Part shown: positions 1 to 64,000 of the stretch, piece by piece
Numbering within the stretch: the stretch's first letter is position 1
Layout of the letters: every line of letters starts with the position of its first letter
Virus record (IMG/VR): IMGVR_UViG_3300040751_002893
Span: 25,684-89,683 of that record
From: a virus
DNA: 64,000 bases
Reading direction: 5' to 3' (one strand)
Notes under the pieces: generated by a model
Databases searched by the model: none
What the model saw: the letters and a program-made list of their open reading frames with translations, nothing else
What the model was told of the DNA's origin: nothing
Program-made: the position numbers and the translations under genes

Positions 1-779
1 TGACCAGATGTAAGGTCTCCATGCAACAAGTACACAGAACACTTTCTATCTTTGTATTCTCCGAGCATTTGCTTCATTCGCTTTTGAAGATGCTCCCAAT
101 CCATAACAGAGTTGGATGCAATATTGGTCTTGATAACAAGTCCAACCTCTTGATCGATAAACTCTTCAACAAACCACTTCAACATATTATCGAAGTTCTT
201 GCGAGGAGAGATTTGAGATACAGCAAGGAAGTTGAAATCATGCTTAAGTTCCAAGCCTTTGATCTCTTCAGGTTCGTGACGCTCTGTATTTTCCCATACA
301 ACATCAACAGGAACATTAATTTTATAAGGAACTTTCTCTCCAGTCTGTTGATTGATTGCTTCCGCTACTGTATCGACAAGCGATGTCTTTGCATGGTTAG
401 AAACAACCAATACTTTATCCATTTCATTACACTTTGGTAACCACTGAGGAGAACACTTGTGCGTCTCAATACCAGCAGTATAACCAATGTTGATTGGAGC
501 AATCTTTTGGAATTCATTTGGAATTGTTATTTGTAAAGACATGTCAACTTGAAGTTGCTTTCGTTGAATAAGAACTTGAGTTAATGTGATTCTCTCATCC
601 ATCCATGTTCTAAACTCCGACTGTTCCCATACCCAGCCGGTCTTTCCCCAAGCAATGGGGAGAATATAAATATCAAACTCATCTTCTTGAGATTTCAATG
701 CTCTCAAAGCAAAGCGAGCCTGTTCGCCATATCCTGATTGTGAAAGGACAGGGCCTCTTACTAAAATTTTCTTTTTCAT
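1..779 (-). CDS. Glycosyltransferase, partial (C-terminus beyond window edge)
   Basis: Open frame from ATG at 779 that runs off the left edge without a stop. It begins MKKKILVRGPVLSQSGYGEQ, the glycine-rich first strand of a GT-B glycosyltransferase, and later has VLVVSNHAKTSL and AVSQISPRKNFDNMLKWF, the linker and second Rossmann half of GT1/GT4-like enzymes. It overlaps the stop of the next gene as TAATG, so the two glycosyltransferases are translationally coupled. It probably moves a sugar from a nucleotide-sugar donor to DNA, virion or host glycan; the acceptor is unknown. The acceptor-binding E-x7-E motif would lie outside the window. Confidence 0.8.
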   Translation of the reverse strand, partial: MKKKILVRGPVLSQSGYGEQARFALRALKSQEDEFDIYILPIAWGKTGWVWEQSEFRTWMDERITLTQVLIQRKQLQVDMSLQITIPNEFQKIAPINIGYTAGIETHKCSPQWLPKCNEMDKVLVVSNHAKTSLVDTVAEAINQQTGEKVPYKINVPVDVVWENTERHEPEEIKGLELKHDFNFLAVSQISPRKNFDNMLKWFVEEFIDQEVGLVIKTNIASNSVMDWEHLQKRMKQMLGEYKDRKCSVYLLHGDLTSG

Positions 780-2044
780 TACGCTACCTCCACAAATCGA
801 ACGCCATTGTAATTCTTTCTATTTTCCCATGAGCCTTCTTCTTCATGAATCTTATCCATAAAGTCAACCCACGTATTATTGAAAGTTTCGAAGTTATAAT
901 TCGTTTCAACATGCTTGCGGCCAGCCATACCCATCTTACGTCTTTCAACGGCTCCCATGTCGTAAATCTTCGACAATGCGGAAAGAAAATGGTCTTTGTT
1001 GAGACGGTCTTCGTAAATATAAGGAACATCTTGGGACCCGATGATAGACTTTGAGGAGGGGAGGAGGGGGACTCCAAACATTTCTGCTCCGGAGATAACC
1101 TGTTCTTGTAGACCGCCCGTCATGTTAACAATAATTGGGGTTCCGCAAGAGAGGGATTCAAGTGTTGCAAGACCAAAGCCTTCAGCATCTGAAATATTAA
1201 TAGTACAGTCAGCCATGTTATACATAGCAGCTAAATGTTCCGGGGGGAGCTTCTTGGTTGAAAGGAGTACTTGTCTATCATCAAGTCCCAGATGTTCGAT
1301 AATGTGTGTGAGATCTTGACCGTGAGGGTCTTTGGGGTCTGTGTGCATAAGGAGTTGTGCTTTGTCGTGGAGTCCACGTTTATCAAGCCACTCTTTAAAC
1401 CAGAATATCAAAGTACCAGATTGCTTTCTTCGGGCGTTTCTATTATTCCAGAAGAAAATAACCTTGTCTCGGTCAGACTCAGGTAAACTGTCTTTTCGTA
1501 TATTCTCAATCTGTTCTGGAGTGTAAGGCTTGAACACCTTCTCATTGACAGCATGAGGAATATATTTTCGTCTTACTTCAGGTGCTGCTTGTCTTACAAT
1601 ATCATCTGTTAGTTTTGAGATAGTTGCAACAGCATCGTTAGAAATATAGAATTTTCGGTTGAACATTGGCACAGGATAGTTATCCCATACATGATAATAA
1701 ACCATAGGCATGAGAGGGCGAATCTCATTTTCAATTTGCCATAACCAACCCCAGAAACGTGGATCAGTCATAAACCAGAGAATATCTGGTCTTTCGGTTC
1801 GGATAACGGAACGAATCATTTCTTGTGTTCCATATCCATCGACAGGAATAATTTTCCAGTCTTCTCCATAAGGTTCAACTTTCTTAGGAGAATAGTCGTT
1901 GTGTTTGATTGCGCCTCCTAGGGAGACGATAGAATAGCGACCGGTGTTGAGAAGAGCTTCGCACATATATTTTGTTTGAGTCCCAACACCGGACGGGGAC
2001 AGGGGATGGTCCGATAGTGTTAATACTTTAATTTTCTTTGTCAA
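779..2044 (-). CDS. Glycosyltransferase family 4-like (GT-B fold)
   Basis: 421 residues, full length for GT4. The N-terminal half starts KVLTLSDHPLSPSGVGTQT (GT-B donor/acceptor loop). The C-terminal half has DAEGFGLATLESLSCGTP, the E-x7-E nucleotide-sugar motif, followed by a G-G-x-x-E-Q stretch. Not membrane-bound. It has its own strong promoter and is the first gene of a pair with the glycosyltransferase downstream. The phosphomannomutase (11.5-12.3 kb) and mannose-type cupin (46.9 kb) elsewhere in the window could feed it activated mannose-like sugar (inference). Target of glycosylation unknown. Confidence 0.88.
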   Translation of the reverse strand: MTKKIKVLTLSDHPLSPSGVGTQTKYMCEALLNTGRYSIVSLGGAIKHNDYSPKKVEPYGEDWKIIPVDGYGTQEMIRSVIRTERPDILWFMTDPRFWGWLWQIENEIRPLMPMVYYHVWDNYPVPMFNRKFYISNDAVATISKLTDDIVRQAAPEVRRKYIPHAVNEKVFKPYTPEQIENIRKDSLPESDRDKVIFFWNNRNARRKQSGTLIFWFKEWLDKRGLHDKAQLLMHTDPKDPHGQDLTHIIEHLGLDDRQVLLSTKKLPPEHLAAMYNMADCTINISDAEGFGLATLESLSCGTPIIVNMTGGLQEQVISGAEMFGVPLLPSSKSIIGSQDVPYIYEDRLNKDHFLSALSKIYDMGAVERRKMGMAGRKHVETNYNFETFNNTWVDFMDKIHEEEGSWENRKNYNGVRFVEVA

Positions 2045-2072
2045 GGTATACCTCTTTGTATGTTATATTATT

Positions 2073-2101
2073 AGTATAACATGTCTATCGGATGTTGTCA
2101 A
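2073..2101 (-). promoter_or_regulatory. Sigma-70 promoter of the glycosyltransferase pair
   Basis: On the minus strand TTGACA, 17 bp, TATACT, about 30 bp upstream of the ATG at 2044. There is no GGACA palindrome, unlike the promoters of the middle region. Confidence 0.85.
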
Positions 2102-2130
2102 GAAAAAAGTTAAACTTTTTTTATTTTTTT

Positions 2131-3654
2131 TTATTGTTGCTCGTACCAGTTGATTGAAACAGCGCCATCGATTTGTGAATTCGAAGTCTTGATGGCTATC
2201 AATAAATGATCACCAGGCCCGAAAGCAAAATTGTAGTCCAAAAGACTTTCTGATCTTCCAGACGCAGATCCGATAACCAACTCATAAAAAGGTAAACCAG
2301 ATGTGGTTATGGTCTGTGTACCTGGGTTTAGTTCGGCATAAGATACAATACTATTGTTTTCGTCGATATATTCAAAGTTAACATCCCCAGATACTTCTGC
2401 ATTTAAGAAAAAACCTATTGTTAGAGTCTTATTATTAACCTCATTTGAACCAGCGATTTTGAGTGGGTCAAATTCTCCGAAACAAGATTCTCCATTAAAA
2501 ACTCTATTCGCTTTCATCATAACAAATGGCTTATAAACTTGACTGGTATTTACATTTGTAAAGTTACGTGAATAAGCAAATTTAGGATCAAGTTTGTAAA
2601 GATCTCCTTCGACATAAGCAGCCATTGAAGCAGTTCTAAGCTCAACAGAAGTTGTGCCTCCAATATTAGCAGAGGTTGCAAGTACATTGATGTTTGGGTT
2701 TTTAAGAACGGGTGTTGTTCTTGCATTAGCATTTTTAATCTCGTGGAATTGTTGAGGGCCTCCGGTTTCCGGATTCTCTATATAAAACTTAGCATTACCA
2801 AACCCAAGATATTGAAAACCAATTTGAAACACATTTCCCATTTGTGGTTCAAATACCATTCTGCTTGGACCATTGCCATCAAGCGTATCAATATTGAAAG
2901 AGCCTGAAGGGATGAAAGTGTTGGTTTGTGCTTCACCGGCTTTTGTTTGAGAGAATGTCCCAACTATGCTATTTCCGGTAGCAGTGTATATGCCATCCAT
3001 TAAACCAGATCTTGCAGAGATAAAATAAACAGAATCTCCGATAGCATCGGCCAGCCAACCACCATTCCCAACATTAGAATAATCATATAAAGAAAGTTGA
3101 TAAGCGGTTTGAGAAGGGTCACTGGCACCGGTTACAGGTACGCTGATAGCACTGCTGTCTAGTGTAACTAAAACATCGCCTGTTCCTGCACCTGTTGTTA
3201 TTGTAAGTTTTCGAATCTCTCTTTGACCATCTTCTGAATGAAGGATTCCAAAATTATTTCCAAAGTATCCAATGAAATATCCACACTCTGATGAACCAAG
3301 TCCAATAAACTGTGCGTTTCCTGCCGATGGTGTATCAAATAAAGCAGTCGCCCTCATCATAGAGCCTTGTCCCGGCTTATATTTAAGTCCTCGTCTCAGT
3401 TGGACGACAGCAGAACCAGAAGGATCAGTTCCAGAATCAAGAACAGCCATACCATCAGATACTGTTAAAGTTCCACCAGCGAATTGTCTATCAGAGAAAA
3501 TTTGATTGTTGACGTTAAACACGAAGTCACCTTGAGCGACAGGTGTTAACTTTGCTGTTAGAATCTCACCAAATGTGCTTAATGGAGAGTCAATCGCAAC
3601 ACTCGTTGATCCATCCGCATTTGTTTTTTTCTTGCTTAAATCTGTAAAACCCAT
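2131..3654 (-). CDS. Virion structural / tail-appendage-like protein
   Basis: 507 residues from the ATG at 3654, which overlaps the upstream stop as TAATG; an in-frame extension to 3741 lies inside the upstream gene and is discarded. Starts MGFTDLSKKKTNADGSTS. Rich in G, S, T, N with long beta-strand patterns (for example GNAQFIGLGSSECGYFIGYF), typical of phage fibre or baseplate appendage proteins. No enzyme motif. Sits immediately before the glycosyltransferase unit. Assignment as a virion protein is from composition and context only. Confidence 0.6.
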   Translation of the reverse strand: MGFTDLSKKKTNADGSTSVAIDSPLSTFGEILTAKLTPVAQGDFVFNVNNQIFSDRQFAGGTLTVSDGMAVLDSGTDPSGSAVVQLRRGLKYKPGQGSMMRATALFDTPSAGNAQFIGLGSSECGYFIGYFGNNFGILHSEDGQREIRKLTITTGAGTGDVLVTLDSSAISVPVTGASDPSQTAYQLSLYDYSNVGNGGWLADAIGDSVYFISARSGLMDGIYTATGNSIVGTFSQTKAGEAQTNTFIPSGSFNIDTLDGNGPSRMVFEPQMGNVFQIGFQYLGFGNAKFYIENPETGGPQQFHEIKNANARTTPVLKNPNINVLATSANIGGTTSVELRTASMAAYVEGDLYKLDPKFAYSRNFTNVNTSQVYKPFVMMKANRVFNGESCFGEFDPLKIAGSNEVNNKTLTIGFFLNAEVSGDVNFEYIDENNSIVSYAELNPGTQTITTSGLPFYELVIGSASGRSESLLDYNFAFGPGDHLLIAIKTSNSQIDGAVSINWYEQQ

Positions 3655-4067
3655 TATCCTACTCCTGCTGAACCAGACCAATTGTTTGGTAAGTGTGATG
3701 CTGCAATTCCTGTTAGTCCGGCAATAACAGAGGCAGAACATTCAAATGTAGTCGAATCACTCAATAAATAAACCTTTGTAACTTTGAATTCTGCTTCAAA
3801 GCTTTCGCTATTATTGAGTATGCCATAGTTGTTGTTTTCAGCACCGTTGATACCATTAACAGAGAACCCAAAACGCAATGGAACATTTGGCTCTGAGCTT
3901 GGTAATGTATTTGTTATAACAACAAAGCGAGACACTGAATCAAATGAAATCTCTAAAGGATCTGAACCTGTAACAGGCACATTTAGAGACGCTGTAAGAA
4001 AAGGTCTTGCGGATGTCTGAAATGATGGGACATGACCGAGACCATATGTATATTGAAAAGAAGACAC
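3654..4067 (-). CDS. Small beta-rich virion-type protein (GTG start)
   Basis: 137 residues if started at the GTG at 4067, which has GAGGG eight bases upstream. The frame is open to an ATG at 4145, but that start lies before a terminator-like hairpin and overlaps the upstream gene, so GTG is preferred. Rich in S, T, N, F and V, with VPVTGSDPLEISFDS, a phrase resembling one in the downstream appendage protein (SVPVTGASDPSQ). Coupled to that gene by TAATG. Probably a companion appendage subunit; function unknown. Confidence 0.55.
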   Translation of the reverse strand: MSSFQYTYGLGHVPSFQTSARPFLTASLNVPVTGSDPLEISFDSVSRFVVITNTLPSSEPNVPLRFGFSVNGINGAENNNYGILNNSESFEAEFKVTKVYLLSDSTTFECSASVIAGLTGIAASHLPNNWSGSAGVG

Positions 4068-4106
4068 AAAAAAACCCTCGTAACTACTATTAAATAGAAA
4101 CGAGGG
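4068..4106 (-). terminator. Hairpin plus T7 tract; also carries the SD of the next gene
   Basis: Minus strand: CCCTCGT, an 18-nt loop with an inner CTATT/AATAG pairing, ACGAGGG, then seven T. It lies just after the stop of the Cas4-like gene. The 3' arm GAGGG is placed as the Shine-Dalgarno for the GTG at 4067, so the element may terminate most transcripts and also sequester the start of the next gene. Confidence 0.65.
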
Positions 4107-4113
4107 TGTTATT

Positions 4114-4872
4114 TTACTTACAATGTTCTGTTTTATAGAACTCACATCCTTGACATGATCTTCGGTCTTTAACGTGATTCTGTTTTGATATATGTATGAG
4201 AGCCGTTGTTAGTAACTTTGTTGCGTTCTCAACCTTACGAGGGCCAGATGTGACACGAAAGATCTCAACGTTGTCTTTCTTGGCTGTTCTCTTCAAGAGA
4301 GCAAAATGAGTCTCAACCAATTTAGGATCAATATCATATTTTTGACACCAGAATTTTTTATACAGAGTCAACTGATATGTGATATATTTATCAGATCGCT
4401 TTTTGGCATCCCAACCCCAAGAACATGTCTTCCAATCAATGATGTGAAATTTTCCATCAGATGTGCGAATTACAAGGTCAATAAAGCCTTTGAAGTTGTA
4501 ACCAGTGTCACTATCCTTTACTTCTTCGTAAAGCTGTTCTTCAACGGAAAATACCTCATATTCACCGAAAATTTTAGTAAGTTGAGGCATGATCTGAGGA
4601 GATATAAGTTTTGCTTGCTCTCGCATCTCTGTGATCAACTTATCTTCTTCCATTCCGATAGCTTCAAGTTCTTTCTCAAACGAAAGGTTAAAGAAATCTT
4701 CGGGATCTTCAACCTTATCATAAACGAGATTCTCACATAAAAAGTGAAGCGCTCTTCCGAACGCTGTGAATTGATTGCCTACAAATTTCTTTACACGGTC
4801 TTGGTAGGAAAGCTTTCGCTTGTATGGACATTCAGCCCACGTTTTAAGTTCAGAATAAGATATATGTTTCAT
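4114..4872 (-). CDS. Cas4/RecB-like PD-(D/E)XK nuclease with Fe-S cysteines
   Basis: 252 residues from ATG 4872 (overlaps upstream stop as ATGA; SD GGAGG). N-terminal Y-S-x-L-x-T-W-x-x-C-P-x-x-x, central GFIDLVI with IIDWKTC (PD-(D/E)XK core: D, then D-x-K), and a C-terminal CQGCEFYKTEHC. One N-terminal plus three C-terminal cysteines is the layout of the 4Fe-4S cluster of Cas4/AddB-type exonucleases. Likely a DNA exonuclease for recombination or end processing. No Cas genes nearby. Confidence 0.85.
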   Translation of the reverse strand: MKHISYSELKTWAECPYKRKLSYQDRVKKFVGNQFTAFGRALHFLCENLVYDKVEDPEDFFNLSFEKELEAIGMEEDKLITEMREQAKLISPQIMPQLTKIFGEYEVFSVEEQLYEEVKDSDTGYNFKGFIDLVIRTSDGKFHIIDWKTCSWGWDAKKRSDKYITYQLTLYKKFWCQKYDIDPKLVETHFALLKRTAKKDNVEIFRVTSGPRKVENATKLLTTALIHISKQNHVKDRRSCQGCEFYKTEHCK

Positions 4873-5543
4873 TGGTCCTCCATTTTGTGTAATGATTTTA
4901 TCTTTGTAAAAAGAGCAGGGCACATTTGCGCTAACTCTTTTTTATTATCCATGCAATATTCTTCAAATCCACGAGCAAAATATTCTCGCATTGAAGTTGC
5001 TGCATAGGGCGATGGGAATAGTCCTCCAACAAAATGCCACATCGCATCATAAGTTACGTCTTGATAAAGATAGTCGTCTATCTTCTGGACAAACTCGGTT
5101 TTAAATTGTAATTCTTGTGGCGGTTCATAGTCATGATTCTTAAGATCTTGGAACAAACGCTTTCTTTTTCCTAAGAACTCTCTCTGTATTGCTCCATCAT
5201 CATAAATGTGATGGCCATAGAGTTCTTCAACAGAATGAGCAATCTCGTGAATGATATCGTCTATCATATCTTTATCATCATCTTGTTCATTTGTCAAGTA
5301 AATTGCACCATCTTGATAGATAGCGTTTGCATCTCGTTCTTCAAGGTGCTTAAACTTACCAACATAAATCATATCAACACCACGAAGCAAAGTATATGGA
5401 ACTCTCATCTTAATATATTTAAGTATAAAGTTCATATCAATATGCTCGGGCAATTGGTCTTTGATAAAAATTTCTATGTTGTGCAAGCTGTAGGTATCCT
5501 TCATTCGTTTAGATTTATTCATTGATTCATTTAACCACTTCAT
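4869..5543 (-). CDS. Zincin-type metallopeptidase (HEIAH)
   Basis: 224 residues. ATG 5543 is chosen because GGAG sits six bases upstream; an ATG four codons earlier has no SD. DIIHEIAHSVEEL supplies the HExxH zinc site and SMREYFARGFEEY about 80 residues later the third acidic ligand, an arrangement like the anthrax-lethal-factor-like superfamily. No signal peptide. Co-transcribed with the Cas4-like gene. Possibly a virion maturation or host-directed protease; substrate unknown. Confidence 0.75.
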   Translation of the reverse strand: MKWLNESMNKSKRMKDTYSLHNIEIFIKDQLPEHIDMNFILKYIKMRVPYTLLRGVDMIYVGKFKHLEERDANAIYQDGAIYLTNEQDDDKDMIDDIIHEIAHSVEELYGHHIYDDGAIQREFLGKRKRLFQDLKNHDYEPPQELQFKTEFVQKIDDYLYQDVTYDAMWHFVGGLFPSPYAATSMREYFARGFEEYCMDNKKELAQMCPALFTKIKSLHKMEDQ

Positions 5544-5564
5544 TGTGTTCTCCATTATATTATT

Positions 5565-5593
5565 ATAATAACATAGTAAGATAAAGTTGTCAA
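5565..5593 (-). promoter_or_regulatory. Sigma-70 promoter of the metallopeptidase/nuclease unit
   Basis: Minus strand TTGACA, 17 bp, TATTAT. Just upstream, directly after the phoH stop, is a CTATTTATA motif (5602-5611). Confidence 0.8.
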
Positions 5594-5612
5594 GAAAAAA
5601 GATATAAATAGT

Positions 5613-6932
5613 TTACAGAACTTTGGATGCCAGTGTTGCGATCTTAGATCTTTCACCTTTTCTGAAAGTGATGTGTCCAGCCAAGTCAGCATGCTTGAAT
5701 TTCTCAATAGCATAAGTCAAGCCATTTGAGGTTTCGTTGGTATAGATGTTATCTATCTGCTCAATATCTCCGGTCAAGATAATCTTTGTGTTCTCACCAA
5801 CACGAGTAATAATTGTCTTGACCTCATGGGCTGTAAGGTTCTGGGCTTCATCAATAATGATAAAAGCGTTTGAAATTGAGCGACCACGAATATATGTGAT
5901 TGCCTCAACTTCGATTTGACCTTTCTCAAAATAAGACTTGATTTGATTCTTGTTTCCGAGAATGAACTCAAGGTTGTCATGAATAGGCATCAACCATGGA
6001 AGCATTTTCTCTTCCATTGTTCCAGGAAGGAAACCGATATCTTTACCCATAGGTTGGACAGGGCGAGACACAACAATCTTCTTGTATTTTCTCTCGCCAA
6101 ACCCAAGAGTTTGTTCAAGTCCAGCAGCAATAGCCATAAGAGTTTTACCAGAACCTGCACGTCCAATAAGAGATACTAGAGGTATGTCATCGTCAAATAG
6201 TAAATCATAGGCAAATGTCTGTTCTTTATTGCGAGGAGAGACTCCCCAAGACTTAGAGTAGTCTTTGACGTTGATTCGCTTCAAAGGCGTTTTATGGTCG
6301 GAGAATCTGCAAATAGCGGACTTTTTTGGGTTGCTTGATGAGATAAGAAGAAGGAACTGATTTGGATATAGCTTTTCTTTTGTCATTGTCTCATCAAGAA
6401 ACTTTTCTTCGCCACAATAAAACTGCTCAATAAACTCATCGTCAACAAGTATCTCGGCAAAACCTTCGTATACCTTGTCTTTGTCTTCGATAACAGAGTT
6501 GGTTTCATAGTCTTCTGATATAAGACCGAGAGAGTCTGCAATAACTCGCATATTGATATCACGAGAAACAACGATAACTTTACGCTTTTCATTGTCAAGA
6601 GACTCTTGAACAGCAACGGATAAGATTTGATGATCTGGGACATTGAAGTCAAGGTCTTTTGGGAGAGCAGTTGATGCTTTTGCAACTCTCAATATTCCAA
6701 GACCTTTTCCAATGCGGAGGCCCTTTGATAGAGACCCTTTCATTCGAAGGCCATCAAGGTGCTTAATGATAAGGCGAGCATTGAAACCAACAGAGTCTTG
6801 TCGCTTCTTGTGCTTATCAACCTCTTCCAATACTTTGATTGGAATAACAATATCGTTATTCTTGAAACGATACAATGCGTTTGCATCGCTTAGAAAGACG
6901 CTTGTGTCAATAACATATGTTTTTTTTGCCAT
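5613..6932 (-). CDS. phoH: PIN-PhoH family ATPase
   Basis: 439 residues, the length of PIN-PhoH (PhoH2/YlaK-like) proteins. N-terminal PIN nuclease domain starts KTYVIDTSVFLSDANA (first acidic metal ligand) with later acidic residues near VVSRDINMRVIADSLG. C-terminal PhoH ATPase has Walker A SLIGRAGSGKT, Walker B FIIIDEAQN and sensor ILTGDIEQID. In the family these proteins couple RNA unwinding with RNase activity; in phages their role is unsettled. Its start directly abuts the stop of the upstream coiled-coil protein. Confidence 0.93.
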   Translation of the reverse strand: MAKKTYVIDTSVFLSDANALYRFKNNDIVIPIKVLEEVDKHKKRQDSVGFNARLIIKHLDGLRMKGSLSKGLRIGKGLGILRVAKASTALPKDLDFNVPDHQILSVAVQESLDNEKRKVIVVSRDINMRVIADSLGLISEDYETNSVIEDKDKVYEGFAEILVDDEFIEQFYCGEEKFLDETMTKEKLYPNQFLLLISSSNPKKSAICRFSDHKTPLKRINVKDYSKSWGVSPRNKEQTFAYDLLFDDDIPLVSLIGRAGSGKTLMAIAAGLEQTLGFGERKYKKIVVSRPVQPMGKDIGFLPGTMEEKMLPWLMPIHDNLEFILGNKNQIKSYFEKGQIEVEAITYIRGRSISNAFIIIDEAQNLTAHEVKTIITRVGENTKIILTGDIEQIDNIYTNETSNGLTYAIEKFKHADLAGHITFRKGERSKIATLASKVL

Positions 6933-9779
6933 TTATTTTCCTTTGTTTAGCATCTCACGAATGAGAGGTTTGAGTTTGGTTGCAATTTGTTCTTCAAATT
7001 TTCTGTTATATCTTACATAACCTTTTTTCTTTTTTGGTTCTTCATTGATGTATTCTTTTATACTCTTCAGTGTTTCATTATTTAGATAATCTATAATTTT
7101 ATTATACCTTCTAAGTTTATTTCCGAGATATGATGCTATTATTTTTTTTGAACCTTTATAATCTTTATATTCACTGAGATTTCCTAAAAACTGTTCGAAG
7201 TTTTTCATGCTATGAATATCGAAAGGGTCTTCTGCGTCTTTTATATCTTTTGCTCCCTCTATATTCTCAAGTGCCTTATTATTTTCTTCTGCAGTGGCTG
7301 TTTTTTGTTTTTGATTGACCATTTTTAAAGCAGCTAAATCGGCTACAAAAGGCATACCATCATTTGGCAAAGGTCCACGGCCTGGCCGTATACGGCCTAT
7401 ATTTTTATAATGTTTTCTAGTTGCTTCTTGGATCTGTTGAAAAAATCTTTCTTTTGCTTCTTCCAAATATTCTCCATCTATTAATTTGTATTCTTCTCTA
7501 GAAAGATATCTAGTATCCTCTGGATAAGGTGGGTATTCTTCACCATCTTCTTGGTCATCAAATGTTTCATAACCTTTTTCTCCGAAATTATCTGTCGAAA
7601 TATTCAGAAGATGTGGGAGAACGCCTGGTTTTTTAAGGATTGCAATAATTTGTTCTTGATTATCAGAAAATTGTCTTTTGATAACATCTTGTATATTGTC
7701 CGGAATAACAACAGCCTCATTTAGTTTTACAATCTTTTTTTCTTCCAAAGCAATCAACAATTGTATATATAGCTTCATTTCTTCAGATGTCATTTTTGCT
7801 TTTTGTTGAAGGTCGTCTAGATCATATTTTTCAACAAGGTCCGTAGCAGCTTCTTTTTCTTCAGGTTCAAGCTCTTCCTGTTTTTCAATATTGCTTTGAA
7901 TATCTCTTTTGTTTTTGCCTTTTGATATCAAAACACCTAAGAAAGACAAAACTTTATCTTTTAAAATATCCGCATATGACTTTTCTTTCTCTACTTGAGG
8001 TTGAGGTTCACCTTGAGCAGCGCGTTCATTTGGTTGAACAACGACATCATCAAATTTTGACTTAACATCAAATATGCTTTGTATTTGTCCAGAGAATTCT
8101 TTGAGAGCTTTGATAGCATTTGATGCCGTGCTTCTTCCGCCTTGCCCTTGAGATAGTTCCAATACATCACGAAGAACAGACTTAACATCTTTTATTGCTG
8201 CTCCATATTGTTCCGAATACTTCTTCATATCTTGAGAGGTTTTCTTTCCGAATGGGTTAACGCTTGGGAAGAAATGAGAAATGCTCATCAATGCATTATA
8301 AGCATCTCCGACATTTTTTTCCATATCAAAAGCTTCTTTTTCTTCGGAACCTGCTGCTATAATATTTGATAGAGCACGAGAGGCATCGTTATATCCTTTC
8401 TCAATAGCATCCCACTTCTTTTCAATCTCGGAAGTGTCTTTTGCTTCTTGAACAAGATTCAACTTTGATATATCTTGAACAAGGTCTCGGATGTTCTCTT
8501 GTAGTTGAGCCAACATTTCCATGAACTTCTTCTTGAGAGAAGAACCAATGACCTTGCCTTTGTCGCTTGCTTCATCAAATCTTTGCAATACCTCTTTTGA
8601 CCTTTTGGCAAGCTTTATAAATGACTTGAGGTCAACTTGGATATTTCTCAATGCATTTGGGCTTTGTTGTTGTTCTTGAACTTGTTCCCCTTCTTCTGGT
8701 TTAGGTTGAGGTCTTCTTTGGGCGGCTTTTTCAAGTTCTTCTTTCTCTGTTATTTTAACCAATTGGTCTAATACATTTCTAACCAACTTCCCTTGGTCTC
8801 TAAGCAAAGCCTTTTCATAGAACTCTTCAATGAATTCTTCAGAAACTCTAATCAGGTCTTGGAGGGCTTCGGGGTCAACGTCAAACTTTTCGGGGTCTTC
8901 ATTCTCCCCTGCTTCATCAGGTGTTGTTTCTTGGTCACCTGATAGTTCTTTAGCGGTTTCGGGTTCCGGAGTTGTTTCCGTAGGAGTCTGTGTTGGCTCT
9001 TCCTTTGCTTCGGGTTCTGTTTGAGGTTGGGGGGCTTCTAAGTCTAAAGCGTGTCTTATTATTTTTAACGCAGCTAATTTTTTATTTACATCATTAACGA
9101 TACCAACTAGTACCTGTTTTGTTTTATCATCAAGTGCGCCAATCGATTGCTTCAAAAGAACATCTTGTTCTTGAGGAACCAAATTTACAAAACCTTGTGT
9201 TAGTGTAGTGAAAGTATCTTCATTAACATTTTTCGGAAGGTTTTTGTTCAACTCAACGGTGAAAAGATAAAGTGCTTGTTTTTCTCTTCCGTCGAACGTT
9301 TTCATTTCATCTTTATAGGCGTTAACAAATTGTGTATACTCTTTATCATCTTGGGAGTCTTGGTCTAGTTGCCCTTCATTGTCTTCTGGATCTGTATCTG
9401 ATATTTTTTTCATAGTATTATCGACTTTTTTTTCTAGTTCTTCACCTTGTGCTTTAGTCTCAGGGCTTTGTTGCGCTAAAAGTGCTTTTATATATCCATC
9501 AACAATCTGTTTGTACATTTCTTGTTGCCGTTCCGGAAGTTGATCCAAACTACTATAAAACTTTTTTTGTTCATTGTATTTTTTTAAAAATTTCTCAGGA
9601 CCATTTTTTAGGTCACGCTCTACACCCATAAGAGCGGATGCCAAAGTTGGTTTTCCAGCAGCTTCTGTTATTTCTTCAACAATAAGATTTGCAATCACAC
9701 TATTCGGTATTGTTCTATCTTCCATAAGCTTTTTGATAAGCGGGTGCTTTGATGTTTTTAATGCAAGTTTCTTGTTCAT
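6933..9779 (-). CDS. Large charged coiled-coil protein, probably virion-associated
   Basis: 948 residues dominated by E, K, Q, with long heptad-like helices and proline/glutamate linkers around 240-290 and 345-370. No enzyme motif recognised. Residues ~28-38 (IANLIVEEITE) resemble the short helix found at the N-terminus of many other proteins here. The C-terminus is basic (ATKLKPLIREMLNKGK). TAATG-coupled to the tiny gene upstream. Could be an internal head protein or tape-measure/scaffold component; no direct evidence for either. Confidence 0.7.
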   Translation of the reverse strand: MNKKLALKTSKHPLIKKLMEDRTIPNSVIANLIVEEITEAAGKPTLASALMGVERDLKNGPEKFLKKYNEQKKFYSSLDQLPERQQEMYKQIVDGYIKALLAQQSPETKAQGEELEKKVDNTMKKISDTDPEDNEGQLDQDSQDDKEYTQFVNAYKDEMKTFDGREKQALYLFTVELNKNLPKNVNEDTFTTLTQGFVNLVPQEQDVLLKQSIGALDDKTKQVLVGIVNDVNKKLAALKIIRHALDLEAPQPQTEPEAKEEPTQTPTETTPEPETAKELSGDQETTPDEAGENEDPEKFDVDPEALQDLIRVSEEFIEEFYEKALLRDQGKLVRNVLDQLVKITEKEELEKAAQRRPQPKPEEGEQVQEQQQSPNALRNIQVDLKSFIKLAKRSKEVLQRFDEASDKGKVIGSSLKKKFMEMLAQLQENIRDLVQDISKLNLVQEAKDTSEIEKKWDAIEKGYNDASRALSNIIAAGSEEKEAFDMEKNVGDAYNALMSISHFFPSVNPFGKKTSQDMKKYSEQYGAAIKDVKSVLRDVLELSQGQGGRSTASNAIKALKEFSGQIQSIFDVKSKFDDVVVQPNERAAQGEPQPQVEKEKSYADILKDKVLSFLGVLISKGKNKRDIQSNIEKQEELEPEEKEAATDLVEKYDLDDLQQKAKMTSEEMKLYIQLLIALEEKKIVKLNEAVVIPDNIQDVIKRQFSDNQEQIIAILKKPGVLPHLLNISTDNFGEKGYETFDDQEDGEEYPPYPEDTRYLSREEYKLIDGEYLEEAKERFFQQIQEATRKHYKNIGRIRPGRGPLPNDGMPFVADLAALKMVNQKQKTATAEENNKALENIEGAKDIKDAEDPFDIHSMKNFEQFLGNLSEYKDYKGSKKIIASYLGNKLRRYNKIIDYLNNETLKSIKEYINEEPKKKKGYVRYNRKFEEQIATKLKPLIREMLNKGK

Positions 9780-9958
9780 TATTTATTTCCCCTCACGGTA
9801 GCAATATATTGATTTATAATTGCTTGCTCTTCAGCAGAAAGTTTTTTCAATATATTGACGACTTCAGGCTCAAGTGTCTTTGAAGACATCTCTTCTTCAT
9901 TCATTCTATCAACTTCTTCTTTGATAATCTCTTTTATACGTGCTTCAGTGAGTTTCAT
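9779..9958 (-). CDS. Tiny MKLT-tag protein (59 aa)
   Basis: Begins MKLTEARIKEIIKEEVDRMN and ends in a second acidic helix (LKKLSAEEQAIINQY). GGAG lies 8 bases before the ATG. The whole protein is little more than the helical tag shared with at least eight other proteins of the window. Stop overlaps the ATG of the 948-residue protein as TAATG. Preceded by CTATTTATGA (9981-9990). Confidence 0.8.
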   Translation of the reverse strand: MKLTEARIKEIIKEEVDRMNEEEMSSKTLEPEVVNILKKLSAEEQAIINQYIATVRGNK

Positions 9959-9989
9959 TTATTGTCTCCAAACTTTTATATCATAAATA

Positions 9990-10018
9990 GCAAAATAGGT
10001 GGCTTTTTGCCACCTATT
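9990..10018 (-). terminator. Rho-independent terminator, possibly bidirectional
   Basis: Perfect 10-bp stem AATAGGTGGC / GCCACCTATT with a five-base loop, followed on the minus strand by TTTTG. It sits just after the stop at 10025 and separates two transcription units. Confidence 0.7.
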
Positions 10019-10024
10019 GATTTA

Positions 10025-10285
10025 TCAATTCCAAGTTTCATTATCAGATGGTGGAGTTAACCCCATCATATTATCAAGCAAACCTCTCAGTTCAGGACTT
10101 TGAGACAAGAACCATCCGGTTGTTGCCATTATTGAAAGTTCTTTCATTGTGAACCCTCGCTTCCCTGCTTCTTCGCAAACATCCATTATCTGTTGCATAA
10201 CTTCAGCCATCTTACCGGTGGGGTCTTGCTTGATCTTAGCTATGATCATATCTGTTACTTCTTTATCGAAAATACTATCTTTCAT
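10025..10285 (-). CDS. Small acidic protein of unknown function
   Basis: 86 residues from ATG 10285 (GGAG six bases upstream; the frame extension to 10312 is inside the upstream HNH gene). Helical, methionine-rich (MAEVMQQIMDVCEEAGKRG), no signal or membrane segment, no recognised motif. Last gene before a terminator. Confidence 0.65.
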   Translation of the reverse strand: MKDSIFDKEVTDMIIAKIKQDPTGKMAEVMQQIMDVCEEAGKRGFTMKELSIMATTGWFLSQSPELRGLLDNMMGLTPPSDNETWN

Positions 10286-10293
10286 TATTGCTC

Positions 10294-10767
10294 CTATATA
10301 AAATCTTTCCACTCATGTGGTATTTCTTTGTCTCGTAACAAAACATGAATGCTCCATTTTGGAATGGTTGGTTTTCTTATCAACGGCATTCTTGCTTCAT
10401 TTGGTGTCTTGTTTCCTTTCCTTGTGTTGCAACCTTTGCAGCATGCAACAATGTTTTCCCAAGACTTATCTCCACCACGAGACTTTGGTATTATGTGATC
10501 CATTGTTAGGTCATTATATTGAAATTTGTTTCCGCAATATTGACAGATATATTGGTCTCGCCATATAACATTTTTTCTGTTGCATGAATAACTTGTGAAG
10601 TCTTTTCGAATGTAGTCTCTCAAAACAATCACAGCAGGGAAGAAGTCATCGGAATATTTCAAGACCACGTTTGCCCTTCCTGTATAACACATGTTGAATC
10701 CTTTGAACCCATCGACAATATCAATAGGTTTCCAAGCAGCGTCAAGTTTGAGAGTATAGCGTTCCAC
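10294..10767 (-). CDS. HNH endonuclease (GTG start)
   Basis: 157 residues. Zinc-stabilised HNH core: CQYCGNKF, LTMDHIIPKSRGGDKSWEN (the D-H pair and N), then CCKGCNTRKGNKTP. The N-terminal part (LDAAWKPIDIVDGF..NVVLKY) matches the beta-rich leader of free-standing bacterial/phage HNH proteins. Start is GTG at 10767. Probably a DNA nicking or cutting enzyme, either homing or packaging-related. Confidence 0.88.
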   Translation of the reverse strand: MERYTLKLDAAWKPIDIVDGFKGFNMCYTGRANVVLKYSDDFFPAVIVLRDYIRKDFTSYSCNRKNVIWRDQYICQYCGNKFQYNDLTMDHIIPKSRGGDKSWENIVACCKGCNTRKGNKTPNEARMPLIRKPTIPKWSIHVLLRDKEIPHEWKDFI

Positions 10768-10775
10768 ATAAATAC

Positions 10776-11099
10776 TTAGTTTTTAGTTAACAGTTTTACC
10801 GCAGTTGAATCAAGAGGAAGTTTCTCTGATACTACATCTGCTAGTGAGAAGCTATCAACAAAAGCTTTTAGTTCTCCAAATGCTCTTTTATAGTCCGGCT
10901 CCATTATGATCTCGGTCTTACCTTGATGTCCGTGAATTGCTCTCACTTCACCAATGTTATCATATACTGTAACACTCGGATGCTCAGAAAGCCATGTAAC
11001 ACAAACCTTTCCATTATCAAAAATGAAACCTTGTGCCACACGGCCTGTTCCGGATATTCCAGATTCGTCTTCTGTTCTGTTTAAATAAAATATTTTCAC
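10776..11099 (-). CDS. Conserved protein with SGTGRVAQG / IHGHQGKT motifs, unknown function
   Basis: 107 residues from the GTG at 11099 that overlaps the upstream stop as GTGA. Sequence phrases ISGTGRVAQGFIFDNG, VTWLSEHPSVTVYD and IHGHQGKTEI belong to a compact conserved family I remember from bacterial accessory regions, without known function. The family memory is uncertain. Confidence 0.65.
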   Translation of the reverse strand: MKIFYLNRTEDESGISGTGRVAQGFIFDNGKVCVTWLSEHPSVTVYDNIGEVRAIHGHQGKTEIIMEPDYKRAFGELKAFVDSFSLADVVSEKLPLDSTAVKLLTKN

Positions 11100-11473
11100 A
11101 ACCACATTTCCTCACTTGATTCTTCATCATCTTCTTCTGCTGGTTCTGTTGATATATCTTCTTGAGATATTTCGTCCATCATAGCAGATAGATGCTTGAC
11201 ATACCTAAATAGTGTGACAAGTGTATCGAAGAAACCTCGCTCTGCCAATGCCTTAACTTTGAGAGTCTTATTTTCTATTCTTATCTCGGCGACATCTTCA
11301 ATGATATCAGGGCCAACATATATGACATCGCCATCCATAGAACAATAATAGTGGTTCTTAACCAAGTAATCATAGAGCCCTTGAAATATAGTTTTTTCAT
11401 TATAGTTTTCAACGAAACTTAAGTCAAAACCATTTTTTACTGCTCTCCTGATTATGTCTTTTAAATCTCTCAT
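11096..11473 (-). CDS. Hypothetical protein, acidic C-terminus
   Basis: 125 residues. N-terminal RDLKDIIRRAVKNGFD helix, a middle beta segment (DVIYVGPDIIEDVAEIRIE), then a D/E/S tail ending EEMWL. Overlaps both neighbours (ATGA with the phosphomannomutase-like gene upstream and GTGA downstream). Not recognised. Confidence 0.65.
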   Translation of the reverse strand: MRDLKDIIRRAVKNGFDLSFVENYNEKTIFQGLYDYLVKNHYYCSMDGDVIYVGPDIIEDVAEIRIENKTLKVKALAERGFFDTLVTLFRYVKHLSAMMDEISQEDISTEPAEEDDEESSEEMWL

Positions 11474-12267
11474 AATTCACCAAGTTTTGGTATCAAAAGC
11501 TGTTCTAATATCTCTTTGGTATGTTGAGTCCCGTCAACCCAGAAAGAGCATTCTGGCTGTAATGCATCGAATATTTCCTTATCGTTTCCGTTATCTCCGC
11601 ACCTATCTCCGAGGAACCATATCTTGGAATCTGGGAAATGTTTGAGAGCATATGTTTTATCCCAACCTGTGGGGTAAATATCAAACGATGTTTCACCGCC
11701 GAGTTTAATGGTAACATCAATTCTTGCATTTTGAAATTCTTCTTTTACTTGTTCTAAAAGTGTTCTTCGAAATGAAGAGACACCAAATGACTTATCAAAC
11801 TCATGAAATCTTTCACGGTCATGAGACGTTGCATTTCTACCAATAGGGCACCAATTTATCATTGAGCCACGGTAAGAAATAAAATGGCCGGTCAGTGGTA
11901 TATCATAGTGAGATACAATATGATCTTGATAGTTGATAAGTTTTTTAAAGATTGTTCTGAGATCGTGTTCTCCAATCTCTTGTTTCATATCTTTCTTATG
12001 TATTAATTTATGTTCTTTTTCCCTATAAAGGGGGGGAGCATAATGCATAGTTCCATTGCACGGGAGGAGGTGTAGGCTTTGTTTAATTTCATCTTTTGTT
12101 GTCAGGAACCCACATTGCTGCATGATATATTCGTAATCACTACCGCTCACGATGCCAATCTCTGCATATCTGCAAAGCTTGGAAAGCGTGTTTACAAGAC
12201 CGTAATCTAAATGTTCTCTTGGAGGAGTTAGTGTTCCGTCCATATCAAATAAAACTATTTTACGCAT
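11470..12267 (-). CDS. Phosphomannomutase, eukaryotic-type HAD (IIB cap)
   Basis: 265 residues, the size of eukaryotic PMM. DMDGTLTPPRE carries the two catalytic Asp of the HAD core; VSGSDYEYI is motif II; the cap has FISYRGSMINWCPIGRN; motif III/IV are GWDKTYALKHF and LGDRCGDNGNDKEIF. PMM converts mannose-6-P to mannose-1-P. With the glycosyltransferases (0-2 kb) and the mannose-type cupin (46.9 kb) it suggests phage-supplied activated hexose. First gene of its own promoter. Confidence 0.88.
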   Translation of the reverse strand: MRKIVLFDMDGTLTPPREHLDYGLVNTLSKLCRYAEIGIVSGSDYEYIMQQCGFLTTKDEIKQSLHLLPCNGTMHYAPPLYREKEHKLIHKKDMKQEIGEHDLRTIFKKLINYQDHIVSHYDIPLTGHFISYRGSMINWCPIGRNATSHDRERFHEFDKSFGVSSFRRTLLEQVKEEFQNARIDVTIKLGGETSFDIYPTGWDKTYALKHFPDSKIWFLGDRCGDNGNDKEIFDALQPECSFWVDGTQHTKEILEQLLIPKLGEL

Positions 12268-12300
12268 TATGCTCCCTTGGGTTTGTTGTTGTGTATATAT

Positions 12301-12329
12301 AATATAACATACCCACGAGCATATGTCAA
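12301..12329 (-). promoter_or_regulatory. Sigma-70 promoter of the phosphomannomutase unit
   Basis: Minus strand TTGACA, 17 bp, TATATT, about 35 bp upstream of the ATG at 12267. Confidence 0.82.
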
Positions 12330-12347
12330 GAAAAAAATATTATTTTT

Positions 12348-12929
12348 TTAGCTTGATGTTAAAACAATCTTACAAATGTGCTCTACACGCTCTATATGCT
12401 CAAAAGCATCCCATGGGTTTTTTGCAATTGCAGTTACGCCATGACACTCTTGACCTACAATATCGTATGCAATCTTTCCATCTTTTCCTAAAAACTTCTG
12501 ATAGGTTTGGTCTGCAAGTTCCTGAGATATTGCTTCAAGTCTCGGAACATTTGGTCCTGTTCTGGTGTAACGAAATACCTCTGGGAAGTCTTTAACAATA
12601 TCATTAAGTTGCCATCCTTTATACATAGCAGCAACACAATACGTGGGATGTAGATGAAGAACGGATGTAGTGCTGTTGGTATCCTTTAGTAGGTTCCAAT
12701 GCATCCATAGTTCTCCGGATGGTCGGAGAGAGGGATTGAAGTGAAGTTCATCATCTTTGATTTTTATTTTCACAACACTCTCTGGGTGAATGATGGTCTT
12801 CCTAACACCGGAAGGGGTGATATAGAGATATGGTCTGTTTCTCATACGAACAGAGCAATTCCCATCACGGGTTGTTATCCAGCCTCTTTTATAGGCTTCT
12901 CTCATTACATCACCAATAGCAGTTAGCAT
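12348..12929 (-). CDS. Class II aldolase/adducin-type enzyme
   Basis: 193 residues, slightly short for the family (about 210). Has the G-N-C-S phosphate loop, ITPSGVRK, the SGELWMHWNL segment with the catalytic acid, HLHP (two zinc His) and a downstream ECHGVTA His. Relatives are fuculose-1-P / ribulose-5-P class II aldolases and sugar epimerases; the substrate cannot be read from sequence. Overlaps the stop of the cupin gene upstream (ATGCTAA). Confidence 0.85.
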   Translation of the reverse strand: MLTAIGDVMREAYKRGWITTRDGNCSVRMRNRPYLYITPSGVRKTIIHPESVVKIKIKDDELHFNPSLRPSGELWMHWNLLKDTNSTTSVLHLHPTYCVAAMYKGWQLNDIVKDFPEVFRYTRTGPNVPRLEAISQELADQTYQKFLGKDGKIAYDIVGQECHGVTAIAKNPWDAFEHIERVEHICKIVLTSS

Positions 12930-13192
12930 TTTTTTATCTCCACGATTAAATTTGTGTCTCCCTTAATGACACGATGGTAAGTATAGCTTGGAATAAAATA
13001 TATCTTTCCTTCAACCATGATTTCAGGCAGCTTATTATCAAGTTGTAATTCCCAGCCTTTACCGGAAACTACTTTGACATAACGGTCTTCTCTATCCATA
13101 TGCCAAATGAGTTCATCGGAGACAACGTCTCTTTTGAACTCTCGCAAAAAAATTTTTTTTCCTATTTGTTTCTCAGTAAAAGGGAAGTCCAC
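12923..13192 (-). CDS. Small cupin-like protein (GTG start)
   Basis: 89 residues; GTG overlaps the upstream stop as TAGTG. Contains the cupin pattern W-H-M-D-R-E-D-R-Y-V-K-V-V-S-G and later YFIPSYTYHRV, i.e. one conserved His near each cupin motif. Paired with the aldolase, which suggests a sugar-phosphate side pathway. Function inferred from fold only. Confidence 0.6.
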   Translation of the reverse strand: MDFPFTEKQIGKKIFLREFKRDVVSDELIWHMDREDRYVKVVSGKGWELQLDNKLPEIMVEGKIYFIPSYTYHRVIKGDTNLIVEIKKC

Positions 13193-14547
13193 TACCAGAA
13201 CCTTCCGGGAACATTTGTCCCGAAATCTTTGTGTGCTCTACAAGCCCAGTAACCAGCCTTTGTTCTATCTTTCTTGTCTTTACAGTTGTGACGAGAAGCA
13301 AATGATTTACGAGCCTCAGCATTGTTCCAGTTGCCTTTGAGACCACCTTTTGAGTCTCCATAGGAAATCTTTTTGATTTTACCAGTTTTAGGATTGCGAA
13401 CATAAACTTTATATTTCTTTCCTCCGCCTGTGTTCTTAGTGGGTTTTCCAATTGGAGGGTCTTTCTTCTTTTTCTTTTTGCGTTTCTTTTCATCAATCAA
13501 TTCATCTTCTTCTTGTTCCATAATCATTGGAAAGTCAAGAGGAACCATTTGTTCTCCAAACATCCCAAACTCTCCGAGATCAGATTCAATAATTTCTTTT
13601 TCTTCTTCGGAGTGAAGCTTGTATTTACCTTCTCGGAACAGTTGTCTAACTTCCCTAAAAACACCGAAGAATTCGGAACTTCCCGGTCTAAAAACGTTTC
13701 TCTCAACTCCAACCCCATGTCGTAGGTGATATTGAAGAGACTTGGAAATATTTTTGTTTTCTTCCAAATTTGCTTTGTCAAGTTTTGAGTAATATTCGGG
13801 ATCTTCAACCAAGTGATCAAGAGTAATCTCTTGAGCGATCAACTCTTCTTGAGCATGTTCCATTTCTTCTTCAACACCCATATCAAACTGTTGTTGAATT
13901 TGTTCTGCGGATACTCCATGTTCTTCTGCGATTGCTTGAATCATCTCTTCAACAGAAACTTGTCCATACTTTGATGACTCGCCACCTGGAATAAACTCTT
14001 CATCCAGAGATTCGTTTTTCTTTGACTTATTACCCCAGTTTGCTGCACCTACTTTGCGACACTTACTAAGAGCACCAGAAGCATATGCTGATGGCCATAC
14101 TTTGTATCGTCTTTTAACTTTGTAATAACACTTATCTTTCTTGCCACTCGTCTTCTTGGCTTTCTTTTTGTGTGCTCTACGCTTTCCTTTCTTCTCATCA
14201 AGAACATTTTGGAGTTCTTCTAAAATGATTGTTCTGATTTCTTCTGTTGTTAATTCCATTGATTCGTTCCTCTTTTTCTTTGATCCTTTTTTACCCCATG
14301 ATTTACCACGACCACGCTCTTTACAGGCACCAGGGGTTGGTCGACATGCAGGATACTTTTTACGCTTCTCACCTTCAGAGCGTCCACAGGATTTGTAACC
14401 ACCTTTTCCATCTGGAGCATTACAGTCAACCCATCCACCTTTTTTCCCTTTGGCTCCTTTGCGTTTAAACCAATCACGGAGAGAAGACTCTTTGGAAGAT
14501 TCAGTACCAGCTTTTTTACGTTTTTTCTTTTCATCAAGTTCAGACAT
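13192..14547 (-). CDS. Basic multidomain virion-type protein with internal MELT helix
   Basis: 451 residues from ATG 14547 (GAGG upstream; the TTG extension is dropped). Domains: ~35-90 Cys-containing basic module (WVDCNAPDGKGGYKSCGRSE, then YPACRPTPGACKERGRGKSW); ~96-118 MELTTEEIRTIILEELQNVL, an internal copy of the shared helix; ~140-175 basic CYYKVKRRYKVWPSAYASGA; acidic middle; C-terminal KYKVYVRNPKTGKIKKISYG with SFASRHNCKDK. Similar modules occur in large marine phages as likely DNA-associated head proteins (memory, not checked). Confidence 0.7.
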   Translation of the reverse strand: MSELDEKKKRKKAGTESSKESSLRDWFKRKGAKGKKGGWVDCNAPDGKGGYKSCGRSEGEKRKKYPACRPTPGACKERGRGKSWGKKGSKKKRNESMELTTEEIRTIILEELQNVLDEKKGKRRAHKKKAKKTSGKKDKCYYKVKRRYKVWPSAYASGALSKCRKVGAANWGNKSKKNESLDEEFIPGGESSKYGQVSVEEMIQAIAEEHGVSAEQIQQQFDMGVEEEMEHAQEELIAQEITLDHLVEDPEYYSKLDKANLEENKNISKSLQYHLRHGVGVERNVFRPGSSEFFGVFREVRQLFREGKYKLHSEEEKEIIESDLGEFGMFGEQMVPLDFPMIMEQEEDELIDEKKRKKKKKKDPPIGKPTKNTGGGKKYKVYVRNPKTGKIKKISYGDSKGGLKGNWNNAEARKSFASRHNCKDKKDRTKAGYWACRAHKDFGTNVPGRFW

Positions 14548-14563
14548 TTCAAAATACCTCAAC

Positions 14564-14941
14564 TTAATTAGTGTCTTCTGAGACTTCGTAGTTACATTCT
14601 TTGGGATCTATTTGGAATCTTTCAATTTCCTCTTTTAGCTGCCTCTCTGTAATACCCAAGACACCAGATGCATCTTTTGGGGTTCTTGTTGCTGAGAGAG
14701 CAAACTTAACAACAGCTTCTCTCACAATGAATTTTATTGACCTGATAATTGGAAATCCATATAACTTATGATTTACATGAGAAGCTGCAAGTTCTAATTT
14801 AAGAGCTATGATCTCTTCTAGTGTTAGAGAATTCAAGATTGTCTCAAAATTAGAATTAATCTTTTTTTCATAATTCAGTTTTTTTCTGATAGAGTAATTT
14901 TCAAACTTACCTTTATATTCTCTTAGTTTCTTTTTCCACAT
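14564..14941 (-). CDS. Probable HTH DNA-binding protein
   Basis: 125 residues. Helical throughout; SLTLEEIIALKLELAASHVN and LYGFPIIRSIKFIVREAV precede RTPKDASGVLGITERQLKEE, which fits a Fis-type helix-turn-helix with G-I-T-x-x-Q in the recognition region. Strongly basic N-terminus. A candidate phage transcription regulator. AT-rich leader upstream without a clear minus-strand promoter. Confidence 0.65.
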   Translation of the reverse strand: MWKKKLREYKGKFENYSIRKKLNYEKKINSNFETILNSLTLEEIIALKLELAASHVNHKLYGFPIIRSIKFIVREAVVKFALSATRTPKDASGVLGITERQLKEEIERFQIDPKECNYEVSEDTN

Positions 14942-15067
14942 ATTATTATCTTATATATAATATATTAATAATATAAATATTAATCTTATAATAATAGTAT
15001 ATAAAAAAGTTATAAATAATATTTGACAATAAGAGTAATATATGTTATAATATATATGTTGTTGTTT
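14942..15067. other. AT-only intergenic spacer
   Basis: 126 bp almost entirely A/T. It holds a consensus promoter facing right (15023-15051) and only a weaker left-facing candidate (TTGTCA, 18 bp, TTTATA). No ORF. Confidence 0.6.
15023..15051 (+). promoter_or_regulatory. Consensus sigma-70 promoter facing into the 3' end of the next gene (antisense)
   Basis: Plus strand TTGACA, exactly 17 bp, TATAAT: 12 of 12 consensus bases. A start near 15058 would give RNA antisense to the minus-strand gene 15068-15916. No plus-strand gene follows. Confidence 0.6.
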
Positions 15068-15916
15068 TTATGCTTCAGGAGATTCTGGTTCATCTACAGT
15101 ATTCTGAAGTTCAGATTCGAATTTATCGAAGTAAAGTTTTGTATTTGTCAGGAGGTAATCAATGAAAACTTCTTTATCCTTAAGGTTAGCTAGCATATCG
15201 AAAGCATCCAAGATATATTGGGAGATCTTTCTAAATGTAGTGTATGCCATGTTCCTACCGGTTTCATCCATACCTTCAAGTCCAGCACCGAAGTCTGATT
15301 TTTCATCTGGTTCTTCGTCTGGTTCAACGTTTAGTTTCTTTTCATCATCAGATTTATCTTGTGGATCTTCATCTGCATCTACAATATCAATTTCTGCTTC
15401 TTCAAGTGCTTCAAGTTCAGCATCCAAGTCACCTTGGGCTTCTGTTTCTTCAAAATCAACTTCTGCTTCATCTGCTACTTCTTCTTCACCTTCAAGGTTA
15501 GTAGGCTCAGAGAGTAATGTACCACCAGAACCATACTTAGCATTGTTCATAGAAGGCTTAACAGAGTCTTCCATTGCTTTCAAAATGTGGGCACGAAATG
15601 AATCTCTTTGGGCTTTATCAGTTGTAAGGCGTTTGTAGTCAGTACGAAGAGTGGGAATAGCTTTCTTAAGAACATCTTCAAGTGTATTGATAGCAGTAGA
15701 TCGATGAGGATGAACATCAGAGATATCACCTTCTCTAAGAAGAGAACGAATAATCTTACGAAGTTCATATTCTTTTTGTTCTTGTTCTCGGATAACTTTA
15801 GATATCTTCTTTCGGATATATTCTCGTAATACTTTTTCTTCTTCGTTCATTTCTTCTTCCTTTGCTAAATCTAAGAATTCTTGGAGACTGTTGATCTCAA
15901 CAATATTATCTTCCAC
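15068..15916 (-). CDS. Acidic protein, probably virion/prohead-associated
   Basis: 282 residues. N-terminal helices (LREYIRKKISKVIREQEQKE and LRKIIRSLLREGD) repeat the I-x-x-x-I-R-E-E-L character of the shared tag; residues ~145-215 are a D/E-rich stretch; the C-terminal third (GLEGMDETGRNMAYTTFRKI, then FIDYLLTNTKLYFDKFESEL) is a conserved helical module. Acidic centre and flanking helices resemble phage scaffolds. Function not established. Confidence 0.7.
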   Translation of the reverse strand: MEDNIVEINSLQEFLDLAKEEEMNEEEKVLREYIRKKISKVIREQEQKEYELRKIIRSLLREGDISDVHPHRSTAINTLEDVLKKAIPTLRTDYKRLTTDKAQRDSFRAHILKAMEDSVKPSMNNAKYGSGGTLLSEPTNLEGEEEVADEAEVDFEETEAQGDLDAELEALEEAEIDIVDADEDPQDKSDDEKKLNVEPDEEPDEKSDFGAGLEGMDETGRNMAYTTFRKISQYILDAFDMLANLKDKEVFIDYLLTNTKLYFDKFESELQNTVDEPESPEA

Positions 15917-15918
15917 GT

Positions 15919-16737
15919 TTACTTCCTTTTCAATTCAGAAAGAATGAGTTTGCGAATAACACCACGAAGTTTTGATTCGGTCATGCCTTCTTTTTTTGCT
16001 TTTTTACCTTTACGCAAAGCAGCAAAGTCTTTCGCATCAGGCTTACCAGTATGTGGCTCTTCAACATCTAAAGGATGTTCTTTTGCCTCTTTGACATCAT
16101 CACATTTACAAGGAGCACTCTCACACTTTGGGCACTCTTCGCCTTCGTTAAGCTCTTCCTCATACATATCTTTTTTGCTTCCACAAGAAGCCTCATTCAA
16201 TTGGCTAAGATCCATCTTGAATCCAAACTTATGAGAAACGTTTTCCATAAGTTCATTGTTTTTCCATTTTTTAGTAGACATAGTTTTAATTCTCCATTCG
16301 TTATAAATAGTAGGTTTTGACTCTTTTAAGCCATCTTCCCAATCACGAAAACACATATTTCCTTTTAGATACGCTTCTTTCTCTGATTGTCTTAGATCTT
16401 TATTTTTTTGAGCATATCCTTCACCATGATACCCACTATCATTTAGCATACCGTTTTCGTTTTGCGTATGATGCACCAACTCATGAGCAAGTGAACGGAG
16501 AATATCTTTTGTGTGACGGTTATCTGTATAGATTGTAACAGCCATTCCTTGTGGGTCATAATATGCTGTCTTACCAAGAGGCTTCGAAGCATTCTCTCCA
16601 TCTGAGACCAAATGCAAAGTTGGAGGTCTCTTGAAACCAAAACGCTCTTGAGCAAATCCACCAAGGTCATGGAAGAGTTCTTCTGTTTGAGACAAGTCCA
16701 TACCGCATTTATTTTTAATTTTAAAAAAGTTTTTCAT
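15919..16737 (-). CDS. Zinc metallopeptidase-like protein with C-terminal tag helix
   Basis: 272 residues. RSLAHELVHHTQN provides HExxH and SEKEAYLKGN the third ligand, as in SprT/IrrE-like phage peptidases. From ~180 on the protein is acidic and has a cysteine cluster (ECPKCESAPCKCDD). The last residues MTESKLRGVIRKLILSELKR copy the shared helix, here at the C-terminus. An internal MSTKKWKNNELMEN could be a second start. Candidate virion protease or head-internal protein. Confidence 0.78.
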   Translation of the reverse strand: MKNFFKIKNKCGMDLSQTEELFHDLGGFAQERFGFKRPPTLHLVSDGENASKPLGKTAYYDPQGMAVTIYTDNRHTKDILRSLAHELVHHTQNENGMLNDSGYHGEGYAQKNKDLRQSEKEAYLKGNMCFRDWEDGLKESKPTIYNEWRIKTMSTKKWKNNELMENVSHKFGFKMDLSQLNEASCGSKKDMYEEELNEGEECPKCESAPCKCDDVKEAKEHPLDVEEPHTGKPDAKDFAALRKGKKAKKEGMTESKLRGVIRKLILSELKRK

Positions 16738-16740
16738 ATC

Positions 16741-16998
16741 TTAAATAGTTCCTTTAGTTAGAAGGTGTAATGAAAGCTCCCTTGTTCTTGAAGAACCAAA
16801 AGGTAAAACCTCAGCTACCCATACAGATCTTTCGTTATATAAATTTTTTTTTATTTTGATATCGATGACCGCACCATAGTGCAAAACAGATGAGTAACCT
16901 AAATTTTCAATATAGTCCCATTCATTCCATTGAACGATATCGCCAACTTGAAATTCATCTTTATAACACTCCATAAATGGCTTGTCACTCGTCTTCAT
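16741..16998 (-). CDS. Small protein of the VGDIV (SH3-like) type
   Basis: 85 residues; FQVGDIVQWNEWDYIENLGY followed by alternating strands (YGAVIDIKIKKN..VWVAEVLPF) fits the small beta-barrel type that is massively repeated at 36-46 kb. Start overlaps the end of the VOC gene. Function unknown. Confidence 0.6.
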   Translation of the reverse strand: MKTSDKPFMECYKDEFQVGDIVQWNEWDYIENLGYSSVLHYGAVIDIKIKKNLYNERSVWVAEVLPFGSSRTRELSLHLLTKGTI

Positions 16999-17326
16999 TT
17001 CTTACAGTCTTTTTGCATTCATCGTTATACCAAATGTGTTCAACACAATTTCCATCCGGATCAAATGTATATACACCAATGGTTCCATCTCGGTGTTCTA
17101 CCCTCTCTCCAACTTGGGGTAAATCTTCCTTATTATCCACAAGAATTCCGATATGAGCATAGGGGTAACGATGTTTGCTTATGAGAGCTACCGTTGAGTT
17201 GTTGAAACGCATTCTACGATAAAAACTATCGGAAAATTCACAAATTGCATCAAGCTTTTCTTCATACCAAGCTTGTGCTGCGTCTAAATCATCTACTAAT
17301 AATGCTACGTGGTCAATTGTTTTCAT
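16985..17326 (-). CDS. VOC (glyoxalase/bleomycin-resistance) family protein
   Basis: 113 residues, one VOC beta-alpha-beta-beta-beta unit pair: MKTIDHVALLVDDLDAAQAW at the N-terminus (metal-ligand His), AHIGILVDNKEDL, and DPDGNCVEHIWY with the terminal Glu. Could bind a metal and act on a small molecule; in phages the role is open. Confidence 0.85.
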   Translation of the reverse strand: MKTIDHVALLVDDLDAAQAWYEEKLDAICEFSDSFYRRMRFNNSTVALISKHRYPYAHIGILVDNKEDLPQVGERVEHRDGTIGVYTFDPDGNCVEHIWYNDECKKTVRNEDE

Positions 17327-17353
17327 AGAACTATCCTAGTCCTGCCAATCAGG

Positions 17354-17764
17354 TCAGGTCTCCATTAAATAAGCGTCTTCGTCATCGATTTCATATGCTT
17401 CTTCACCGTTCATAACCATCATTGGTTCAGCATCCGGCAACATGCTTTGGATTTCTTCTTCAGAGTCTTCTGAATCTTCACAATCGTCTGGATCTTCCAT
17501 GTCAAGGCCCATTTCATACTCAAGATAATGCTTTACCTTTCCGAGATACTCAGAAGCAATTGTGATCTTACTTTGAACCCACGCTTCAAGCTGTGTTTCG
17601 TCTTCTAGGGCATCATGAAGCATCATAGCATACTTAGCCATCTTATAAAGTTGAGATTTGGCCATTCCACCTTCTTCATCGACATGATCCATATGCTTTT
17701 TATCATCAAGCATCATCATTTCTTCATTTATTATTTGTTTAAGTTTATTTTCGTTTAATTTCAT
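17354..17764 (-). CDS. MKLN-tag acidic protein
   Basis: 136 residues from ATG 17764 (the preceding TTG codon is not needed). N-terminus MKLNENKLKQIINEEMMML is the shared helix. Then DEEGGMAKSQLYKMAKYAMM and VQSKITIASEYLGKVKHYLE, a helical module I associate with large marine phages, and a strongly acidic C-terminus. Probably packaged or head-associated. Confidence 0.75.
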   Translation of the reverse strand: MKLNENKLKQIINEEMMMLDDKKHMDHVDEEGGMAKSQLYKMAKYAMMLHDALEDETQLEAWVQSKITIASEYLGKVKHYLEYEMGLDMEDPDDCEDSEDSEEEIQSMLPDAEPMMVMNGEEAYEIDDEDAYLMET

Positions 17765-17900
17765 CAATCATTCCTATTATGGTCATGAGAGCCAAGAAAC
17801 AAAGGAATAACAAGGTTGCAATCATAAGTTCAGGGCCAATAAGCACGAATAATACCAAAAATATCATCAATGCTATAGATAAATAGATAAAAGAGTACAT
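17745..17900 (-). CDS. Tiny two-helix membrane protein (51 aa)
   Basis: MYSFIYLSIALMIFLVLFVL, a short GPE turn, then a second hydrophobic helix LMIATLLFLCFLALM and a charged tail DEIKRK. ATG overlaps the upstream stop as TAATG and its end overlaps the downstream gene. Possible holin-like or superinfection protein; only topology is visible. Confidence 0.7.
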   Translation of the reverse strand: MYSFIYLSIALMIFLVLFVLIGPELMIATLLFLCFLALMTIIGMIDEIKRK

Positions 17901-18214
17901 TAGTTAAACCCCATATCTATAATTTCTTCTTTTGGAATAAGAAATACGTTGCCACTATTGAAATTGTATGGAGAATATACATAATATTGCCCTTTTTCTG
18001 TCTGTTGCCATGGAAGTAGATACATTTCTGCTCTTGGATGCAGCAATTCGAACTTTTTATTCATAAAAGACCAATAATATGTCTCTTTTTTACCCTTCAA
18101 ACGCACAGGTTGCAATAAATTACCATTTTTTGACTTCAAGAAAGCCTGCATCTTAAGGGCTAATTGCTCTGCATCGGGGTCCAAAGGACGCTCAAAATCA
18201 TCAAAATTCATCAT
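17900..18214 (-). CDS. Hypothetical protein
   Basis: 104 residues; starts as ATGA overlap with the HAD-Nudix gene, SD AAGGA. FDDFERPLDPDAEQLALKM helix then aromatic beta segments (YYWSFMNKKFELLHPRAEMY, QYYVYSPYNFNSGNVFLIPK). Not recognised. Confidence 0.65.
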   Translation of the reverse strand: MMNFDDFERPLDPDAEQLALKMQAFLKSKNGNLLQPVRLKGKKETYYWSFMNKKFELLHPRAEMYLLPWQQTEKGQYYVYSPYNFNSGNVFLIPKEEIIDMGFN

Positions 18215-19248
18215 TTTTTCCTTATTTTTAGTGTTTTTTTGGGCTCTTTTCCTTCTCCAATTGCTCCAAAACCGGGAGGAGCGGACTTAGAACGGGTCAT
18301 TTTTGGTCTTTTATGACCTTTTCCACCGCCAAAATGCTTATTTTTGCCCAATCCAATGAGTTTTTTCTTCATATTACTGTGTTTTTTCTTCATTTTTAGC
18401 TGATAAACCTCAGTTTCAGCCAGTATTTCGTCTTGAACACTCAATTCATCGTATGCTTTACGTAGATTTGTGGTAGATTTGGCTAGTTTTCCTTCAATTT
18501 CATCCAATGTAAGCCACTTATAGTCAATATTTTCGACGTGATCTTGCAAATCAAGCCTAACATGGGGTGAAATATCGTCAATTCTGCTCAAAAACATGTG
18601 AATTTTGTGTGTGAGACCCTTATGATTGAAGTCATATACCATAAATTCCTTCAAAAAAGGCACCATTATGCCTGTTTCTTCGAAAACTTCACGTTCTGTA
18701 CCGTCATCTAGGCCCTGTTGACCCCTTGCAATCTCTATATTCTTGAGATGACCACCTGGTAAGTCCCATAAATGACCTTCATCTGACCTCTGGAGTATCA
18801 AAATACGCCCAGATTTATCATATATCACTGCTTTTCCGACTGTTTCACTGTCTTTGTAGTCGTCTAGAGGTTGAATTATCTCATATTTGGCTTCCAAAGC
18901 ATCAAAATGTTCCTCAATTGAGTCATCATAATGCTTTTCAACGCCTAAATTGTGTAAAATATCGACTTTTTTACCTCCAGCAGTGAAAATAACCCTGTCT
19001 GGCCAGAAATATTCCTTCAATCCGAGCTTTTCAAGGTGTTTTTCAACCGTTTGATCAGGAAAATACTGCTCATAGTCCTCTGTTCTTGCTGTGACGATGT
19101 AGATATCGTCTCCATTCTTGATATGTTTCTTAATTTTTTTGATAATCTTGTCATTATACGACTGAAACACAGGAACAGGCTTCTCTTGTATGTAGGTCAT
19201 GAAGCCCATTGCAATAGTATTATCAAAATCAAAGCTAATTTTTTTCAT
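18211..19248 (-). CDS. HAD phosphatase-like + Nudix hydrolase fusion with basic tail
   Basis: 345 residues. ~1-110 HAD-like: ISFDFDNTIAMG and IYIVTARTEDY. ~125-270 Nudix: GGHLKNIE then REVFEETGI, but with 13 instead of 7 residues between the two halves of the Nudix box, so the loop is enlarged. C-terminal ~60 residues are very basic (GLGKNKHFGGGKGHKRPKMT) and include RSKSAPPGFGAIGE, a phrase I recall from virion proteins of large phages. May hydrolyse a nucleotide-sugar or NAD derivative and be packaged. Confidence 0.82.
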   Translation of the reverse strand: MKKISFDFDNTIAMGFMTYIQEKPVPVFQSYNDKIIKKIKKHIKNGDDIYIVTARTEDYEQYFPDQTVEKHLEKLGLKEYFWPDRVIFTAGGKKVDILHNLGVEKHYDDSIEEHFDALEAKYEIIQPLDDYKDSETVGKAVIYDKSGRILILQRSDEGHLWDLPGGHLKNIEIARGQQGLDDGTEREVFEETGIMVPFLKEFMVYDFNHKGLTHKIHMFLSRIDDISPHVRLDLQDHVENIDYKWLTLDEIEGKLAKSTTNLRKAYDELSVQDEILAETEVYQLKMKKKHSNMKKKLIGLGKNKHFGGGKGHKRPKMTRSKSAPPGFGAIGEGKEPKKTLKIRKK

Positions 19249-19255
19249 TTTTTAC

Positions 19256-19284
19256 TTGACATCCTTTAGTTTATATGTTATATT
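19256..19284 (+). promoter_or_regulatory. Sigma-70 promoter facing right, convergent with the Nudix promoter
   Basis: Plus strand TTGACA, 17 bp, TATATT, lying in the leader of the minus-strand gene. RNA would be antisense to the kinase-like gene. Minus-strand promoter is only 45 bp away and points toward it. Confidence 0.5.
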
Positions 19285-19328
19285 ATATATATGAGTTATA
19301 TTATATAGTTTTTTTGTTGTGTATTAGT

Positions 19329-19357
19329 AATATAACATGTTTTAGGGGGTTTGTCAA
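19329..19357 (-). promoter_or_regulatory. Sigma-70 promoter of the HAD-Nudix unit
   Basis: Minus strand TTGACA, 17 bp, TATATT, about 80 bp upstream of ATG 19248. Confidence 0.8.
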
Positions 19358-19369
19358 TGTTTTTTTCGT

Positions 19370-20467
19370 TTATTTTCGGAACATTCCGAGGTCTACTATT
19401 ACTATATCACCAGTTTGAGGGCGAATCATGACATTTTTGTCATGCATATCATATGCACCAAGACCAGTAATGTCTTTTAGGTCACTTATTGCCTTTTTGA
19501 TGCTTTCTATTTCTTTGAAAACTTTCCATTGCTCTTCAAACTCTGGTCCTTTATCTTCCCAGCCACTCCATCTGTCACCAGAGCCATCCTTAAGTCCAAC
19601 TGGGGAGTTTTTTCTAAACCACTCTATCCAATATGCAATTATATTCTCATGATATTGTGCAAAAAGCATTTTATTTTCATGTTGAAACAAAGCGTCTAAC
19701 TGTTCGATGATAAAGGTTAGCATCCATGGAGCACTTTGAAACATTTCTTTAGTTTTACCTGTTCTCCAGTTATTTATGTATGTTAATGCTGTATCAGATA
19801 ATGGAAGGATGTTTAAAAGCTGCAATGCTTTTTCGCTATATTCTTTATTGGAGACATATGAATCTAAATAAGTGAAAAATTTCTTCATAGGAGTCATTAA
19901 AAAGTCTAATTCTGGCCTCATATAGTTGTAAAACTGCTGTATAATAGAGTCTTGTGACTCTTTATCTTTAAACATCATATAGTATCTGTTTTCACGACTC
20001 CTGAAAGTTGAATCATAATCCGCAGCAACCTCTTTTTCATCCTCGGATGGTCTTAGTGCTGTGTTTAGACCGCCAAAAAGCATACTAATCATTTCATGTT
20101 GTAGTCCTTGCTCTACGCCTAGAATTTCCATTATGATTAATGTAATATCTGGGTGTGAATTTTCATCTATATAATAAACTTCAGGAAAATGTTTTTTGAT
20201 ATTTGGAGATTTACTTCTGGCATCGTTAACTATTCTATAGTTTTCTGCCTCTCTTTGAGTATTGTAATCAGAAGAATCTAAAATCTTAATAGCAACAGGG
20301 CCGTATTCGTCAGATATACCCTCTACTACTAAGCCATAACGCCCCTCTCCTAATTTTTTTCCGATGTCAATATTATATTTCGATGACAATATAGGAGATG
20401 CTTGCTGTTCTTTTGTGCTTTGTTGAGATACTGACTCTGATAGTAGTTTTTTAATCTTTATTTTCAT
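19370..20467 (-). CDS. Protein-kinase-like protein, truncated after the DLG motif
   Basis: 365 residues. Glycine loop KKLGEGRYGLVVEG (~37-50), VAIKILD with the ATP-binding Lys, catalytic-loop-like D340-M-H-D-K-N345 and metal-binding D359-L-G. The protein ends six residues after DLG, so activation loop and later C-lobe helices are missing, while ~270 residues separate the Lys from the catalytic loop. N-terminus MKIKIKKLLSESVS resembles other tagged proteins. Either an unusual kinase or a pseudokinase packaged in the virion. Confidence 0.75.
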   Translation of the reverse strand: MKIKIKKLLSESVSQQSTKEQQASPILSSKYNIDIGKKLGEGRYGLVVEGISDEYGPVAIKILDSSDYNTQREAENYRIVNDARSKSPNIKKHFPEVYYIDENSHPDITLIIMEILGVEQGLQHEMISMLFGGLNTALRPSEDEKEVAADYDSTFRSRENRYYMMFKDKESQDSIIQQFYNYMRPELDFLMTPMKKFFTYLDSYVSNKEYSEKALQLLNILPLSDTALTYINNWRTGKTKEMFQSAPWMLTFIIEQLDALFQHENKMLFAQYHENIIAYWIEWFRKNSPVGLKDGSGDRWSGWEDKGPEFEEQWKVFKEIESIKKAISDLKDITGLGAYDMHDKNVMIRPQTGDIVIVDLGMFRK

Positions 20468-20471
20468 TTAT

Positions 20472-20870
20472 TTATCCTTTTTGTTGATCTTGACTGCGAA
20501 AATATGGACTTGGTTTGAAGTTTTGAAGTCCTTGGCGTGTATATCTTATACGAACATAGCGTTTATGTCCTTCAGGAGAGCGTTCATGAGGTATTTGACC
20601 GCTTCCTGCACCCATCATAGCACCAGAAGTTGAATATAATTCATCAATTTTTTTGGAATGCTCTGTATCTTTGCACATTTCTTCTGCTTCTTTCTTTGAT
20701 AGACCTTCTGGTCGCTCATCTGCTGGCTTATCCATCATAGCACACATGTATTTTCTTTGCTTTTCGCTGGAAACTTCTTCCAGATCTTCTCTAGGAGCAC
20801 CAGCAACTGCACCAGCACCCATAGCAGACATTTCATCTAACTTTTTTTTCTTTATAATTCTTATTTTCAC
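20472..20870 (-). CDS. Small basic/acidic phage protein (GTG start)
   Basis: 132 residues from GTG 20870, overlapping the upstream stop as GTGA. Starts KIRIIKKKKLDEMSAMGAGA; middle SSEKQRKYMCAMMDKPADER with PEGLSKKEAEEMC. Repeated M-G-A-G/S glycine-methionine loops. Conserved look in large phages but no known role. Confidence 0.65.
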   Translation of the reverse strand: MKIRIIKKKKLDEMSAMGAGAVAGAPREDLEEVSSEKQRKYMCAMMDKPADERPEGLSKKEAEEMCKDTEHSKKIDELYSTSGAMMGAGSGQIPHERSPEGHKRYVRIRYTRQGLQNFKPSPYFRSQDQQKG

Positions 20871-21436
20871 TTTAATTTTACCCCAGACCACAGTCTAAAA
20901 CTGACTTGCTCAAAAGAAGTGTTGAAAATTCTGTATGGTATCTCCCATTTCAGAGGCATTTCTTCTTTTGGTTTATGAAACCCACCTTCAAATACTGTTA
21001 TCTCTTGCTGTTTTATCCAATTTATCACTTTTTTGTTGGATATTTCGGCCGATGTTATGACTTGACCGTTCTTACCATAGAGAGTTTGAGACACCAATCC
21101 CTCTTCTTCGTTCAAGTGGAGAACAGTTCTTACATAATAATGGTTATTCTTGACAGAACACATCAACGGATCGTCATTGTAGTCACAATTATCTTTCTTA
21201 TATTTGATTGTGTCTTTGTTGTATACCAATGCATTACCAGAATCACCAATCATTTCCCAACCATATTGAGATTTGACTTTAGCAAATTTAACATGACGGG
21301 AAACATTGGCGAAAGGAAGCTCAGAGGAGGTCGAATTAACAACTCTTGTACCATTAGAGTATGTTTCTAAAGGAGATACATAAACGATGACCTCTTGAGC
21401 TATAACAAGGGAGAATAATGAAAGTAGTAGTAACAT
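20867..21436 (-). CDS. Secreted protein with Sec signal peptide
   Basis: 189 residues. MLLLLSLFSLVIAQ is a short signal peptide with a likely cleavage after A-Q. Mature part is beta-rich with one CDYND..CSV cysteine pair and ends LWSGVKLK. Sits directly after the VWA lipoprotein gene, so both probably act in the envelope. Not recognised. Confidence 0.7.
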   Translation of the reverse strand: MLLLLSLFSLVIAQEVIVYVSPLETYSNGTRVVNSTSSELPFANVSRHVKFAKVKSQYGWEMIGDSGNALVYNKDTIKYKKDNCDYNDDPLMCSVKNNHYYVRTVLHLNEEEGLVSQTLYGKNGQVITSAEISNKKVINWIKQQEITVFEGGFHKPKEEMPLKWEIPYRIFNTSFEQVSFRLWSGVKLK

Positions 21437-21443
21437 GCAATAA

Positions 21444-22376
21444 CTAGTAATAATATGCTATTTCAACCAATGACTCTTCGGGAGGAACAGTTAAAAAATA
21501 AACTCTGTTTTCTTGGACATTATATTCCCAATCTGGCCACAAAACTCCATCAACAAACACTGTAATGCTTGCTTGAACAGTTGGAGTCATGCTGAGATCA
21601 TACCATTCAGCCAATTGAAGTTGATTTGAAGCATCAGCAACACCCTGAGACCAGTCTTCCGAGCATATATCGATTATCTGTCCTGCATATAGGTTTGTCA
21701 AATCCATATATCTATTACCAACATTATGACTGTAAGTGTTGCAAAGACTATCATCGATTGCAACATTAACAATAGAAGAGATGTATACATGTTCTCGGTA
21801 AGAGTCAAGCCATAATGAGAACATATTTAACATTGGAAACATTGTGTTTGACTGTTCTTCTTCATCGGACACAAATACAATCAACAAAGAGGCATCATCT
21901 CTCATCCAATTCTGCGAGTCTGGATTATCAACGATATAATTATATACACTTTCGAAACCTTTCTCTTGGCTGCCTATAACATTATCTGAGAACATAACAA
22001 GAGCATCCATTGTTGTATCACCCGGTAACAAGGGGAATGAAGTTAAGATTTGACTATGAAATGGACTCATCGATATTATCATAAGCCTCCAACTTACATT
22101 AGGTAGATTGTTCATCATATCATCGATACCAATTAAGACCTTATCGTAGTCATCTTGCATTGACCCTGAGCCGTCAATAACCCATATAATGTCAACACCA
22201 TTTGATAGTTTTGGTTGAGAAAATGAATCGACCCATATTGGCTCTGCCTCCCCAGAGTCAACCTCCCCCGGAATATAGTTGTCTTGAATATAAACGTATT
22301 CGATTTGAGTATCCGCTTTCTCGTAAGTCAAGAAATGATCGGATAGACACCCCCATAGATATAATAATAACCACAT
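21444..22376 (-). CDS. VWA-domain lipoprotein
   Basis: 310 residues. N-terminal MWLLLYLWGC ends in a lipobox, so the mature protein should be lipid-anchored at C10. VDIIWVIDGSGSMQDD is a complete MIDAS D-x-S-x-S; later SLLIVFVSDEEE supplies the distal acidic ligand. Four further cysteines may pair. A phage-encoded surface VWA protein is unusual; it may change adhesion of infected cells or coat the virion. Preceded by a hairpin that contains its SD. Confidence 0.82.
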   Translation of the reverse strand: MWLLLYLWGCLSDHFLTYEKADTQIEYVYIQDNYIPGEVDSGEAEPIWVDSFSQPKLSNGVDIIWVIDGSGSMQDDYDKVLIGIDDMMNNLPNVSWRLMIISMSPFHSQILTSFPLLPGDTTMDALVMFSDNVIGSQEKGFESVYNYIVDNPDSQNWMRDDASLLIVFVSDEEEQSNTMFPMLNMFSLWLDSYREHVYISSIVNVAIDDSLCNTYSHNVGNRYMDLTNLYAGQIIDICSEDWSQGVADASNQLQLAEWYDLSMTPTVQASITVFVDGVLWPDWEYNVQENRVYFLTVPPEESLVEIAYYY

Positions 22377-22385
22377 AACATAAAA

Positions 22386-22408
22386 CCCTCCTATAGTAAC
22401 TAGGAAGG
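22386..22408 (-). promoter_or_regulatory. Hairpin-SD leader of the VWA lipoprotein gene
   Basis: Minus strand CCTTCCTA, loop GTTACTA, TAGGAGGG, then TTTT and the ATG. The 3' arm is the only SD (GGAGG). The core CCTAGTTACTATAGG recurs exactly in the leader at 46.85 kb. Confidence 0.65.
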
Positions 22409-22454
22409 CATTTATCTAAGCGGAGCATCGCGCCCTAAATTTTTCTACTTTTAT

Positions 22455-22952
22455 CTAGTAATTAATTAAAAAATTAAAAAATCTTTCAAATTGTTCTTCA
22501 GTGCCGTATGTTAATAGAAATTTTTCCAAAGTCATCTCAGGTAAGACTTCACCACCAGCCCAAAATTCTAAAGGCTTTGAATTTGCTTTTTTTCTAATCC
22601 ATGGGGAATATTTTGTGCAAGACATCCACATCTCAATTAAACCATCGACTTGTTGCGGTTTTATAGCAGACCAGTCAGGGGCTTCTATCGTCATTAAATA
22701 AGCATTTGATACTTTAATCCAGCCATCAGGTGTCCAATCTAAACCTACACTTTCTAAATAATCCCCATGCGTATATGCAACATTTATTCTTTTTTGGTAT
22801 TCGGTCGCAAATGATTCTAAATCTATAAAGTTTCCTTCCAGATCTATAAAGCCGAGAGAGTGAACAGCGCAAGAATCTCTATCAACTTCTTTAAGGGCTT
22901 TGCGAAGTTCTTCTTTTATGATTTGTTTTATTTGTTTGTTCGTTAATTTCAT
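22455..22952 (-). CDS. MKLT-tag protein
   Basis: 165 residues. MKLTNKQIKQIIKEELRKAL is the shared N-terminal helix; the remainder (HSLGFIDLEGNFIDLESFAT; SAIKPQQVDGLIEMWMSCTK) is a globular domain I do not recognise. A cluster of three tag-bearing genes follows here (22.4-24.1 kb). Confidence 0.75.
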   Translation of the reverse strand: MKLTNKQIKQIIKEELRKALKEVDRDSCAVHSLGFIDLEGNFIDLESFATEYQKRINVAYTHGDYLESVGLDWTPDGWIKVSNAYLMTIEAPDWSAIKPQQVDGLIEMWMSCTKYSPWIRKKANSKPLEFWAGGEVLPEMTLEKFLLTYGTEEQFERFFNFLINY

Positions 22953-22974
22953 GGTATTTAATTTTTATTAATTT

Positions 22975-23346
22975 TTAAAAAGGAGGTTCTTCGTCGATCT
23001 CTTTTTGGTCATATCCTTGGTATTCAAACTTAATATCTTCGGCTATATTTATCAACCGCTCCAATCCGGACATTCCACGAGACTCTTGGTATTCATATAT
23101 AGCATCCGCCAACATGTCAACAAGTTGTTTTCTATGTGAGTCTTTGTGGTCTCCGAGGATTGACCTTTCATTATGTAATATAATAGCATTTTTTTTCATG
23201 GTGCTCATTATGGTTTGATAATTTGCAGTCATTGCAGCAGACAAGATATCATCAATAAAATCAAGCATAGGGTTACGAACTTCGTTAAGGACTTTGCGAA
23301 GTTCTTCGTTGATAATTTGTCTTAGTAAATTTTTGCTTATATTCAT
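22975..23346 (-). CDS. MNIS-tag protein
   Basis: 123 residues from ATG 23346 (ATGA overlap with the upstream stop). MNISKNLLRQIINEELRKVL is a divergent shared helix. The rest is a helical domain with HNERSILGDHKDSHRKQLVD. Function unknown. Confidence 0.72.
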   Translation of the reverse strand: MNISKNLLRQIINEELRKVLNEVRNPMLDFIDDILSAAMTANYQTIMSTMKKNAIILHNERSILGDHKDSHRKQLVDMLADAIYEYQESRGMSGLERLINIAEDIKFEYQGYDQKEIDEEPPF

Positions 23347-23681
23347 CGATATCTCTTCCAAGAAAACGCTTTGCGACGCACGGGGTATGTTGGGTCCTGA
23401 TCGTTGGCGTAAGCCTCTTTTTCAAACGGAATATTGCGATATGCGCCATGAAATGACCTGAACTTCCATAGGCCAACAAGCCAATACCAGACATACAGTA
23501 AATAAAACCCAATCAACAATAATTCGCGTTGCTGATGAAGGTGGATTATCTCATGTGTTTTTGTGCGCTGATCCAATTCGCCTTTGCAAATGATAAACGG
23601 ATAGAGCGTTATCGCCCATATGTTTATAAACAGCGAAAGCGCTTGGGGTATGCGGCTATTTTCTATAATATAAAACTTCAT
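23343..23681 (-). CDS. Membrane-associated HExxH protein
   Basis: 112 residues. LSLFINIWAITLYPFIICKG and LLLIGFYLLYVWYWLVGLW are membrane helices; between them THEIIHLHQQ has the HExxH motif and, after the second helix, FEKEAYAND gives an acidic third ligand. Could be a small membrane peptidase or degenerate relative; I recall similar proteins in bacteriophages and Bacteroidetes. Confidence 0.7.
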   Translation of the reverse strand: MKFYIIENSRIPQALSLFINIWAITLYPFIICKGELDQRTKTHEIIHLHQQRELLLIGFYLLYVWYWLVGLWKFRSFHGAYRNIPFEKEAYANDQDPTYPVRRKAFSWKRYR

Positions 23682-24095
23682 TTATTCTAAAGCTTTGCCG
23701 CTTTTAATGTTCGCAATGTATTCTTCTGTTTTTTCTATAGCATCTTGTATTTGCTTGTCATACATCAAACCTCTTTCTGAGTCTGGCATGTCTTCTTTTT
23801 GTTTACGAAGCTGTTGTAGGGTTTTTTCTGCATCTGCAAGATTCATTTTTCCTTTCTGTGAAGCTTCAGGGCGACCTGGGCTCATTCGTTCATCAGGAGG
23901 AAGCATGCCTCTACTTTTAAACTCATCTTCAATATCGCGCAACGTTCCAAATGATCTTGGGTCATCATCATAAGCATAGATATCATGTTGCTGCTTAAGT
24001 TCATCATCAGATAAGCCTTTAAGATTCATTTCTTTTAGAACAACTTGAAGCTCTTCCTTGATAAGTTGCTTAAGTGTTTGGTTTGTTAATTTCAT
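23682..24095 (-). CDS. MKLT-tag protein
   Basis: 137 residues. MKLTNQTLKQLIKEELQVVL is an intact shared helix; DDDPRSFGTLRDIEDEFKSR and a charged coiled coil (LADAEKTLQQLRKQKEDM) follow. Last gene of the left arm before a gene-free GC-rich gap. Confidence 0.75.
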   Translation of the reverse strand: MKLTNQTLKQLIKEELQVVLKEMNLKGLSDDELKQQHDIYAYDDDPRSFGTLRDIEDEFKSRGMLPPDERMSPGRPEASQKGKMNLADAEKTLQQLRKQKEDMPDSERGLMYDKQIQDAIEKTEEYIANIKSGKALE

Positions 24096-24336
24096 TTGTA
24101 TATCTCCTTGAAACTCGGAAATTTTTTCCCGATTTTTTTTTACACCTTAATTAGTCCTCCACTACATAAAGAGCCCACCCCCTTAAAAACCCAAATCTGG
24201 AAATTTTCTGTGTGTGGCGCGGGTGTATCTGGCCGCCGGCCGAAAAGCTAGGTTCTAAGCCACTTATTTCAAATCGGTATGCTCTAGGGGCAGGAGGAGG
24301 GGGACCCCCCCCTGCGCGAAAACGCGCTTTGAACCT
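24096..24336. other. Gene-free GC-rich junction between late-type and early-type arms
   Basis: 241 bp with no ORF. It contains, left to right, a plus-strand terminator-like hairpin (24115-24141), a GC-rich segment with GGCCGCCGGCC, GGGGGACCCCCC (about 24299-24312) and the perfect hairpin GCGCG-AAAA-CGCGC (24314-24327). Base composition is far above its surroundings. A genome terminus, packaging site or recombination junction are possibilities. Confidence 0.5.
24115..24141 (+). terminator. Possible plus-strand terminator
   Basis: TCGGAAAT...TTTCCCGA stem followed by nine T on the plus strand; the reverse direction has no T tract. All genes here are on the minus strand, so it would stop right-going RNA. 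Confidence 0.4.
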
Positions 24337-24858
24337 TTATTTTTTTCGGCGGCCAAAAAGCGTTCTGTCTTTGGGTGCGATGAAAACGTCGTTACAAGCT
24401 ACGTTATCGTGGTTGCGGTATTGCACTTCACCGAAGAGCGCGCGATAGTGACGTAGATAGTGCTCATTCACCTTGACCGAATAGGTAGACACCCACTGCC
24501 AGTTCCTAGTAGCGTAGGACTTGAATAGGCCACGAAGAGCCATGCGGAGGTCATGGCGGATACGAGAAAACTTGTCACCCGCTGCGGCCATGGTCTCCTT
24601 ACGGGGCACGTAGGTAGGGTCGACGAGGAGAATGGAGGTCATAAGCCGACTTTCGATGGTCTCCCAATACTCGTCACAGGCAGCGTAGACGGTATCTAGG
24701 TCGGACTGTGCGTAGACTTTGTGCCTCAAACCTACATTTTGCCACACTTGATATGCGGTCATCTTGTGGAGGTTGCCGCTGTGCGCTGATACTGTGTGCG
24801 TGTGCTTGATGTATTGAACGGACTTGAGAGGGATAAAGAGAGGATTGATTGTTTTCAT
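24337..24858 (-). CDS. Hypothetical protein
   Basis: 173 residues; MKTINPLFIPLKSVQYIKH start, then helical segments (ESRLMTSILLVDPTYVPRKE; RIRHDLRMALRGLFKSYATR). GC content clearly higher than the left arm, marking the change of region. No motif recognised. Confidence 0.65.
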   Translation of the reverse strand: MKTINPLFIPLKSVQYIKHTHTVSAHSGNLHKMTAYQVWQNVGLRHKVYAQSDLDTVYAACDEYWETIESRLMTSILLVDPTYVPRKETMAAAGDKFSRIRHDLRMALRGLFKSYATRNWQWVSTYSVKVNEHYLRHYRALFGEVQYRNHDNVACNDVFIAPKDRTLFGRRKK

Positions 24859-24911
24859 AGGTAGATCCTAGGTTATGGAGTAAGTAAGTGAAAAGGTAGG
24901 TTGGAAGCGGC

Positions 24912-25280
24912 TTATTGATCGAGATCGAAACCATCTTCCATGAGGTCAGCAAGAACATCTTCTGGGCAATCTTCAAAAAGCTCCTTTGTACTTGCCTTTT
25001 TGCTCTTGCGCTTTTTAGACTTAGAAGCTGGTTTATCGTAGGTTCCATCATCAATCTGGCGCATAGCGATTTCCATATTGAGTTCTTCGATACCCTCAGC
25101 AAGGTCGTTGTATCGCTGGTTGCTCGCATTGATACGTTCTACCTGTGTTTTCGAAAGACCGTTAAAGTCAGCGATCGTCCAGTCAGTGCGCATACGACGC
25201 GCATTGAACGGATCATTGTCATGAGGACAAACTTTGTCCAGTTGGAGGTGGCAAGAACAAGAAAAGTAACGAATAGACAT
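24912..25280 (-). CDS. Hypothetical protein with N-terminal cysteines and basic linker
   Basis: 122 residues. CSCHLQLDKVCPHDND near the start could bind zinc; PASKSKKRKSKKASTK is a basic linker and the tail is acidic (EDCPEDVLADLMEDGFDLD). SD AGGAG. Unknown. Confidence 0.62.
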   Translation of the reverse strand: MSIRYFSCSCHLQLDKVCPHDNDPFNARRMRTDWTIADFNGLSKTQVERINASNQRYNDLAEGIEELNMEIAMRQIDDGTYDKPASKSKKRKSKKASTKELFEDCPEDVLADLMEDGFDLDQ

Positions 25281-25357
25281 ATTGTCTCCTATAGTGAATG
25301 TTACAGTATATAAACAGAAAAAAAGTGAAAAAAGGACAGGTTTTTGGTGAGAGTCTC

Positions 25358-25372
25358 GGACAGTTTATGACC
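25358..25372 (-). promoter_or_regulatory. GGACA palindrome (divergent) before 24912-25280
   Basis: GGACAGTTTATGACC at the stop of the upstream gene. The -10-like TATACT is nearer the start, but no good -35 is visible, so promoter activity is less clear here. Confidence 0.5.
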
Positions 25373-25667
25373 GCACATTTTTTGGTCTCTCCATCTCAAA
25401 AGTCAGTTTGTCCATAACTGAAACAAGGTGGATTTGAGCGGTTGCAAGGTTCGCACAAGGGATACGAACCCATTGGGTTTTGTCGACGTCTACATCGATT
25501 TCCCAACCTTCGATAATGTAGTTACAACCTGTGTCTTTGATACGACCCCATACACGAGTGTGCTTTGAAGCACCGTTAGAGCGCATTGTGTTCACCCAAA
25601 CGCTGTGAGAAGGGCCAAAGCCGCGTGATTTGGTGATAGATGGGGTTGTAAGTGCGTTATTGGACAT
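25365..25667 (-). CDS. Hypothetical protein with three stacked start sites
   Basis: 100 residues from ATG 25667 (MSNNALTTPSITKSRGFGPS). Two more in-frame ATGs upstream (25718 and 25778) each have a strong SD. The N-terminal extension repeats L-S-N-N-T-G, because the leader AACAACACxGGAG is duplicated. The core ends LTFEMERPKNVRS. Function unknown; which start is used is open. Confidence 0.6.
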   Translation of the reverse strand: MSNNALTTPSITKSRGFGPSHSVWVNTMRSNGASKHTRVWGRIKDTGCNYIIEGWEIDVDVDKTQWVRIPCANLATAQIHLVSVMDKLTFEMERPKNVRS

Positions 25668-25811
25668 AGTGTCTCCTGTGTTGTTAGAAAGTGAGTTAGA
25701 AAGTGTATTTTGAGCCATGTGGCCTCCAGTGTTGTTAGAGAGGTGGTTATTGAAAAGTACGAAGTGATCAAGTCTCATGTGATCTCCTGAAAAGGTAGGT
25801 TAAAGGTGGGT

Positions 25812-25892
25812 TTATTCAAAAAGAGAAAGGAAATAGAAGAGGCCGATTGAGCCGATAAAAGCAAGGAAAAAAGAAGTGATAGCAATAAGCAT
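25812..25892 (-). CDS. Tiny membrane peptide (26 aa)
   Basis: MLIAITSFFLAFIGSIGLFY followed by FLSLFE; one transmembrane helix. Proper SD (GGAG, 7 bases) and its own promoter with double GGACA box, so expression looks deliberate. Confidence 0.65.
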   Translation of the reverse strand: MLIAITSFFLAFIGSIGLFYFLSLFE

Positions 25893-25928
25893 TTTTTGTC
25901 TCCGGGTTGTTTTGATTATACTATAATA

Positions 25929-25990
25929 TAACATGGTGAAAAGGGTCAAGTCAAGGTCTCGGACAGTTTGTGACCGGACAGTTTGTGTCC
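25929..25990 (-). promoter_or_regulatory. Promoter with two adjacent GGACA boxes, for the 26-aa membrane peptide
   Basis: Boxes 25961-25975 (GGACAGTTTGTGACC) and 25976-25990 (GGACAGTTTGTGTCC) abut end to end; then TTGACT, 18 bp, TATATT on the minus strand. Confidence 0.7.
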
Positions 25991-26190
25991 TACCATACGA
26001 GCCAGTCATATTGGCGAACAAGCTCTTCAGTTTGGCACTGATCCAAATCATAGGATAAAACTACGTTTTCAAGGGATTGAGCGAACTCTGGTTCTGCGCT
26101 TTCTTCAAGCTCGGAAACCAAGGTTTCAAGTGCTTTTTCGATGAGATCCCACTCTTCGGTGGTGAAATAGTTGTTTATGTTCTGAAGCAT
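25990..26190 (-). CDS. Small acidic helical protein
   Basis: 66 residues from ATG 26190 (SD AGAGG), MLQNINNYFTTEEWDLIEKA then acidic helices and RQYDWLVW at the end. The frame extends to 26301 but that part covers the promoter. Unknown. Confidence 0.65.
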   Translation of the reverse strand: MLQNINNYFTTEEWDLIEKALETLVSELEESAEPEFAQSLENVVLSYDLDQCQTEELVRQYDWLVW

Positions 26191-26242
26191 AAATCCTCTG
26201 GGAAAGAAAAAAAAATTTTGAGTGTCGAACCATCCGACATCT

Positions 26243-26310
26243 ATAATATGACCTGTTGGGAGGCTTTTGTCAATATGGGCGGACAACTTTTGACCGGACA
26301 CTTTTTGTCC
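26243..26310 (-). promoter_or_regulatory. Promoter with two adjacent GGACA boxes, for 25990-26190
   Basis: Boxes 26281-26295 and 26296-26310 abut; seven bases separate them from TTGACA, followed by a CATATTATA -10 region on the minus strand. Confidence 0.7.
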
Positions 26311-26331
26311 GGGCTCCGGAGCCTTTAATTT

Positions 26332-26366
26332 GAGTTATGAAAAGTTTTTTTGGCACGCTTTTTGCA
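26332..26366 (+). promoter_or_regulatory. Sigma-54 promoter 1 of triplet
   Basis: GAGTTATG (26332-26339), 10 bp, TTGGCACG-CTTT-TTGCA (26350-26366): perfect -24/-12 consensus with correct GG-to-GC spacing. Confidence 0.8.
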
Positions 26367-26379
26367 ATAGAATCATTTT

Positions 26380-26414
26380 GAGTTATGACAAATAAAATTG
26401 GCACGGATCTTGCA
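26380..26414 (+). promoter_or_regulatory. Sigma-54 promoter 2 of triplet
   Basis: GAGTTATG, 10 bp, TTGGCACG-GATC-TTGCA, exactly 48 bp after unit 1. Confidence 0.8.
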
Positions 26415-26427
26415 AGGGATATATTTT

Positions 26428-26462
26428 GAGTTATGAAAAGTTTTTTTGGCACACTTCTTGCA
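26428..26462 (+). promoter_or_regulatory. Sigma-54 promoter 3 of triplet
   Basis: GAGTTATG, 10 bp, TTGGCACA-CTTC-TTGCA, again 48 bp on. Confidence 0.8.
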
Positions 26463-26579
26463 AGGCCGATTTTGAGAATGAGAATCAATATCAATAGGAT
26501 CTCCGGACAAAAAATGACCGCAAGGAGTTTTATCTCCCTACGGGAGCGACCTTTATTCAAGGCGCACGCAAGGCCGTTT

Positions 26580-26957
26580 TTAGAGCATGCGACGCATGGT
26601 CATTTCGACACTCTCAAAGCCTTTGAGCTTGAATGTGGTGTAGGTTGGATCATGCTGGATGATGGTGTAACCATCTTGATCTGTGAAGATTGCAAAGTCA
26701 TCCTCCGCGCTCAAGTGTGCCTCATTCTGTGCTACCTGTTGCTCACGTGTGAGGTTATTGTATTCCATACACAAGGCCATGAGCCGCTGGTGCTGGAAGT
26801 CGCTCACTGGGAGAGCCATATACACCTTTACGAAGTGCGCATTGGAGATAATGTTCTTATGGCCAATGAGAGAAGAGTCGAGAGTATAGAGAAAATCAGT
26901 AGTTGGGAGAGTAGAGTATTTCATAGTAGTCTCGTTGTTAGTGTTAGATGTAGTCAT
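26580..26957 (-). CDS. Hypothetical protein
   Basis: 125 residues from ATG 26957 (SD AGGA). MTTSNTNNETTMKYSTLPTT; middle HFVKVYMALPVSDFQHQRLM; end FESVEMTMRRML. A long in-frame extension to 27236 crosses a G-rich repeat and another gene and is rejected. Unknown. Confidence 0.6.
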   Translation of the reverse strand: MTTSNTNNETTMKYSTLPTTDFLYTLDSSLIGHKNIISNAHFVKVYMALPVSDFQHQRLMALCMEYNNLTREQQVAQNEAHLSAEDDFAIFTDQDGYTIIQHDPTYTTFKLKGFESVEMTMRRML

Positions 26958-26970
26958 GTGTATATCCTGT

Positions 26971-27027
26971 GGAGGGGTGTAGGGTAGGGGGGTAGTAGTG
27001 TAGTATGTAGGGTGGTAGGCTAGTGGG
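26971..27027 (+). repeat. G-rich spacer (GGGTAGTA-type)
   Basis: Runs of G3-G6 separated by TA/TAGTA on the plus strand, so the minus-strand leader RNA is C/A-rich. Related tracts at 28.76, 32.2 and 45.9 kb. Confidence 0.6.
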
Positions 27028-27453
27028 CTACTTGTCGCTGGGGTGATCCATACGACCTGTGCTTGCATAGCCCCAGTTGTATCCGGTGTTTCCATCCGGT
27101 GCATAGCCATGCTCTCGGATACGCTTGTTGTCGGTGATCTCAATGCTTCGCACAATGAGGTTCCCATAGGGATCTTTTGCATAGCCTGTATTGAACTGCG
27201 CCATGAGCATGTTGAACTGGGCTGGGGTAAGCTCAATCTCTACGGAGGAAGCGTTCTTAAGGCAGATGGTGAGTGTGAGGTCACTCTTCTGAGAACGCAT
27301 TACATTGATGTTGTACTCCATGAGTACGGTATCGACTTGCTCTTGGGTGAGGCCATAAGTCTCTTGGACTTCTTCGATAGCGTTGGTTGCAAAGTCACCT
27401 CGGTTGATGAGCTTGGTGAGGAGGTTGAGAGAGTTAAAAATGATTGTGGACAT
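27028..27453 (-). CDS. Hypothetical protein
   Basis: 141 residues from ATG 27453 (SD CGGAG). Helical N-terminus IIFNSLNLLTKLINRGDFAT, beta middle (SDLTLTICLKNASSVEIEL), C-terminus GYAPDGNTGYNWGYAS. Unknown. Confidence 0.65.
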   Translation of the reverse strand: MSTIIFNSLNLLTKLINRGDFATNAIEEVQETYGLTQEQVDTVLMEYNINVMRSQKSDLTLTICLKNASSVEIELTPAQFNMLMAQFNTGYAKDPYGNLIVRSIEITDNKRIREHGYAPDGNTGYNWGYASTGRMDHPSDK

Positions 27454-27546
27454 AGTGTCTCCGAATAAAGGTTTTAGGGGGTTTGGACTTCGGAATGATT
27501 CAGCAGTCTTGAAACTCATTATCTCATTCGTTTTCGTCATATATAT

Positions 27547-27597
27547 AATATAAGCTGTTTTGTTGGTCTTGTCAAATGTGGTGGACAGTTTTTGTCC
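27547..27597 (-). promoter_or_regulatory. GGACA-cassette promoter (7-bp gap type) for 27028-27453
   Basis: Box GGACAGTTTTTGTCC (27583-27597), 7 bp, TTGACA, 17 bp, TATATT on the minus strand. Confidence 0.8.
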
Positions 27598-27599
27598 TA

Positions 27600-27911
27600 C
27601 TAGTGTTCTAAGGGGAATCTGTGGAGGTTTTGATACATGGTTCGGATCTCTCGTATCTGAGCTTTGTCAAGGCCATAGTAGTAAGCCTGAGTCAAGAGAG
27701 AACCATAGAAAGTATCGTCACCATAGTGAAGATCTTCTACAATGTTGTCAAAAGCTTCGATTGTAGCAGTCTCATAGAGGTCTTGCATACACTCCTTGTT
27801 GAAACAGTGCATACAAACTACCTTATCGTCATTGTTTCGGAAGTGTCCAATGTCATCCTCCGGAATGAAGGTAGAGCAATCTGAGCAGTGAATGAAAATA
27901 TTGTGAGCCAT
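27600..27911 (-). CDS. Zinc-ribbon protein
   Basis: 103 residues. HCSDCSTFIPEDD and VVCMHCFNKEC form a C-x2-C / C-x2-C ribbon in the first 40 residues; the rest is helical and acidic (YETATIEAFDNIVEDLHYGD). SD GGAGG. Possibly nucleic-acid or protein binding; unknown role. Confidence 0.7.
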   Translation of the reverse strand: MAHNIFIHCSDCSTFIPEDDIGHFRNNDDKVVCMHCFNKECMQDLYETATIEAFDNIVEDLHYGDDTFYGSLLTQAYYYGLDKAQIREIRTMYQNLHRFPLEH

Positions 27912-27956
27912 GAGGCCTCCAAAAGAATGTTGTTGTCGGTCGTTGCCGATACTTAT

Positions 27957-28007
27957 AGCTTATAGCATTGGAACGATTTTGTCAAATGTGGTGGTCAAAA
28001 TATGTCC
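27957..28007 (-). promoter_or_regulatory. GGACA-cassette promoter (7-bp gap type) for the zinc-ribbon gene
   Basis: GGTCAAAATATGTCC (27993-28007), 7 bp, TTGACA, 17 bp, TAAGCT. Confidence 0.65.
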
Positions 28008-28052
28008 GGTCTGGCTCTGAGCGTAGCTCAAACGGAGGTTGGGGTCGGATTT

Positions 28053-28087
28053 GAGTTATGTATATTTTTTTTGGCACACTTCTTGCA
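28053..28087 (+). promoter_or_regulatory. Sigma-54 promoter
   Basis: GAGTTATG, 10 bp, TTGGCACA-CTTC-TTGCA. Confidence 0.8.
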
Positions 28088-28199
28088 AACACGAAAAAAG
28101 TCTTGACACGTTTTTATCTCGCTCTGGGAGCAACCTAAACTCACGCTATCTGTATGGCCGTTTTTGGAGCTTTGAAAAGTCTTGACGCAAAGCTCATTT

Positions 28200-28234
28200 G
28201 AGTTATGGTAAGAAGTTTTGGCACACCTTTTGCA
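28200..28234 (+). promoter_or_regulatory. Sigma-54 promoter
   Basis: GAGTTATG, 10 bp, TTGGCACA-CCTT-TTGCA; followed within 15 bp by GAGAATGAGAATCAAAATCA, the same start-proximal sequence as after the 26.4 kb triplet. Confidence 0.8.
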
Positions 28235-28287
28235 AGGGATCAAAATGAGAATGAGAATCAAAATCAAAAAGGATTGGGCGCATACGC

Positions 28288-28310
28288 AAAAAAGCTCTTA
28301 AAAAGAGCTT
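28288..28310 (-). terminator. Rho-independent terminator of the 28.5-29.4 kb unit
   Basis: Minus strand AAGCTCTT, TTT loop, AAGAGCTT, then TTTT. Perfect 8-bp stem. Confidence 0.65.
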
Positions 28311-28396
28311 GGAAAAAATAGGCGATAATCGGAAAGTTTACGGAGTAAAAGGCGTTTTACATGTGGGAGCACTAGTTAGGTATAGGTGCGTGTGTT

Positions 28397-28413
28397 TTGG
28401 CATGGTTCTTGCT
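28397..28413 (+). promoter_or_regulatory. Weaker sigma-54-like box
   Basis: TTGGCATG-GTTC-TTGCT; conserved GG/GC spacing but no GAGTTATG at the fixed distance. Confidence 0.45.
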
Positions 28414-28514
28414 CTGATACGTCCACATATAAGGCACATTTTCAATACATCCATAACGCACATCCAACAAACATTTTCATAAAGTTTATTTCCTCCACCT
28501 TCTAGCCCATTCGT

Positions 28515-28739
28515 TTACTTGCGTTTGGGCTTTTTTGCACATAGCTTTCCACACGCTCTAGCGGGCTTGGGATTGGCTAGCTGACTATGCACAAGCTGAC
28601 GTTCTCTCATATCCATGAGGACACCAACAAGCTCAAGAGCTTCCAATAGCGTCATATCGCCTACGGCTTTATCAAGTCCGTTATCAATGATTGTGAGGGT
28701 TCTATCTATCAATGTGTCTAGTGTGTTCTGTGTATTCAT
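28515..28739 (-). CDS. Small helical protein with basic tail
   Basis: 74 residues: TLDTLIDRTLTIIDNGLDKA, EALELVGVLMDMRERQ, tail CGKLCAKKPKRK. SD GGAA. Directly after it the operon ends in a terminator. Unknown. Confidence 0.65.
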   Translation of the reverse strand: MNTQNTLDTLIDRTLTIIDNGLDKAVGDMTLLEALELVGVLMDMRERQLVHSQLANPKPARACGKLCAKKPKRK

Positions 28740-28760
28740 AGGAAGTTCCTTGGTTTTCGG

Positions 28761-28797
28761 TTGGGGGTAGGGTAGTAGGGTAGTAGGTTAGGGGATA
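28761..28797 (+). repeat. G-rich spacer (GGGTAGTA repeat)
   Basis: GGGGGTAGGGTAGTAGGGTA then GTAGGTTAGGGG; four G3+ runs, G-quadruplex-capable on the plus strand. Confidence 0.6.
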
Positions 28798-28802
28798 GGA
28801 TA

Positions 28803-28991
28803 CTAGCATGTGAAGTCAATCAGTTCCATGTCAAGATCAAACTCGTTCTGATAGTGATCGAACATATCTTGGTCTATTACTTCGTAACACTCATCTTCCT
28901 TGTTATGGATAAAGAAAGCAACGTAGTTGTAAGATACAGTGTCAAAGTAAAGAGCAGCGTTCTTATAAAAAGAGAAAGTTTTATTTTTCAT
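28803..28991 (-). CDS. Small acidic protein
   Basis: 62 residues, TFSFYKNAALYFDTVSYNYV then acidic end DMELIDFTC. SD GGAG. Unknown. Confidence 0.65.
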   Translation of the reverse strand: MKNKTFSFYKNAALYFDTVSYNYVAFFIHNKEDECYEVIDQDMFDHYQNEFDLDMELIDFTC

Positions 28992-29082
28992 GTGTTCTCC
29001 GATTGTTCAGTTTGATGGTGAGATATGAGAAGGTGATAGATACGGTTAGTTGTATGAGGGTTAGCGTCAATAGAGGGTTCAT
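28981..29082 (-). CDS. Tiny membrane peptide (33 aa)
   Basis: MNPLLTLTLIQLTVSITFSY with a short basic tail; one membrane helix. ATG overlaps the upstream stop (ATGA) and its end overlaps the downstream start, which supports translation. Confidence 0.6.
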   Translation of the reverse strand: MNPLLTLTLIQLTVSITFSYLTIKLNNRRTHEK

Positions 29083-29366
29083 TTCAGCACCTGCTTGCAG
29101 ATTAGAGGGATAGCGTATTCTTCATACGCATGTAGCATTTCTTGGAGGTTGCGATACGCTTGTCTCTTGCGTTGGATCTCTACAAGATCATTCACATAAG
29201 AACCATCGGGATTCTTTTGGTCTTGTAGCTCGTCAATCTCAATGTATAGGCAGTTCAAGTCTTTGTATAACTTTGAGAGGGTAGCTACTTCTGCGAAGTA
29301 TTCGTATCGGGTGTCCATAGTTCCGTTTCGGTATGCTTGTAGTGCAAGGTCAAGATAGTTTGTCAT
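29079..29366 (-). CDS. Helical hypothetical protein
   Basis: 95 residues from ATG 29366 (SD GGAG). Coiled-coil LYKDLNCLYIEIDELQDQ and IQRKRQAYRNLQEMLHAYEE. Unknown. Confidence 0.65.
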   Translation of the reverse strand: MTNYLDLALQAYRNGTMDTRYEYFAEVATLSKLYKDLNCLYIEIDELQDQKNPDGSYVNDLVEIQRKRQAYRNLQEMLHAYEEYAIPLICKQVLK

Positions 29367-29392
29367 GTTGTCTCCAGTTGTTCGGTACATCT

Positions 29393-29444
29393 ATAATATA
29401 ATCGGTTCTCAGCTATTGTCAAGTGTGGTGGACAAAATGTGTCC
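29393..29444 (-). promoter_or_regulatory. GGACA-cassette promoter (7-bp gap type) for 29079-29366
   Basis: GGACAAAATGTGTCC (29430-29444), 7 bp, TTGACA, TATTAT-like -10. Confidence 0.75.
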
Positions 29445-29445
29445 G

Positions 29446-29826
29446 TTAGTCCAGTTCCAGTTCGCATTGGTCATTGAGTTCATCACGTACAGTCTCGTAA
29501 CACTCATGGATGACTTCCCATCCTTGGACATAAACCCACATGTTGCAGACAGCCTCTGGAGAGGATAGGTCTGTGTGGACTTCTCCGAAGTTGTGTTGCT
29601 CATACTCTTGAACGTCACCGATCATATCGAAAGCAGAATCGCCCATCCATTGCTTAGCTTGGTAGTGACCAATGATGTAATAGTCTCGGTTAAAGATTTG
29701 GTCATGCAAGTCTGAAACATAAGCGTCTCGGAAGTCTTGGTTGTCCATGTATTCTGCGATCTCACGAAGTCGGTCAAGGCAAAAGTCTTTGATTTCTTTT
29801 TGGTTTTGTTGGTAAGTGAATGACAT
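29446..29826 (-). CDS. Acidic hypothetical protein
   Basis: 126 residues; FTYQQNQKEIKDFCLDRLRE, then AKQWMGDSAFDMIGDVQEYE and an acidic C-terminus. SD GGAG. Unknown. Confidence 0.68.
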   Translation of the reverse strand: MSFTYQQNQKEIKDFCLDRLREIAEYMDNQDFRDAYVSDLHDQIFNRDYYIIGHYQAKQWMGDSAFDMIGDVQEYEQHNFGEVHTDLSSPEAVCNMWVYVQGWEVIHECYETVRDELNDQCELELD

Positions 29827-29855
29827 ATTGTCTCCGTTGGTTGGGTTATATTAGT

Positions 29856-29899
29856 AATGTATCTGATTGGGGTGGAAAAGTCAAGGACAGAAAATGTCC
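29856..29899 (-). promoter_or_regulatory. GGACA-cassette promoter (abutting type) for 29446-29826
   Basis: GGACAGAAAATGTCC (29885-29899) directly followed on the minus strand by TTGACT, 17 bp, TACATT. Confidence 0.8.
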
Positions 29900-29901
29900 G
29901 T

Positions 29902-30063
29902 TTACACTGGTGTGGCTCTGAAGTCTTTTGCATTGCGTGGTGCTTTCTTGCGTGCCTTGCTGATAGCATCCTGTTTGGATGTGGCTTGCACTCGGATGAA
30001 TCCGTACTGCGCTCCAAAGTTTGCGCCTGTTGTATTGTATGTGTAGTCTACGAAATAAGTCAT
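29902..30063 (-). CDS. Small protein with helical basic C-terminus (53 aa)
   Basis: From ATG 30063 (SD CGGAG): TYFVDYTYNTTGANFGAQYG, then ATSKQDAISKARKKAPRNAK. Looks like a beta hairpin plus basic helix, possibly nucleic-acid binding. Unknown. Confidence 0.6.
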   Translation of the reverse strand: MTYFVDYTYNTTGANFGAQYGFIRVQATSKQDAISKARKKAPRNAKDFRATPV

Positions 30064-30077
30064 GTTGTTCTCCGTTG

Positions 30078-30329
30078 TTAGCATGAATATGGTTGGTTGT
30101 TGTCTTGTTGTTTTCGTGGTGTGCAGTGACCGTTCTCTATAAGAGCGTCTGCTGTTCTATGGAACCATCCTTGTAGCTGATAGGCCATCCCAGTGTCGAT
30201 AAGCACTTGCCAAGCTTGGATGTATTGCTCTTGGCTCTCGGCTTGATAGACACCCTCAGCGATCATGATTGCATCAAAGGTGGGCATTTCTTCTTCAAAG
30301 GGTAGTTCAAGTTGTATCATTTTAGACAT
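30078..30329 (-). CDS. Small hypothetical protein
   Basis: 83 residues; QLELPFEEEMPTFDAIMIAE then amphipathic helices and a Q/N-rich tail. SD CGGAG. Unknown. Confidence 0.62.
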   Translation of the reverse strand: MSKMIQLELPFEEEMPTFDAIMIAEGVYQAESQEQYIQAWQVLIDTGMAYQLQGWFHRTADALIENGHCTPRKQQDNNQPYSC

Positions 30330-30350
30330 ATTGTCTCCGTTGTTTGGGTT

Positions 30351-30521
30351 CTAGTTATTTGGTTTGAGTTGTACCATATCGGCTTTAACAAAAGGTTTCC
30401 ATCTGGTCGAATAACCTGCTACATTTGCTGTTCTTTTAGAACGTTTGTACCATCTGACACCTTCAAAATAGAAGTATGATCGTACTGGGATTTGACTGAA
30501 TGAAATATGTTTGTTGGTCAT
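30351..30521 (-). CDS. Small basic aromatic protein (56 aa)
   Basis: MTNKHISFSQIPVRSYFYFE, VRWYKRSKRTANVAGYSTRW; high K/R/Y/W. SD CGGAG. Candidate nucleic-acid binder. Confidence 0.6.
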   Translation of the reverse strand: MTNKHISFSQIPVRSYFYFEGVRWYKRSKRTANVAGYSTRWKPFVKADMVQLKPNN

Positions 30522-30549
30522 AGTGACTCCGTTGGTTGGTGATGTTTAT

Positions 30550-30593
30550 AATGTATCTCGTTTGGTTGGAAAAGTCAAGGACACTTTTTGTCC
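30550..30593 (-). promoter_or_regulatory. GGACA-cassette promoter (abutting) for 30351-30521
   Basis: GGACACTTTTTGTCC (30579-30593) then TTGACT, 17 bp, TACATT. The TGA inside the -35 is the stop of 30575-30781. Confidence 0.8.
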
Positions 30594-30781
30594 TTTTCTA
30601 TAAAGTCCACAAGGTCAACGTCAACCTTGACAATGCGTGAACCTGTTTCGCAGTTAGGGAAATGCACAGTCAGTTCTGTGCTAGGGTAAAGCCACCCTGT
30701 GGATCTATAGTCCGTAACTACGCCTATTCCAAAGAACTTGTGCTGTTTTGTTTTTTTACGCTTTACTAGTTTACCAATCAT
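30575..30781 (-). CDS. MIGKLV-type small protein ending in the promoter
   Basis: 68 residues; MIGKLVKRKKTKQHKFFGIG, strands with LTVHFPNCETGSRI, end DLVDFIEKDKKCP. Last six codons are encoded by the GGACA box and the stop TGA by the -35 of the next promoter. SH3-like small barrel predicted from strand pattern. Confidence 0.65.
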   Translation of the reverse strand: MIGKLVKRKKTKQHKFFGIGVVTDYRSTGWLYPSTELTVHFPNCETGSRIVKVDVDLVDFIEKDKKCP

Positions 30782-30812
30782 TTTAACTCCGTTGTTGGTT
30801 GGTGATGTTTAT

Positions 30813-30856
30813 AATGTATCTCGTTTGGTTGGTTTAGTCAAGGACATTTTTTGACC
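30813..30856 (-). promoter_or_regulatory. GGACA-cassette promoter (abutting) for 30575-30781
   Basis: GGACATTTTTTGACC (30842-30856), TTGACT, 17 bp, TACATT. Confidence 0.8.
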
Positions 30857-30989
30857 GTTTGTCTATTTTCCCTCTGCAAGCCATCTTGTTGGCCTGTTTT
30901 TTCTTGTCTCCATGAGATCCTGAGCCTGAGCCTTGACGTTTGATATGCTCAAGATGTGTGAGATTGCGAGGTTGTAACTTCTTTTTCAT
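30834..30989 (-). CDS. Very basic small protein (51 aa)
   Basis: MKKKLQPRNLTHLEHIKRQG, GSGSGSHGDKKKQANKMACR, end SKNVLD read through the GGACA box and -35. Net charge strongly positive. Possible RNA/DNA binding peptide. Confidence 0.55.
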   Translation of the reverse strand: MKKKLQPRNLTHLEHIKRQGSGSGSHGDKKKQANKMACRGKIDKRSKNVLD

Positions 30990-30997
30990 GGTTCTTC

Positions 30998-31177
30998 CTA
31001 GTTTAAGTCGGTTGGATCAAAACAAGCTTTGATAAGCTCCATGAGAGCCTGTTCTGCTATCTCTCGGAGTTGTGGTGGGGTTCCATCTATATTCAAGGCT
31101 TGCAAAGCAAGATTGATGGATACAAAGGTTTCGTGGTCTTTTCCATCAAAGATGGAGGATAAAGGCATTTTGTTCAT
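30998..31177 (-). CDS. Small helical protein (59 aa)
   Basis: MNKMPLSSIFDGKDHETFVS, then PPQLREIAEQALMELIKACF. No SD stronger than GGAGA before the ATG. Unknown. Confidence 0.6.
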   Translation of the reverse strand: MNKMPLSSIFDGKDHETFVSINLALQALNIDGTPPQLREIAEQALMELIKACFDPTDLN

Positions 31178-31186
31178 GGTTGTCTC

Positions 31187-31444
31187 CTATTGAAGAGGTT
31201 CTATTGTGTTGCTTATGTCGTTTAGGGTGTCGATAGACAAACCAGTAACGAATTCATATTCAGTACAGGTTCGGTAGCCACCCATACCGTTTGGGGTTTG
31301 TCTTGTGGTATGGGAAAGATAGACTACTGGCTTGCCATTTACGAGGATTAGATCGCCTTTCGTAAGGCTTTCAGCCCACATGTTCTTACCATGGTTTGGA
31401 TAGTGTTTGTGGAAGTTCTTTGCGAAGTTAAGCATGGTTCTCAT
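31187..31444 (-). CDS. KGDLI-type small protein
   Basis: 85 residues; N-terminal helix NFAKNFHKHYPNHGKNMW, then SLTKGDLILVNGKPVVYLSH and EYEFVTGLSIDTL. The KGDL strand sits internally rather than at the start. SD CGGAG. Confidence 0.65.
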   Translation of the reverse strand: MRTMLNFAKNFHKHYPNHGKNMWAESLTKGDLILVNGKPVVYLSHTTRQTPNGMGGYRTCTEYEFVTGLSIDTLNDISNTIEPLQ

Positions 31445-31473
31445 TTTGTCTCCGTTTCAGTTGGTGATGTTAG

Positions 31474-31524
31474 TAATGTAACCCATTGAGAAAAAAAGTC
31501 AAATCGGGAGGACAGAATATGTCC
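31474..31524 (-). promoter_or_regulatory. GGACA-cassette promoter (7-bp gap type) for 31187-31444
   Basis: GGACAGAATATGTCC (31510-31524), 7 bp, TTGACT, then T-A-C-A-T-T near 31475-31480. Confidence 0.72.
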
Positions 31525-31569
31525 GGCAAGGGTTCGTTCCCTTTAGGGAACGGATTGAGGAACTGGTTT

Positions 31570-31604
31570 GAGTTACGTAAACTTTTTTTGGCATAGATAT
31601 TGCA
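31570..31604 (+). promoter_or_regulatory. Sigma-54 promoter
   Basis: GAGTTACG, 10 bp, TTGGCATA-GATA-TTGCA. Confidence 0.7.
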
Positions 31605-31646
31605 AGGGGTGTCTCTACTCTGAAACTGCCCCTCGCGCTATCTCAT

Positions 31647-31895
31647 TCACCGTTTGACTTTGATATGGTAGCTTGAACCTCGTTTATTGACATAGAGTGT
31701 CTCAATACCGTCCACATGCTCGTCACGTGCGATCGCATCAAGTAGGTGTTGCACGTCAAACTGTGTAACAGTTTCCTCGCTTATGACGTTCGCTACGAAG
31801 TCATGAAGATCTCCATCCCAATCACCCCAAAGGTTCTCTATGAAGTCAAGAGCCTCTTTCACTGCCTTGATGGTGACTGTTGTTTTATCCTTCAT
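31647..31895 (-). CDS. Small hypothetical protein
   Basis: 82 residues from ATG 31895 (SD GGAGG): TTVTIKAVKEALDFIENLWG, ETVTQFDVQHLLDAIARDE, end SSYHIKVKR. Unknown. Confidence 0.65.
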   Translation of the reverse strand: MKDKTTVTIKAVKEALDFIENLWGDWDGDLHDFVANVISEETVTQFDVQHLLDAIARDEHVDGIETLYVNKRGSSYHIKVKR

Positions 31896-32019
31896 TTTTG
31901 CCTCCGTAGTGAAAGGTGTCGTACTTGGTTGTGCGCTTGATCTCCTTTGGAGACAGGACACGCACTTGTGTTCCCTTACGTGTGGTGATAATCACCTTGT
32001 CCATTGTGTATTTACTCAT
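31885..32019 (-). CDS. Tiny basic protein (44 aa)
   Basis: From ATG 32019 (SD AGGAGG): SKYTMDKVIITTRKGTQVRV, SPKEIKRTTKYDTFHYGG. One KGTQVRV strand suggests a minimal version of the KGDL barrel type. Confidence 0.6.
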   Translation of the reverse strand: MSKYTMDKVIITTRKGTQVRVLSPKEIKRTTKYDTFHYGGKNEG

Positions 32020-32186
32020 GTATCCTCCTGTGGTTGTGTGAGTTGTGTGTAGTAGAAGCGCAGACTGCTCTCGCTTATGTGAGCAAAGCAATCGGGAGCG
32101 TCAATGTATCTGAGTGTGTAGAATCCATCTTTGACCGCAGTGCATACGCATATGCCGCTCTCGCTCTTCCATAGTGTGCCGACCAT
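32016..32186 (-). CDS. MVGTLW-type small protein (56 aa)
   Basis: MVGTLWKSESGICVCTAVKD, GFYTLRYIDAPDCFAH, end QLTQPQEDT. Overlaps the next gene by ATGA. Same family as the two genes upstream. Confidence 0.68.
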   Translation of the reverse strand: MVGTLWKSESGICVCTAVKDGFYTLRYIDAPDCFAHISESSLRFYYTQLTQPQEDT

Positions 32187-32198
32187 AGTTTCTCCTTG

Positions 32199-32230
32199 GT
32201 GGGGGTAGGGTAGTAGGGTAGTAGGTTAGG
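32199..32230 (+). repeat. G-rich spacer (GGGTAGTA repeat)
   Basis: GTGGGGGTAGGGTAGTAGGG then TAGTAGGTTAGG, almost identical to the 28.76 kb copy. Its left end covers the stop and last codons of 32226-32390. Confidence 0.6.
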
Positions 32231-32390
32231 CTATCTTGGTCATGGATCTCTCTACGAAGAAATCACGAAGTGTCACATGACCTAGACTGGGTGTTGTAAA
32301 CACATAGTACAACGCCCCACCTGTTGTATAGTATTTGTCTTTGAGAATGTATATCTTGCCTTTTCGACATTTCCATAGTGTACCAATCAT
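32226..32390 (-). CDS. MIGTLW-type small protein (54 aa)
   Basis: MIGTLWKCRKGKIYILKDKY, then GALYYVFTTPSLGHVTLRDF. Clear relative of 32016-32186 and 32387-32569. Confidence 0.68.
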   Translation of the reverse strand: MIGTLWKCRKGKIYILKDKYYTTGGALYYVFTTPSLGHVTLRDFFVERSMTKIA

Positions 32391-32569
32391 TCTTCTTCCG
32401 TTGGTGTTAAGGGTTCAAAGTATCTATCCAGTTCTCGTAGTCCTTTGACTACCCATGTGTCTCCGTTTGTTATACAAACCATGGTGAAGTAGGGTATGTG
32501 TGCATAGTCTATGCTTATGCAAGCGTATATGTGCTTACTGTGTCTTGATCTATACAACATCCCTATCAT
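32387..32569 (-). CDS. MIGMLY-type small protein (60 aa)
   Basis: MIGMLYRSRHSKHIYACISI, PYFTMVCITNGDTWVVKGLR, tail PLTPTEEE. Third member of this tandem trio. First small gene after the VWA-metallopeptidase. Confidence 0.68.
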   Translation of the reverse strand: MIGMLYRSRHSKHIYACISIDYAHIPYFTMVCITNGDTWVVKGLRELDRYFEPLTPTEEE

Positions 32570-32577
32570 GTTATCAC

Positions 32578-33816
32578 CTAGTCTATCGCTATGACACGTT
32601 CATTAGTTGTGAAGTAAGGGTTCTCCTTGCCTCGTTGGTCAGTCATCCACATGCGTTGGCACTTGCTGGCTATCGGCTTTGGAGCCTCCATATCTGTGAG
32701 GATGATGTGACCATCGAAACCGTTCTCATTGACGTATCGTGTCGGAGCGTCAAAGCATGTGCCGCCACACTTGACACGTTCCCATGTCTTGCGTTCACCT
32801 TTCTTCCAAGTGTAGACAAGACTCTCGTCCACTTCAGTATCAAAAGGCACAACGGTAAACTCTGCAAGGCTTGATAGGCTATTGAGTTCTGCGAAGAATG
32901 AGGCAAGCATTTCATCCGATACAGAACCAGACTGGTCAATGCTGATAGCAATCTTGGCTTGACGTGTAACCTTGCGACCGGCATGAATGTATGGAAACCT
33001 ACGGTTAAGTCTACGAACAGTCGAACGCTTATTGCTACGCTGTGAAGTCTTGATGAAGTATCTCAGAACCTTGCGCCAGTCAATCTTGGGAGTGATAGCA
33101 TCCATGATCTGCTTACGAACGTCTGCCGATACAGATCCCCAGCCTTGACCGCTTGAAGCATCCTTGGCGGCTTTCTCCATAGCATCTTTCAAACGCTCTT
33201 TGGCCATAGCCTTTGTCTCTTCGTCAACGTCACCCCAACCGCTATGGTCGTCAAGAACGTGGTCACCAAGAGAAGAGCCTTGGCCTTGGCCTTGTGATGG
33301 ATCGCCTTGGCCTTGACCGCCTTGACCGTCACCTTGGCCTTGACCATCGTCTTTCTTGAACTGCTCATCTTCTTCAATAATCTTAAGATAAGCCTCAGCA
33401 GATAAACCGACAGGATAGTCTGCGAAAGGTGTATCGGCTTTGCCGGGTATACAGCCACCATCGGGCAACATGTCAGCAATATGACTGTTGATTGCAAGGT
33501 CTGTCGCAACGTTCCACTTCATAGACATACCCTCAGCCGGAAGTCGTGTGGTGACATGCTCAAAGATGATGTGGTAAAACTCGTGCATTAGAACACCAAG
33601 CTTTTGCTTGTCTGTAAGGCTAGCCATGAACTCTGGATTGTAAAGCATCTCAAACTGTGCTGACTGTGGATTGATACGGACACCAGCAGTTGGAATGTGC
33701 TTGGATGGTGCTTTGTGAATACGTCTTGAAAGACTTGCGAAGAACGGTTCTTGTTGTAGCAAACGGAAAGTGTGCATGTTCAAGTCAAACTTTTCTGTTG
33801 TTTCGTTATCACTCAT
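32578..33816 (-). CDS. VWA-like metallopeptidase, partner of the MoxR ATPase
   Basis: 412 residues. ~70-100 KLGVLMHEFYHIIFEHVTTR gives an HExxH site; ~155-185 is a Q/G/D-rich low-complexity linker (GQGDGQGGQGQGDPSQG); the C-terminal VWA-like part has AISIDQSGSVSDEMLASFF (D-x-S-x-S MIDAS), GGTCFDAP and ILTDMEAP. This is the COG3864-type partner usually encoded beside a MoxR AAA ATPase, found about 0.9 kb upstream. The pair probably works as a chaperone-like or metal-dependent remodelling machine; target unknown. Confidence 0.88.
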   Translation of the reverse strand: MSDNETTEKFDLNMHTFRLLQQEPFFASLSRRIHKAPSKHIPTAGVRINPQSAQFEMLYNPEFMASLTDKQKLGVLMHEFYHIIFEHVTTRLPAEGMSMKWNVATDLAINSHIADMLPDGGCIPGKADTPFADYPVGLSAEAYLKIIEEDEQFKKDDGQGQGDGQGGQGQGDPSQGQGQGSSLGDHVLDDHSGWGDVDEETKAMAKERLKDAMEKAAKDASSGQGWGSVSADVRKQIMDAITPKIDWRKVLRYFIKTSQRSNKRSTVRRLNRRFPYIHAGRKVTRQAKIAISIDQSGSVSDEMLASFFAELNSLSSLAEFTVVPFDTEVDESLVYTWKKGERKTWERVKCGGTCFDAPTRYVNENGFDGHIILTDMEAPKPIASKCQRMWMTDQRGKENPYFTTNERVIAID

Positions 33817-34072
33817 TGGAATCTCCTTGTTGGGGTGATATAGATAACTTATCCGATTGGGATGGTTTTGTCAAACGTGGTGGACAAAAACTGTCCGGTA
33901 GTTTAGAAAGCTCTATTCTGTCTAGGTTGGTGTGCGCTTCCTCTATCTTTTGAGCTAGGGATTTGACTTCCAAAGGCTCCGACAGTTCTTCAAGCTCTGG
34001 TGGAAACTCAATCTTTTGTCTTTGTATTGCGTAATACGTTATATTGCTGTATTGTAGCTTTGGTCTACTCAT
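33809..34072 (-). CDS. Hypothetical protein overlapping a cassette promoter
   Basis: 87 residues, SD GGAGG. PKLQYSNITYYAIQRQKIEF, helical middle, then SKLPDSFCPPRLTKPSQSDK, which is the reading of the GGACA box and following promoter; it ends inside the next gene's start. The last third may be non-conserved read-through. Confidence 0.55.
   Translation of the reverse strand: MSRPKLQYSNITYYAIQRQKIEFPPELEELSEPLEVKSLAQKIEEAHTNLDRIELSKLPDSFCPPRLTKPSQSDKLSISPQQGDSNE
33846..33896 (-). promoter_or_regulatory. GGACA-cassette promoter (7-bp gap type) for the VWA-metallopeptidase
   Basis: GGACAAAAACTGTCC (33882-33896), 7 bp, TTGACA, 17 bp, TAAGTT; lies inside the 3' end of 33809-34072. Confidence 0.75.
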
Positions 34073-34274
34073 TGGTTCCTCCTGTCTTGAAACCCATAGG
34101 TGCTTTCTTCTTGGGCTTTTCTGCCTTGGGAAGTGCTTGTGGTGGCATAGCCATACCCATAAGGGCTTGCAAGGGTATTCCCATAGAGTTGCCTTGTGGT
34201 TGCATAGCCATGATTAGCTTGGATAATAGCTCGTCTGATATGTTCAGTGTAATATTAATCTCGTTATTGCTCAT
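34065..34274 (-). CDS. Small protein, M/P/Q-rich
   Basis: 69 residues from ATG 34274 (SD GGAG). INITLNISDELLSKLIMAMQ then GNSMGIPLQALMGMAMPPQA and a basic end. Overlaps both neighbours. Between MoxR and VWA genes, so possibly linked to their function. Confidence 0.6.
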   Translation of the reverse strand: MSNNEINITLNISDELLSKLIMAMQPQGNSMGIPLQALMGMAMPPQALPKAEKPKKKAPMGFKTGGTNE

Positions 34275-34605
34275 TGGTTTCTCCTGCATTGTCTACAATG
34301 CTTTTAAGTAGTTGTTGCTTGTGGGTTGGTAGTAAGGACTTTTGGTGGTTTAGGGTTTCCACGTCGGGCATTAGGAACAAAGACCAGTCTTTGAGAGTCT
34401 TGGATAGTTGCCTTGCCTGTTTCAATGTGATGTTGTGTCTGATGGAATAGCCTGTGGACATGTGTGATAATGTCCATGACTTTTCATCCTCTTTACGATG
34501 GACATAGAAAGGGAAGTCATTTCCGTAGGAACCATCACAATATGTCCAAACTGGATGATTATCTTCAAATGTTCGTATCTTGAATGTACCTTTGCGTATT
34601 CTCAT
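34264..34605 (-). CDS. Hypothetical protein
   Basis: 113 residues from ATG 34605 (SD GGAG). RIRKGTFKIRTFEDNHPVWT, beta-rich, then DVETLNHQKSLLPTHKQQLL. A hairpin CTCCTTG/CAAGGAG (about 34640-34663) lies in its leader. Unknown. Confidence 0.62.
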   Translation of the reverse strand: MRIRKGTFKIRTFEDNHPVWTYCDGSYGNDFPFYVHRKEDEKSWTLSHMSTGYSIRHNITLKQARQLSKTLKDWSLFLMPDVETLNHQKSLLPTHKQQLLKSIVDNAGETNEQ

Positions 34606-34679
34606 AGGTGTCTCCATAGAAAGGGATTATAGTCTCCTTGTTTCAAGGCACAAGGAGCCAAAGCCAGCGAGGTGAAATG

Positions 34680-35741
34680 TTAGTTACCAGCGTTTAGGAT
34701 ACCGACAACATAGTCTTGGATGGAAGTGCCGTCTACTTCAATCGCCCAAAGTTTAGCGATATTGTAGGTTGATTCGTCAGTTTGAGCCATGGACTGCCAC
34801 AGAACCATGACGATCTCTGATGGAAGTTGCAAGAAATATTTTGCAAGGTTATCAAGACGAGTGTCTGATAGACGTTCTGCAAAGATGTTCTTTGCTTTCA
34901 TCTTTTCGACCATAGCATTGTGGTCATTGATCTTCCAACCTTTGATCTTGTCGAACTTACCATCATCTAGAAGATCTTCGATAGTGACTTGACGATCGTA
35001 CTTGTCAAGGAAGTCTTTGAAAGCTACTGCACCCTCAAAGCCGATGAAAGAGCAAGCGATATGGTAGGTTACAGATGAACCCTCAATCTCGTTACCCATT
35101 CCAGACAAAGTCTGAGACAATCGTTCCCAAGAACGTCTTGATGGGTAAACCTTGTTAGGCTCGTAGTCATCATTGTGTTCAAGATGGTTGTGGTTCTGAT
35201 TGATGAAGTCCCAGATCTCTTGTGCTACGTTACCCTTAGCCCAATCAAGCCAATCTTCTACCGTAGGTTCTACGTCAAAGACGGTATAGCGATCAAGCTC
35301 TGCTGGATCCATCTCACCTACTTGGTATTGAGAACCATGCTCTCCACCGTTTACACAAGCAAAGATAAGGGTTTCGGGATGCAGACTGCGACCGGCAATC
35401 TTGCGGCTATCACAAAGCTCAAAGATACCTTGGCGGACTTCAAGCGTAGCTCGGTCTACTTCGTCAAGGAAGAGGACGACAGGAGTATCACAAGCAGTCT
35501 TGAACCACTTTGGTGGACACCACTCAGTTACATCATTGTCTGATTGCTTTGGCAAGCCAAGCAAGTCACCCTCAGTCATTTGGCTAGCACGTCTTTCGAC
35601 AACAGGCAAACCGAGTTCTTTGGCTTTTTGGTATACGATGGTAGATTTACCGATACCATGCCGACCACGAACGAGGACAGGAAACTTTGCGTTAAGGATA
35701 GGGTTGATTACGTTAGAGAATGTTTTGAAGTCAATAGCCAT
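34680..35741 (-). CDS. MoxR-type AAA+ ATPase
   Basis: 353 residues. Walker A VRGRHGIGKSTIVYQ, Walker B VVLFLDEVDRA, sensor region FACVNGGEHGSQYQVGEMDP with AELDRYTVFDVEPT, and R-S-W-E-R-L sensor 2. Family members assemble as rings and work with VWA proteins; the VWA-metallopeptidase at 32.6-33.8 kb is the evident partner. Own perfect promoter with GGACA box. Confidence 0.9.
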   Translation of the reverse strand: MAIDFKTFSNVINPILNAKFPVLVRGRHGIGKSTIVYQKAKELGLPVVERRASQMTEGDLLGLPKQSDNDVTEWCPPKWFKTACDTPVVLFLDEVDRATLEVRQGIFELCDSRKIAGRSLHPETLIFACVNGGEHGSQYQVGEMDPAELDRYTVFDVEPTVEDWLDWAKGNVAQEIWDFINQNHNHLEHNDDYEPNKVYPSRRSWERLSQTLSGMGNEIEGSSVTYHIACSFIGFEGAVAFKDFLDKYDRQVTIEDLLDDGKFDKIKGWKINDHNAMVEKMKAKNIFAERLSDTRLDNLAKYFLQLPSEIVMVLWQSMAQTDESTYNIAKLWAIEVDGTSIQDYVVGILNAGN

Positions 35742-35792
35742 GGGAGGCCTCCGTTTGTTTTGTTGTTAGTTCTTCGTTATGAAGATGTTTAT

Positions 35793-35836
35793 ATTATAAC
35801 TAGGTTAGGGTTTGTTGTCAAGGACATTTTTTGTCC
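35793..35836 (-). promoter_or_regulatory. GGACA-cassette promoter (abutting) for MoxR
   Basis: GGACATTTTTTGTCC (35822-35836) then TTGACA, 17 bp, TATAAT: full consensus, the strongest cassette promoter seen. Confidence 0.85.
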
Positions 35837-35871
35837 GAAGTTTATTTTTTTTCTTGTTGGTGGGTTCTCGT

Positions 35872-35877
35872 TTACAT
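35872..35877 (-). pseudogene. Start-stop remnant (ATG TAA) behind a complete promoter and SD
   Basis: Minus strand CGGAGACAAAA then ATGTAA. Promoter and SD are like those of neighbouring genes, but the reading frame is a single codon. Either a deleted gene or a functional start-stop element. Confidence 0.45.
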
Positions 35878-35906
35878 TTTTGTCTCCGTCAGTTGCTGAT
35901 GTTTAT

Positions 35907-35950
35907 AATGTATCCTGTTCACTTCGATTCGTCAAGGACATTTTTTGTCC
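35907..35950 (-). promoter_or_regulatory. GGACA-cassette promoter (abutting) upstream of the start-stop element
   Basis: GGACATTTTTTGTCC (35936-35950), TTGACG, 17 bp, TACATT. Confidence 0.75.
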
Positions 35951-36068
35951 GCTCATCTTTTTTTCTTTTGGGCTGGCTATAGGTTGCCCACTGATCAAGC
36001 AGAAATGCAGTCATAAGGACTATCCCTGTGTTTATAAGGAACATGTAAAAAGCATTGTGATGAATCAT
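35919..36068 (-). CDS. Small membrane protein (49 aa)
   Basis: MIHHNAFYMFLINTGIVLMT with one hydrophobic helix, then SQPKRKKDERTKNVLDESK, the end being read through the GGACA box. SD CGGAG. Confidence 0.6.
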   Translation of the reverse strand: MIHHNAFYMFLINTGIVLMTAFLLDQWATYSQPKRKKDERTKNVLDESK

Positions 36069-36093
36069 GTTGTTCTCCGTTGTTGATGTTTAT

Positions 36094-36137
36094 AATCTAT
36101 CCGATTGAGTTCAAAAAGTCAAGGACATTTTTTGTCC
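36094..36137 (-). promoter_or_regulatory. GGACA-cassette promoter (abutting) for 35919-36068
   Basis: GGACATTTTTTGTCC (36123-36137), TTGACT, 17 bp, TAGATT. Confidence 0.8.
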
Positions 36138-36139
36138 GT

Positions 36140-36394
36140 TTATCCAATATGGTACTTGCGTAGTATTGGGAGGTCGTTTTCTTCTATCTCTTGTGCATAA
36201 TATAACCGAAAACCACGATGGGTATATGGCGATATGTACACTCTGAGATCTTCGTCATAAGCAAGATCTTCTTGTCCAGACCATGCTTTTAGCACTTCAT
36301 GTTCATTTGATGTGTCTTTCATGTAGATAATAGCTTTATCCCAATACTCATGATCTCCGTCATAGATCGTTATGGTTAGTAAATGATATTTCAT
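36140..36394 (-). CDS. Small hypothetical protein
   Basis: 84 residues from ATG 36394 (SD CGGAGG). MKYHLLTITIYDGDHEYWDK, acidic; ends ENDLPILRKYHIG. Unknown. Confidence 0.65.
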   Translation of the reverse strand: MKYHLLTITIYDGDHEYWDKAIIYMKDTSNEHEVLKAWSGQEDLAYDEDLRVYISPYTHRGFRLYYAQEIEENDLPILRKYHIG

Positions 36395-36419
36395 GTTTCC
36401 TCCGTTGTTGGATATTAGT

Positions 36420-36463
36420 AATGTATTGTGTTTTATCTCAATTGTCAAGGACATTTTTTGTCC
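36420..36463 (-). promoter_or_regulatory. GGACA-cassette promoter (abutting) for 36140-36394
   Basis: GGACATTTTTTGTCC (36449-36463), TTGACA, 17 bp, TACATT. Wholly inside the end of 36438-36617. Confidence 0.78.
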
Positions 36464-36617
36464 ACATTCTATCAAACTCTTTCTTAGTGAATATGAGATA
36501 GCGATCTTGTACTTTCACATGAACAAAATACTCATGTACAAGATGCTCTACAAGCTTGACTATGATACAAGATACGTTTGGGTTATCTTGTCTTGTGTAT
36601 ATTTCTCCGACTTCCAT
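36438..36617 (-). CDS. MEVGEI-type small protein (59 aa)
   Basis: MEVGEIYTRQDNPNVSCIIV, HEYFVHVKVQDRYLIFTKKE, end RMWTKNVLDN encoded by the GGACA box and -35. A divergent KGDL-type barrel. SD GGAGG. Confidence 0.6.
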   Translation of the reverse strand: MEVGEIYTRQDNPNVSCIIVKLVEHLVHEYFVHVKVQDRYLIFTKKEFDRMWTKNVLDN

Positions 36618-36619
36618 GT

Positions 36620-36796
36620 CTATTCCTCCTTATTTACTTTTTGTAGCATACCCCTAGGGAACGTGAATATGCGATTGTCTTGGAAGATGTGTATGTCATA
36701 CACACCCTCACGCCTTTCACACACAACCACGCCTATTATGTTCTCCAACCCATACATGTGTATAAGGTCGCCCACCAGTAGGGTACCAGTACGCAT
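36620..36796 (-). CDS. VGDLI-type small protein (58 aa)
   Basis: From ATG 36796: MRTGTLLVGDLIHMYGLENI, GVYDIHIFQDNRIFTFPRGM. KGDL-type strand pattern. An ATG four codons earlier is possible. Confidence 0.65.
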   Translation of the reverse strand: MRTGTLLVGDLIHMYGLENIIGVVVCERREGVYDIHIFQDNRIFTFPRGMLQKVNKEE

Positions 36797-36798
36797 GT

Positions 36799-37725
36799 TT
36801 ATTTCCATGCGTTAATGTGGACTACAAGGTTTGCAGGTCGCCAATCGGACTTCATACCGTTTTGTAATTGCTCATAGGTTCTCTTCTTGACAAGAGTTCC
36901 AAAGGATTCTTTGTAGGAAGTAATCCACTCTTGGGGTAGGGGAGTAGGGGAGTTGGTGATTACAGACACCAATGAACAAGCTGGTGCACCATTCCAAAAG
37001 GAATGTATTCTACCGTTCTCTCCGACAGTGTTAAACTTCGCATGAAGATTATCAAGTCGTCTTGTCTCTCCATCTACCAACACACAAACTTCTATCGGAG
37101 AATGAGCGTCATTATGGTTCTTGCTCATACCAGAGAATACATTTACAGTATTCCAGTTTATCTTGGTGATGATACCAGTGCTTTTTACTGTTTCTCTATT
37201 GTTCCAGCTACCCTTTTCATAAGTGACTTGAACACAAGCACCAACAGATAGACCACCATCCAGTACAAGGTCTTTGTAGGCCGCGTGTCGCCAGTTCTCA
37301 TTGGCTTTGTAACAGTCTTTGAGAAACTGTTCCATGGTCGGACAAGTGCGTCTTGTATGGTCTTTGCCACCACAAAAGCCACATGTTCTATTGACTGCCT
37401 TGCGTTTGACTTTGTGTTCAAAGTTGAATCCACGTTCTTTCTGAACCTTGTATGCTTTGCGACAGTTACGGAACCATGCCGCAAGAGCATTGTTGGCTAC
37501 ATCATCAATAAGAGGATCAAAAGCCGCAGTGTGCCATGTAGCATAGTTGTAGCCACGTCTGATAAGATTACCATCTTTGTCTTTGGGAATCTCCAGTCTT
37601 GATAAGAAGTTCTCCCAATCACCTTTGACGTGTGGGCATTGGTATTGGTTGTGTCCTGTTTCTCGGCAATAGCCACATGTTGCTTTACTTCTGTTTGATG
37701 TGTTCTTATTTTCATGAATATTCAT
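36799..37725 (-). CDS. Protein with two CCHC zinc knuckles
   Basis: 308 residues from ATG 37725 (SD GGAG). CGYCRETGHNQYQC (~22-35) and CGFCGGKDHTRRTC (~118-131) are C-x2-C-x4-H-x4-C knuckles like those of retroviral nucleocapsid. C-terminal half has GLSVGACVQVTYEKGSW and CVLVDGETRRLDNL, similar to the KGDL barrels. Likely binds single-stranded RNA or DNA. Own GGACA cassette; leader almost identical to that of 43293-44036. Confidence 0.8.
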   Translation of the reverse strand: MNIHENKNTSNRSKATCGYCRETGHNQYQCPHVKGDWENFLSRLEIPKDKDGNLIRRGYNYATWHTAAFDPLIDDVANNALAAWFRNCRKAYKVQKERGFNFEHKVKRKAVNRTCGFCGGKDHTRRTCPTMEQFLKDCYKANENWRHAAYKDLVLDGGLSVGACVQVTYEKGSWNNRETVKSTGIITKINWNTVNVFSGMSKNHNDAHSPIEVCVLVDGETRRLDNLHAKFNTVGENGRIHSFWNGAPACSLVSVITNSPTPLPQEWITSYKESFGTLVKKRTYEQLQNGMKSDWRPANLVVHINAWK

Positions 37726-37773
37726 GTTGTCTCCAATGAAATGTTGTTGATTGTTCGTTGTGAACATATTATT

Positions 37774-37817
37774 AACTTATTGTGTTTGGTTGAAAAAGTC
37801 AAGGACAGAAAATGTCC
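37774..37817 (-). promoter_or_regulatory. GGACA-cassette promoter (abutting) for the zinc-knuckle gene
   Basis: GGACAGAAAATGTCC (37803-37817), TTGACT, 17 bp, TAAGTT. Confidence 0.75.
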
Positions 37818-37818
37818 T

Positions 37819-38118
37819 TTATGGTTTAAGTGTGTGTTCAGACATGTCTATCTCCATTTCTATGCTCCAAAGAAGTTCTTGGCATTTGTCGAACATAGTT
37901 TCCAGTTCTTTTATTTTGAGCGTGTGTTCTGGGTTGTAGAGGGTTTCAAGGTTCTTTTCTGCCCATGTTAAATCCTCATCATTTTGATCAAAAACACCTA
38001 AGAGAAGCTCCAAGCTCTCAGAGCAAGCCACTTGCAAAGCACCTTTTCGTGTCATGTGGATACTGACTGCTTCTCTACCATCCCATGGTCTTGTTATTGT
38101 AACTTCGTATACGTTCAT
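37819..38118 (-). CDS. Hypothetical protein
   Basis: 99 residues from ATG 38118 (ATGA overlap; SD AGAGGTG). MNVYEVTITRPWDGREAVSI beta part, then helices ELETMFDKCQELLWSIEMEI. Unknown. Confidence 0.65.
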   Translation of the reverse strand: MNVYEVTITRPWDGREAVSIHMTRKGALQVACSESLELLLGVFDQNDEDLTWAEKNLETLYNPEHTLKIKELETMFDKCQELLWSIEMEIDMSEHTLKP

Positions 38119-38291
38119 TGTTTCACCTCTTTGAGTTCTGTTGGGTTGTAATGATGTGTTTTGCCTGTTTTCAAGTTTGTTCCAGTGATATACACTCCAT
38201 GTGTATACCCTGTTATCACCACTAAATCTCCAAGCTGTGATGGAAAATGACTTGCTATTGCAACCACTTCGCATAGTGTTCCTATCTTCAT
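38115..38291 (-). CDS. MKIGTL-type small protein (58 aa)
   Basis: MKIGTLCEVVAIASHFPSQL, then GDLVVITGYTHGVYITGTNL. SD GGAAAGAG. Overlaps both neighbours by ATGA. Confidence 0.68.
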   Translation of the reverse strand: MKIGTLCEVVAIASHFPSQLGDLVVITGYTHGVYITGTNLKTGKTHHYNPTELKEVKQ

Positions 38292-38485
38292 ACTCTTTCC
38301 TCTCCAGTGAGTTGTTTGATTGGTAGTAGATCCTTTTCGGGAATGAAGTCATACATGCCTATACAAGTTCCAGTCAAGTATACGACCATAATGTGGCTCT
38401 TTCCATAGCGACCAAACTTCTTGATATAACCAAGTTCATTGAGTCCACGCTCATTATACACTCTTACTAAATCACCTATTTGCAT
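38288..38485 (-). CDS. MQIGDLV small protein (65 aa)
   Basis: MQIGDLVRVYNERGLNELGY, IKKFGRYGKSHIMVVYLTGT, end KQLTGEERV. Typical KGDL family member: turn G-D-L-V, central G-x-I strand, V-V-Y strand. Confidence 0.72.
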   Translation of the reverse strand: MQIGDLVRVYNERGLNELGYIKKFGRYGKSHIMVVYLTGTCIGMYDFIPEKDLLPIKQLTGEERV

Positions 38486-38628
38486 GCTATCACCTCCAGT
38501 TGGTATCCATTGATACCATAAACTTCTCCACTAGCCCAGTGAATGAGCCACCTATCTGCGACACCTATCTGTCGAATGACGATACCAATGTCTCCAAAAG
38601 GGTTTTCTACTACACTACCTGTTTTCAT
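38476..38628 (-). CDS. MKTGSVV small protein (50 aa)
   Basis: MKTGSVVENPFGDIGIVIRQ, ADRWLIHWASGEVYGINGYQ, end LEVIACK. SD CGGAG. KGDL family with the usual terminal LEVI. Confidence 0.7.
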   Translation of the reverse strand: MKTGSVVENPFGDIGIVIRQIGVADRWLIHWASGEVYGINGYQLEVIACK

Positions 38629-38658
38629 TTTATCTCCGTTGTTCGGTGTGATGTTTAT

Positions 38659-38702
38659 AATGTATCCGATTGAGGCAAAAAAGTCAAGGACAAAAAGTGT
38701 CC
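38659..38702 (-). promoter_or_regulatory. GGACA-cassette promoter (abutting) for the four-gene unit 37819-38628
   Basis: GGACAAAAAGTGTCC (38688-38702), TTGACT, 17 bp, TACATT. Confidence 0.8.
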
Positions 38703-38923
38703 GGCTTTGATTGTTGAGGTTTTAACTTCTTTATCTCGTATCTTTTGAACCAAACTCTCTTGTTGTGTACGCTTCTACCCTCGCAAAACCACTGTATCCC
38801 AAAGTCATAGTACCCTTTGGCCGGATAAACCTCCAATATGATACCAAAACCCTCGTAATACCTGTGGTTGTGCTTTAACTTCGCACCTTTGGCCGATAAC
38901 ACAACAAGATCGCCTATTTTCAT
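38684..38923 (-). CDS. MKIGDLV small protein (79 aa)
   Basis: MKIGDLVVLSAKGAKLKHNH, YEGFGIILEVYPAKGYYDFG, end QSKPDTFCP read through the GGACA box with TGA in the -35. Confidence 0.7.
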   Translation of the reverse strand: MKIGDLVVLSAKGAKLKHNHRYYEGFGIILEVYPAKGYYDFGIQWFCEGRSVHNKRVWFKRYEIKKLKPQQSKPDTFCP

Positions 38924-39168
38924 TCTCTATGTCTCTCCAAGATGTGCTTGATGAATCCATCTGGACACCAAACATGCACTACCCTCCAACCCTCAAACGG
39001 TGTTGGGATGGTCTTGCACACCTCTGCGCCTGTCTCTGTACGCTCCACATACACACACAGGTATGAGCCACTATCGTCACCCTCCTGCTTGACTATGAAC
39101 GCACTGTCAGTATGGTCAGGCATTATTTTCATAAGGTTTTGTATTGCTTGTTCTCTTTCTGTTTTCAT
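38920..39168 (-). CDS. Small hypothetical protein
   Basis: 82 residues, SD GGAG. TEREQAIQNLMKIMPDHTDS helix, then EGDDSGSYLCVYVERTETGA and GWRVVHVWCPDGFIKHILER. Not a KGDL member. Unknown. Confidence 0.65.
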   Translation of the reverse strand: MKTEREQAIQNLMKIMPDHTDSAFIVKQEGDDSGSYLCVYVERTETGAEVCKTIPTPFEGWRVVHVWCPDGFIKHILERHRE

Positions 39169-39182
39169 GGTTGTCTCCTTTG

Positions 39183-40103
39183 TTAAATAGTTTTTCCTAA
39201 TAGTTCTCGCATCTTGAATAGACCAAGCTCTTTGTGCTTACATTCAAGCATCACATCCACATCATGTCCGTATGTATCCACTGGTAGCCAGTACGAATCT
39301 GAGTGTGCATGTGCCTTGATGGACGTGTCATCATACTCTGTGGCGCGGGACTGGGAGTAGTGCACCACCGGGGTAGTATCCCCCCACGTAGACACCGCAA
39401 GGGCAAGGGCATCGGGGTTGGATAGGCCACCAGTGCAGAACGTGTGGTGGTGTAGGTCATGCACGATAGGTATACCAGTACGCTTGTAGACTTCCATAAG
39501 GTCTAGGGTAGAGTAGAGGGAGGCACGATCATCATTCTCCACAGTCAAGCGAGAACGCACTGCATCTGATAGCCTGTCCACGTTGCGACAGAAGTTGTCG
39601 ATAGCTTTGGGCTTGTCACCATAGGAAGCACCGACATGTATATTGAGCTTTGCATAGTGAGTACGAGGGAGGCATAGCAAGTCAAATAGCTCGCCATGGA
39701 TCTCCAAGTCTCGGATAGAGTTGCGAACAACATCTTCGTTGGGCGAGGCAAGTTTGACGAAGTGATCGGGATGTGATGTGACACGCATACCATGCTCTTC
39801 GATGAATAGACCACACTCAAAGAGAACCTCTTCGATCTGATCGTAGTCCGGTAAGTCAGTGAGTTGATACTCGGTAGCCCACGATACAATCTGCGAGGAC
39901 AGACGGAAGAACTTGATGTTGTGTTGCTCGTTCCATTGGAGTATCTTAAGCAAGTCTTTACTGTTCTGCAAGAAGATAGCAGAGGCATGGGGCAAACCTT
40001 TCTCTTCAAAGGTAGCCTTGCGAAATGTGCGATTGGTTGTGATACGGTTTTTGATGGACTGCTCCGAAAGTCCTTTGTTGATACATGCGTAACCTAGTTT
40101 CAT
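39183..40103 (-). CDS. uvsE: UV damage endonuclease (UvdE/UvsE family)
   Basis: 306 residues, full length. MKLGYACINKGLSEQSIKNR start; metal-site segments FFRLSSQIVSWATEY, HGMRVTSHPDHFVKLASPNE, KLNIHVGASYGDK, LTVENDDRASLYS, IPIVHDLHHHTFCTG and HYSQSR follow the family order (Glu, His, Asp ligands of the TIM barrel). Nicks DNA 5' of UV photoproducts. Suggests the phage meets sunlight or other DNA damage. Own GGACA cassette. Confidence 0.92.
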   Translation of the reverse strand: MKLGYACINKGLSEQSIKNRITTNRTFRKATFEEKGLPHASAIFLQNSKDLLKILQWNEQHNIKFFRLSSQIVSWATEYQLTDLPDYDQIEEVLFECGLFIEEHGMRVTSHPDHFVKLASPNEDVVRNSIRDLEIHGELFDLLCLPRTHYAKLNIHVGASYGDKPKAIDNFCRNVDRLSDAVRSRLTVENDDRASLYSTLDLMEVYKRTGIPIVHDLHHHTFCTGGLSNPDALALAVSTWGDTTPVVHYSQSRATEYDDTSIKAHAHSDSYWLPVDTYGHDVDVMLECKHKELGLFKMRELLGKTI

Positions 40104-40130
40104 GTTGTCTCCTGTTGTTGAATACCTATA

Positions 40131-40174
40131 TAATATAACCTATTGTCTCAGAAAGTCAAGGACATTTTTTGACC
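40131..40174 (-). promoter_or_regulatory. GGACA-cassette promoter (abutting) for uvsE
   Basis: GGACATTTTTTGACC (40160-40174), TTGACT, 16 bp, TATATT. The leader TATAGGTATTCAACAACAGG is identical to that of 41104-41259. Confidence 0.8.
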
Positions 40175-40305
40175 ATGATTTCTTTTCTTACCCAAGAGCG
40201 TTCTCCGTCCATCCAGAACACCTCATACTCAAAGGTATCCATCGCCACAATAATACCCCAACACCAAGAGTTGATGTGGTGTTCTGCTAAATCACCTATT
40301 TTCAT
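40156..40305 (-). CDS. MKIGDLA small protein (49 aa), tandem copy 1
   Basis: MKIGDLAEHHINSWCWGIIV, FEYEVFWMDGERSWVRKEIM, end VKKCP in the GGACA box. Close duplicate of 40302-40457. Confidence 0.7.
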   Translation of the reverse strand: MKIGDLAEHHINSWCWGIIVAMDTFEYEVFWMDGERSWVRKEIMVKKCP

Positions 40306-40457
40306 CTAGCACCTCTTTTCTTGACCATGGATCGCTTTGAGATCCATGAGCGATCACCATCATTCCAAAATATCTCATACTCATGAGTATTGACTGCTAC
40401 AATAATCCCCCAAAGACGAGATACAGAATAATGTTCTGCTAAATCACCTACTTTCAT
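40302..40457 (-). CDS. MKVGDLA small protein (51 aa), tandem copy 2
   Basis: MKVGDLAEHYSVSRLWGIIV, HEYEIFWNDGDRSWISKRSM, end VKKRGAR. ATGA overlap with copy 1. About 60 percent identical to it by eye. Confidence 0.72.
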   Translation of the reverse strand: MKVGDLAEHYSVSRLWGIIVAVNTHEYEIFWNDGDRSWISKRSMVKKRGAR

Positions 40458-40623
40458 TGATCGCTCCTATTACAACGAACACGCTGGTAAACTGGTCGTC
40501 AGCCACCGGATCTGCTTTCAAGATCCATTTAACCTTTGTATATCCGTCTTTGCCCACTCTCTTGACGATACCTATGTTTCGCCACATGCGCCATTTCTCC
40601 GTTACTAAATCACCTTTCTTCAT
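40444..40623 (-). CDS. MKKGDLV small protein (59 aa)
   Basis: MKKGDLVTEKWRMWRNIGIV, KRVGKDGYTKVKWILKADPV, end VVIGAINESR. KGDL family; overlaps both neighbours. Confidence 0.72.
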   Translation of the reverse strand: MKKGDLVTEKWRMWRNIGIVKRVGKDGYTKVKWILKADPVADDQFTSVFVVIGAINESR

Positions 40624-40799
40624 GCTAGCACCTTAAGTTGTTCTCTCGCCACACCTATCTCGTATGTGGTGTTTGGGATCTTCACTGCGTAGCTATCGAC
40701 AAATCCGGGTCGTCTGCAAACGTATATAACAATCCCAATCTTTCCACTGTACTTACCAAAGCCTTGTATCTGTACTAAACTTCCTACTTTTATTTTCAT
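40620..40799 (-). CDS. KVGSLV small protein (59 aa)
   Basis: MKIKVGSLVQIQGFGKYSGK, IGIVIYVCRRPGFVDSYAVK, end EQLKVLA. KGDL family; ATGA overlap. Confidence 0.72.
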   Translation of the reverse strand: MKIKVGSLVQIQGFGKYSGKIGIVIYVCRRPGFVDSYAVKIPNTTYEIGVAREQLKVLA

Positions 40800-40807
40800 G
40801 GTGTCTC

Positions 40808-41095
40808 CTACTGTTTAATCTCTTTCCACTGTCGGCCATGCCCATCTTCATCTTGAACCCAGCCAAACACTTTTTCCACCTCTTTGTGTATCACCTCTAA
40901 ACATCCAGTGCCCAAAGAGTTACGACCACCAGTGTGAACGTTTAATAGGTCTGCTACGAAGCCATATGCGTCTACAAAACCCCTTACACGAAGAACCTTA
41001 TAGAATCCTAGTATTTCCTCTCCATACTTATGAATAACCAAGTCGCCTGTCTTAAAACCAGACAAATATTCTTTTCCTTTACTTCCGAAACTCAT
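40808..41095 (-). CDS. KTGDLV small protein (95 aa)
   Basis: SFGSKGKEYLSGFKTGDLVI, YGFVADLLNVHTGGRNSLGT, end FGWVQDEDGHGRQWKEIKQ. A KGDL barrel with short N- and C-terminal extensions. SD GGAGG. Confidence 0.7.
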   Translation of the reverse strand: MSFGSKGKEYLSGFKTGDLVIHKYGEEILGFYKVLRVRGFVDAYGFVADLLNVHTGGRNSLGTGCLEVIHKEVEKVFGWVQDEDGHGRQWKEIKQ

Positions 41096-41103
41096 ATTTC
41101 CTC

Positions 41104-41259
41104 CTATATAGCCAGTTGGCCTTTGTAAAAGAACACGTTCTTGTGCCCTTGTCTCTCTAAACTATCTGCAAACCGTAAAGCTTGATACATAGTCATTGGT
41201 TTACTCTCATGCAGTTTATCACTGCTCACATAATAACATTTCTCTATTGTATCTAACAT
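41104..41259 (-). CDS. Small hypothetical protein (51 aa)
   Basis: MLDTIEKCYYVSSDKLHESK, MTMYQALRFADSLERQGHKN, end FFYKGQLAI. SD AGGAG. Not a KGDL member. Confidence 0.62.
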   Translation of the reverse strand: MLDTIEKCYYVSSDKLHESKPMTMYQALRFADSLERQGHKNVFFYKGQLAI

Positions 41260-41286
41260 GTTGTCTCCTGTTGTTGAATACCTATA

Positions 41287-41330
41287 TAATATAACTGATT
41301 GACCGAAATAGTCAAGGACATTTTTTGTCC
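41287..41330 (-). promoter_or_regulatory. GGACA-cassette promoter (abutting) for the 40156-41259 unit
   Basis: GGACATTTTTTGTCC (41316-41330), TTGACT, 16 bp, TATATT. Confidence 0.8.
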
Positions 41331-41833
41331 TCTAATAAAAGCTTCCTCAGATGATCTTTATCCTCTTTTACTCGTTGCTCCATCTTACCTTTCAAGTCAA
41401 GCATCGCTTTCTTTATTGTATGATTATTCTCACCTTGTTTTATTGCAGAAACTATTTTGTTTGGTAGCTCTGCATAAGTGCATCTGTACTTCTTAAACTT
41501 CTTGCTCTTTGTTTCTCCAAGACCGACACATACAAAGGGGTTCGGTGTGTGTTGTCCTTGTTTCTCTAAGGCTATTTTAACTATATCATCCGGTGGTATC
41601 ACAATCCATATATCTTCTTTTGGATCATATCCCACACCTACTAGATACTTATACGGTCTAGTTTGGTTCCACGTTTTCTTTTTTGATTCTCCATAATACT
41701 CTGTATTCCCAATCGTAACTATGAAATCTCCTTTTGCTTTCCCTTTCGCTGACTTGTCTCCATTATCATCTATGAAAGGGCTTGAAGCTATTATCTTTTC
41801 CTCTGTTGTTTTGCCGCTATTTGTTATTCCCAT
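41312..41833 (-). CDS. Possible PD-(D/E)XK-type nuclease
   Basis: 173 residues from ATG 41833 (SD AGGAG). MGITNSGKTTEEKIIASSPF; GKAKGDFIVTIGNTEYYGES KKK would fit D-x-n-E-x-K of a restriction-like core (acidic D in GDFIV, ESKKK). Later VCVGLGETKSKKFKKYRC. Last codons LEDKKCP run through the GGACA box. Nuclease assignment is an inference from this single pattern. Confidence 0.55.
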   Translation of the reverse strand: MGITNSGKTTEEKIIASSPFIDDNGDKSAKGKAKGDFIVTIGNTEYYGESKKKTWNQTRPYKYLVGVGYDPKEDIWIVIPPDDIVKIALEKQGQHTPNPFVCVGLGETKSKKFKKYRCTYAELPNKIVSAIKQGENNHTIKKAMLDLKGKMEQRVKEDKDHLRKLLLEDKKCP

Positions 41834-41852
41834 TTTACATCTCCTGTTGTCT

Positions 41853-42041
41853 CTATTCAATGTAACCGTTCTCTGCCTGTTCGTCAAGCAGAAACATATA
41901 TTCTTTCAGTTGTAAAGTTTCATACTTACTTTTCAGCCATTTCACTTTACACTTTGTCTTGTCAAGATCCTCGGTGACTATACCAAAGCCGATCTTGTCA
42001 AATACTTTTTTGTCTTTATGCCTTGCCAGTATCTTCTTCAT
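41853..42041 (-). CDS. Small protein of the H-K-x-K-x-F-x-x-x-G-F-G-I type (62 aa)
   Basis: ARHKDKKVFDKIGFGIVTED, KCKVKWLKSKYETLQLKEYM, end DEQAENGYIE. Related to 30575-30781 and 48109-48321 (KFFGIGVV / ILGFGVVLED). Confidence 0.7.
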   Translation of the reverse strand: MKKILARHKDKKVFDKIGFGIVTEDLDKTKCKVKWLKSKYETLQLKEYMFLLDEQAENGYIE

Positions 42042-42228
42042 GTTTCACCTCCCTTAATAATGTTATGTATGGGGTTGACCATAGGCCACCTTTCATTCTC
42101 GGATCTGTATCTTTCTCGAGTTGAGCAAAATAATGTACTATGTAGTATCCTGTGTCGCATATTTTTGTGATACATCCTATTGCAGTGAACCCTTTGTTGG
42201 ACACCTTTACTAAATCACCTATCTTCAT
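42016..42228 (-). CDS. MKIGDLV small protein (70 aa)
   Basis: MKIGDLVKVSNKGFTAIGCI, TKICDTGYYIVHYFAQLEKD, end REVKHEEDTGKA. ATGA overlap with the upstream gene. Confidence 0.72.
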   Translation of the reverse strand: MKIGDLVKVSNKGFTAIGCITKICDTGYYIVHYFAQLEKDTDPRMKGGLWSTPYITLLREVKHEEDTGKA

Positions 42229-42401
42229 CTTATCACCTCTAATCTATCTTCTTTCCATAATAATGTCTTTCCATCTATGAACACAAGCCATACGGTGTCT
42301 GTGCCTGTTGCTTTGCGCCTTAATACACCTATTTTGCCTAGGTATTTCTGGTGTTCCCAAGAATAGACACTGTTTATCCTAACTAAATCACCTATCTTCA
42401 T
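42225..42401 (-). CDS. MKIGDLV small protein (58 aa)
   Basis: MKIGDLVRINSVYSWEHQKY, GKIGVLRRKATGTDTVWLVF, end KEDRLEVIR. Archetypal family member: basic turn, W-L-V-F strand, terminal LEVI. Confidence 0.73.
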   Translation of the reverse strand: MKIGDLVRINSVYSWEHQKYLGKIGVLRRKATGTDTVWLVFIDGKTLLWKEDRLEVIR

Positions 42402-42741
42402 TGATCATTCTCCTAACCCATTCGTTACCATGCTCTTTCGCATACTCTGCAACATAGTCACTCTTGAACGTGAGCATTTTCTCATTCTTGATAACTACGT
42501 TTTCAAGCTGATAGCCAGCGATAAGGAATGTTTCATCCACATTTACTGATGGATCGAATGAGAGAATCACACGACACACTGCGAAAGGCATAGACTTTTG
42601 TTTCTTAACCATTTTGCCTGTCTTTGAGTCTTTGTATGGTTTTGCCCAATACTTTCTAAATGCAATCTTGTCTATGACTGCTGTTATTGCTTTGCCACCA
42701 TTGGCGAAGAACACATTCATTTTTGGTTTGATATAAGCCAT
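42388..42741 (-). CDS. Hypothetical protein
   Basis: 117 residues, SD CGGAGG. PKMNVFFANGGKAITAVIDK, then VCRVILSFDPSVNVDETFLI and YAKEHGNEWVRRMINED. Unknown. Confidence 0.68.
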   Translation of the reverse strand: MAYIKPKMNVFFANGGKAITAVIDKIAFRKYWAKPYKDSKTGKMVKKQKSMPFAVCRVILSFDPSVNVDETFLIAGYQLENVVIKNEKMLTFKSDYVAEYAKEHGNEWVRRMINEDR

Positions 42742-42768
42742 GCTTACCTCCGTTGTTGTTTACCTATA

Positions 42769-42812
42769 TAATATAACTGATTGTCCGAAATAGTCAAGGA
42801 CATTTTTTGACC
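42769..42812 (-). promoter_or_regulatory. GGACA-cassette promoter (abutting) for the 41312-42741 unit
   Basis: GGACATTTTTTGACC (42798-42812), TTGACT, 16 bp, TATATT. Confidence 0.8.
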
Positions 42813-42964
42813 GGTGTTAAGATTGAAACGCTATGTGCATCAACAACCCCATTGTGTGCCCACCTAACTCTAACAACAGTGTCATAAGGACTTACCCATT
42901 CCACTATTCCTATCCAGTTCTTACCGTACTTGAACACTCTCATTACTAAATCACCTACTTTCAT
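42794..42964 (-). CDS. MKVGDLV small protein (56 aa)
   Basis: MKVGDLVMRVFKYGKNWIGI, SPYDTVVRVRWAHNGVVDAH, end LTPVKKCP in the GGACA box. Confidence 0.72.
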   Translation of the reverse strand: MKVGDLVMRVFKYGKNWIGIVEWVSPYDTVVRVRWAHNGVVDAHSVSILTPVKKCP

Positions 42965-43125
42965 ACTTCCACCTTTTGCACATATGTTTTTCTAACCTGT
43001 ATTATCTGTCCATCTGCTGGACAATACACGCGTATCCAGCCAGTCCATAAGCCTATTCCCATGTAAATCATAGGTGTCTTATCTAAATCTTTACTGACTG
43101 GTACAACGACATCACCTTTCTTCAT
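42961..43125 (-). CDS. MKKGDVV small protein (54 aa)
   Basis: MKKGDVVVPVSKDLDKTPMI, GIGLWTGWIRVYCPADGQII, end VQKVEV. ATGA overlap. Confidence 0.72.
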   Translation of the reverse strand: MKKGDVVVPVSKDLDKTPMIYMGIGLWTGWIRVYCPADGQIIQVRKTYVQKVEV

Positions 43126-43306
43126 CTAACACCTCCAAGGAATAAAAAGGAACCCACAGTGTCTTGTGTCCTACTTGTACTTTGTATTGCCCAAACTGAT
43201 TGATTGGGGCTAGAACTATACCTATGTATCCATGAACATCACCATGGATGGACATACCTTTGTTGTATCTGAATAGATCGCCTTTCTTAAAATCACTTCT
43301 TTGCAT
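43112..43306 (-). CDS. KKGDLF small protein (64 aa)
   Basis: MQRSDFKKGDLFRYNKGMSI, GYIGIVLAPINQFGQYKVQV, end FYSLEVLDEER. Confidence 0.72.
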   Translation of the reverse strand: MQRSDFKKGDLFRYNKGMSIHGDVHGYIGIVLAPINQFGQYKVQVGHKTLWVPFYSLEVLDEER

Positions 43307-44036
43307 CTTTCACCGCCTTTGTTCTACACTTCTTAAGGAACTTCTCCACAACAATATACACTTTTGTGTCTCCGATAGGAAGAACACGATACAAGCGTGA
43401 ACCACCTTGTTTCTCTTTGTGAGAATAAGTACTGGCATAGGTCTTACCACCCAACGGTGGACTTTCGCCCAACACCATCATGGTCTTTTTACTAAGTTTC
43501 TGGATTGTATGAGGGTTGGCTCCATAGTAGTTTGTTCCACCGCTATGCTTATGTTCTTGAAGAACTGCATCTACACCGATGTTGGAACGGAACTGCACAA
43601 TCGCACCAATATCAAAGATTGGATCTTTCACATAACTCTCAAAGACATTGAAGTTCTCTTTGCGAAACATGCTTATGAAGAAAGCCATAATCTCTTGTGT
43701 AAGCTTGCCAGTTGCATGCAAGTCCTTTATCTCATCGACACGAGTATTGTACCATCTTTTGCGATCTTCCATCATATCCATGACATGGTTCATCTTCTTC
43801 TCCGAAGATAAAAACTTCTTTGCCAAAGACTTGTTGCGAAGATAGTCTTGACCAAAGGATGACCATAGCCACATAGCTTTCCATTGTGCGTTGGAGTATT
43901 CTTCTTTTTGGTACTCATACTCAAACAGGTATGTATTATACCATGCTCTATTGTTTTCCGACATCCATTCTTTTTCTTCTTCTGTGAGCTTGTTTATTCT
44001 TCCTAATAGGATCTCTTTTGTCTTTTCTATATTCAT
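43293..44036 (-). CDS. Hypothetical protein, helical N-terminus
   Basis: 247 residues from ATG 44036 (SD GGAG). KTKEILLGRINKLTEEEKEW, aromatic helices, then a C-terminal beta part (DIGAIVQFRSNIGVDAVLQE; RLYRVLPIGDTKVYIVVEKF) resembling the KGDL barrels. Basic end. Leader is duplicated from the zinc-knuckle gene. Unknown. Confidence 0.68.
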   Translation of the reverse strand: MNIEKTKEILLGRINKLTEEEKEWMSENNRAWYNTYLFEYEYQKEEYSNAQWKAMWLWSSFGQDYLRNKSLAKKFLSSEKKMNHVMDMMEDRKRWYNTRVDEIKDLHATGKLTQEIMAFFISMFRKENFNVFESYVKDPIFDIGAIVQFRSNIGVDAVLQEHKHSGGTNYYGANPHTIQKLSKKTMMVLGESPPLGGKTYASTYSHKEKQGGSRLYRVLPIGDTKVYIVVEKFLKKCRTKAVKDAKK

Positions 44037-44084
44037 TTTGTCTCCAATGAAATGTTGTTGGTTGTTCGTTGTGAACATATTATT

Positions 44085-44128
44085 ATCTTATTGTGTTGTG
44101 TCTATTTTGTCAAGGACATTTTTTGACC
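44085..44128 (-). promoter_or_regulatory. GGACA-cassette promoter (abutting) for the 42794-44036 unit
   Basis: GGACATTTTTTGACC (44114-44128), TTGACA, 17 bp, TAAGAT. Confidence 0.8.
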
Positions 44129-44307
44129 GATACGGATCTACTATCGTGCAAAAGGCTTATTCGATCCCAACAGTCTGTAAAGCCTGTATCTATTATAGAG
44201 ATTTGTATCGCGGCACTATCATTATCAATGTGTGTTATAACAAACATTCTATTCTTGTAATACCATCCAACATCTGCGTTGAATACTCTTAAATCACCTA
44301 CTTTCAT
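44110..44307 (-). CDS. MKVGDLR small protein (65 aa)
   Basis: From ATG 44307: MKVGDLRVFNADVGWYYKNR, HIDNDSAAIQISIIDTGFTD, end SVSVKKCP in the GGACA box. Confidence 0.7.
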   Translation of the reverse strand: MKVGDLRVFNADVGWYYKNRMFVITHIDNDSAAIQISIIDTGFTDCWDRISLLHDSRSVSVKKCP

Positions 44308-44474
44308 ACTAACACCTCCAGTTTTTCCTTGGCAAGACGAGGGTACCAACTACTATTTGAGCCGATAATGTAAACATCTGCGCTCCATGTTCCGTTGTTC
44401 ATAACAACACCTAGTTTGCCCAAGTATCTTTTATCTTCTGTTTCTTTAATCTTTACTAATGTTCCTACTTTCAT
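44304..44474 (-). CDS. MKVGTLV small protein (56 aa)
   Basis: MKVGTLVKIKETEDKRYLGK, LGVVMNNGTWSADVYIIGSN, end KEKLEVLV. ATGA overlap. Confidence 0.72.
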   Translation of the reverse strand: MKVGTLVKIKETEDKRYLGKLGVVMNNGTWSADVYIIGSNSSWYPRLAKEKLEVLV

Positions 44475-44638
44475 TTTATCACCTCCAATGAACGAGCTAA
44501 ATCAAAACATATTCTATCGTATTTCAAAGAATATAGTTTTACGAACGCACTATCATTATATGGGTGCAGTGCTTCCATAACAATGTATAGCCCATGATGT
44601 TCGTTGTTTCTTATTTGCACCAACGTACCTTTATTCAT
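44471..44638 (-). CDS. NKGTLV small protein (55 aa)
   Basis: From ATG 44638: MNKGTLVQIRNNEHHGLYIV, YNDSAFVKLYSLKYDRICFD, end ARSLEVIK. Confidence 0.7.
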   Translation of the reverse strand: MNKGTLVQIRNNEHHGLYIVMEALHPYNDSAFVKLYSLKYDRICFDLARSLEVIK

Positions 44639-44796
44639 AATTTCTCCACTCCATCTAAATCGCACCACAACCAATCCGATACTTCTTTCTTATTTTGAAA
44701 ATAAGCTCTGAACTGGCTATACCTACCTTTGTGTCTTATCTCTAAGACAATACCTATACCAATATAAGGCATCTTTATTAAATCACCTACTTTCAT
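44635..44796 (-). CDS. MKVGDLI small protein (53 aa)
   Basis: MKVGDLIKMPYIGIGIVLEI, RHKGRYSQFRAYFQNKKEVS, end DLDGVEKL. Confidence 0.72.
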   Translation of the reverse strand: MKVGDLIKMPYIGIGIVLEIRHKGRYSQFRAYFQNKKEVSDWLWCDLDGVEKL

Positions 44797-44944
44797 TTAT
44801 CACCTCTAAGTAATGTAAAAGAAAGCTTTCTGTATGACCACCTATAAACACATGGTAGCGAAAGTTTCCTCTGCGTGTTATTTCTCTGCGTAACACTATT
44901 CCTATTTCATTTGTATATTTGCAACGCACTAGTTTGCCTATCAT
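44783..44944 (-). CDS. MIGKLV small protein (53 aa)
   Basis: MIGKLVRCKYTNEIGIVLRR, GNFRYHVFIGGHTESFLLHY, end LEVINESR. First gene of this unit; SD GGAG. Confidence 0.72.
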   Translation of the reverse strand: MIGKLVRCKYTNEIGIVLRREITRRGNFRYHVFIGGHTESFLLHYLEVINESR

Positions 44945-44973
44945 AATGTCTCCATGTTTCATGATTACCTATA

Positions 44974-45017
44974 TAATATAACATGTTGGTCGGAGTTGTA
45001 AAGGTCATTTTTTGTCC
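44974..45017 (-). promoter_or_regulatory. GGACA-cassette promoter (abutting) for the 44110-44944 unit
   Basis: GGTCATTTTTTGTCC (45003-45017), TTTACA, 16 bp, TATATT. Confidence 0.7.
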
Positions 45018-45041
45018 GTTTGTTAAAAAAGTTTATAAAGT

Positions 45042-45070
45042 TTGACAAATTATATGAAGTTTGTTAAAAT
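45042..45070 (+). promoter_or_regulatory. Sigma-70 promoter, plus strand
   Basis: TTGACA, 17 bp, TAAAAT (11 of 12 consensus). No plus-strand gene follows. Confidence 0.6.
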
Positions 45071-45142
45071 TTTATGTAACTTCTTGATGAAGTTGAGAGA
45101 ACCGGCTATTGGCGGCTTACAGCGCAGATTCGGATGATTCTG

Positions 45143-45174
45143 TTATGTAAATAAAAATTGGCACAGTTCTTGCA
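45143..45174 (+). promoter_or_regulatory. Sigma-54 promoter a
   Basis: GTTATG, 10 bp, TTGGCACA-GTTC-TTGCA (box 45158-45174, element 45143-45148 within TGTTATGTAA). Confidence 0.78.
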
Positions 45175-45230
45175 AGGTCATTTTAACAAATTTGTTATAT
45201 TTTGTGAAAGTTACATAAAAATGACTCAAA

Positions 45231-45263
45231 GTTATGTAAATATTTTTTGGCACGATTCTTGCA
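45231..45263 (+). promoter_or_regulatory. Sigma-54 promoter b
   Basis: GTTATG, 10 bp, TTGGCACG-ATTC-TTGCA. Confidence 0.78.
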
Positions 45264-45312
45264 ATAGCGAAAAAGTGGCCTTGCAGACTATTTATTGTAG
45301 GTTTTGTGTTCT

Positions 45313-45347
45313 GAGTTATGTAAATCATTTTTGGCACAGTTCTTGCA
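45313..45347 (+). promoter_or_regulatory. Sigma-54 promoter c
   Basis: GAGTTATG, 10 bp, TTGGCACA-GTTC-TTGCA. Confidence 0.78.
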
Positions 45348-45381
45348 AGGCGAAGTTTTTTAAGAAAGTTACATAAAATGC

Positions 45382-45410
45382 TTGACAAGTTTTAACAAAT
45401 TTGCTATAAT
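45382..45410 (+). promoter_or_regulatory. Perfect sigma-70 promoter, plus strand, overlapped by a half palindrome
   Basis: TTGACA, 17 bp, TATAAT. The spacer and -10 contain TAACAAATTTGCTA, a near copy of the palindrome at 45184, suggesting repression by the same protein. RNA would be antisense to 45432-45626. Confidence 0.65.
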
Positions 45411-45431
45411 ATATGAAACTTAGATAAAAAG

Positions 45432-45626
45432 TTATGTAAAGTTTTCTGCCAGAGTCAACTCGGACTCATAAGCCAAGATGGTATAGGCAGTTGAGATACA
45501 ATAGATGACATATATAACCCTTGTATCTCCTCCATAACCACAGACTCCATCAGCAAGGACAACCGACAGATACCTTTGACCATCAAGGTCATCGAAGTAT
45601 ACAAGATCACCAGTCCCAAAATGCAT
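45432..45626 (-). CDS. GTGDLV small protein (64 aa)
   Basis: MHFGTGDLVYFDDLDGQRYL, VVLADGVCGYGGDTRVIYVI, end SELTLAENFT. Acidic KGDL family member. Start overlaps the upstream gene. Confidence 0.7.
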   Translation of the reverse strand: MHFGTGDLVYFDDLDGQRYLSVVLADGVCGYGGDTRVIYVIYCISTAYTILAYESELTLAENFT

Positions 45627-45870
45627 CGTGTTGCCTCAGTTCCATCATATCTTCTTCAGATAGGTGCACACGTATACGTGCGAGTATACATTCATAGAAA
45701 TCCATCTCGGCAAATATGATGGCAAATATCTTTGCTGTTGATGGGATATATTTCAAGTTAGTATGAATAACATATTCACTCCATATATCATTTATCCTTT
45801 GATTGACCAATATGTAAAGCTTTATAAGCTGATCGGGATCTTCCGGAAGTTTTACATCAGAAACTCTCAT
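45607..45870 (-). CDS. Small helical protein
   Basis: 87 residues, RVSDVKLPEDPDQLIKLYIL, AEMDFYECILARIRVHLSEE. The ATG directly follows a GGGGG-TG-CCCCC inverted repeat (45871-45884), so initiation may be structure-controlled. Unknown. Confidence 0.62.
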   Translation of the reverse strand: MRVSDVKLPEDPDQLIKLYILVNQRINDIWSEYVIHTNLKYIPSTAKIFAIIFAEMDFYECILARIRVHLSEEDMMELRQHDAFWDW

Positions 45871-45951
45871 AGGGGGGCACCCCCGTAGTAGGGTAGGTCT
45901 CTAATCAAGAAGAGGGGGGAGGGGGGTAGTAGGGTAGTAGGGTGGTAGAAG
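45871..45951 (+). repeat. G-rich spacer with GGGTAGTA repeat and C5/G5 inverted repeat
   Basis: GGGGGGCACCCCC, then GAGGGGGGAGGGGGGTAGTA and AGGGTAGTAGGGTGG on the plus strand. G-quadruplex-capable; minus-strand RNA is C-rich. Confidence 0.6.
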
Positions 45952-45952
45952 G

Positions 45953-46165
45953 TCATAATATCTTTATGTCTCCTTTCTCAATCAGTCTATGAAGAGTTGA
46001 CTCTCCAAGTATAGATACAGTACCATCAGCATAGTATATCTCGTAGTTGTTTCTCCACTTAATCAGATCGTTATCAACTTCCAAAGTACCACTTGTTAAT
46101 ACTTTGGAGATGACTCCCATCTTACCCATATCTTCTATAAGCGTCCCTACTTTGAGCTTTTCCAT
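45953..46165 (-). CDS. KVGTLI small protein (70 aa)
   Basis: MEKLKVGTLIEDMGKMGVIS, TLEVDNDLIKWRNNYEIYYA, end IEKGDIKIL. Last KGDL-type gene of the array; overlaps the protease stop. Confidence 0.7.
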   Translation of the reverse strand: MEKLKVGTLIEDMGKMGVISKVLTSGTLEVDNDLIKWRNNYEIYYADGTVSILGESTLHRLIEKGDIKIL

Positions 46166-46845
46166 TTCACAAGCAACTCCTCTAATTTGTAGCGGTCGTA
46201 TAGTGTTAGACGATTTACATATACAAGAGTTCCATGGAGTTGTGGAAAAGGACCAAGGCCATGATAGCCAACCTTTATCGCGCTTAATACTCCAACAGCC
46301 ATTCCCTTGCTGTCAAACACTATCGAACCAGACGCACCGGGGAGAGCAAAGGATTGCATCATAAAAGAAAGCGGTGTGCATGTAGCAACTGTACCATTGA
46401 ACACTGACTTGTTTAGATCAGCAGGATATCCAGCATAGACCATTGTGTCTCCTGTGATATCAAGTTTCTTGTTTGTTCTATAGTTTATTGCTTTTGCAGA
46501 ATGCAATTCGTGTCTCGGCATAAGAAACGCTATATCGTTCTCGGCATCAACAGCAACAATATCAAGTTGAACCAAAGTCTTATAGTCTTCAACATACAGT
46601 GTTTCTTTCTCTCCTAAAACATGAGCAGCCGTTACAACAAACTTGTGACTGCCTATTCTAAAATAGTTACCAGAAGCATGTCCTTGTTCTATACCATTTA
46701 TGTGAGACACTATCCTAACAGAAGAAGCAATTGCTTTGTCATAGTTGAAATAATGGGCTGACTTGGTCTGTTCAAAAGACAAGACACCTCCCTTGTCATC
46801 GAACTCAAAACCTAAAGTACAGGCCAGTATTGTCAACAGTAACAT
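46147..46845 (-). CDS. Exported trypsin-fold serine protease
   Basis: 232 residues from ATG 46845. MLLLTILACTLG is a signal peptide, possibly with a lipobox-like L-A-C. Full catalytic triad: FVVTAAHVLG (His), DAENDIAFLMP (Asp), LPGASGSIVF (Ser, oxyanion GxSG). Compact two-barrel size. Would act in the periplasm or outside; perhaps superinfection exclusion or envelope protein cleavage. An ATG six codons earlier (46863) lies within the leader hairpin. Confidence 0.85.
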   Translation of the reverse strand: MLLLTILACTLGFEFDDKGGVLSFEQTKSAHYFNYDKAIASSVRIVSHINGIEQGHASGNYFRIGSHKFVVTAAHVLGEKETLYVEDYKTLVQLDIVAVDAENDIAFLMPRHELHSAKAINYRTNKKLDITGDTMVYAGYPADLNKSVFNGTVATCTPLSFMMQSFALPGASGSIVFDSKGMAVGVLSAIKVGYHGLGPFPQLHGTLVYVNRLTLYDRYKLEELLVKWKSSK

Positions 46846-46847
46846 AA

Positions 46848-46893
46848 TAAAAAACCCCCTCATCCCCTATAGTAACTAGGAACGAGAGGGCTC
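46848..46893 (-). promoter_or_regulatory. Hairpin-T tract leader of the serine protease, terminator of the cupin unit
   Basis: Minus strand CCCTC, then the core CCTAGTTACTATAGG, then GAGGGGG and six T, then ATTATG. The 3' arm is the SD. Core identical to that before the VWA lipoprotein gene. Confidence 0.68.
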
Positions 46894-46906
46894 AAACGCC
46901 GATTGG

Positions 46907-47293
46907 CTATGCTCTTTTATAGTCGTCTTCAAGTCTCACAACATCATCGATCTCAGGTGTTGAAACTTCAATCAATGTAACAGGTGAATCATCAGGGGCA
47001 CAGAAGCGATGGATCACACCCGGAAGTATACGAAATCTTTCCCCATATCCAAGAATTTTGCGCTCAAAACTGCTTACGTCAGGTGAGCCTAGCTCCAGTA
47101 TAAGGGTGCCGTGTTGAACGAAAATTGTCTCGTCTTTTAGCTCATGATATTGTCTAGAAAGTCTGTGGCCTTTTTTGATATAAAGGATCTTTCCAAGGTA
47201 TTTATCATTCTGTGCGAAACGAATCTCGTGTCCCCATGGACGAGGGTCAATGAATTCTTCCATTCCTTTTGTTATTTTACTTCCATCAGCCAT
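46907..47293 (-). CDS. Cupin, mannose-6-phosphate isomerase-like
   Basis: 128 residues. PWGHEIRF, SRQYHELKDETIFVQHGTL (metal His/Glu), LPGVIHRF and the tail DDVVRLEDDYKRA, which is typical of the isomerase/guanylyltransferase-type cupin of mannose metabolism. Complements the phosphomannomutase at 11.5 kb. SD AGGAG. Confidence 0.82.
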   Translation of the reverse strand: MADGSKITKGMEEFIDPRPWGHEIRFAQNDKYLGKILYIKKGHRLSRQYHELKDETIFVQHGTLILELGSPDVSSFERKILGYGERFRILPGVIHRFCAPDDSPVTLIEVSTPEIDDVVRLEDDYKRA

Positions 47294-47981
47294 TGTTATC
47301 TCCTATTATTTTATTTGACTTACGTATATTCTTCACTGCGTCCAGTGGCCTTAGATTGATTAGAGCCCAGCATTTTTGAAACCCTTCGTCATCCATTGAC
47401 TCATACTCAAATGTACTCTGCGGTATAATGTGATCTATATTCCACACAGGGTTGTCTTTAGTATATTTTCGTATTGGGCCCCAATTATCCCAGTTCATCC
47501 AAGGCTCAAATTGTTTCTCCAAGTGTTGCTTTAGTTCTTCTACCGTATAGGGCAACTTTTCAAAACAAGAGCGTTCTTTGTTTTCCCTCAATGAGTTTGT
47601 AATAGATACGCTGATATTCTTTCTTAATTTCCATACTGGGTCTGTTTTTCTTTTCTGTCTGTACTTTGCTCTATATTTTTCACTAGTAGCATAAGAGTGG
47701 GACTTGCTTTTTCTACATTCTTTGCAGATAGACCTGAACCCTGTTTTATTCTTATTGTGCTTATGAAAATACTCTGAGGTACAGGGCTTTTCTATCTTGC
47801 AGTGATTGCATATTTTGCTCTCAGGAGTGCAATAAGAAAGATTTTCAATTCTTTTTTTTCTGTGTTCTTTATCACAGTCTCTACAATGAGAGGCTAATCC
47901 TGATTTCTTATTGACTTCTTTTGGAAAGTAAGTCAAATTATATTGCTTCGTAATGAAGCATCTGCTACATTCTTTATTCAT
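47286..47981 (-). CDS. HNH homing-type endonuclease with CxxC fingers
   Basis: 231 residues from ATG 47981 (SD AGGAG). Three zinc-finger-like pairs (CSRCFITK, CRDCDKEHR, CNHCKIEK / CKECRKSK), then WNIDHIIPQSTFEYESMDDE and CWALINLRPLDAVKNI, the HNH core of free-standing phage endonucleases. Probably a selfish element inserted between cupin and the redox genes. Confidence 0.87.
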   Translation of the reverse strand: MNKECSRCFITKQYNLTYFPKEVNKKSGLASHCRDCDKEHRKKRIENLSYCTPESKICNHCKIEKPCTSEYFHKHNKNKTGFRSICKECRKSKSHSYATSEKYRAKYRQKRKTDPVWKLRKNISVSITNSLRENKERSCFEKLPYTVEELKQHLEKQFEPWMNWDNWGPIRKYTKDNPVWNIDHIIPQSTFEYESMDDEGFQKCWALINLRPLDAVKNIRKSNKIIGDNNG

Positions 47982-48108
47982 TTTATTTCTCCTATTTAGA
48001 AAATGTAATGATAGGAGTAATCCTAGAAATAGGCAAGGAAACACTGGCCGGTGCTGTCCTCACTACCATTACTATAAATAGTTTAGAAAAAGATAAAACG
48101 AAAATCAT

Positions 48109-48321
48109 CTAACTTTTCCATATTATCTCCGGTTCTTTAATACAGTCTTTCTCGTTCGGATCAAGAAAGAGAAGTGCGTTCTTTGTCATTATGTGCTGAG
48201 TATGTTTGTGAGACTTTGGGCTAATCCATCTTACTAAGACTTTGTATCCATGGTCTTCAAGTACCACACCAAAACCCAATATTTCAAAGAACTTTTGTTG
48301 TTTATGTCTCACTAGTGTCAT
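48109..48321 (-). CDS. Small protein of the K-F-F-x-x-x-G-F-G-V type (70 aa)
   Basis: LVRHKQQKFFEILGFGVVLE, YKVLVRWISPKSHKHTQHIM, end IKEPEIIWKS. Paralogue of 41853-42041. Confidence 0.68.
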   Translation of the reverse strand: MTLVRHKQQKFFEILGFGVVLEDHGYKVLVRWISPKSHKHTQHIMTKNALLFLDPNEKDCIKEPEIIWKS

Positions 48322-48565
48322 CAGTCACCTCTTTGGCTAGATGAGCAATGGTATCGTCACAACCACCAACAAGAATCTCTTTGTTATCTATAATTGTAAC
48401 AACAGGAATAGTTGGGTGGCTGTACATCTTCTTGATCTCTTCAAGTTTTTCTGGATTTTCATCAAGCATTTCAACATAAAAGCATTTGCCTTTTCTGATT
48501 AGCTTGTTGACTACCTTGATGCAGTAAGGACATGTTGACCTTCCATAAACTATGTATTTTTTCAT
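48302..48565 (-). CDS. Glutaredoxin
   Basis: 87 residues. RSTCPYCIKVVNKL holds the CPYC redox site; HPTIPVVTI has the cis-Pro and VGGCDD the G-G glutathione-binding turn. Likely electron donor for nucleotide reduction or protein repair; no ribonucleotide reductase in the window. Confidence 0.92.
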   Translation of the reverse strand: MKKYIVYGRSTCPYCIKVVNKLIRKGKCFYVEMLDENPEKLEEIKKMYSHPTIPVVTIIDNKEILVGGCDDTIAHLAKEVTDDTSET

Positions 48566-48618
48566 TGTTCCTCCGTTTTCTAATTGTTTTAGTTGAAAAA
48601 TAATTGTTTTAGACAGAA

Positions 48619-48912
48619 CTAATCTCTCAGTAACTGTTTAAAACTTTGCTTTTGTATCTTTGTCTCAATCAAACCAGGGTCTCCAACAACTGTAACATTG
48701 GAAACATAAGAAGAGAAATTCATTCTAATGTCCGTGAATGTTGTGAAGTTCTGATTAAGTCCCAGACCTATCTTCCCTTCTTGCAGTTGCTGTTTAATCT
48801 GTCGGTTCTCTTGCATGAATACAATTTGATTAGGGTTTACATATATCGTATTCAACATGTAATTTCCTTTTGAGTCTTTCTTGATCTCCACCAATTCTAC
48901 TAATGTGCTCAT
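48619..48912 (-). CDS. Hypothetical protein
   Basis: 97 residues; TLVELVEIKKDSKGNYMLNT, VNPNQIVFMQENRQI, then IRMNFSSYVSNVTVVGDPGL. Beta-rich. TAATG coupling with the gene upstream. Unknown. Confidence 0.68.
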   Translation of the reverse strand: MSTLVELVEIKKDSKGNYMLNTIYVNPNQIVFMQENRQIKQQLQEGKIGLGLNQNFTTFTDIRMNFSSYVSNVTVVGDPGLIETKIQKQSFKQLLRD

Positions 48913-49124
48913 TACGCTACTCCTACATATCTAACATCTTTTGTGTCTACTCTCCAGTAGTTCTCATTGATAAACAACAATGCTTGTCTACCAACATACT
49001 TGATAAAAATACCAAGCGTTGGCTTTTGAAGATATGTGTATTTATCAATGAGGTGAAGTTCCGACTGTGTTTGTGTTAAACAACTGTTAGCCGGAACCCT
49101 TACGAGATCACCCTTCGCTAGCAT
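48912..49124 (-). CDS. AKGDLV small protein (70 aa)
   Basis: MLAKGDLVRVPANSCLTQTQ, PTLGIFIKYVGRQALLFINE, end KDVRYVGVA. KGDL family outside the main array. SD GGAGG. Confidence 0.72.
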   Translation of the reverse strand: MLAKGDLVRVPANSCLTQTQSELHLIDKYTYLQKPTLGIFIKYVGRQALLFINENYWRVDTKDVRYVGVA

Positions 49125-49425
49125 CGGGAACCTCCGGTTGTTGTATTTGTTGTGGCTGTTCTTGTTGCTCTTTGGCTCCGAAGTAGCCTTGAAGAATCAT
49201 CTCGTTGTCTGCAAGGATAGCATCAAACTTTGCTAACTCTTGTCTACATGAGTCAATTCTAGATTTAACTTGCCAACCGATAGCACGGCCATCTTCAAGT
49301 TGATCGATAAGGTTCTCCATAGTTGTAGTAACCTCATCTAGATGTTGCCTTGCTTCTTCAAGCATACGCGCACATTCACTCGGCACATCATCTAGATCTA
49401 CCGAATAACTAATTCTTACTCTCAT
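49108..49425 (-). CDS. Coiled-coil hypothetical protein
   Basis: 105 residues; SYSVDLDDVPSECARMLEEA, coiled coil EVTTTMENLIDQLEDG, Q/E/P-rich tail. SD GGAGG. Unknown. Confidence 0.68.
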   Translation of the reverse strand: MRVRISYSVDLDDVPSECARMLEEARQHLDEVTTTMENLIDQLEDGRAIGWQVKSRIDSCRQELAKFDAILADNEMILQGYFGAKEQQEQPQQIQQPEVPDASEG

Positions 49426-49446
49426 ATTACCTCCAAGTATATTAAT

Positions 49447-49475
49447 ATTATAACATGTTTTAGAGCATTTGTCAA
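49447..49475 (-). promoter_or_regulatory. Perfect sigma-70 promoter of the 46.9-49.4 kb unit
   Basis: Minus strand TTGACA, 17 bp, TATAAT. Confidence 0.85.
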
Positions 49476-49738
49476 GTAGTAATTATCATTTTATATGCTG
49501 TGGTCATAATAAGACCAAAGATACTTGAGATAACAAACCATTGAATTTTAGACTGGTTTTCTTTCCACTGTTCCAAAGCTCTAAGGCGAGCATACAACCC
49601 TTCATCTGGATTATATACCGCCTCTTTAATTTTCTTTACATCCTCAACCATTTCTTCTTGGCGTTCGGACATTCTTTCAATCTGACCTTTTAGCTCCATA
49701 ATGGCTTGGGTCAAGTGCGTTATGTCACTATTAGTCAT
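49472..49738 (-). CDS. Coiled-coil plus C-terminal membrane helix (XhlA-like)
   Basis: 88 residues from ATG 49738 (SD GGAGG). MKTN-free start MTNSDITHLTQAIMELKGQI, coiled coil to ~65, then WFVISSIFGLIMTTAYKM as a tail anchor. Layout matches XhlA-type holin partners. With the amidase 3 kb away it may belong to lysis, but they are not adjacent. The CTATTTATAG motif (49753-49762) ends 14 bases before the ATG. Confidence 0.6.
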   Translation of the reverse strand: MTNSDITHLTQAIMELKGQIERMSERQEEMVEDVKKIKEAVYNPDEGLYARLRALEQWKENQSKIQWFVISSIFGLIMTTAYKMIITT

Positions 49739-49764
49739 AGCATGTTCCTCCACTATAAATAGTC

Positions 49765-51339
49765 TCAGGAACTTACAATAGCGTGGCTCGTAGTGATAAT
49801 AGTTGAGGATACAGACACCGCATTTTGCAGTGCACACTTTGTAACCTTAACCGGATCAATAACTCCTGAGTCTAGGAGATTAACTATATCGCCAGTTAAA
49901 AAGTTCATACCATGATTGAATGTTGTGGTATCACGAACCTGCTGAACAACAAGGTCAGGTGATAAGCCAGCGTTCTTTGCCATTTGACGAATAGGCTCTT
50001 CAACTGCTTCGATAACAATCTTAGCGCCCAAGGCTTGTTCATCGTTGTCTGCTTGAATCTGGATATCAGATACAGATTTTAGCAATGAAACACCGCCACC
50101 GGGAACGATACCTTCTTCTTGTGCTGAACGAACTGCTTCCAAAGCATCATCGATACGATGCTTCTTCTCAATCATTTCAACTTCAGTTGCAGCACCGACC
50201 TTTATGACGGCCACTCCGGATGCCAATCTAGTGATTCGCTCTTGATGACGCTCACAGACTCGCAAATCTTCTTCTTCAGATATGAGGGCCTTAACCGCCT
50301 CAATACGCTTTTCAATCTCTTCCTCATCGCCTTTGCCTCCTACGATAGTCGTCCATGCTTTTGATACTGTTATTTTCTTTGCTTGACCGAAGTGAGTTAA
50401 CTTGACATCTCGGAGGGTCAAACTATTCTCTCTTGTTACAAAAGTCGCACCAACAGAAGCGCAAAGGTCTTTGAGGATGTTACGTCTTTCTTCTCCGTAT
50501 CTCGGAGCCTTGACAGCAGCAACTTTCATTGTGCCACGGACAGCATTTGCAATTACAGCAGCAAGTGCTTGACCTTCCATTTCACCAGCAACAATAATGA
50601 GAGGACGAGACTCTCTCGCAGCTAGTTCTAGAGTAGGTAAAATTTGCTCTATAGTCTCAACTTTTTCATCTGTAACGAGCAGTAGAGGACTATCGTAGTC
50701 TACGGTGCCGGCACGTTCGTTCGTGATAAATGTAGGCGAAATATAGCCACTATCGAAACGAAATCCTTCGATGAGATCAAGTGATGTGTTAACAGAGCGA
50801 GCCTCTTCAACAAGGACAGTTCCATCTTTACCTGCTGCATCGATAGCCTTGGAGATTAATGTTCCAATAGACTTGTCGTTGTTAGCAGAGATAGTTGCAA
50901 TATGATAGATATCTTGTTCTGTCTGAATAGGTCTCGCATGCTCTGCAAGTTTCTCACAGATAACTTCACATGCCTTATCCATACCACGTTTAAGTTCAAT
51001 AGGAGAAACACCAGAGGTCAGATACTTCTGAGCCTTGTTGATAATTCCTCTCGTTAAGACGGTGGTGGTTGTGGTTCCATCACCAGCCTTGTTTGCGGAT
51101 TGCTCTGCCGCTTGCTTAAGAATCTGAACACCAACGTTTTCAAACGGGTCATCAAGTTCCACAAACTTTGCGATGGTTACACCATCTTTTGTGATCACAG
51201 GAATGTTTTGCTTCTTATCATAAAGAATTACATTGCGTCCCTTTGGGCCAAGGGTTGTTCCCACGTTATCCGCAAGAACATTCATACCCTTTAAGATCTT
51301 CTCGTTGAGAGAAGAACCGTTGTTATATTGTTTTGACAT
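49765..51339 (-). CDS. groEL: Chaperonin GroEL (phage-encoded)
   Basis: 524 residues. TTLGPKGRNVILYD, TKDGVTIAKFVELDDPFENV, AGDGTTTTTVLTRGI (ATP site Asp), equatorial GIVPGGGVSLLKS, and a Gly-rich hinge. The C-terminal G-G-M tail is absent. Folds proteins in an ATP-driven ring; phage homologues are thought to fold capsid proteins. No groES seen here, so host GroES may be borrowed or it works alone. Confidence 0.95.
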   Translation of the reverse strand: MSKQYNNGSSLNEKILKGMNVLADNVGTTLGPKGRNVILYDKKQNIPVITKDGVTIAKFVELDDPFENVGVQILKQAAEQSANKAGDGTTTTTVLTRGIINKAQKYLTSGVSPIELKRGMDKACEVICEKLAEHARPIQTEQDIYHIATISANNDKSIGTLISKAIDAAGKDGTVLVEEARSVNTSLDLIEGFRFDSGYISPTFITNERAGTVDYDSPLLLVTDEKVETIEQILPTLELAARESRPLIIVAGEMEGQALAAVIANAVRGTMKVAAVKAPRYGEERRNILKDLCASVGATFVTRENSLTLRDVKLTHFGQAKKITVSKAWTTIVGGKGDEEEIEKRIEAVKALISEEEDLRVCERHQERITRLASGVAVIKVGAATEVEMIEKKHRIDDALEAVRSAQEEGIVPGGGVSLLKSVSDIQIQADNDEQALGAKIVIEAVEEPIRQMAKNAGLSPDLVVQQVRDTTTFNHGMNFLTGDIVNLLDSGVIDPVKVTKCALQNAVSVSSTIITTSHAIVSS

Positions 51340-51353
51340 TGAACCTCCAAATG

Positions 51354-52925
51354 TTATTTGTTCATATTATATAATATAACACGCTCAATGAGTTTGTCAA
51401 GGTCTTTTAGTGATTTTTTTTGATTTTTTTTGTTTTCTTCTAAAGTCGTGCCATCTAAGCCCTTTTTAATTTGCCCTTTATAAACGAAATCAAAAATTGA
51501 AGATATTTTTTCTAGACCTTGCTCCATTTGCATCATTGCTCTTAGAGCCTCATTGCCTGAATTATCTTCTCCTGTTGACATAAAAGACTTTAGTTTTTCA
51601 TCTGCTACATATGAAAAACTAGAGATCTGATTGTATGCCTGAAGTGCGGCCTTGTGTTGACCTTTTTTGTCATTTAGTTTGTTAGAAATATCCCCCAACA
51701 ATTGTTGTCTTAACGACTTAGAAGTTTTAGTTTCTTTTTCAACATAAAGTGTGATGGGATTAACCATTGTTTCTTCTCCACCTAAATAAACATAACTTTT
51801 TGCTTGTCGATAAATTAAATCTCCTGCAGGGTTTCTTATAACAAAATCTTTTCCATTGGGAGTTATAACAGTCAAAAGATAAATATCAATAGCGGCTATT
51901 TCACGAGGTGCTGATGTACCAGTGCTGATCGCAGTTGATGCTGAGTCTGATTTTTTATGTGCGACAATATAAATATAAGGAACATTTAAGTCAAAACCGC
52001 CTGGTGCTTGCTTTATTGAGGTGTAGTCCACTTTTCCATAGTATTTAGCGGAACCATTCACTCCTTTGTTGGTAATAAAATCAGTCGCTGCCATTTTTCC
52101 AGAAGCAGTGGTTTGTTTCCCAGTTACCCTACCTCCAGACAAAAGGGCCAGCATTGACTCAAATTCATATGCTGCTGCACCAGCATCTATTTCCTTTACA
52201 ACTGTTGTGACATAATCTAGAAACAAGACAGTCGCCAACAAATCAGATTCTTTTTTAAAAGTATTTTGAATTTCTTCTGCGTTTCCTTTCCATCCTTTAC
52301 CTGGGGTCGCCTTATATACTAACTCTGTAAGTTTCGAAATTTTCTCTATTCTTTCACTAAAATTATTTATTCCCTCAAACACAACGTTAACAGAGGTAGC
52401 CAAACCCTCCGGAAAACTACCTAATCTTGTGGCTTCATTTGCAGGGTCTGCTGAAATGGTTTGAAGTTTTTTAAAGGCCATTGATTTTATATCATCTGCT
52501 GATACTATTTTAGTGGGTTTGTTTGGGTCAAACGCATCTATGTCTTTAACTGCTTTTACATCTCCAGATTTAACAGCGTCTGCTGTGTCTTTTGCTCTAC
52601 TTGCGGCATTTTTATAAGCAGTTTTGCCTTTTAAAAATTTTTCTGCGTCATCATAAGTTTTACCGTCATCATCTAAAAAAGCCTTATATAAATCAGTGGG
52701 AGTAAAGTTTTTAGGACTACCATCCTCAGCACTTAAATCTTCAAATTCATCTTTGGTTATTTTAGATACACTAGATCCAAATTCTTTATAAAAACCGTCA
52801 GCATCTGTATTAACTGTTTTTTTGTCTTTTCTAGAAAGACCCGGTAATTTGATATTAATTTCCTTTTCACTCAACACCTGCTCAATTAATAAATCAAGTT
52901 TGTCTTTCGTTAATTTATTTGCCAT
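51354..52925 (-). CDS. Large structural-type protein with tag-like N-terminus
   Basis: 523 residues from ATG 52925 (SD GGAGG). MANKLTKDKLDLLIEQVLSE is a relative of the shared helix; the rest is A/K/S/T-rich with predicted mixed fold and ends LIERVILYNMNK across the groEL promoter. Adjacent to groEL and endolysin. Probably a virion component. Confidence 0.7.
   Translation of the reverse strand: MANKLTKDKLDLLIEQVLSEKEINIKLPGLSRKDKKTVNTDADGFYKEFGSSVSKITKDEFEDLSAEDGSPKNFTPTDLYKAFLDDDGKTYDDAEKFLKGKTAYKNAASRAKDTADAVKSGDVKAVKDIDAFDPNKPTKIVSADDIKSMAFKKLQTISADPANEATRLGSFPEGLATSVNVVFEGINNFSERIEKISKLTELVYKATPGKGWKGNAEEIQNTFKKESDLLATVLFLDYVTTVVKEIDAGAAAYEFESMLALLSGGRVTGKQTTASGKMAATDFITNKGVNGSAKYYGKVDYTSIKQAPGGFDLNVPYIYIVAHKKSDSASTAISTGTSAPREIAAIDIYLLTVITPNGKDFVIRNPAGDLIYRQAKSYVYLGGEETMVNPITLYVEKETKTSKSLRQQLLGDISNKLNDKKGQHKAALQAYNQISSFSYVADEKLKSFMSTGEDNSGNEALRAMMQMEQGLEKISSIFDFVYKGQIKKGLDGTTLEENKKNQKKSLKDLDKLIERVILYNMNK
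51373..51400 (-). promoter_or_regulatory. Sigma-70 promoter of groEL
   Basis: Minus strand TTGACA, 16 bp, TATATT, inside the last codons of the upstream gene. Confidence 0.8.
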
Positions 52926-53805
52926 TTTTGATATCCTCCACAATACTTTTAAGGTCTAAGCCAGCACAGTCAATTTTGTTCTTCACAACATTAAAATGGT
53001 GAACGAACCCTTTATACTTTCCGGAAGCAACTTCTCTGACAACGGTATCTCCTTCGGGTGCTTCCAAAGGAATACCAAGAGCATTGTGCACTGCTTCCAT
53101 AAGTGCCTTCAATGCTTCTTTCTGAACGGGATAGAAGTCCATGAATGGTTCCATCTTCTTTCCGTGAACAGTTGCGTCTGTTATCATTGGTCTCTCACCA
53201 AAGCCGTTCTTCTTGTACCAGTTTTGATACTTCGGATAATAAGCATTGGAGATCTCCACACCAACAGACTTCTTATTTACCATTTGCTTAGATGCATGCC
53301 AAGCAATATGGTTCATGTCAAGGAACTGATAGATAGTTCCGTCATTATCAATAGCAAAGTGTATTGATGCTGAACGGCTTGTCTTATTCAGAACCCTGAA
53401 GCATGACTTGCTATTAAGACAAACATCCCAATGAGCCACGAACATGGACACTTGACGCTTGCGTTTCATATGCTTATACCCATTGTCGTGTTCCATTCCA
53501 CCCGGATCTGAAGGGAGAACAACCTTGTCCCATTTGATTGGAAACTTCTTTCCTTTGTAGAGAATAGCCTTCTCTCCTTCTTGAATCTCAACATGATTAT
53601 CATATTCTTCTTGAGCCTCACGATGAGCCACGAGTCTACGATATGTTCCAGGCCCAAGAAGCCCATCAGGTTTAAGCCCGTTCTCTCGTTGAAAAGCACG
53701 AATCTTTCTAATCAAAGCATTGTCGAAACCTCTTGCTCCAAGCCATGAAGGGTCCCAGCCCAATGATTGGGCCGAGGACTCATTGTAAAATATCTTGTCT
53801 ACCAT
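52915..53805 (-). CDS. Endolysin: N-acetylmuramoyl-L-alanine amidase with PG-binding domain
   Basis: 296 residues. N-terminal peptidoglycan-binding repeat (IRAFQRENGLKPDGLLGPGT), then Amidase_2 core: MFVAHWDVC (first zinc His), SIHFAIDNDGTIYQFLDMNH, AWHASK, VGVEISNAY, and HHFNVVKNKIDCAG near the end. No signal peptide, so release needs a holin. Cleaves the sugar-peptide bond of murein at lysis. Confidence 0.92.
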   Translation of the reverse strand: MVDKIFYNESSAQSLGWDPSWLGARGFDNALIRKIRAFQRENGLKPDGLLGPGTYRRLVAHREAQEEYDNHVEIQEGEKAILYKGKKFPIKWDKVVLPSDPGGMEHDNGYKHMKRKRQVSMFVAHWDVCLNSKSCFRVLNKTSRSASIHFAIDNDGTIYQFLDMNHIAWHASKQMVNKKSVGVEISNAYYPKYQNWYKKNGFGERPMITDATVHGKKMEPFMDFYPVQKEALKALMEAVHNALGIPLEAPEGDTVVREVASGKYKGFVHHFNVVKNKIDCAGLDLKSIVEDIKNGK

Positions 53806-53814
53806 AAATAACCT

Positions 53815-54522
53815 CTAAATAATAATATCTGCTAATCCATACTCAACTGCTTCTTCTGCTGTCAAATATACATTAACTCTCTCATTAAGTAGTGATTTAA
53901 GCTTTCTTTTTGACAAATTTGTGCAAGAAGCCATAGCAGTAATATATTGATCTTGAAGTTTTTGAATAGCATCAAGTTCAGTTGTCATGTTGAATAGAGG
54001 ACCGAATGCACCAGCAGAAACTTGATGTAGCATAACGCGACAGTTTTTAGAAATTTTGCGCTTTCCTTTCGTACCGGCAGCAAGTATAAGGGTGCCTGCT
54101 GACATAACCTTTCCGAGCCCAACTGTTTCAATTACGCATGATTTTTTACACATTTCCATGATATCATAGATAGCAAACATTTCATCTGCTGAACCACCAT
54201 AAGTTGACACATACATTGTGATTGGATCATAAGGCATCTCGCCTTTTTGAAGGTTTTTCTTTGGTGCCTTGAGGTGCGCAAGAGCCAAGAAGCCTGAGAT
54301 AATCTCTCCTGCTTTCTCTTCATTTACTTCACCTTGCAGAAGCATTGTTCTGCTTTCCATCTCTTCTGCCATACCAGACAACAATGCTTGAACATCAATC
54401 GCTGGCTGGGCTTGTTCGGAGGTTTCTTCTGTAACTTCCTGTTCGGTTTCTTCAACCTTTGCTTTCTTTTTTGTCTTTTTCTCTTTTGCGAACCTTACGA
54501 TTCTTTCTATAATGTGTTTCAT
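53815..54522 (-). CDS. ClpP-like protease, probable prohead/maturation protease
   Basis: 235 residues from ATG 54522 (SD AGGAGG). E/T-rich linker to ~55, then ClpP fold: MYVSTYGGSADEMFAIYDIM, GKVMSAGTLILAAGTKGKR (Ser), NCRVMLHQVSAGAF (His), and RVNVYLTAEEAVEYGLAD, where the usual catalytic Asp aligns with Asn. Ser-His-Asn occurs in some active ClpP1 proteins. The next gene upstream is an acidic scaffold-like protein, the normal substrate context of a head protease. Confidence 0.87.
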   Translation of the reverse strand: MKHIIERIVRFAKEKKTKKKAKVEETEQEVTEETSEQAQPAIDVQALLSGMAEEMESRTMLLQGEVNEEKAGEIISGFLALAHLKAPKKNLQKGEMPYDPITMYVSTYGGSADEMFAIYDIMEMCKKSCVIETVGLGKVMSAGTLILAAGTKGKRKISKNCRVMLHQVSAGAFGPLFNMTTELDAIQKLQDQYITAMASCTNLSKRKLKSLLNERVNVYLTAEEAVEYGLADIII

Positions 54523-54538
54523 ATATAACCTCCTAAGT

Positions 54539-54572
54539 AAAAAAAAGACCGAGGATTTCTGCCCCCAGTCTT
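54539..54572 (-). terminator. Attenuator-like hairpin in the clpP leader
   Basis: Minus strand AAGACTGGGG, loop, CCTCGGTCTT, then eight T. It starts within a few bases of the expected transcription start and precedes the SD, so it could cut off most transcripts early. Confidence 0.65.
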
Positions 54573-54575
54573 TAT

Positions 54576-54604
54576 AATATAACACAATTTTATGTAACTG
54601 TCAA
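54576..54604 (-). promoter_or_regulatory. Sigma-70 promoter of clpP
   Basis: Minus strand TTGACA, 17 bp, TATATT. Confidence 0.82.
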
Positions 54605-54611
54605 GAAATAT

Positions 54612-55130
54612 TTATCGTTTGCGACCAAGAGCCTCGTTCATACGCTTGTGAGCACGTTTTGCTTCAACGATACGCTTTGCAACACGACGAGCAACTTCAT
54701 TGACGATTTGCTCTTGCATTTCTTCTTCCTCTTCAGGTGTTGGCTCAACATCAACATCTTCAAGTTCAGCGTCCATATCCATGTCCATGTCAGGCTCTTC
54801 TTCATCACCCATATCCATTTCAGGCTCTTCTTCTGCGCCCATAGCACCAGAAAGAGCAGATACAAGATCTTGAAGTGCTTCTAAACCTTCTTCCGCTTTA
54901 GCAATCTTTTCGTCTTCAATCTCAACATCGGCATCGTCCATTTCTGGAGCTTCTGGAGCTTCATCTTCGACTTCAACGTCAAGCTCAGCTTCCATTTCAG
55001 CAGGCTCTTCCATTGCTTCTTCTTCTGTAAGTGCTTCTTCGTCCATACCATAGGACTCGTTAATATTTTTGATACCAGCAAGGCCCATGAAGCGACGGAC
55101 TTGTGATTCAGATAAAAGTTTCTTTTTCAT
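54612..55130 (-). CDS. Acidic scaffold/prohead-core-like protein
   Basis: 172 residues. MKKKLLSESQVRRFMGLAGI start (a phrase I recall in head-region proteins of large marine phages), a long D/E/M/P/A-rich centre with repeated EEEPEMDMG-type units, and a basic C-terminal helix (VARRVAKRIVEAKRAHKRMN). The layout matches phage scaffold proteins that bind capsid by a basic end and are degraded by the head protease, here ClpP-like. Confidence 0.75.
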   Translation of the reverse strand: MKKKLLSESQVRRFMGLAGIKNINESYGMDEEALTEEEAMEEPAEMEAELDVEVEDEAPEAPEMDDADVEIEDEKIAKAEEGLEALQDLVSALSGAMGAEEEPEMDMGDEEEPDMDMDMDAELEDVDVEPTPEEEEEMQEQIVNEVARRVAKRIVEAKRAHKRMNEALGRKR

Positions 55131-55204
55131 TGTTTAAATCTCCTTAATAACACAATTTATAATAAATAGAACATTAAAAGCAAAAAATGCCTTTATTTAA
55201 GTTT

Positions 55205-55492
55205 TTATACTTGAAACTCAAATACATATGTGCCATCATCTTGCATCTCTGGGGCATAGTGATCAATGTTGGCTTTTTCATCGTATTCTTCATAAGTTTT
55301 TTCTGATACATTCTTCACATATATCAAAGCAAGATTACGATTTTGGGCGGCGGTGGAACTTACCTCTGATTCTATCTCAGACATACTCATACCTGATCCG
55401 TCAATATACTCTTTATTGCTAGATTCTTGCTCTGTCATTCTGCTTAGTTCTTCACGAATAAGTTTTTTCAAGCGTTCTGTTGTTAATTTCAT
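55205..55492 (-). CDS. MKLT-tag protein
   Basis: 95 residues. MKLTTERLKKLIREELSRMT is the shared helix; the remainder is acidic with a C-terminal strand pair (ALIYVKNVSEKTYEEYD; GTYVFEFQV). Preceded by CTATTTATAG (55512-55521) and GGAG. Confidence 0.75.
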   Translation of the reverse strand: MKLTTERLKKLIREELSRMTEQESSNKEYIDGSGMSMSEIESEVSSTAAQNRNLALIYVKNVSEKTYEEYDEKANIDHYAPEMQDDGTYVFEFQV

Positions 55493-55531
55493 AATATATT
55501 CTCCAATGTTGCTATAAATAGTTAGTTTTTG

Positions 55532-55858
55532 CTATAAATCCGGAAACTCTTCTTCAATAAGATCAAATATATTTTCCAATTCTTCATCCGCAATTCCGAA
55601 CTTATTCAATAGATCTTCAGATTTCTCTATATCTTTTTTTCTATACTTTATATTTCGCTTTGAATCTTTACCATTGGCCATTCTATAGTCTTCAAAGAAT
55701 TCCAACAGTCTTTGATCTTTAGCTAAATATCCATCAATCAAACAACGAAAGAATTCGGCTTGCGTCATACTATCGTATTGCAGCCGAACCTTAAGTTGTG
55801 CGTGTTTGTGAGTTGAACTCTCAAAAACAATTCTCTTTGTTTTGTCTTTCTTATCCAT
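55532..55858 (-). CDS. Small regulator-like protein (RHH-type possible)
   Basis: 108 residues. KTKRIVFESSTHKHAQLKVR strand, MTQAEFFRCLIDGYL helix resembling the strand-helix-helix of ribbon-helix-helix proteins, then a basic helix and EELENIFDLIEEEFPDL. Conserved look among large phages (memory). DNA binding is inference. Confidence 0.6.
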   Translation of the reverse strand: MDKKDKTKRIVFESSTHKHAQLKVRLQYDSMTQAEFFRCLIDGYLAKDQRLLEFFEDYRMANGKDSKRNIKYRKKDIEKSEDLLNKFGIADEELENIFDLIEEEFPDL

Positions 55859-55865
55859 AACTTAA

Positions 55866-56282
55866 TTAGTTTCCGGTTGAACCAAATCCACCAAGACCAC
55901 GATCAGAATCTGGTAGGTTGGCGACCTGAACGAATTGAATAGATGGAATTGGAACAAGCATAAGTTGGCCAACTCTATCACCGACTTCATATTCTTTGTC
56001 TCCGCTCTTATCAAACTTTAACATAATCTCACCACGATAACCACTGTCGATAACACCAACAGCATTACACAAGCGAAGATTGGTCTTTGATACAGATGAC
56101 CTTGGGAACAAAAGACCGACATGGTTATCGGGTATTTCCATAGCAAGACCGGTTCCGTAGCAAGTGTTACCATGATCATCTTCCCATTTACGGACAGACA
56201 CCAAGTCAACAGCAGCATCTCCGAAGTTTGCATACTTTGGCAATACAGCATCAGGATGCACTTTTTTAACTCTTATTCTCAT
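55866..56282 (-). CDS. dut: dUTPase
   Basis: 138 residues. All five motifs: FGDAAVDLVS, FPRSSVSKTNLRL, NAVGVIDSGYRGEI, GDRVGQLMLVP and DSDRGLGGFGSTG. Trimeric enzyme hydrolysing dUTP to dUMP; protects phage DNA from uracil and feeds dTMP synthesis. Confidence 0.95.
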   Translation of the reverse strand: MRIRVKKVHPDAVLPKYANFGDAAVDLVSVRKWEDDHGNTCYGTGLAMEIPDNHVGLLFPRSSVSKTNLRLCNAVGVIDSGYRGEIMLKFDKSGDKEYEVGDRVGQLMLVPIPSIQFVQVANLPDSDRGLGGFGSTGN

Positions 56283-56529
56283 TCATTTCCTCCTTTGTTT
56301 CTTTAATGAAGTTTCTCGCCCAATCCATACAAGGTGGGCAATATAAGTTTACCTTGTTCTCTTGTTCGCGAACAACAACCGTCCAAGTCATAGCCATTTT
56401 CTTTGACTTCTTGTCGTATGGTTTGTCGCAGTTGGTGCATTTATCGGGAAGTTTATCAAAAAGCCCAATCTTTTTATCAAGATCAGGCTTCTTTTTTATT
56501 CCCAACTTTCTTCGTTGGGCTCTATTCAT
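56266..56529 (-). CDS. Zinc-ribbon protein
   Basis: 87 residues from ATG 56529 (ATGA overlap). MNRAQRRKLGIKKKPDLDKK start, CTNCDKPYDKK and YCPPCMDWAR form a C-x2-C/C-x2-C ribbon around a beta hairpin. Often near dUTPase in large marine phages (memory). Unknown role. Confidence 0.72.
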   Translation of the reverse strand: MNRAQRRKLGIKKKPDLDKKIGLFDKLPDKCTNCDKPYDKKSKKMAMTWTVVVREQENKVNLYCPPCMDWARNFIKETKEEMNENKS

Positions 56530-56927
56530 CGCCACCATCCATAATCATCGTTATAGTCGTCTAGATAATCATCGTCATCATAAGGGTCATCATATGACCA
56601 ATCATCATCGTCATCATAAAAATATGAATAAGAAGGGTTGTTTTGACTACGAGCTTCATATTTTCGCTCTAGAGCTTCATAATTATAGGTCGCAACCCAG
56701 CCGTCAAGAACAACATATTTAACACTGAGACCTGAATCGAGCCGGTCTTCTTTTGTAATGTTCATTACTATTCTACCGTCTGGCATTTCGCACCACTCTT
56801 TTTTGTGCCGCTCTTTTAAAGATTGAAGAAATTCTTGTTGGTTTTTCCAACCATTTTCTTTTATGTTTTCAAAAATGCCACACTCTTGGAATGCAGCAAC
56901 ATGAAAAGCTAACTCTTTAACTCTCAT
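56526..56927 (-). CDS. Hypothetical protein with D/Y-rich tail
   Basis: 133 residues from ATG 56927 (AGGAGG six bases upstream). ELAFHVAAFQECGIFENIKE, beta middle (DGRIVMNITKED), tail of alternating D and Y/W/S ending DDYGWWR. Unknown. Confidence 0.67.
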   Translation of the reverse strand: MRVKELAFHVAAFQECGIFENIKENGWKNQQEFLQSLKERHKKEWCEMPDGRIVMNITKEDRLDSGLSVKYVVLDGWVATYNYEALERKYEARSQNNPSYSYFYDDDDDWSYDDPYDDDDYLDDYNDDYGWWR

Positions 56928-57225
56928 CTTCATCCTCCTTCTTGACTCCGTGTTTGCGTCTCAGAGTGATATACATATCCATCAGTTGTGGAATGTCAAT
57001 GTCCTCTTTGAGAAGACGAAGAGCACGAACAGAGAGAGAAATGTCTTCTTTGGAAAGCCATTGCTTCTCAAGATATTCTTTCTTGAGATCTCGCTTCTGT
57101 TCTTTGTAAGGCTCCATCGCTTCTTCGATAGCAACAAGGCTCTCAATGTAATCAGCGATGTGCTCTTCTTTAGACTTTGTGTCTCGGTAATCTTTGTTTA
57201 CCACAATTTTAATATCATTCGTCAT
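56917..57225 (-). CDS. Helical protein, GapR/DUF2312-like outline
   Basis: 102 residues; KEEHIADYIESLVAIEEAME, KEQKRDLKKEYLEKQWLSKE, SVRALRLLKEDID. The order coiled helix - short turn - VRALRLL resembles GapR-type DNA-binding proteins, but the match is weak. SD GGAGG. Confidence 0.55.
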   Translation of the reverse strand: MTNDIKIVVNKDYRDTKSKEEHIADYIESLVAIEEAMEPYKEQKRDLKKEYLEKQWLSKEDISLSVRALRLLKEDIDIPQLMDMYITLRRKHGVKKEDEDES

Positions 57226-57331
57226 GTTTACCTCCTATCTTGTAACGAATCCATACTCCAAGTATGGGCATTGATGAAGCGAATGCAAATAACGCGTTCC
57301 ACTCACCATGACAATTTGTTAAATGTTCCAT
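57215..57331 (-). CDS. Tiny membrane peptide (38 aa)
   Basis: MEHLTNCHGEWNALFAFASS then PILGVWIRYKIGG; one membrane helix. TAATG overlap with the upstream stop and SD GGAG. Confidence 0.6.
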   Translation of the reverse strand: MEHLTNCHGEWNALFAFASSMPILGVWIRYKIGGKHDE

Positions 57332-57603
57332 TAGTTCTCCTTCATAACTCTAAAACAATATTCAAGACCACGAAAATACTTGCGGTCAATCTTAAAGATA
57401 ACACCATCATTTGTTGATGTTATTCTCGCTTCTTTGATAGCCGGCCAGCAACGATCAGCAATCTTTGCGGCAACAGAAGCCATAGCGAACATTTCGATTA
57501 CATCCTCTTCTTTACTATCAATGATAGAAGACTCTGTATCAGGTGGTCCACCTTTACCTTTGAATTTCTTAATAATTTTTTGTTGTAATTTTTTATCTAA
57601 CAT
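57331..57603 (-). CDS. Hypothetical protein
   Basis: 90 residues; basic N-terminus LQQKIIKKFKGKGGPPDTES, helical MFAMASVAAKIADRCWPAIK, end GLEYCFRVMKEN. SD AGGAGG. Unknown. Confidence 0.67.
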   Translation of the reverse strand: MLDKKLQQKIIKKFKGKGGPPDTESSIIDSKEEDVIEMFAMASVAAKIADRCWPAIKEARITSTNDGVIFKIDRKYFRGLEYCFRVMKEN

Positions 57604-57623
57604 GGTTTCCTCCTTACATTTAT

Positions 57624-57652
57624 ATTATAACCTATTTCTTTAGATATGTCAA
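57624..57652 (-). promoter_or_regulatory. Perfect sigma-70 promoter of the 55.9-57.6 kb (dut) unit
   Basis: Minus strand TTGACA, 17 bp, TATAAT, overlapping the last codons of 57632-57904. Confidence 0.85.
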
Positions 57653-57904
57653 GTCATTTTCTTCATCTTTTCTATAAAAAAGATCTACACCCCAATGAAA
57701 ACATGTAGATCCATCAAAATATTTGACGAGATAATATTGCTCAAATGACTTGCTCTCTTCTACTATAAATCCTGCTTTGAGTTTGTTGTCGTATTCTATT
57801 ATCTCGTCTCCTGTATTATGGTCGTAACCAATGTTTCTTATAACTTTGGCAAAGACCAGCATTGTTGGATACCCATCGGCTCCAACCTTTTCCATCTCAT
57901 CCAT
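57632..57904 (-). CDS. Small protein, LKAGFIVEE type
   Basis: 90 residues from ATG 57904 (TAATG with dnaE; SD GGAGG). VGADGYPTMLVFAKVIRNIG, KLKAGFIVEESKSFEQYYLV, FDGSTCFHWGVDLFY. Strand pattern like the KGDL barrels. Unknown. Confidence 0.65.
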   Translation of the reverse strand: MDEMEKVGADGYPTMLVFAKVIRNIGYDHNTGDEIIEYDNKLKAGFIVEESKSFEQYYLVKYFDGSTCFHWGVDLFYRKDEENDLTYLKK

Positions 57905-60900
57905 TATTCCTCCTTGTTTGTTGTCATACGTTTCCATGTTCTATCAACATGACCTCTCGTTGAGAATCCCCAACCATCAGAATATTGCGGCTTGATAATG
58001 TAAACTTCGTTCAAGAGAATCTCGTCTCGGATTGTGTCTTTGTTCACACCCCAATACCGAAGCTTGGTAAGTTTACTGTTTGAATCGATCAGATCAATAA
58101 CAGCAAACCACTTGCCATTCTTTGACTTGCGAAGATTGACATTACGAGGTATACCCCAACATGCACCAAGAGCAGCATCAAACTCAGAGATAGGTGGAAC
58201 GCAGAACTTAGCTAGAGACTCTTGGACTTCTTCCGGAGCAACAAGATTCATAGGAAAAATACCCGTCAATTCCGTAAGAAATTCAACTCTATCGTCTTTT
58301 GAGAAGTCACCGGCCTCCTTATATGCCTCAATATTTTCAGCGAGTTTTTTGAGGTTTTTTGGACGATCTTGGCAACAAGCAGCCCAGAAGTGTTGAGCAC
58401 CTGTGAACCTATCATCAATGAGGGAATCCAAAGCACCACCGCGACAAAGAGCATCCAAAGACTTCTTGTTGAGTTTACGATAGATAACGTTCTCATTGAA
58501 TAGCAATTCCTCAACAGTCTCAAAAGGACGGTTCGCAACAATCTCTTCGATAGCCTTGTCTCCAAGACCTTTGATAGTTGTGAGCGGCGCAACTAACTCG
58601 TGGTCAGAAGCAGCCTCCCAAGAGTCGCCAGAAAGATTGATATCAATAGGACGGATAGAGTAACCATGAGACTTAGCAATATTAATTGCTTGCTCTTTCT
58701 TAGTGTCGGGCTCACGATCCAAGAAACTACACATCCACTCAGTAGGAAAATAGTTATAAAGGTAAGCACACTGATAAGATATGATGGAGTATGATACAGC
58801 ATGAGACTTATTGAAGCCGTAACCAGAGAAATATTCAAAAGTGGCCCATAGCTTTTCAGCGTCCTCTTTTCTGATCTCCTTCTTCTCGCACCCAGCAAGA
58901 AACTTCTCCTTGATCGCCTCTTTAACCTCATGTCCTTTACCCGTACCCTTCTTAGTAAGTACTTTGCGGAGGAGGTTAGCTTCATCCATAGAGATATTTT
59001 CTCCAAGTTTATAAGCCAACATAGCAATCTGTTCTTGGAAAATCAAGAAGCCGTAGGTCTCTTTGGTAACTTCTTCTACAAGAGGGTGAAGATACTCAAT
59101 CGATAGAGTGTCATTAATAGCAGCAACATACTGCTTATCAACACCAGCCGATAAAGGCCCAGGGCGATAGATTGACGTAATAGCTGCGATATCAATAATG
59201 GACTTCGGCTGGGCACGGACAGCAAATGACTGTGCGCCTTTCTCTGTGAACTGAAAGATACCAGCCCATTTACCTTCGTGAAAAATGTTTTCATAAATAT
59301 CCTGATTGTCAAAATCAATAACGTCCGGATGGAGGTTCTGATCATAAAATGCTTTGATCTGAGCAAACGTTGGTTGTTCAGTTCCATTGTTAACTAGAAT
59401 ACGTCTAATGCAATCTTCAATCATTCTGAGAGTTGATAGTCCAAGAATATCGAACTTGATAAAACCAAGAGGCTCAAGCTGACGAACGTTCTGCCCCTCA
59501 GACCATGGAGTTTGTCTAACGCCTTTAGACGAGATCAAAGGCATATATTTATTTAATTGTTCTCCAACCACCACACCGCCAGCATGACGAGAGCATGAAC
59601 GATAAGAACCATAAAGAGCCATGACGTGATCTGCTACATGTGGATACTTGTTAAGAAACCCACGAAGACTGTCGGAGAACTCAATGGTCTCTTCAAAGGT
59701 TGGAGTATATACACCAGCCTTAATACCATGCTTTCGCTTGGCCGCAGGTGTGGCTTCTTTCATCATAACGTTTGTAACAGCATTCACTTCATTGAATGGA
59801 ATCTCGTAGAACTTTGAGATATCTTTGAGGAGAGAACGAAGCTGAAGTGTATTCCAGTTTGAGATAGGAACAACAACATCATCGCCCCACTCTTCGATAA
59901 GCATATCTTTGAGAACCATGGGATCAGATACATCATAGTCGATGTCCGGATAGTCTGTTGCATCAGAACGCAAGAAACGAGAAAACAGAAGTCCATACTC
60001 AATAGGATCAACCTGTGTGATTCCGAGAGCATAGGCTACCAATGAACCAGCAGCAGAACCACGACCTGGACCAGCCAACTGAACTTCATTTGTTTTGTCT
60101 GATATGGCTTTCATTGTTAAGAAATACTTTGAGAAACCACGATCAGCAATAACGCTGAGTTCATGATTGATTCTGGAAATATATTCTGGGCTGTTCTTTC
60201 TCAAGTGACTTAGGCCACCAAGTGATAGATCACGTAGGTAGTCATCTTCATCACGACCCGCAGGTACAACAAAATCAGGAAGACGAACAGTAGTGTCTGG
60301 AACAAACTGTTCAATGCGTTCGAAAGCAATGGTGTGACTTTCCTCAATGCTTCTAAATACGAGTTCTTCATCATAATCATATTCCTCCGAGTATTTCTTG
60401 AAGTCTTCCCACATTTGTTCTCCATTCTTTGGATAGAGTTCATAATCCATATCTTGAACAGAACCGGGAAGAGTCATGTCCAACCATTCAGGCGCACCAC
60501 GTCCCAACCAACCGAGCCGCTTGTATAGCTCACGGTCTTTCCAAGCAGTTGGTGTAGGATAGTGAGAGTCAGCAGTTGAAACCAACTTGATACCAAACTC
60601 TTTGTGCATCTGGATGATGTATTTATTTAGAGCATGCTGCTCAGGTACAGCATTCCACTGTAACTCACCATACCAGCGATCACCAAAGATATCAACCATA
60701 GTACGGGTTGTTTCGCGCATGCAGTCAAGAACAGCCTCTTCACCGTTCTCAATGTTTTCCCAATAGCACCCAGCGTAAACACCACCAAGACAAGCAGACA
60801 TAGCAATAACACCATCGCTGTATTTGCGAAGGAGACTATAATCCATGCGAGGCTTGCGATAAAAGTATTTCTCACTGTAACTTTCCGATACTAATTTAAA

Positions 60901-61329
60901 TATATTGTTAAGACCGTTTTGGTTCATTGCGAGAAGAACTAAATGACGAGAACGGTTAATGGAACGACCTTTTGACTTGGTCGCACCTTCTTCCTCTACG
61001 TTTACACCTGATTGCTTATCAGATAGTTCTTTGGCTTTCTTCTTATCTGCCTTGTGTTCTTCATACTGTTTTCTCCAGTCTTCGACATCTTCAATGAAGT
61101 ATGCTTCCACACCAAAGATTGGTTTGAAGTCTTTACCTTCTTTTGCCATCTTGTTTGCGTGCAGAATCTGATATGCGAAACCATTCATGTTTCCATGATC
61201 GGTTAATGCTAGAGCCTGTCCTCCATTCTCGTAGCAAAAGTTCATGTGGTCTTGCGGGTAGCCGAAGCCATCAAAGGGTGAGCCAACACCCGAATGAGCG
61301 TGAAGCCCAACAAATTTTATATTATTCAT
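57904..61329 (-). CDS. dnaE: DNA polymerase III alpha subunit (DnaE-type)
   Basis: 1141 residues, full length. PHP domain FVGLHAHSGVGSPFDGF with ALTDHGNMNG; polymerase palm GPGRGSAAGSLVAYALGITQ, DYPDIDYDVSD and FDILGLSTLRMI (three catalytic Asp); HAGGVVVGE; fingers with GFNKSHAVSYS; HhH region IKGLGDKAIEEIVANRPF. No C-terminal tau-binding extension seen. The phage's replicative polymerase, a bacterial C-family enzyme rather than T4 family B. Own perfect promoter. Confidence 0.95.
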   Translation of the reverse strand: MNNIKFVGLHAHSGVGSPFDGFGYPQDHMNFCYENGGQALALTDHGNMNGFAYQILHANKMAKEGKDFKPIFGVEAYFIEDVEDWRKQYEEHKADKKKAKELSDKQSGVNVEEEGATKSKGRSINRSRHLVLLAMNQNGLNNIFKLVSESYSEKYFYRKPRMDYSLLRKYSDGVIAMSACLGGVYAGCYWENIENGEEAVLDCMRETTRTMVDIFGDRWYGELQWNAVPEQHALNKYIIQMHKEFGIKLVSTADSHYPTPTAWKDRELYKRLGWLGRGAPEWLDMTLPGSVQDMDYELYPKNGEQMWEDFKKYSEEYDYDEELVFRSIEESHTIAFERIEQFVPDTTVRLPDFVVPAGRDEDDYLRDLSLGGLSHLRKNSPEYISRINHELSVIADRGFSKYFLTMKAISDKTNEVQLAGPGRGSAAGSLVAYALGITQVDPIEYGLLFSRFLRSDATDYPDIDYDVSDPMVLKDMLIEEWGDDVVVPISNWNTLQLRSLLKDISKFYEIPFNEVNAVTNVMMKEATPAAKRKHGIKAGVYTPTFEETIEFSDSLRGFLNKYPHVADHVMALYGSYRSCSRHAGGVVVGEQLNKYMPLISSKGVRQTPWSEGQNVRQLEPLGFIKFDILGLSTLRMIEDCIRRILVNNGTEQPTFAQIKAFYDQNLHPDVIDFDNQDIYENIFHEGKWAGIFQFTEKGAQSFAVRAQPKSIIDIAAITSIYRPGPLSAGVDKQYVAAINDTLSIEYLHPLVEEVTKETYGFLIFQEQIAMLAYKLGENISMDEANLLRKVLTKKGTGKGHEVKEAIKEKFLAGCEKKEIRKEDAEKLWATFEYFSGYGFNKSHAVSYSIISYQCAYLYNYFPTEWMCSFLDREPDTKKEQAINIAKSHGYSIRPIDINLSGDSWEAASDHELVAPLTTIKGLGDKAIEEIVANRPFETVEELLFNENVIYRKLNKKSLDALCRGGALDSLIDDRFTGAQHFWAACCQDRPKNLKKLAENIEAYKEAGDFSKDDRVEFLTELTGIFPMNLVAPEEVQESLAKFCVPPISEFDAALGACWGIPRNVNLRKSKNGKWFAVIDLIDSNSKLTKLRYWGVNKDTIRDEILLNEVYIIKPQYSDGWGFSTRGHVDRTWKRMTTNKEE

Positions 61330-61352
61330 ATTACCTCCTCAAGTATATTAAT

Positions 61353-61381
61353 ATTATATCACATTACGGCATATTTGTCAA
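61353..61381 (-). promoter_or_regulatory. Perfect sigma-70 promoter of dnaE
   Basis: Minus strand TTGACA, 17 bp, TATAAT; overlaps the last codons of the methyltransferase gene. Confidence 0.87.
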
Positions 61382-62206
61382 GTATTTTTCTAAACTTATT
61401 ATCAATTCATTCTTTGAAATACTTGGATTTCCGGCTGTGTCGTATTTTGCAGAATTGTAACCCCAATCTAGCTTTCTTATTGCATCTGCAATATTGTCTT
61501 CACAATTTATATAAAAATGACTTGGCGCAGACATTGATCGATTTGATTTAGAAATTTCGTATAGATCTCCTGCCGCAGCGCCAACTCTTCTAAAAGCATA
61601 TTTTGCTTGTTTTATATTACTTTCAAAGTTTATAAAGCGTGAAGTAGATCTAGACTCTACCTTTACTCTTTTTTCTTCTGTTTTATCCCAAACTTGAAAA
61701 ACACAGGGAACATCATATTCAGAGGTTAGTGTCGGGCTGTTGGGGTCCATTACTAAAAAGCTGTTTTTTGGCAATATAAGTTCTTTCGATAAAGAAAAAT
61801 CAAAAGACAATCGATTGGTAACACTTATCTTACGAAAAGTCCTAGGAACAATGAACGCTATAGTGTCAGAAAAAATACTACAACCGTTAAAAAAGTCGAT
61901 AGCCATCCCAGAACTGGTTCCAAATGGTGGATTTCCAATTGACAGATATTTTTTTTCCTTATTTTTTTCTAACTCTAAAAGCTTTATGACTTTCTCAATA
62001 CTATAAAAATCCAGTTCTATTACATCTGCTATATCTGGGGATATGTCTATGCCCTTAGAATTTTTTTTAGGTAGTTTATTTAAAAACGACCCACAGCCGG
62101 CTGATGGTTCTATTATCAAATCATATTTTTTTAGATCTATTAAACCCAAACACAAATCAACAGTTTCAGGTTTTGTAAAGTATTTATCGTTAACTGCATT
62201 ACCCAT
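61364..62206 (-). CDS. Adenine-N6 DNA methyltransferase
   Basis: 280 residues. YFTKPETVDLCL start, IIEPSAGCGSFLNKL (SAM motif I), LSIGNPPFGTSSG (N-P-P-F catalytic motif IV), FIVPRTFRK. No target-recognition domain of type I; size fits solitary phage MTases. Could protect the genome against host restriction. Overlaps 62199-62648 by 8 bp. Confidence 0.88.
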   Translation of the reverse strand: MGNAVNDKYFTKPETVDLCLGLIDLKKYDLIIEPSAGCGSFLNKLPKKNSKGIDISPDIADVIELDFYSIEKVIKLLELEKNKEKKYLSIGNPPFGTSSGMAIDFFNGCSIFSDTIAFIVPRTFRKISVTNRLSFDFSLSKELILPKNSFLVMDPNSPTLTSEYDVPCVFQVWDKTEEKRVKVESRSTSRFINFESNIKQAKYAFRRVGAAAGDLYEISKSNRSMSAPSHFYINCEDNIADAIRKLDWGYNSAKYDTAGNPSISKNELIISLEKYLTNMP

Positions 62207-62648
62207 TGAAAAACTCCTCTCTAGAGCCTTTATTGATCTTACAGGTGGGAAACCTCTTTACAAGTTCAGATCCCTTTTCAAATCTCACTCTAACTTTTGG
62301 AAAATCTACAATGTCACAGCATATGTAAATTAAATCATTTGCTTTTTCATAAGCTATGCTTTCATTAAATTTTCTACCTGCTCCAAGTTGATTAGAAGGC
62401 ATAAATTTCAAACCATATTTTGTAAAGTTTTTAGCATCATATTTCACACCATCTTTGTCGATATGGTCATGATCTTTGTCTCCCTTAACACGGGATAAAT
62501 CTGGGAACCACTTTACTAGTTGCGGCTCCATAAACCACGAACAGCATCGTCCGTCCTTAAAGTTTTCTATCAACTCTTCTCTTGGAATATCTCCAAAAGA
62601 GAATTCCTTTACTTCGAAATGATAAGTTTTACTGTGTTCTATTTTCAT
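62199..62648 (-). CDS. Unknown protein coupled to the methyltransferase; possible nuclease
   Basis: 149 residues. CCSWFMEPQLVKWFPDLSRV, DHDHIDKDGVKYDAKNFTKY, SNQLGAGRKFNESIAYEKAN. The D/H/K-rich middle and coupling to an MTase suggest a type II-like restriction partner or specificity protein, but no confirmed PD-(D/E)XK core is visible. Confidence 0.55.
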   Translation of the reverse strand: MKIEHSKTYHFEVKEFSFGDIPREELIENFKDGRCCSWFMEPQLVKWFPDLSRVKGDKDHDHIDKDGVKYDAKNFTKYGLKFMPSNQLGAGRKFNESIAYEKANDLIYICCDIVDFPKVRVRFEKGSELVKRFPTCKINKGSREEFFNG

Positions 62649-62674
62649 GTTTCCTCCTCATTGAACATGTATAT

Positions 62675-62703
62675 ATTATATCACGGTATGTTGTGTTTGT
62701 CAA
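62675..62703 (-). promoter_or_regulatory. Perfect sigma-70 promoter of the methyltransferase unit
   Basis: Minus strand TTGACA, 17 bp, TATAAT, 27 bp before ATG 62648. Confidence 0.87.
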
Positions 62704-62714
62704 GTATTTTATAT

Positions 62715-62775
62715 AAAAAAAAAGGCATCCTAACGAGAGGAGCCCTTATCACTGATTCTTCAGTAGGATGCCTTT
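62715..62775 (-). terminator. Rho-independent terminator
   Basis: Minus strand perfect 12-bp stem AAAGGCATCCTA / TAGGATGCCTTT, 31-nt loop, then nine A/T of a T tract. Ends the virion-type unit 62805 and beyond. Confidence 0.9.
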
Positions 62776-62779
62776 AAAG

Positions 62780-62803
62780 CTATTCTACGTGGCCTGTTCC
62801 AAA
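62780..62803 (-). pseudogene. Remnant of a gene end (FGTGHVE stop)
   Basis: Between the stop at 62805 and the terminator the minus strand reads F-G-T-G-H-V-E-stop, matching the end V-I-G-T-G-H-I-E-stop of 63371-63997. It suggests that gene 62805-63329 was inserted before a duplicated gene end. Confidence 0.5.
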
Positions 62804-62804
62804 G

Positions 62805-63329
62805 TTATAAATAATCTGGACCTAGATTATCAGGTGAATAAACTTTATGTGGTCCTTGAAATGATTCACCAGAATGCTTTCTATGAAAGTCAGTCTGTAC
62901 AGAAGCAGTATTGTCAATGTCACCTACTGGTTCTCCTGTTATAGCGCTTAATTCATCTAATTTTTTATTGAGTTTTGCTACTAAAGGTCTCCAAACATCC
63001 GAGGTGTTGTTCCAAAGAGCCGCTCTTGCTTTCAATTGTAAATCAACAATTTCATTTTTCAACTGCATTATATTTTTCGGATCATCAGGCATCACTTCTA
63101 AATTCTCTTGTGAACCCAAACCTTTTGCGAGTTCTCTAGCCATTTTAGGATCTTCTTTCTCTAGATCTTCAATTTTCTTAAGAAACATTGCATCAATCCC
63201 AGCATCGTCACGGCGAATTTTTTTTAGAAATTCAGGATCAGGGTGTCCACCAGGATATCTCATTTCTTTGAGAACGCTGTCTAGTTCTTGTTTGATAATT
63301 CTTCTTATTGCTTCATTTGTTAATTTCAT
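62805..63329 (-). CDS. MKLT-tag protein
   Basis: 174 residues from ATG 63329 (SD GGAGAG; the TTG extension is dropped). MKLTNEAIRRIIKQELDSVL shared helix, then charged helices (FLKKIEDLEKEDPKMARELA) and a C-terminal TDFHRKHSGESFQGPHKVY. Preceded by CAATAAATAG (63350-63359). Probably virion-associated. Confidence 0.75.
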   Translation of the reverse strand: MKLTNEAIRRIIKQELDSVLKEMRYPGGHPDPEFLKKIRRDDAGIDAMFLKKIEDLEKEDPKMARELAKGLGSQENLEVMPDDPKNIMQLKNEIVDLQLKARAALWNNTSDVWRPLVAKLNKKLDELSAITGEPVGDIDNTASVQTDFHRKHSGESFQGPHKVYSPDNLGPDYL

Positions 63330-63370
63330 ATGAAATCTCTCCAACTTTACAATAAATAGTTTGTTTTTAT

Positions 63371-63997
63371 CTATTCAATGTGTCCTGTTCCAATAACTTC
63401 CCAAATCATATGCGAGTCAATGTAACCGTTAAACTCTGGTGCTATCTGTCTTCCTATTCTGTGTCGAATAAGATGCACAGCAGCTAGAGACCACATCGGA
63501 TATGACTGAAAGTATGCACCGGGAACAAACATATATCCTGTGTCTGTCTCCATACAACTAACCGCTCCGAGAAGTTGAGAACCATCGGGCGAATAAACCG
63601 CAATAAGAATCTCAAAGTAATCAAGAGGCAGAACAGGGAACCATGTAAAAGTTGTTCCATTCTTGGAAATTACGGCATCAAAAGCGTAAGAAGGATCGAC
63701 CCATAGTAAGGTATAGGGTTGAATGTCGTCAAAGCCTTCTATGGTCGTAAATGCGTCAACTATCGTGCCGTTTTCAGTAACAATTGTATGAGGTGTCTGT
63801 CTCTGTATTTGATACTCGTAGAGATAGTTGTTTGTCCACTGTCCTTGACCTGATGGGTTAAGTTGAATACTATTGAACATAGCTGGCTGTGTTGCTTGAA
63901 CCGGTTGAGAACTTACATAAGTTTCAATCATTTGTGTAGTGCATGTTCCAACAGGAGTCATATATTCAAAATAGTCTCCGGATGTTGGTTGGTGCAT
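63371..63997 (-). CDS. Virion-type protein, start may lie beyond the window
   Basis: At least 209 residues; frame is open to the right edge, so ATG 63997 may be internal. Beta-rich, Q/T/P/Y-rich: SSQPVQATQPAMFNSIQLNP, TTIEGFDDIQPYTLLWVDPS, then AAVHLIRHRIGRQIAPEFNG and ending VIGTGHIE. Looks like a tail or baseplate subunit; not recognised. Confidence 0.6.
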   Translation of the reverse strand: MHQPTSGDYFEYMTPVGTCTTQMIETYVSSQPVQATQPAMFNSIQLNPSGQGQWTNNYLYEYQIQRQTPHTIVTENGTIVDAFTTIEGFDDIQPYTLLWVDPSYAFDAVISKNGTTFTWFPVLPLDYFEILIAVYSPDGSQLLGAVSCMETDTGYMFVPGAYFQSYPMWSLAAVHLIRHRIGRQIAPEFNGYIDSHMIWEVIGTGHIE

Positions 63998-64000
63998 CTT

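Follow-up and report, generated by a model that had tools for sequence, protein, structure and literature searches.

A short amphipathic helix found at the N-terminus of many otherwise unrelated proteins of uncultured marine T4-like phages is, with a probability of about 0.8 as judged from sequence, an N-terminal capsid-targeting sequence (CTS) of the T4-type head-assembly pathway. This helix, here called the tag, is probably a packaging address label, because it is common to unrelated proteins and is usually followed by a site of the head-protease type. The best reading of the sequences is that the tag is new in sequence and that its cargo is much wider than that of the T4 CTS; the motif was not found mentioned in the open-access papers searched. 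The stretch of DNA analysed (the window, 64,000 nucleotides) spans positions 25684-89683 of a fragmentary viral contig of 89.7 kb.

The tag has the logo MK[IL]TKxQLKQIIKEEL over roughly 16 residues; from residue 23 onward hardly any information is left. The 48-base degenerate DNA pattern used to search for it leaves K5, Q10 and everything past residue 16 free and partly constrains residues T4 and L8. Conservation within the tag is thus partly imposed, because the pattern fixes several of its residues. At least 120 stretches in viral contigs match, and the pattern occurs 1-13 times per record in 22 large records, in which the same pattern read backwards gave 0 matches. Across 257 Gb of bacterial and archaeal genomes, only six stretches carry it, so that the tag is close to restricted to viral contigs; most of the six come from marine MAG contigs of possibly viral origin, and the match in Paenibacillus is possibly a product of chance. 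A search of the GenBank phage collection with the tag returned a single weak match (LR756508, E=4) and the consensus none; cultured relatives were located via TerL.

Copies in the window were identified with a score matrix of 22 columns, derived from 198 pattern-selected tags of other phages and applied to all six frames. It picked out exactly eight places, seven protein N-termini and one internal position, at 29.7-49.3 bits; all other places in the window scored at most 8 bits, and 20 shufflings of the complete six-frame window reached no more than 4.9 bits. The matrix thereby confirms the N-terminal copies listed in a preliminary description of this DNA, all of which lie on the minus strand. 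The tag MKLTEARIKEIIKEEVDRMNEE (9893..9958) starts a 59-aa protein (9779-9958), and MKLNENKLKQIINEEMMMLDDK (17699..17764) a 136-aa protein (17354-17764) whose body is homologous to those of tagged proteins in other phages (L122, L028, L061 and L103). Three further copies are MKLTNKQIKQIIKEELRKALKE (22887..22952) on a 165-aa protein (22455-22952), MNISKNLLRQIINEELRKVLNE (23281..23346) on a 123-aa protein (22975-23346) and MKLTNQTLKQLIKEELQVVLKE (24030..24095) on a 137-aa protein (23682-24095). The remaining two are MKLTTERLKKLIREELSRMTEQ (55427..55492), which begins a 95-aa protein (55205-55492), and MKLTNEAIRRIIKQELDSVLKE (63264..63329), which begins one of 174 aa (62805-63329). A ribosome site of the GGAG/GAAG type is clear at five of these seven starts. 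Pfam and PHROG scans of the seven proteins gave no significant match, and AlphaFold models of two tagged window proteins (pLDDT 52-54) suggest, at low confidence, that the tag forms a helix from residue 5 to residue 20 or 22.

The internal copy, also described previously, was recovered by the matrix at 14259. It reads MELTTEEIRTIILEELQNVLDE (14194..14259, minus strand), lies inside a 456-aa basic protein (ORF 13192-14562) and begins with ATG, preceded by AGAGGA, so that a second in-frame start at this position is possible. Two other proposed copies did not find support: the supposed relative of the tag at 52925 scored -9 to -28 bits, and the supposed C-terminal copy in 15919-16737 scored -36 bits. 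The matrix is strict and derives from pattern-selected tags (it also rejects tags of the Flavobacterium phage immuto that are two residues shorter and had been accepted by eye), so these two are unproven rather than excluded.

Tagged proteins have a short N-terminal segment in common and little else. The 197 bodies, all from proteins of at least 60 residues, form 182 clusters, of which 173 are singletons, and among 108 bodies scanned against Pfam only five domains appeared, once each, including an AAA/polynucleotide-kinase-like domain. Together with the scores of the matrix against shuffled sequence, this bears out the earlier observation of a shared helix on many unrelated proteins. Since many tagged genes are small and sit side by side in one orientation, an arrangement expected of tandem duplicates, the tag could on that account be the conserved N-terminal part of one fast-diverging family, without a role in targeting. 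This is very improbable: 173 of the 197 bodies are singletons, the bodies include the AAA/polynucleotide-kinase-like and other distinct domains, and one type of body carries the tag in one phage (L082) and another leader in the window. Two homologous proteins (L107:6560-7246 and L178:17494-18180) carry two tag-like helices in tandem.

The T4 CTS consists of the first 10 residues of IPIII, and the prohead protease gp21 of T4 cleaves after L/I-X-E (PMC9026906). Among 207 tagged proteins, 124 have L/I/M-x-E at residues 17-32, compared with 55 in shuffles (maximum 75 of 500); a gp21 motif after the tag is therefore a property of the population and not of every protein. The E of this downstream motif is at residue 21 or 22 in 94 of the 207. 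A hydrophobic residue at position 17, 19 or 20 is accompanied by E exactly two positions later (odds ratios 66.6, 8.4 and 16.8, respectively), the linked pairs 17/19, 19/21 and 20/22 reaching p values down to 2.6e-16; by contrast, depletion is seen for the off-register pairs 19/22 and 20/21 (odds ratios 0.29 and 0.33). We give this test the greatest weight, since L and E merely scattered along a helix would not yield such a result. The predicted cut site of the L-x-E type after the helix, which had been part of the original proposal, thus holds across the population as a motif linked to the tag as a unit.

Other features near the motif are also compatible with a helix that is never removed by proteolysis and instead docks the protein onto some other phage complex of assembly or infection, for instance as a non-cleaved scaffold or portal anchor or as a helix binding a membrane or a host factor. 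The core of the tag is strongly amphipathic and constant in length, and L/I/M-x-E is absent from residues 17-32 in about 40% of the tagged proteins, nearly all of which keep an I-x-E inside the tag, where the search pattern imposed it. Furthermore, A, G or S follows the E in 37% of cases against a background of 18% (p=3e-6), and G and N are enriched at this position as well as A, a pattern that a helix cap could equally produce. In the tagged proteins of the window, L/M-x-E is followed by V, M, Q, E or K, none of them small. We nevertheless consider docking without cleavage unlikely, because a plain amphipathic helix predicts neither the shift of L-x-E between registers as a unit nor the depletion of off-register pairs. 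In addition, the capsid proteins of tag-bearing phages keep the same L/I-x-E, mostly before A or S, at the position where T4 gp23 is cleaved, so that the specificity of gp21 is probably conserved in these phages.

The distribution of head genes likewise argues for a capsid-targeting role of the tag. The gp21 prohead protease (PF03420) is encoded in 15 of the 22 large tag-bearing records and a clear gp23 capsid protein in 14, with one additional weak match. In one record (G013), genes for TerL and a T4-type portal stand at the extreme end, and the sequence stops before gp21 would lie. No match to gp21, gp23 or the T4 portal was obtained in G007, G015, G018, G020 and the record of the window; the first four, in which neither TerL nor the baseplate protein described below was found, are probably fragments. 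A non-exhaustive search for other head types found none in a tag-bearing record. On 14 gp21-bearing contigs with 53 tags in total, 30 tags are no more than 15 kb from gp21, where 13.6 are expected (circular-shift p=0.003), and those near gp21 are nearly all upstream of it on the same strand. The tags thus cluster upstream of the portal-gp21-scaffold-capsid module. In G019 a tagged gene of 108 aa immediately precedes gp21, and in G016 a distance of no more than about 1 kb separates it from one tagged and one tag-like gene; in T4, genes 67 and 68 likewise sit in the gp21 neighbourhood. Tags also occur far from gp21, in G001, G002, G005 and G012.

The contig of the window has no TerL match, and its link to this type of head is provided by a relative. 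A baseplate protein at the left end of the window has relatives in T4-type phages; one of these phages (G027), whose baseplate protein is 39% identical, has a contiguous stretch that encodes TerL, a T4-type portal and gp21. On the strength of this relative, the phage of the window very likely has the same T4-type head. A near-identical contig (G032) is about 30 kb longer and contains two more tagged genes, and gave no matches to TerL, portal or gp21; an ORF in it (L213:14738-15688) resembles, by eye, cytochrome c peroxidase. The window itself encodes a GroEL (49765-51339) and a bacterial-type DNA polymerase III alpha subunit (57904-61329). Nine promoter-like elements, near-identical to one another and made up of GG[AT]CAAAAAATGTCCTTGAC and then a TATAAT-like box, are located in 30850-44122 on the minus strand, and the reading frames that enter them end in 'KKCP'. 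This region is presumably early, and the tagged genes lie outside it, none being present between 24095 and 55427.

The preliminary description had assigned the cutting of the tag to a ClpP-like protein of the window (53815..54585, minus strand), and this part of the proposal was not borne out. The protein matches PHROG families called head maturation protease (phrog_94), and its gene lies near a tagged gene and near a gene for an acidic protein described below. Seven tag-bearing records encode both gp21 and a homologue of this protein, the two being separated by about 40 kb or more (18 kb versus 68.5 kb in G016); in seven other gp21-bearing records tested, no homologue was detected. Moreover, the Ser and His motifs are present, but the residue that aligns by eye with the catalytic Asp of ClpP is Asn (LNERVNVYLTAEEA). 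The ClpP-like protein was therefore rejected as the head protease, a role in which it is highly unlikely. Given the distance of its homologues from gp21 and their apparent absence from the seven further records, gp21 is the better candidate for the protease that fits cleavage of the tag. The wider idea of T4-like capsid targeting loses only the protease originally named and is favoured by the co-occurrence with gp21, the linkage to head genes, the unrelated bodies and the linked L-x-E.

In the T4 system, the internal proteins IPI, IPII and IPIII and the propeptide of Alt also combine a short N-terminal segment with unrelated mature parts and a following L/I-x-E, and the tag-bearing phages share gp21, gp23 and a gp20-type portal with T4. 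The tag differs in its core of 16 residues, with 21-22 residues to L-x-E, in its number of copies (up to 13 per record, compared with three IPs and Alt in T4) and in the far greater diversity of its cargo. By eye, against the T4 record, it shows no similarity to IPI (MKTFKEFTSTTTPVSTITE) or Alt (MELITELFDE) beyond a general plan of a charged start, hydrophobic residues and [LI]-x-E. In phages phiKZ and SPN3US, inner-head (ejection) proteins carry N-terminal propeptides that are cut by a diverged gp21 homologue after a short motif ending in E and are thought to target the proteins to the prohead (PMC5694885). The tag, whose cutting is predicted, resembles these propeptides in its position and in the motif ending in E. 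They are, however, mostly longer than 100 residues and largely specific to one protein, whereas the tag is short and repeated on many.

During assembly of the shell, the tag would bind the prohead core or scaffold, and gp21 would then cut after L/I-x-E, or at the I-x-E within the tag, thereby freeing the body. The freed body would remain in the head with the DNA and be ejected into the next host, as the IPs and Alt of T4 are ejected from the head into the host. New cargo genes would be recruited by fusing any body to the tag; if the short tag alone suffices, any body can be recruited, which would explain the near-total dissimilarity among bodies. Should this hold, one short motif would predict the virion-carried proteins of uncultured marine T4-like phages, proteins that reach the host at the first moment of infection. 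The predicted set of cargo would then be likely to include proteins for counter-defence and takeover that have no recognisable homologues.

Several proteins carry leaders other than the tag. The C-terminus of gp22-like scaffolds reads R[MWFL]xxLAGI, and an acidic 172-aa protein of the window (54612..55130, minus strand) carries near its N-terminus MKKKLLSESQVRRFMGLAGI, which is like the scaffold C-terminal peptide R[MW]xxLAGI and possibly constitutes a second packaging signal. The minus-strand protein at 20472..20891 has a body (SSEKQRKYMCAM...) similar by eye to that of the tagged L082 protein (HSEKQRNYMCAM...) and a different leader ending in KKKLDE, which suggests that leaders are exchangeable. 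A kinase-like protein (19370..20467, minus strand) with the leader MKIKIKKLLSES and a weak Pfam Pkinase match is a candidate cargo that has no canonical tag. In phage immuto, a cultured relative (Flavobacterium sp. LMO8) that encodes gp21, scaffold and gp23, proteins start with MKKSELVKLIKEEL and MKKSQLREIIRKEL, shortened tags (MKKSQLRQIIKEAL) and a repeated leader (FDLKKFLVENKLT) occur, and a LAGI-like peptide lies near the starts of two proteins. We hypothesize that the LAGI-like peptides, the immuto leader and the shortened tags are further packaging signals. More tentatively, at a little under even odds, marine and aquatic T4-like phages could share a modular code for cargo loading. Its elements would be the helix tag, other leaders such as FDLKKFLVENKLTxNSKLL of immuto, and a peptide that mimics the C-terminal LAGI end of the scaffold, each with a gp21-type site where it ends or close by. 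If so, sequence alone could reveal which proteins uncultured phages inject.

Close to its N-terminus, a protein that immuto encodes just upstream of gp21 (L191:23579-24661) contains HFIAEAR, which has the I-x-E/A form of the sites cleaved by T4 gp21.

Follow-up and report, generated by a model that had tools for sequence, protein, structure and literature searches.

Tandem arrays of sigma-54-type sites opposed to the genes of a phage genome as candidate docking sites for host RNA polymerase

Sigma-54-type modules at four loci of the window

The window, a 64,000-nucleotide stretch (positions 25,684 to 89,683) of the 89.7-kb virus record IMGVR_UViG_3300040751_002893 from IMG/VR, belongs to a record in which nearly all genes lie on the minus strand. 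It contains nine copies of a 35-bp module, AGTTAYG-N10-TTGGCAY-N5-TTGCAA, arranged as two triplets, a pair, and a single copy at four loci that we named A, B, C, and D. All nine copies are on the plus strand, opposed to the genes. The features of these loci, in window coordinates, are as follows.

26245-26310 (-): promoter of sigma-70 type at 26273-26245, reading divergently into the left-hand gene, and tandem GGACA-N5-TGTCC-type operators (26280-26310) between this promoter and array A
26333-26367 (+): array A module 1 (AGTTATG-N10-TTGGCAC-N5-TTGCAA)
26381-26415 (+): array A module 2
26429-26463 (+): array A module 3
26474-26492: Fur-box-like sequence directly downstream of array A, GAGAATGAGAATCAATATC, with 3 mismatches to GATAATGATAATCATTATC
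26580-26957 (-): gene faced by array A; conserved partner in the 141-kb relative, 58%; overlapped by a plus-strand ORF, 26433-26987
28054-28088 (+): array B module 1
28201-28235 (+): array B module 2
28247-28265: Fur-box-like sequence downstream of array B, GAGAATGAGAATCAAAATC
28397-28413 (+): lone sigma-54-like core, TTGGCATGGTTCTTGCT, without the upstream box
28515-28739 (-): gene faced by array B; conserved partner in the 141-kb relative, 61%
31571-31605 (+): module C, single (GTTACG variant, GGCAT)
31647-31895 (-): gene faced by module C; conserved partner in the 141-kb relative, 84%, and in a third phage, 44%
45020-45430: AT-rich near-palindromic repeats of about 20 bp (TTTATGNAASTT..TAAA type) that flank and separate the array D modules; kept in relatives
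45141-45175 (+): array D module 1
45230-45264 (+): array D module 2
45314-45348 (+): array D module 3
45382-45410 (+): consensus sigma-70-type promoter, TTGACA-N17-TATAAT, on the same strand directly after array D
45432-45626 (-): gene faced by array D; conserved partner in the 141-kb relative, 78%

Each locus follows the same order. From the left, the start of a minus-strand gene is followed by its divergent sigma-70-type promoter and usually by a GGACA-N5-TGTCC palindrome; then come the sigma-54-type modules in the opposite orientation, and last the 3′ end of the following minus-strand gene.

The original prediction described a triplet of sigma-54 promoters on the plus strand, at a place with no plus-strand gene. 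Three exact TTGGCAC-N5-TTGCA boxes are indeed present at 26350, 26398, and 26446 on the plus strand (48 and 48 bp from start to start), each with GAGTTATG 10 bp upstream. The triplet is real, but the term is too narrow for nine modules at four loci, where copy number varies and further cores begin at 28071 and 28218 (147 bp apart), at 31588 (a variant with GTTACG and GGCAT), and at 45158, 45247, and 45331 (spacings of 89 and 84 bp). Across the whole 89.7-kb record, the exact pattern TTGGCACN5TTGCA was found eight times, compared to an expectation of about 0.008; all eight occurrences are on the plus strand and none on the minus strand, and the reversed pattern does not occur. No plus-strand gene was found at the modules, as had been predicted: the ORF at 26433-26987 begins within a module and overlaps a conserved minus-strand gene, and most modules read ATG-TAA (T in 43, A in 43, and A in 47 of 48), so that they are non-coding.

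The spacing between the -24 GG and the -12 GC is invariant across all modules of four genomes. When the full module was scored against its own matrix, 49 distinct modules gave 39.7 to 55.8 bits and nothing else in these four genomes exceeded 12 bits, indicating that there are no decaying copies. Among 48 modules of the window’s clade, the last base of GGCAY is C in 41 and T in 7, the base after it is G in 28 and A in 20 (R in 48 of 48, at a position outside the search pattern), and W follows TTGC in 46. Besides this R, other positions that were not searched for are also fixed, namely the A before GTTAYG, the AA(A) after it, the TT before the -12 element, and the AA after TTGC. The bases that vary are those at which sigma-54 tolerates change. 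Positions -4 to +1 are 83-91% AT, compared to about 66% further downstream, and the modules look as if they could open. The AGTTAYGTAAA half of the module is just as invariant in this clade as the sigma-54 half; it is part of no sigma-54 consensus and sits at about -40, at a fixed distance from the core.

We found no Rfam match in the window, no plus-strand terminator within about 800 bp of array A, and no conserved RNA product of the arrays. No phage-encoded sigma-54 was detected in five records, and a search for a phage activator returned only weak hits, in the window’s record to a MoxR-like AAA protein, with none above the family cut-off.

Conservation and surroundings in related phages

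A scan of viral contigs found the module in at least 12 related contigs, where it is opposed to the genes as well. The long carriers are a collinear 141-kb phage with 12 modules, a 42.5-kb contig with seven, and a 53-kb contig with three, and further short contigs hold two or three modules each. In the four long records, 31 of 31 modules, at about seven separate loci, face against the genes, in agreement with the predicted orientation. Conservation of the -24 and -12 bases in relatives had been proposed as a check, and these bases show almost no change in the at least 12 related viral contigs, which are partly redundant. The exact 48-bp period that had been predicted is true of array A but not in general, as homologous arrays in relatives are spaced 48-61 bp and the second triplet, array D, 64-98 bp. 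Module number also differs at loci A and B, with three and two copies in the window and two and three in the 141-kb relative (spacings of 50, 58, and 50 bp). When array D was aligned over 12 contigs, the modules were near-constant and the DNA between them was variable.

Contigs were also fetched without use of the motif, by homology to the phage GroEL (1.02 Mb). Array D was present in every contig of at least 77% identity that reaches the place, while more distant contigs had none. Core counts in the fetched contigs were 37 on the antisense strand, 6 on the other strand, and 2 for the control pattern read in reverse. In all arrays located by synteny, the third codon base of GGC is still present. 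A blastn search for named phages or plasmids with similar array DNA returned nothing but short, weak matches to one array A query. We rejected the idea that the module copies a host promoter: among 84,980 bacterial and archaeal genomes, the strict composite pattern matched at only four scattered places, none of them in an array, and these were judged to be chance. Seven motif hits (L016, L017, L018, L021, L034, L037, and L042) were also discarded; they are single, have no TAA after the box, and look like chance matches in coding sequence.

In the 141-kb relative, the faced gene has a conserved partner at four of four loci, whereas the gene on the opposite side has a clear homologue at only one. 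This synteny ties the arrays to the gene that they face. In most relatives, array D is followed by a sigma-70-type promoter that reads the same way.

Fur-like palindromes follow arrays A and B and a third array in the 141-kb relative. That genome contains five exact copies of TGANAATNATTNTCA (Fur-box type), all within 35.0-40.5 kb; four of the five are no more than about 60 bp from a sigma-54 array, and exact copies occur at the place homologous to the site downstream of array A. A Fur box is a 7-1-7 palindrome of the TGATAATNATTATCA type; in the window, where weaker versions follow arrays A and B, the sequence has one mismatch to the TGANAATNATTNTCA pattern and three to the classical box.

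Every array in the window has GGACA-N5-TGTCC palindromes 40-150 bp upstream, and such palindromes are also found at many minus-strand promoters without arrays. About 25 copies of the operator GGACA-N5-TGTCC(G) occur at 25224-45018 of the window (51 strand-hits, compared to 0.8 expected). With few exceptions they fall in the early gene region, for the most part close to minus-strand promoters; a single copy exists in the 141-kb relative. The set looks as if it served a phage regulator that varies in specificity from one relative to another. Four contigs (L035, L039, L040, and L041) have a CTACTCATGAGTAG-type palindrome near their arrays in place of GGACA-N5-TGTCC, a possible switch of operator specificity between related phages.

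Other traits of the region were recorded in passing. The early region (record positions 50000-62000, window about 24300-36300) coincides with an island of 0.40-0.45 GC, compared to about 0.37, in which the GC skew is reversed, and a matching high-GC, reversed-skew island lies at 34-50 kb of the reversed relative. Three adjacent minus-strand ORFs at 22455-24095 share an N-terminal tag of the MKLTNKQIKQIIKEELRKALKEV type. A VWA-like/metallopeptidase DUF2201 protein and a MoxR-type AAA ATPase are encoded side by side on the minus strand (32578-33816 and 34680-35741), a pair kept in the collinear relative, and the phage also encodes a UV-damage endonuclease, UvdE (39183-40103, minus strand), and a GroEL-type chaperonin (49765-51339, minus strand).

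Clusters of sigma-54 cores in other viral lineages

Sigma-54 promoters had been called rare in phages, a statement contradicted by our scans of the collection for cores without the upstream box. At least 120 viral stretches carry two tandem sigma-54 cores, compared to 8 in a full scan of the reversed control, and at least 119 carry three. Among the matches listed, 198 loci hold 1,024 cores in 1.63 Mb, against 7 reversed controls. The clusters at these listed loci comprise 2-12 sites, the largest having 9-12, with nine sites within about 200 bp; sites occur on both strands in 83 of the 198, in some cases strictly alternating, and the loci range from 30 to 64% GC. Sites in dense clusters are spaced 26-28 bp apart, or alternate in strand every 18-28 bp, which is too close for independent promoters. 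One GC-rich 55.9-kb phage contig (L273) has ten sigma-54 consensus sites in 288 bp (1964-2251), mostly 26-28 bp apart.

At positions that were not searched for, 211 non-redundant sites outside the window’s clade match the sigma-54 consensus, with R after GGCAY in 96% and W after TTGC in 89%. No common upstream box was found in these 211 sites, and the AGTTAYGTAAA box is specific to the window’s clade. Grouping the first 118 loci by shared proteins placed 58 in one group and the remainder in about 40 more, although the contigs are short and the lineages may therefore be fewer than the groups. In the large, podovirus-like group, the cluster lies between a replication module (DNA polymerase, primase-helicase, and thymidylate synthase) and a packaging module (terminase and portal). 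In this group the sites are frequently directed toward the replication genes; one-way opposition to genes therefore characterizes the window’s clade rather than the class.

DnaA boxes of the sequence TTATCCACA are 36-fold denser near the clusters than elsewhere on the same contigs (42 in 106 kb vs. 10 in 905 kb) and occur at 16 of the 118 loci, among them L149, L154, L164, L171, L173, L197, L198, and L227. As a bacterial background, 198 genomes were sampled from Bacteroidota only, and none contained tandem sigma-54 cores. The arrays had also been described as phased. Raw spacings hinted at helical phasing, but the signal was not specific to 10.5 bp once redundancy was removed, and phasing is not established.

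Possible capture of sigma-54 polymerase and competing explanations

On its sites, sigma-54 polymerase forms a closed complex that persists until it is opened by an ATP-driven activator. We propose that the modules serve as docking sites, of high affinity, for the sigma-54 (RpoN) form of the host RNA polymerase, which would be held in this closed state until such an activator acts. That sigma-54 polymerase binds the modules is very probable, since unrelated phages have converged on the full sigma-54 consensus. In the window’s clade, the AGTTAYGTAAA box is probably bound by a further protein acting together with the polymerase. The many near-perfect copies lie in non-coding gaps and point such that accidental firing would not drive the phage’s own genes. 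Sequestration of the polymerase as a consequence of binding is possible, though we hold it with less than even confidence. E. coli contains roughly 100 molecules of RpoN. Compared with this number, which may differ in the phage’s own host, the 9-12 or so sites per genome at infection are few, so titration could work only after replication of the phage DNA, when sites could exceed the host’s RpoN supply.

Several known systems resemble the arrays in part. Mycobacteriophage L5 carries many copies of a short site, the stoperator, in intergenic gaps and in fixed orientation to the genes. Copy number, intergenic spread, and orientation are shared with the phage modules, but stoperators bind the phage’s own repressor, whereas the module matches a host sigma-54 consensus. 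Qrr and GlmY/GlmZ are small RNAs driven by sigma-54; they have in common with the arrays a sigma-54 promoter without a protein-coding gene, whereas the arrays lack an RNA family match, a terminator, and a conserved RNA. Titration arrays include the multicopy Fur boxes of the Fur titration assay and datA, which titrates DnaA. Synthetic transcription-factor decoys have likewise been built as titration arrays (PMC7826281). In all of these, non-coding DNA that yields no product of its own carries consensus sites for a host regulator in many copies; here, by contrast, a form of RNA polymerase would be captured, the carrier is a phage, and titration is a putative effect. Sigma-54 promoters (TGGCAYR-N4-TTGCW), including the E. 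coli sites (PMC4591121), share with the modules the -24 GG, the -12 GC, their spacing, and the Y/R/W degeneracy, and closed-complex binding would be expected; the phage modules differ in being tandem, near-perfect, joined to a fixed AGTTAYGTAAA box, and all directed against the genes, with no activator site identified and no product. Among the host sites found by sigma-54 mapping in E. coli, many are reported to be inactive or antisense (PMC4591121), a useful precedent for binding without an obvious product. We found no published account in the open-access literature of sigma-54 site arrays in phages or of phages targeting or using sigma-54 through DNA sites.

Titration of RpoN and the making of non-coding or antisense RNA had both been put forward in the original prediction as possible functions. 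Regulated antisense transcription is a close rival of capture and fits the one-way orientation of the window’s clade better. Here the modules would be working sigma-54 promoters from which an active host enhancer-binding protein drives RNA, antisense or non-coding, that runs over the 3′ end of the faced early gene and down-regulates it, and a Fur-like or other downstream operator would add a second input, such as iron status. This explanation, which we consider possible but somewhat doubtful, accounts for the uniform anti-gene orientation in four genomes, the conservation of the faced gene at all four loci (58, 61, 84, and 78%) against one clear homologue on the other side, the AT-rich -4 to +1 region, the same-direction sigma-70-type promoter after array D in most relatives, and the operators downstream of arrays A, B, and a third array, including the five exact TGANAATNATTNTCA copies within 35.0-40.5 kb of the 141-kb genome. 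It is harder to reconcile with the absence of an RNA family, a terminator, or a conserved product, and no enhancer-binding-protein site was identified, the box at about -40 being too near for a looping activator. Three or more tandem perfect promoters would also be excessive for a single antisense RNA, and in other phages the sites on both strands are spaced such that neighbors would block each other.

Two further readings are improbable. The arrays could be part of a replication origin at which the AT-rich repeats bind an initiator and the sigma-54 and sigma-70 promoters supply primer RNA, as the setting of array D among near-palindromic repeats of about 20 bp with a sigma-70 promoter and the 36-fold enrichment of DnaA boxes at 16 loci of other phages might suggest. 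Near the arrays of the window’s clade, however, we found no DnaA-box cluster; the turning point of the GC skew is 2-2.5 kb leftward of the first arrays, array D shows no turn, and seven separate loci in one early region are unlike an origin. An equally unlikely reading takes the module as the site of another protein (a phage regulator, an insulator, or a packaging factor) with a coincidental likeness to sigma-54 sites. The invariance of the AGTTAYGTAAA half, outside any sigma-54 consensus, would agree with this, but in unrelated lineages, at 30-64% GC, convergence has produced the sigma-54 core by itself, the unsearched R and W included. It is far less probable still that the repeats encode a short peptide (M..x.GT.LA) or are CRISPR-like repeats with spacers. 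In array A, the ATG of GTTATG is in frame with GGC-AC (MKSFFGTLFA and MTNKIGTDLA), and the spacers between modules are variable; yet no open frame runs through the modules, most of which contain ATG-TAA, the third codon base of GGC is never lost in arrays found by synteny, and the irregular spacing of 48 to 98 bp does not fit a CRISPR-like array. Both candidates were rejected.

We tentatively favor the reading in which the sigma-54 polymerase of the host docks at the arrays and is most likely retained there in closed complexes. Capture explains the near-perfect sites, the tandem copies, the over-dense lattices and both-strand clusters of other phages, and the absent product. Many consensus sites and no gene product, as expected of a titration array, are found both in the window’s clade and at the 198 loci among the matches listed. 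Indifference to orientation, which would also be expected, is seen in the mixed strands of 83 of these 198 listed loci but not in the window’s clade. There, the uniform orientation (31 of 31) is not needed for titration and argues against capture, as do the Fur-like operators or palindromes immediately behind several arrays, at the position expected of a transcriptional repressor, the AT-rich -4 to +1 region, and the synteny with the faced gene. With still more reserve, we suggest that dense sigma-54 lattices might be a widespread, convergently evolved phage “polymerase sponge” that acts by closed-complex capture, in some lineages beside DnaA or Fur sites.

Sigma-54 governs nitrogen use, motility, phage-shock, and envelope responses in many bacteria. 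If the arrays are promoters, many phages would run antisense or early transcription through a form of polymerase that requires an activator, and infection would depend on the nitrogen or stress state of the host. If they capture sigma-54 polymerase, they would represent a strategy of host takeover that consists of DNA alone and can be detected in sequence data by a simple pattern.

Follow-up and report, generated by a model that had tools for sequence, protein, structure and literature searches.

Antisense arrays of near-consensus sigma-54 sites in a phage lineage: possible docking sites for the host RpoN holoenzyme

Noncoding spacers of a 64,000-nucleotide stretch of DNA from a large uncultured phage (hereafter the window; positions 25684 to 89683 of the 89,683-bp IMG/VR virus record IMGVR_UViG_3300040751_002893) contain clusters of near-consensus sigma-54 sites, all of them oriented against the genes. 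Nearly all genes of the window lie on the minus strand, among them those that by inspection we take to encode a PolIII-type DNA polymerase, GroEL, PhoH, a ClpP-like protease and a MoxR ATPase/VWA pair. We favor the reading that the arrays are docking or capture (decoy) sites for the host RpoN holoenzyme, rather than ordinary promoters, with a probability of roughly 0.45. At least three noncoding arrays would dock the host RNA polymerase carrying RpoN (sigma-54), and the box that stands at a fixed distance from each near-consensus –24/–12 core probably binds another protein. The docked holoenzyme would stay silent, with the host RpoN captured and the host sigma-54 output lowered; the arrays perhaps occupy the spacer adjoining divergent early promoters rather than drive a gene. 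We infer RpoN binding, occupancy, titration and the identity of the box protein from the sequence. The sigma-54 holoenzyme binds as a closed and silent complex until an activator remodels it, and most E. coli sites are bound in this manner (PMC4591121). As this binding is stable and silent until the activator acts, the arrays would most likely capture the holoenzyme and not drive a gene.

The motif GAGTTATG-N10-TTGGCAC-N5-TTGC has six exact matches on the plus strand of the window, at 26332, 26380, 26428, 28053, 28200 and 45313, compared with none in 100 dinucleotide shuffles. The N10 spacing holds only for the motif written with TTGGCAC, and it becomes N11 if counted to TGGCAC. When GTTAYG is allowed, further units appear at 45140, 45229 and 31570. 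The sites were scored with a matrix (PSSM) derived from 42 intergenic sense sites of E. coli mapped by ChIP-seq (PMC4591121, Table 1), chosen to avoid a home-made consensus. The ten best sites in 64 kb are all on the plus strand, score 18.2–22.1 bits and conform to the –24/–12 element TGGCAYR-N4-TTGCW of sigma-54-dependent promoters, and the eleventh scores 13.0. The mean maximum in 30 Markov controls was 14.2 and the highest 18.5, and with the same matrix the 42 mapped E. coli sites themselves reach no more than 20.8 bits (median 16.6). Against this median of 16.6, the units of the phage clade have a median of 20.2 bits. Variation within the phage cores parallels that of the E. coli sites as well: TGGCA is followed by C or T, and then by A or G. 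The sigma-54 reading given in a preliminary description of this DNA holds insofar as the –24/–12 match equals that of the best E. coli sites; promoters with RNA starts 12 bp after the GC are a possible but less probable role.

Three clusters and a single unit make up the set. The 26.4-kb triplet (26332–26365, 26380–26413 and 26428–26461, plus strand), found by both the exact motif and the PSSM, consists of almost identical, regularly spaced units. The 28-kb cluster lies in a gap of 603 bp (27912–28514) that is flanked by two minus-strand genes, and its units are directed toward the upstream neighbor, on its 3′ side, and away from the divergent gene start. Both complete units that had been described here are present on the plus strand: the GAGTTATG box with core TTGGCACACTTCTTGCA at 28053–28086 (core from 28071; 20.2 bits), and the same box with core TTGGCACACCTTTTGCA at 28200–28233 (core from 28218; 20.0 bits). 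They share strand and N10 spacing with the triplet, as had been claimed. The supposed weaker third unit is a good plus-strand core, TTGGCATGGTTCTTGCT at 28397–28413 (18.3 bits). As it has no GAGTTATG box and is missing from the corresponding gap of the related contig G003, we regard it as a lone core and not a unit. Beyond the preliminary description are the opposition of all units to the genes, a third cluster at 45140–45346 and a single unit, GAGTTACGTAAA plus TGGCATAGATATTGC, at 31570–31603 (plus strand), which has a syntenic single unit at 97.2 kb of G003. The third cluster, also on the plus strand, comprises GTTATGTAAA plus a core at 45140–45173 (found by the GTTAYG motif scan and the PSSM), a unit at 45229–45262 with the highest score of the window (22.1 bits), and an exact-motif unit, likewise found by the PSSM, at 45313–45346. 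These are noncoding clusters of several predicted high-affinity sites for one host factor, with affinity read from the score.

Conservation in related phages bears on the origin of the arrays. Fourteen contigs (about 12 of them independent) hold 60 composite units, each opposite to the gene strand. With the E. coli PSSM alone, the sites of the clade that reach at least 16 bits number 56 in antisense and 3 in sense orientation. The box is found at the identical offset, with at most two mismatches, in 50 of the 56 antisense sites, and the exceptions are mostly boxes departing from TTAYGTAAA, or lone cores. G003 has counterparts to all three clusters and to the single unit, in the same region and order, and the third cluster has a counterpart in most other contigs of the clade. 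Copy number and spacing vary, with 48 to 98 bp between neighbors and 147 bp at 28 kb. Median protein identity to the phage of the window falls to 44–57% in several array-bearing contigs. Spacer DNA that is under no constraint would be expected to be difficult to recognize at this divergence; the units are kept at the same loci. The same picture emerges with a motif-free anchor, the relatives of the cupin gene adjoining the third cluster: of the fifteen best-scoring relatives, 12 have contigs that extend into the gap, and every one of these shows two or three antisense sites there; the other 3 contigs end before it. No arrays were found in 65 more distant cupin-anchored relatives, in only part of which the local gene order is kept.

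The even spacing and near-identity of the 26.4-kb units are what one local duplication would leave, but the empty shuffles, the variable copy number and the synteny in diverged phages refute both chance and a single duplication, to which we assign a negligible probability. The preliminary description had judged these origins unlikely, a view that the top PSSM rank of the sites also bears out. It is very improbable that the units are gene-strand promoters for another phage or host sigma factor, with an accidental likeness to sigma-54. They do lie upstream of genes, in one shared orientation relative to them; however, the reverse reading shows on inspection no plausible –35/–10 spacing, several of the gaps already have gene-strand sigma-70 promoters of their own, and an independent E. 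coli matrix ranks the sites at the top of the window. We rejected this reading on the misfit in spacing.

In the phage family, the box consists of GTTAYGTAAA and an A/T tract; its distance to the core is constant, and the expected start lies about 45 bp downstream of it. It also occurs without the core. The outgroup contig L146 has a syntenic gap of 478 nt with four TTATGTAAA boxes, each followed by a T tract, in antisense orientation and with no –24/–12 core. Relatives of 184–192 kb, retrieved by searching with the box, have 8–10 coreless boxes (ATAGTTATGTAAAGTTTTTT), again antisense to the genes; the boxes lie in two places about 13–20 kb apart, approximately the distance that parts the 26–28 kb and 45 kb clusters of the window. 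The box is thus separable from the sigma-54 core and, being present coreless in other phages, the GAGTTATG box should not be taken for a mere component of a sigma-54 promoter. The comparison indicates that the box is probably older than the composite unit, and that the core would have been either gained by, or lost from, the box array. Because the coreless arrays are antisense too, the fixed orientation could be inherited, without directed sigma-54 transcription. A coding role for the ATG in GAGTTATG was ruled out, as most units read ATG TAA. On the minus strand of L146, the outgroup gap (7480–8010) has a perfect sigma-70 promoter that opposes the genes, with a hairpin and a T run no more than about 70 nt downstream; by inspection this is likely a small RNA. 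The sequence GTTATGTTAGTAATGTATCACG, which recurs at several places in the outgroup phages L209 and L215, is probably another promoter-linked element.

The coreless ATAGTTATGTAAAGTTTTTT arrays, in two places and with the same antisense orientation, would fit a model in which the GTTATGTAAA box array is the essential part, bound by a phage regulator of the divergent early genes and of an antisense sigma-70 promoter. The sigma-54 core would then be a lineage-specific accessory, and the holoenzyme docked on it would insulate the spacer or act there as a roadblock. A GTTATGTAAA-type box that stands shortly after the perfect sigma-70 promoter TTGACA-N17-TATAAT at 45382–45410 (plus strand) also accords with this model. 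We consider it unlikely, as it leaves unexplained both the near-perfect, invariant sigma-54 core and the box-free sigma-54 arrays of other phages.

A serious rival to docking, ranked second and possible though less probable, is that the units are genuine sigma-54-dependent promoters, from which short RNAs, antisense or noncoding, would be directed at the 3′ end of the neighboring early gene. Activation would come, in a given host state, from a host enhancer-binding protein or from a protein on the GTTATG box at –45. The –24/–12 elements are at consensus, every unit is oriented against the genes, and the spacing of the box is constant across deep divergence. The sigma-70 promoter at 45382 is on the strand of the sigma-54 units beside the third cluster and is recognizable in most relatives; a second sigma-70-like promoter, TTGACA-N17-TAAAAT at 45042–45070 (plus strand), lies upstream of this cluster. 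With these strong plus-strand promoters on its two flanks, antisense transcription at the third cluster is plausible. Contrary indications are that in the window no plus-strand gene lies downstream of the units and no plus-strand terminator was found after them. A role in conserved RNA structure was rejected as well, as the segments between and after the units (including those between the units of the third cluster) gave scattered folding z-scores, from about +2 to –3.5, with no consistent helix. In the phage records searched, which are fragments, sigma-54 (PF04552) was absent and the only match to the activator domain (PF00158) was the MoxR ATPase, below the cut-off. Within these records a phage-coded activator was rejected, and a host-encoded activator is possible. 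The usual sigma-54 enhancer sites lie farther from the start than –45, so a box in this position is nearer than expected, and units 48 bp apart would put each start on the next box.

Docking by the holoenzyme has contrary points of its own. A decoy requires no constant box, and decoy arrays would be expected to be free in orientation, but box and orientation are both strict in the lineage of the window. The plausible antisense transcription from the sigma-70 promoters around the third cluster also speaks against docking.

Sigma-54 arrays are also present in viruses outside this lineage. We scanned for two exact-consensus cores 28–58 bp apart, and at least 120 viral contig stretches contained such tandem cores, compared with 3 for a reversed-pattern control. 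Among the 80 viral loci that were fetched, 63 have at least three cores in a single cluster; these form about 50 sequence-distinct groups and range in GC from 0.30 to 0.68, and clusters contain up to ten cores. Since these arrays were picked by a consensus pattern, their core scores are biased upward. They lack the GTTAYG box, their strands often alternate, and the median core spacing is 29 bp. At least some of the contigs are clearly phages (terminase, portal, endolysin), and no array was found in an isolate. Overlap with ORFs of at least 100 aa, some of which may be spurious, was seen for 87 of 299 clustered cores. One 94-kb phage has 18 consensus cores, as compared with 16 in a 4.3-Mb genome. 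Tandem consensus cores were found in none of 369 gammaproteobacterial genomes, a single class. The composite of box and core gave five matches in 84,980 bacterial and archaeal species, one per locus and near chance by our estimate, and the reading of the unit as a host-type composite promoter was rejected on this basis. Within the collections searched, the arrays are restricted to viruses. The mixed strands of these arrays and their spacing of 20–30 bp, often too tight for conventional promoters, argue against the promoter alternative. Sites that are near-perfect, clustered and without a gene, and that in many phages are on mixed strands, make docking or capture of the holoenzyme the best explanation.

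Sites for other host factors occur beside the viral clusters. The DnaA box TTATCCACA has 21 copies in 63 kb near them, as compared with 2 in 449 kb, and compact TTATCCACA arrays directly adjoin sigma-54 core arrays in the spacers of L247, L251, L266, L274, L306 and L311. Fur-type palindromes near the clusters number 3, against 0. Both enrichments come from few independent loci and were sought after the fact. At about 525–580 of L310, the perfect Fur-type palindrome AATGAGAATGATTCTCATT ends a nine-core, alternating-strand sigma-54 array. In L005, L006, L007, L010 and L031 the GTTATGGAGCCAG-type context looks coding, and these were set aside as units. The window has no DnaA-box array and only one isolated TTATCCACA, at 17133.

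The spacers of the window contain further elements. Next to unit 2 of the 28-kb gap is a Fur-box-like stretch, GAGAATGAGAATCAAAATCAAA (28247–28268, plus strand), with a similar stretch at 26474; in G003 the near-perfect Fur-type sequence TGAGAATSATTCTCA stands beside the arrays, and most good TGAGAATSATTCTCA sites of this contig adjoin sigma-54 arrays. The hairpin and T run at 28292–28310 (minus strand), which resembles an intrinsic terminator, serves the minus-strand gene and is not a plus-strand terminator. Between the end of a gene and its terminator, at 28442–28480 (minus strand), is a conserved 12-codon ORF, MKMFVGCALWMY (MKVLFCGVLWMY in G003), with a GGAGG Shine–Dalgarno sequence, such that the stretch described as free of genes is indeed a gap of 603 bp between ORFs of annotated size, but with a small ORF inside. 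The repeated stem CTCCCTACGGGAGC/CTCGCTCTGGGAGC, which adjoins the arrays at 26534 and 28118 and is also present in G003, probably belongs to minus-strand terminators. A GGWCA-N5-TGWCC palindrome lies at 27993–28007, between the array and the divergent minus-strand gene start. Of the 28 such palindromes in the record, 26 fall between positions 25225 and 45003 of the window, a 20-kb stretch that spans the sigma-54 arrays; several are immediately upstream of minus-strand sigma-70 promoters, and the expectation from shuffling is about 0. The matching stretch has 13 sites in the relative G013 and only 1 in G003. The palindrome resembles an operator that would serve a regulon of early genes and that some relatives would have replaced. 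A block of 10–16 kb (about 24000–36000 of the window; 28–40 kb of oriented G000, 90–106 kb of G003 and 8–17 kb of G007) has raised GC and a reversed GC skew, third codon positions included; the gene strand is unchanged in it, and it contains the 26–28 kb arrays.

Comparisons of the terminase, polymerase, GroEL, sheath and VWA protein indicate a T4-like phage but gave no host. G003 (141 kb) has a terminase, portal and sheath of T4 type. The closest isolates, which are phages of Flavobacterium and Microcystis, share about 45% identity or less in the terminase. Rfam and tRNA searches gave no match.

Bacterial sigma-54 (RpoN) promoters share with the phage cores the TGGCAYR-N4-TTGCW element with its known tolerated variation, and the phage cores equal the best of the mapped E. 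coli sites in score (PMC4591121). Unlike these promoters, the phage sites are tandem arrays on the non-coding strand with no downstream gene, and each is preceded by the GTTAYGTAAA box in a constant position, some 45 bp before the expected start. The intragenic and antisense sigma-54 sites of E. coli are bound by transcriptionally silent holoenzyme, and many are antisense, as are the phage units; they occur singly, at dispersed positions that mostly fall within genes, whereas the phage sites are arrays in spacers (PMC4591121). Decoy sites are discussed in the same work. In the Pectobacterium phage Q19, a sigma-54-like factor has been claimed from a weak HHpred protein match (PMC7693777). This is the only other link between a phage and sigma-54 that we found in the open-access literature searched; the phage of the window differs in having DNA sites, with no such protein found. 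That literature contains no phage that uses or captures sigma-54 by DNA sites, which is weak evidence of absence.

The cluster of DnaA-titrating sites known as datA has in common with the arrays that noncoding DNA gathers high-affinity sites (here predicted) for a host DNA-binding protein, and in other viral contigs DnaA boxes adjoin the sigma-54 arrays. Here the factor is sigma-54, the location is a virus, the titration is proposed, and the window has no DnaA-box cluster. The sequences suggest that capture or use of host sigma-54 by phages, through DNA sites, is a previously unreported route. We propose, tentatively and at somewhat less than even odds, that many unrelated phages carry noncoding sponges of consensus sites, for sigma-54, in some cases for DnaA and perhaps for Fur. 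If so, the sponges would outnumber the host factor once the phage replicates, and would switch off or redirect host programs; in the lineage of the window, the sponge would be fused to the box of a phage regulator. Short noncoding DNA should then reduce RpoN-dependent expression. In many bacteria sigma-54 governs, among other functions, nitrogen use, motility and envelope stress. Its capture by virus-specific arrays would be a protein-free means of host takeover, invisible to gene-based annotation.
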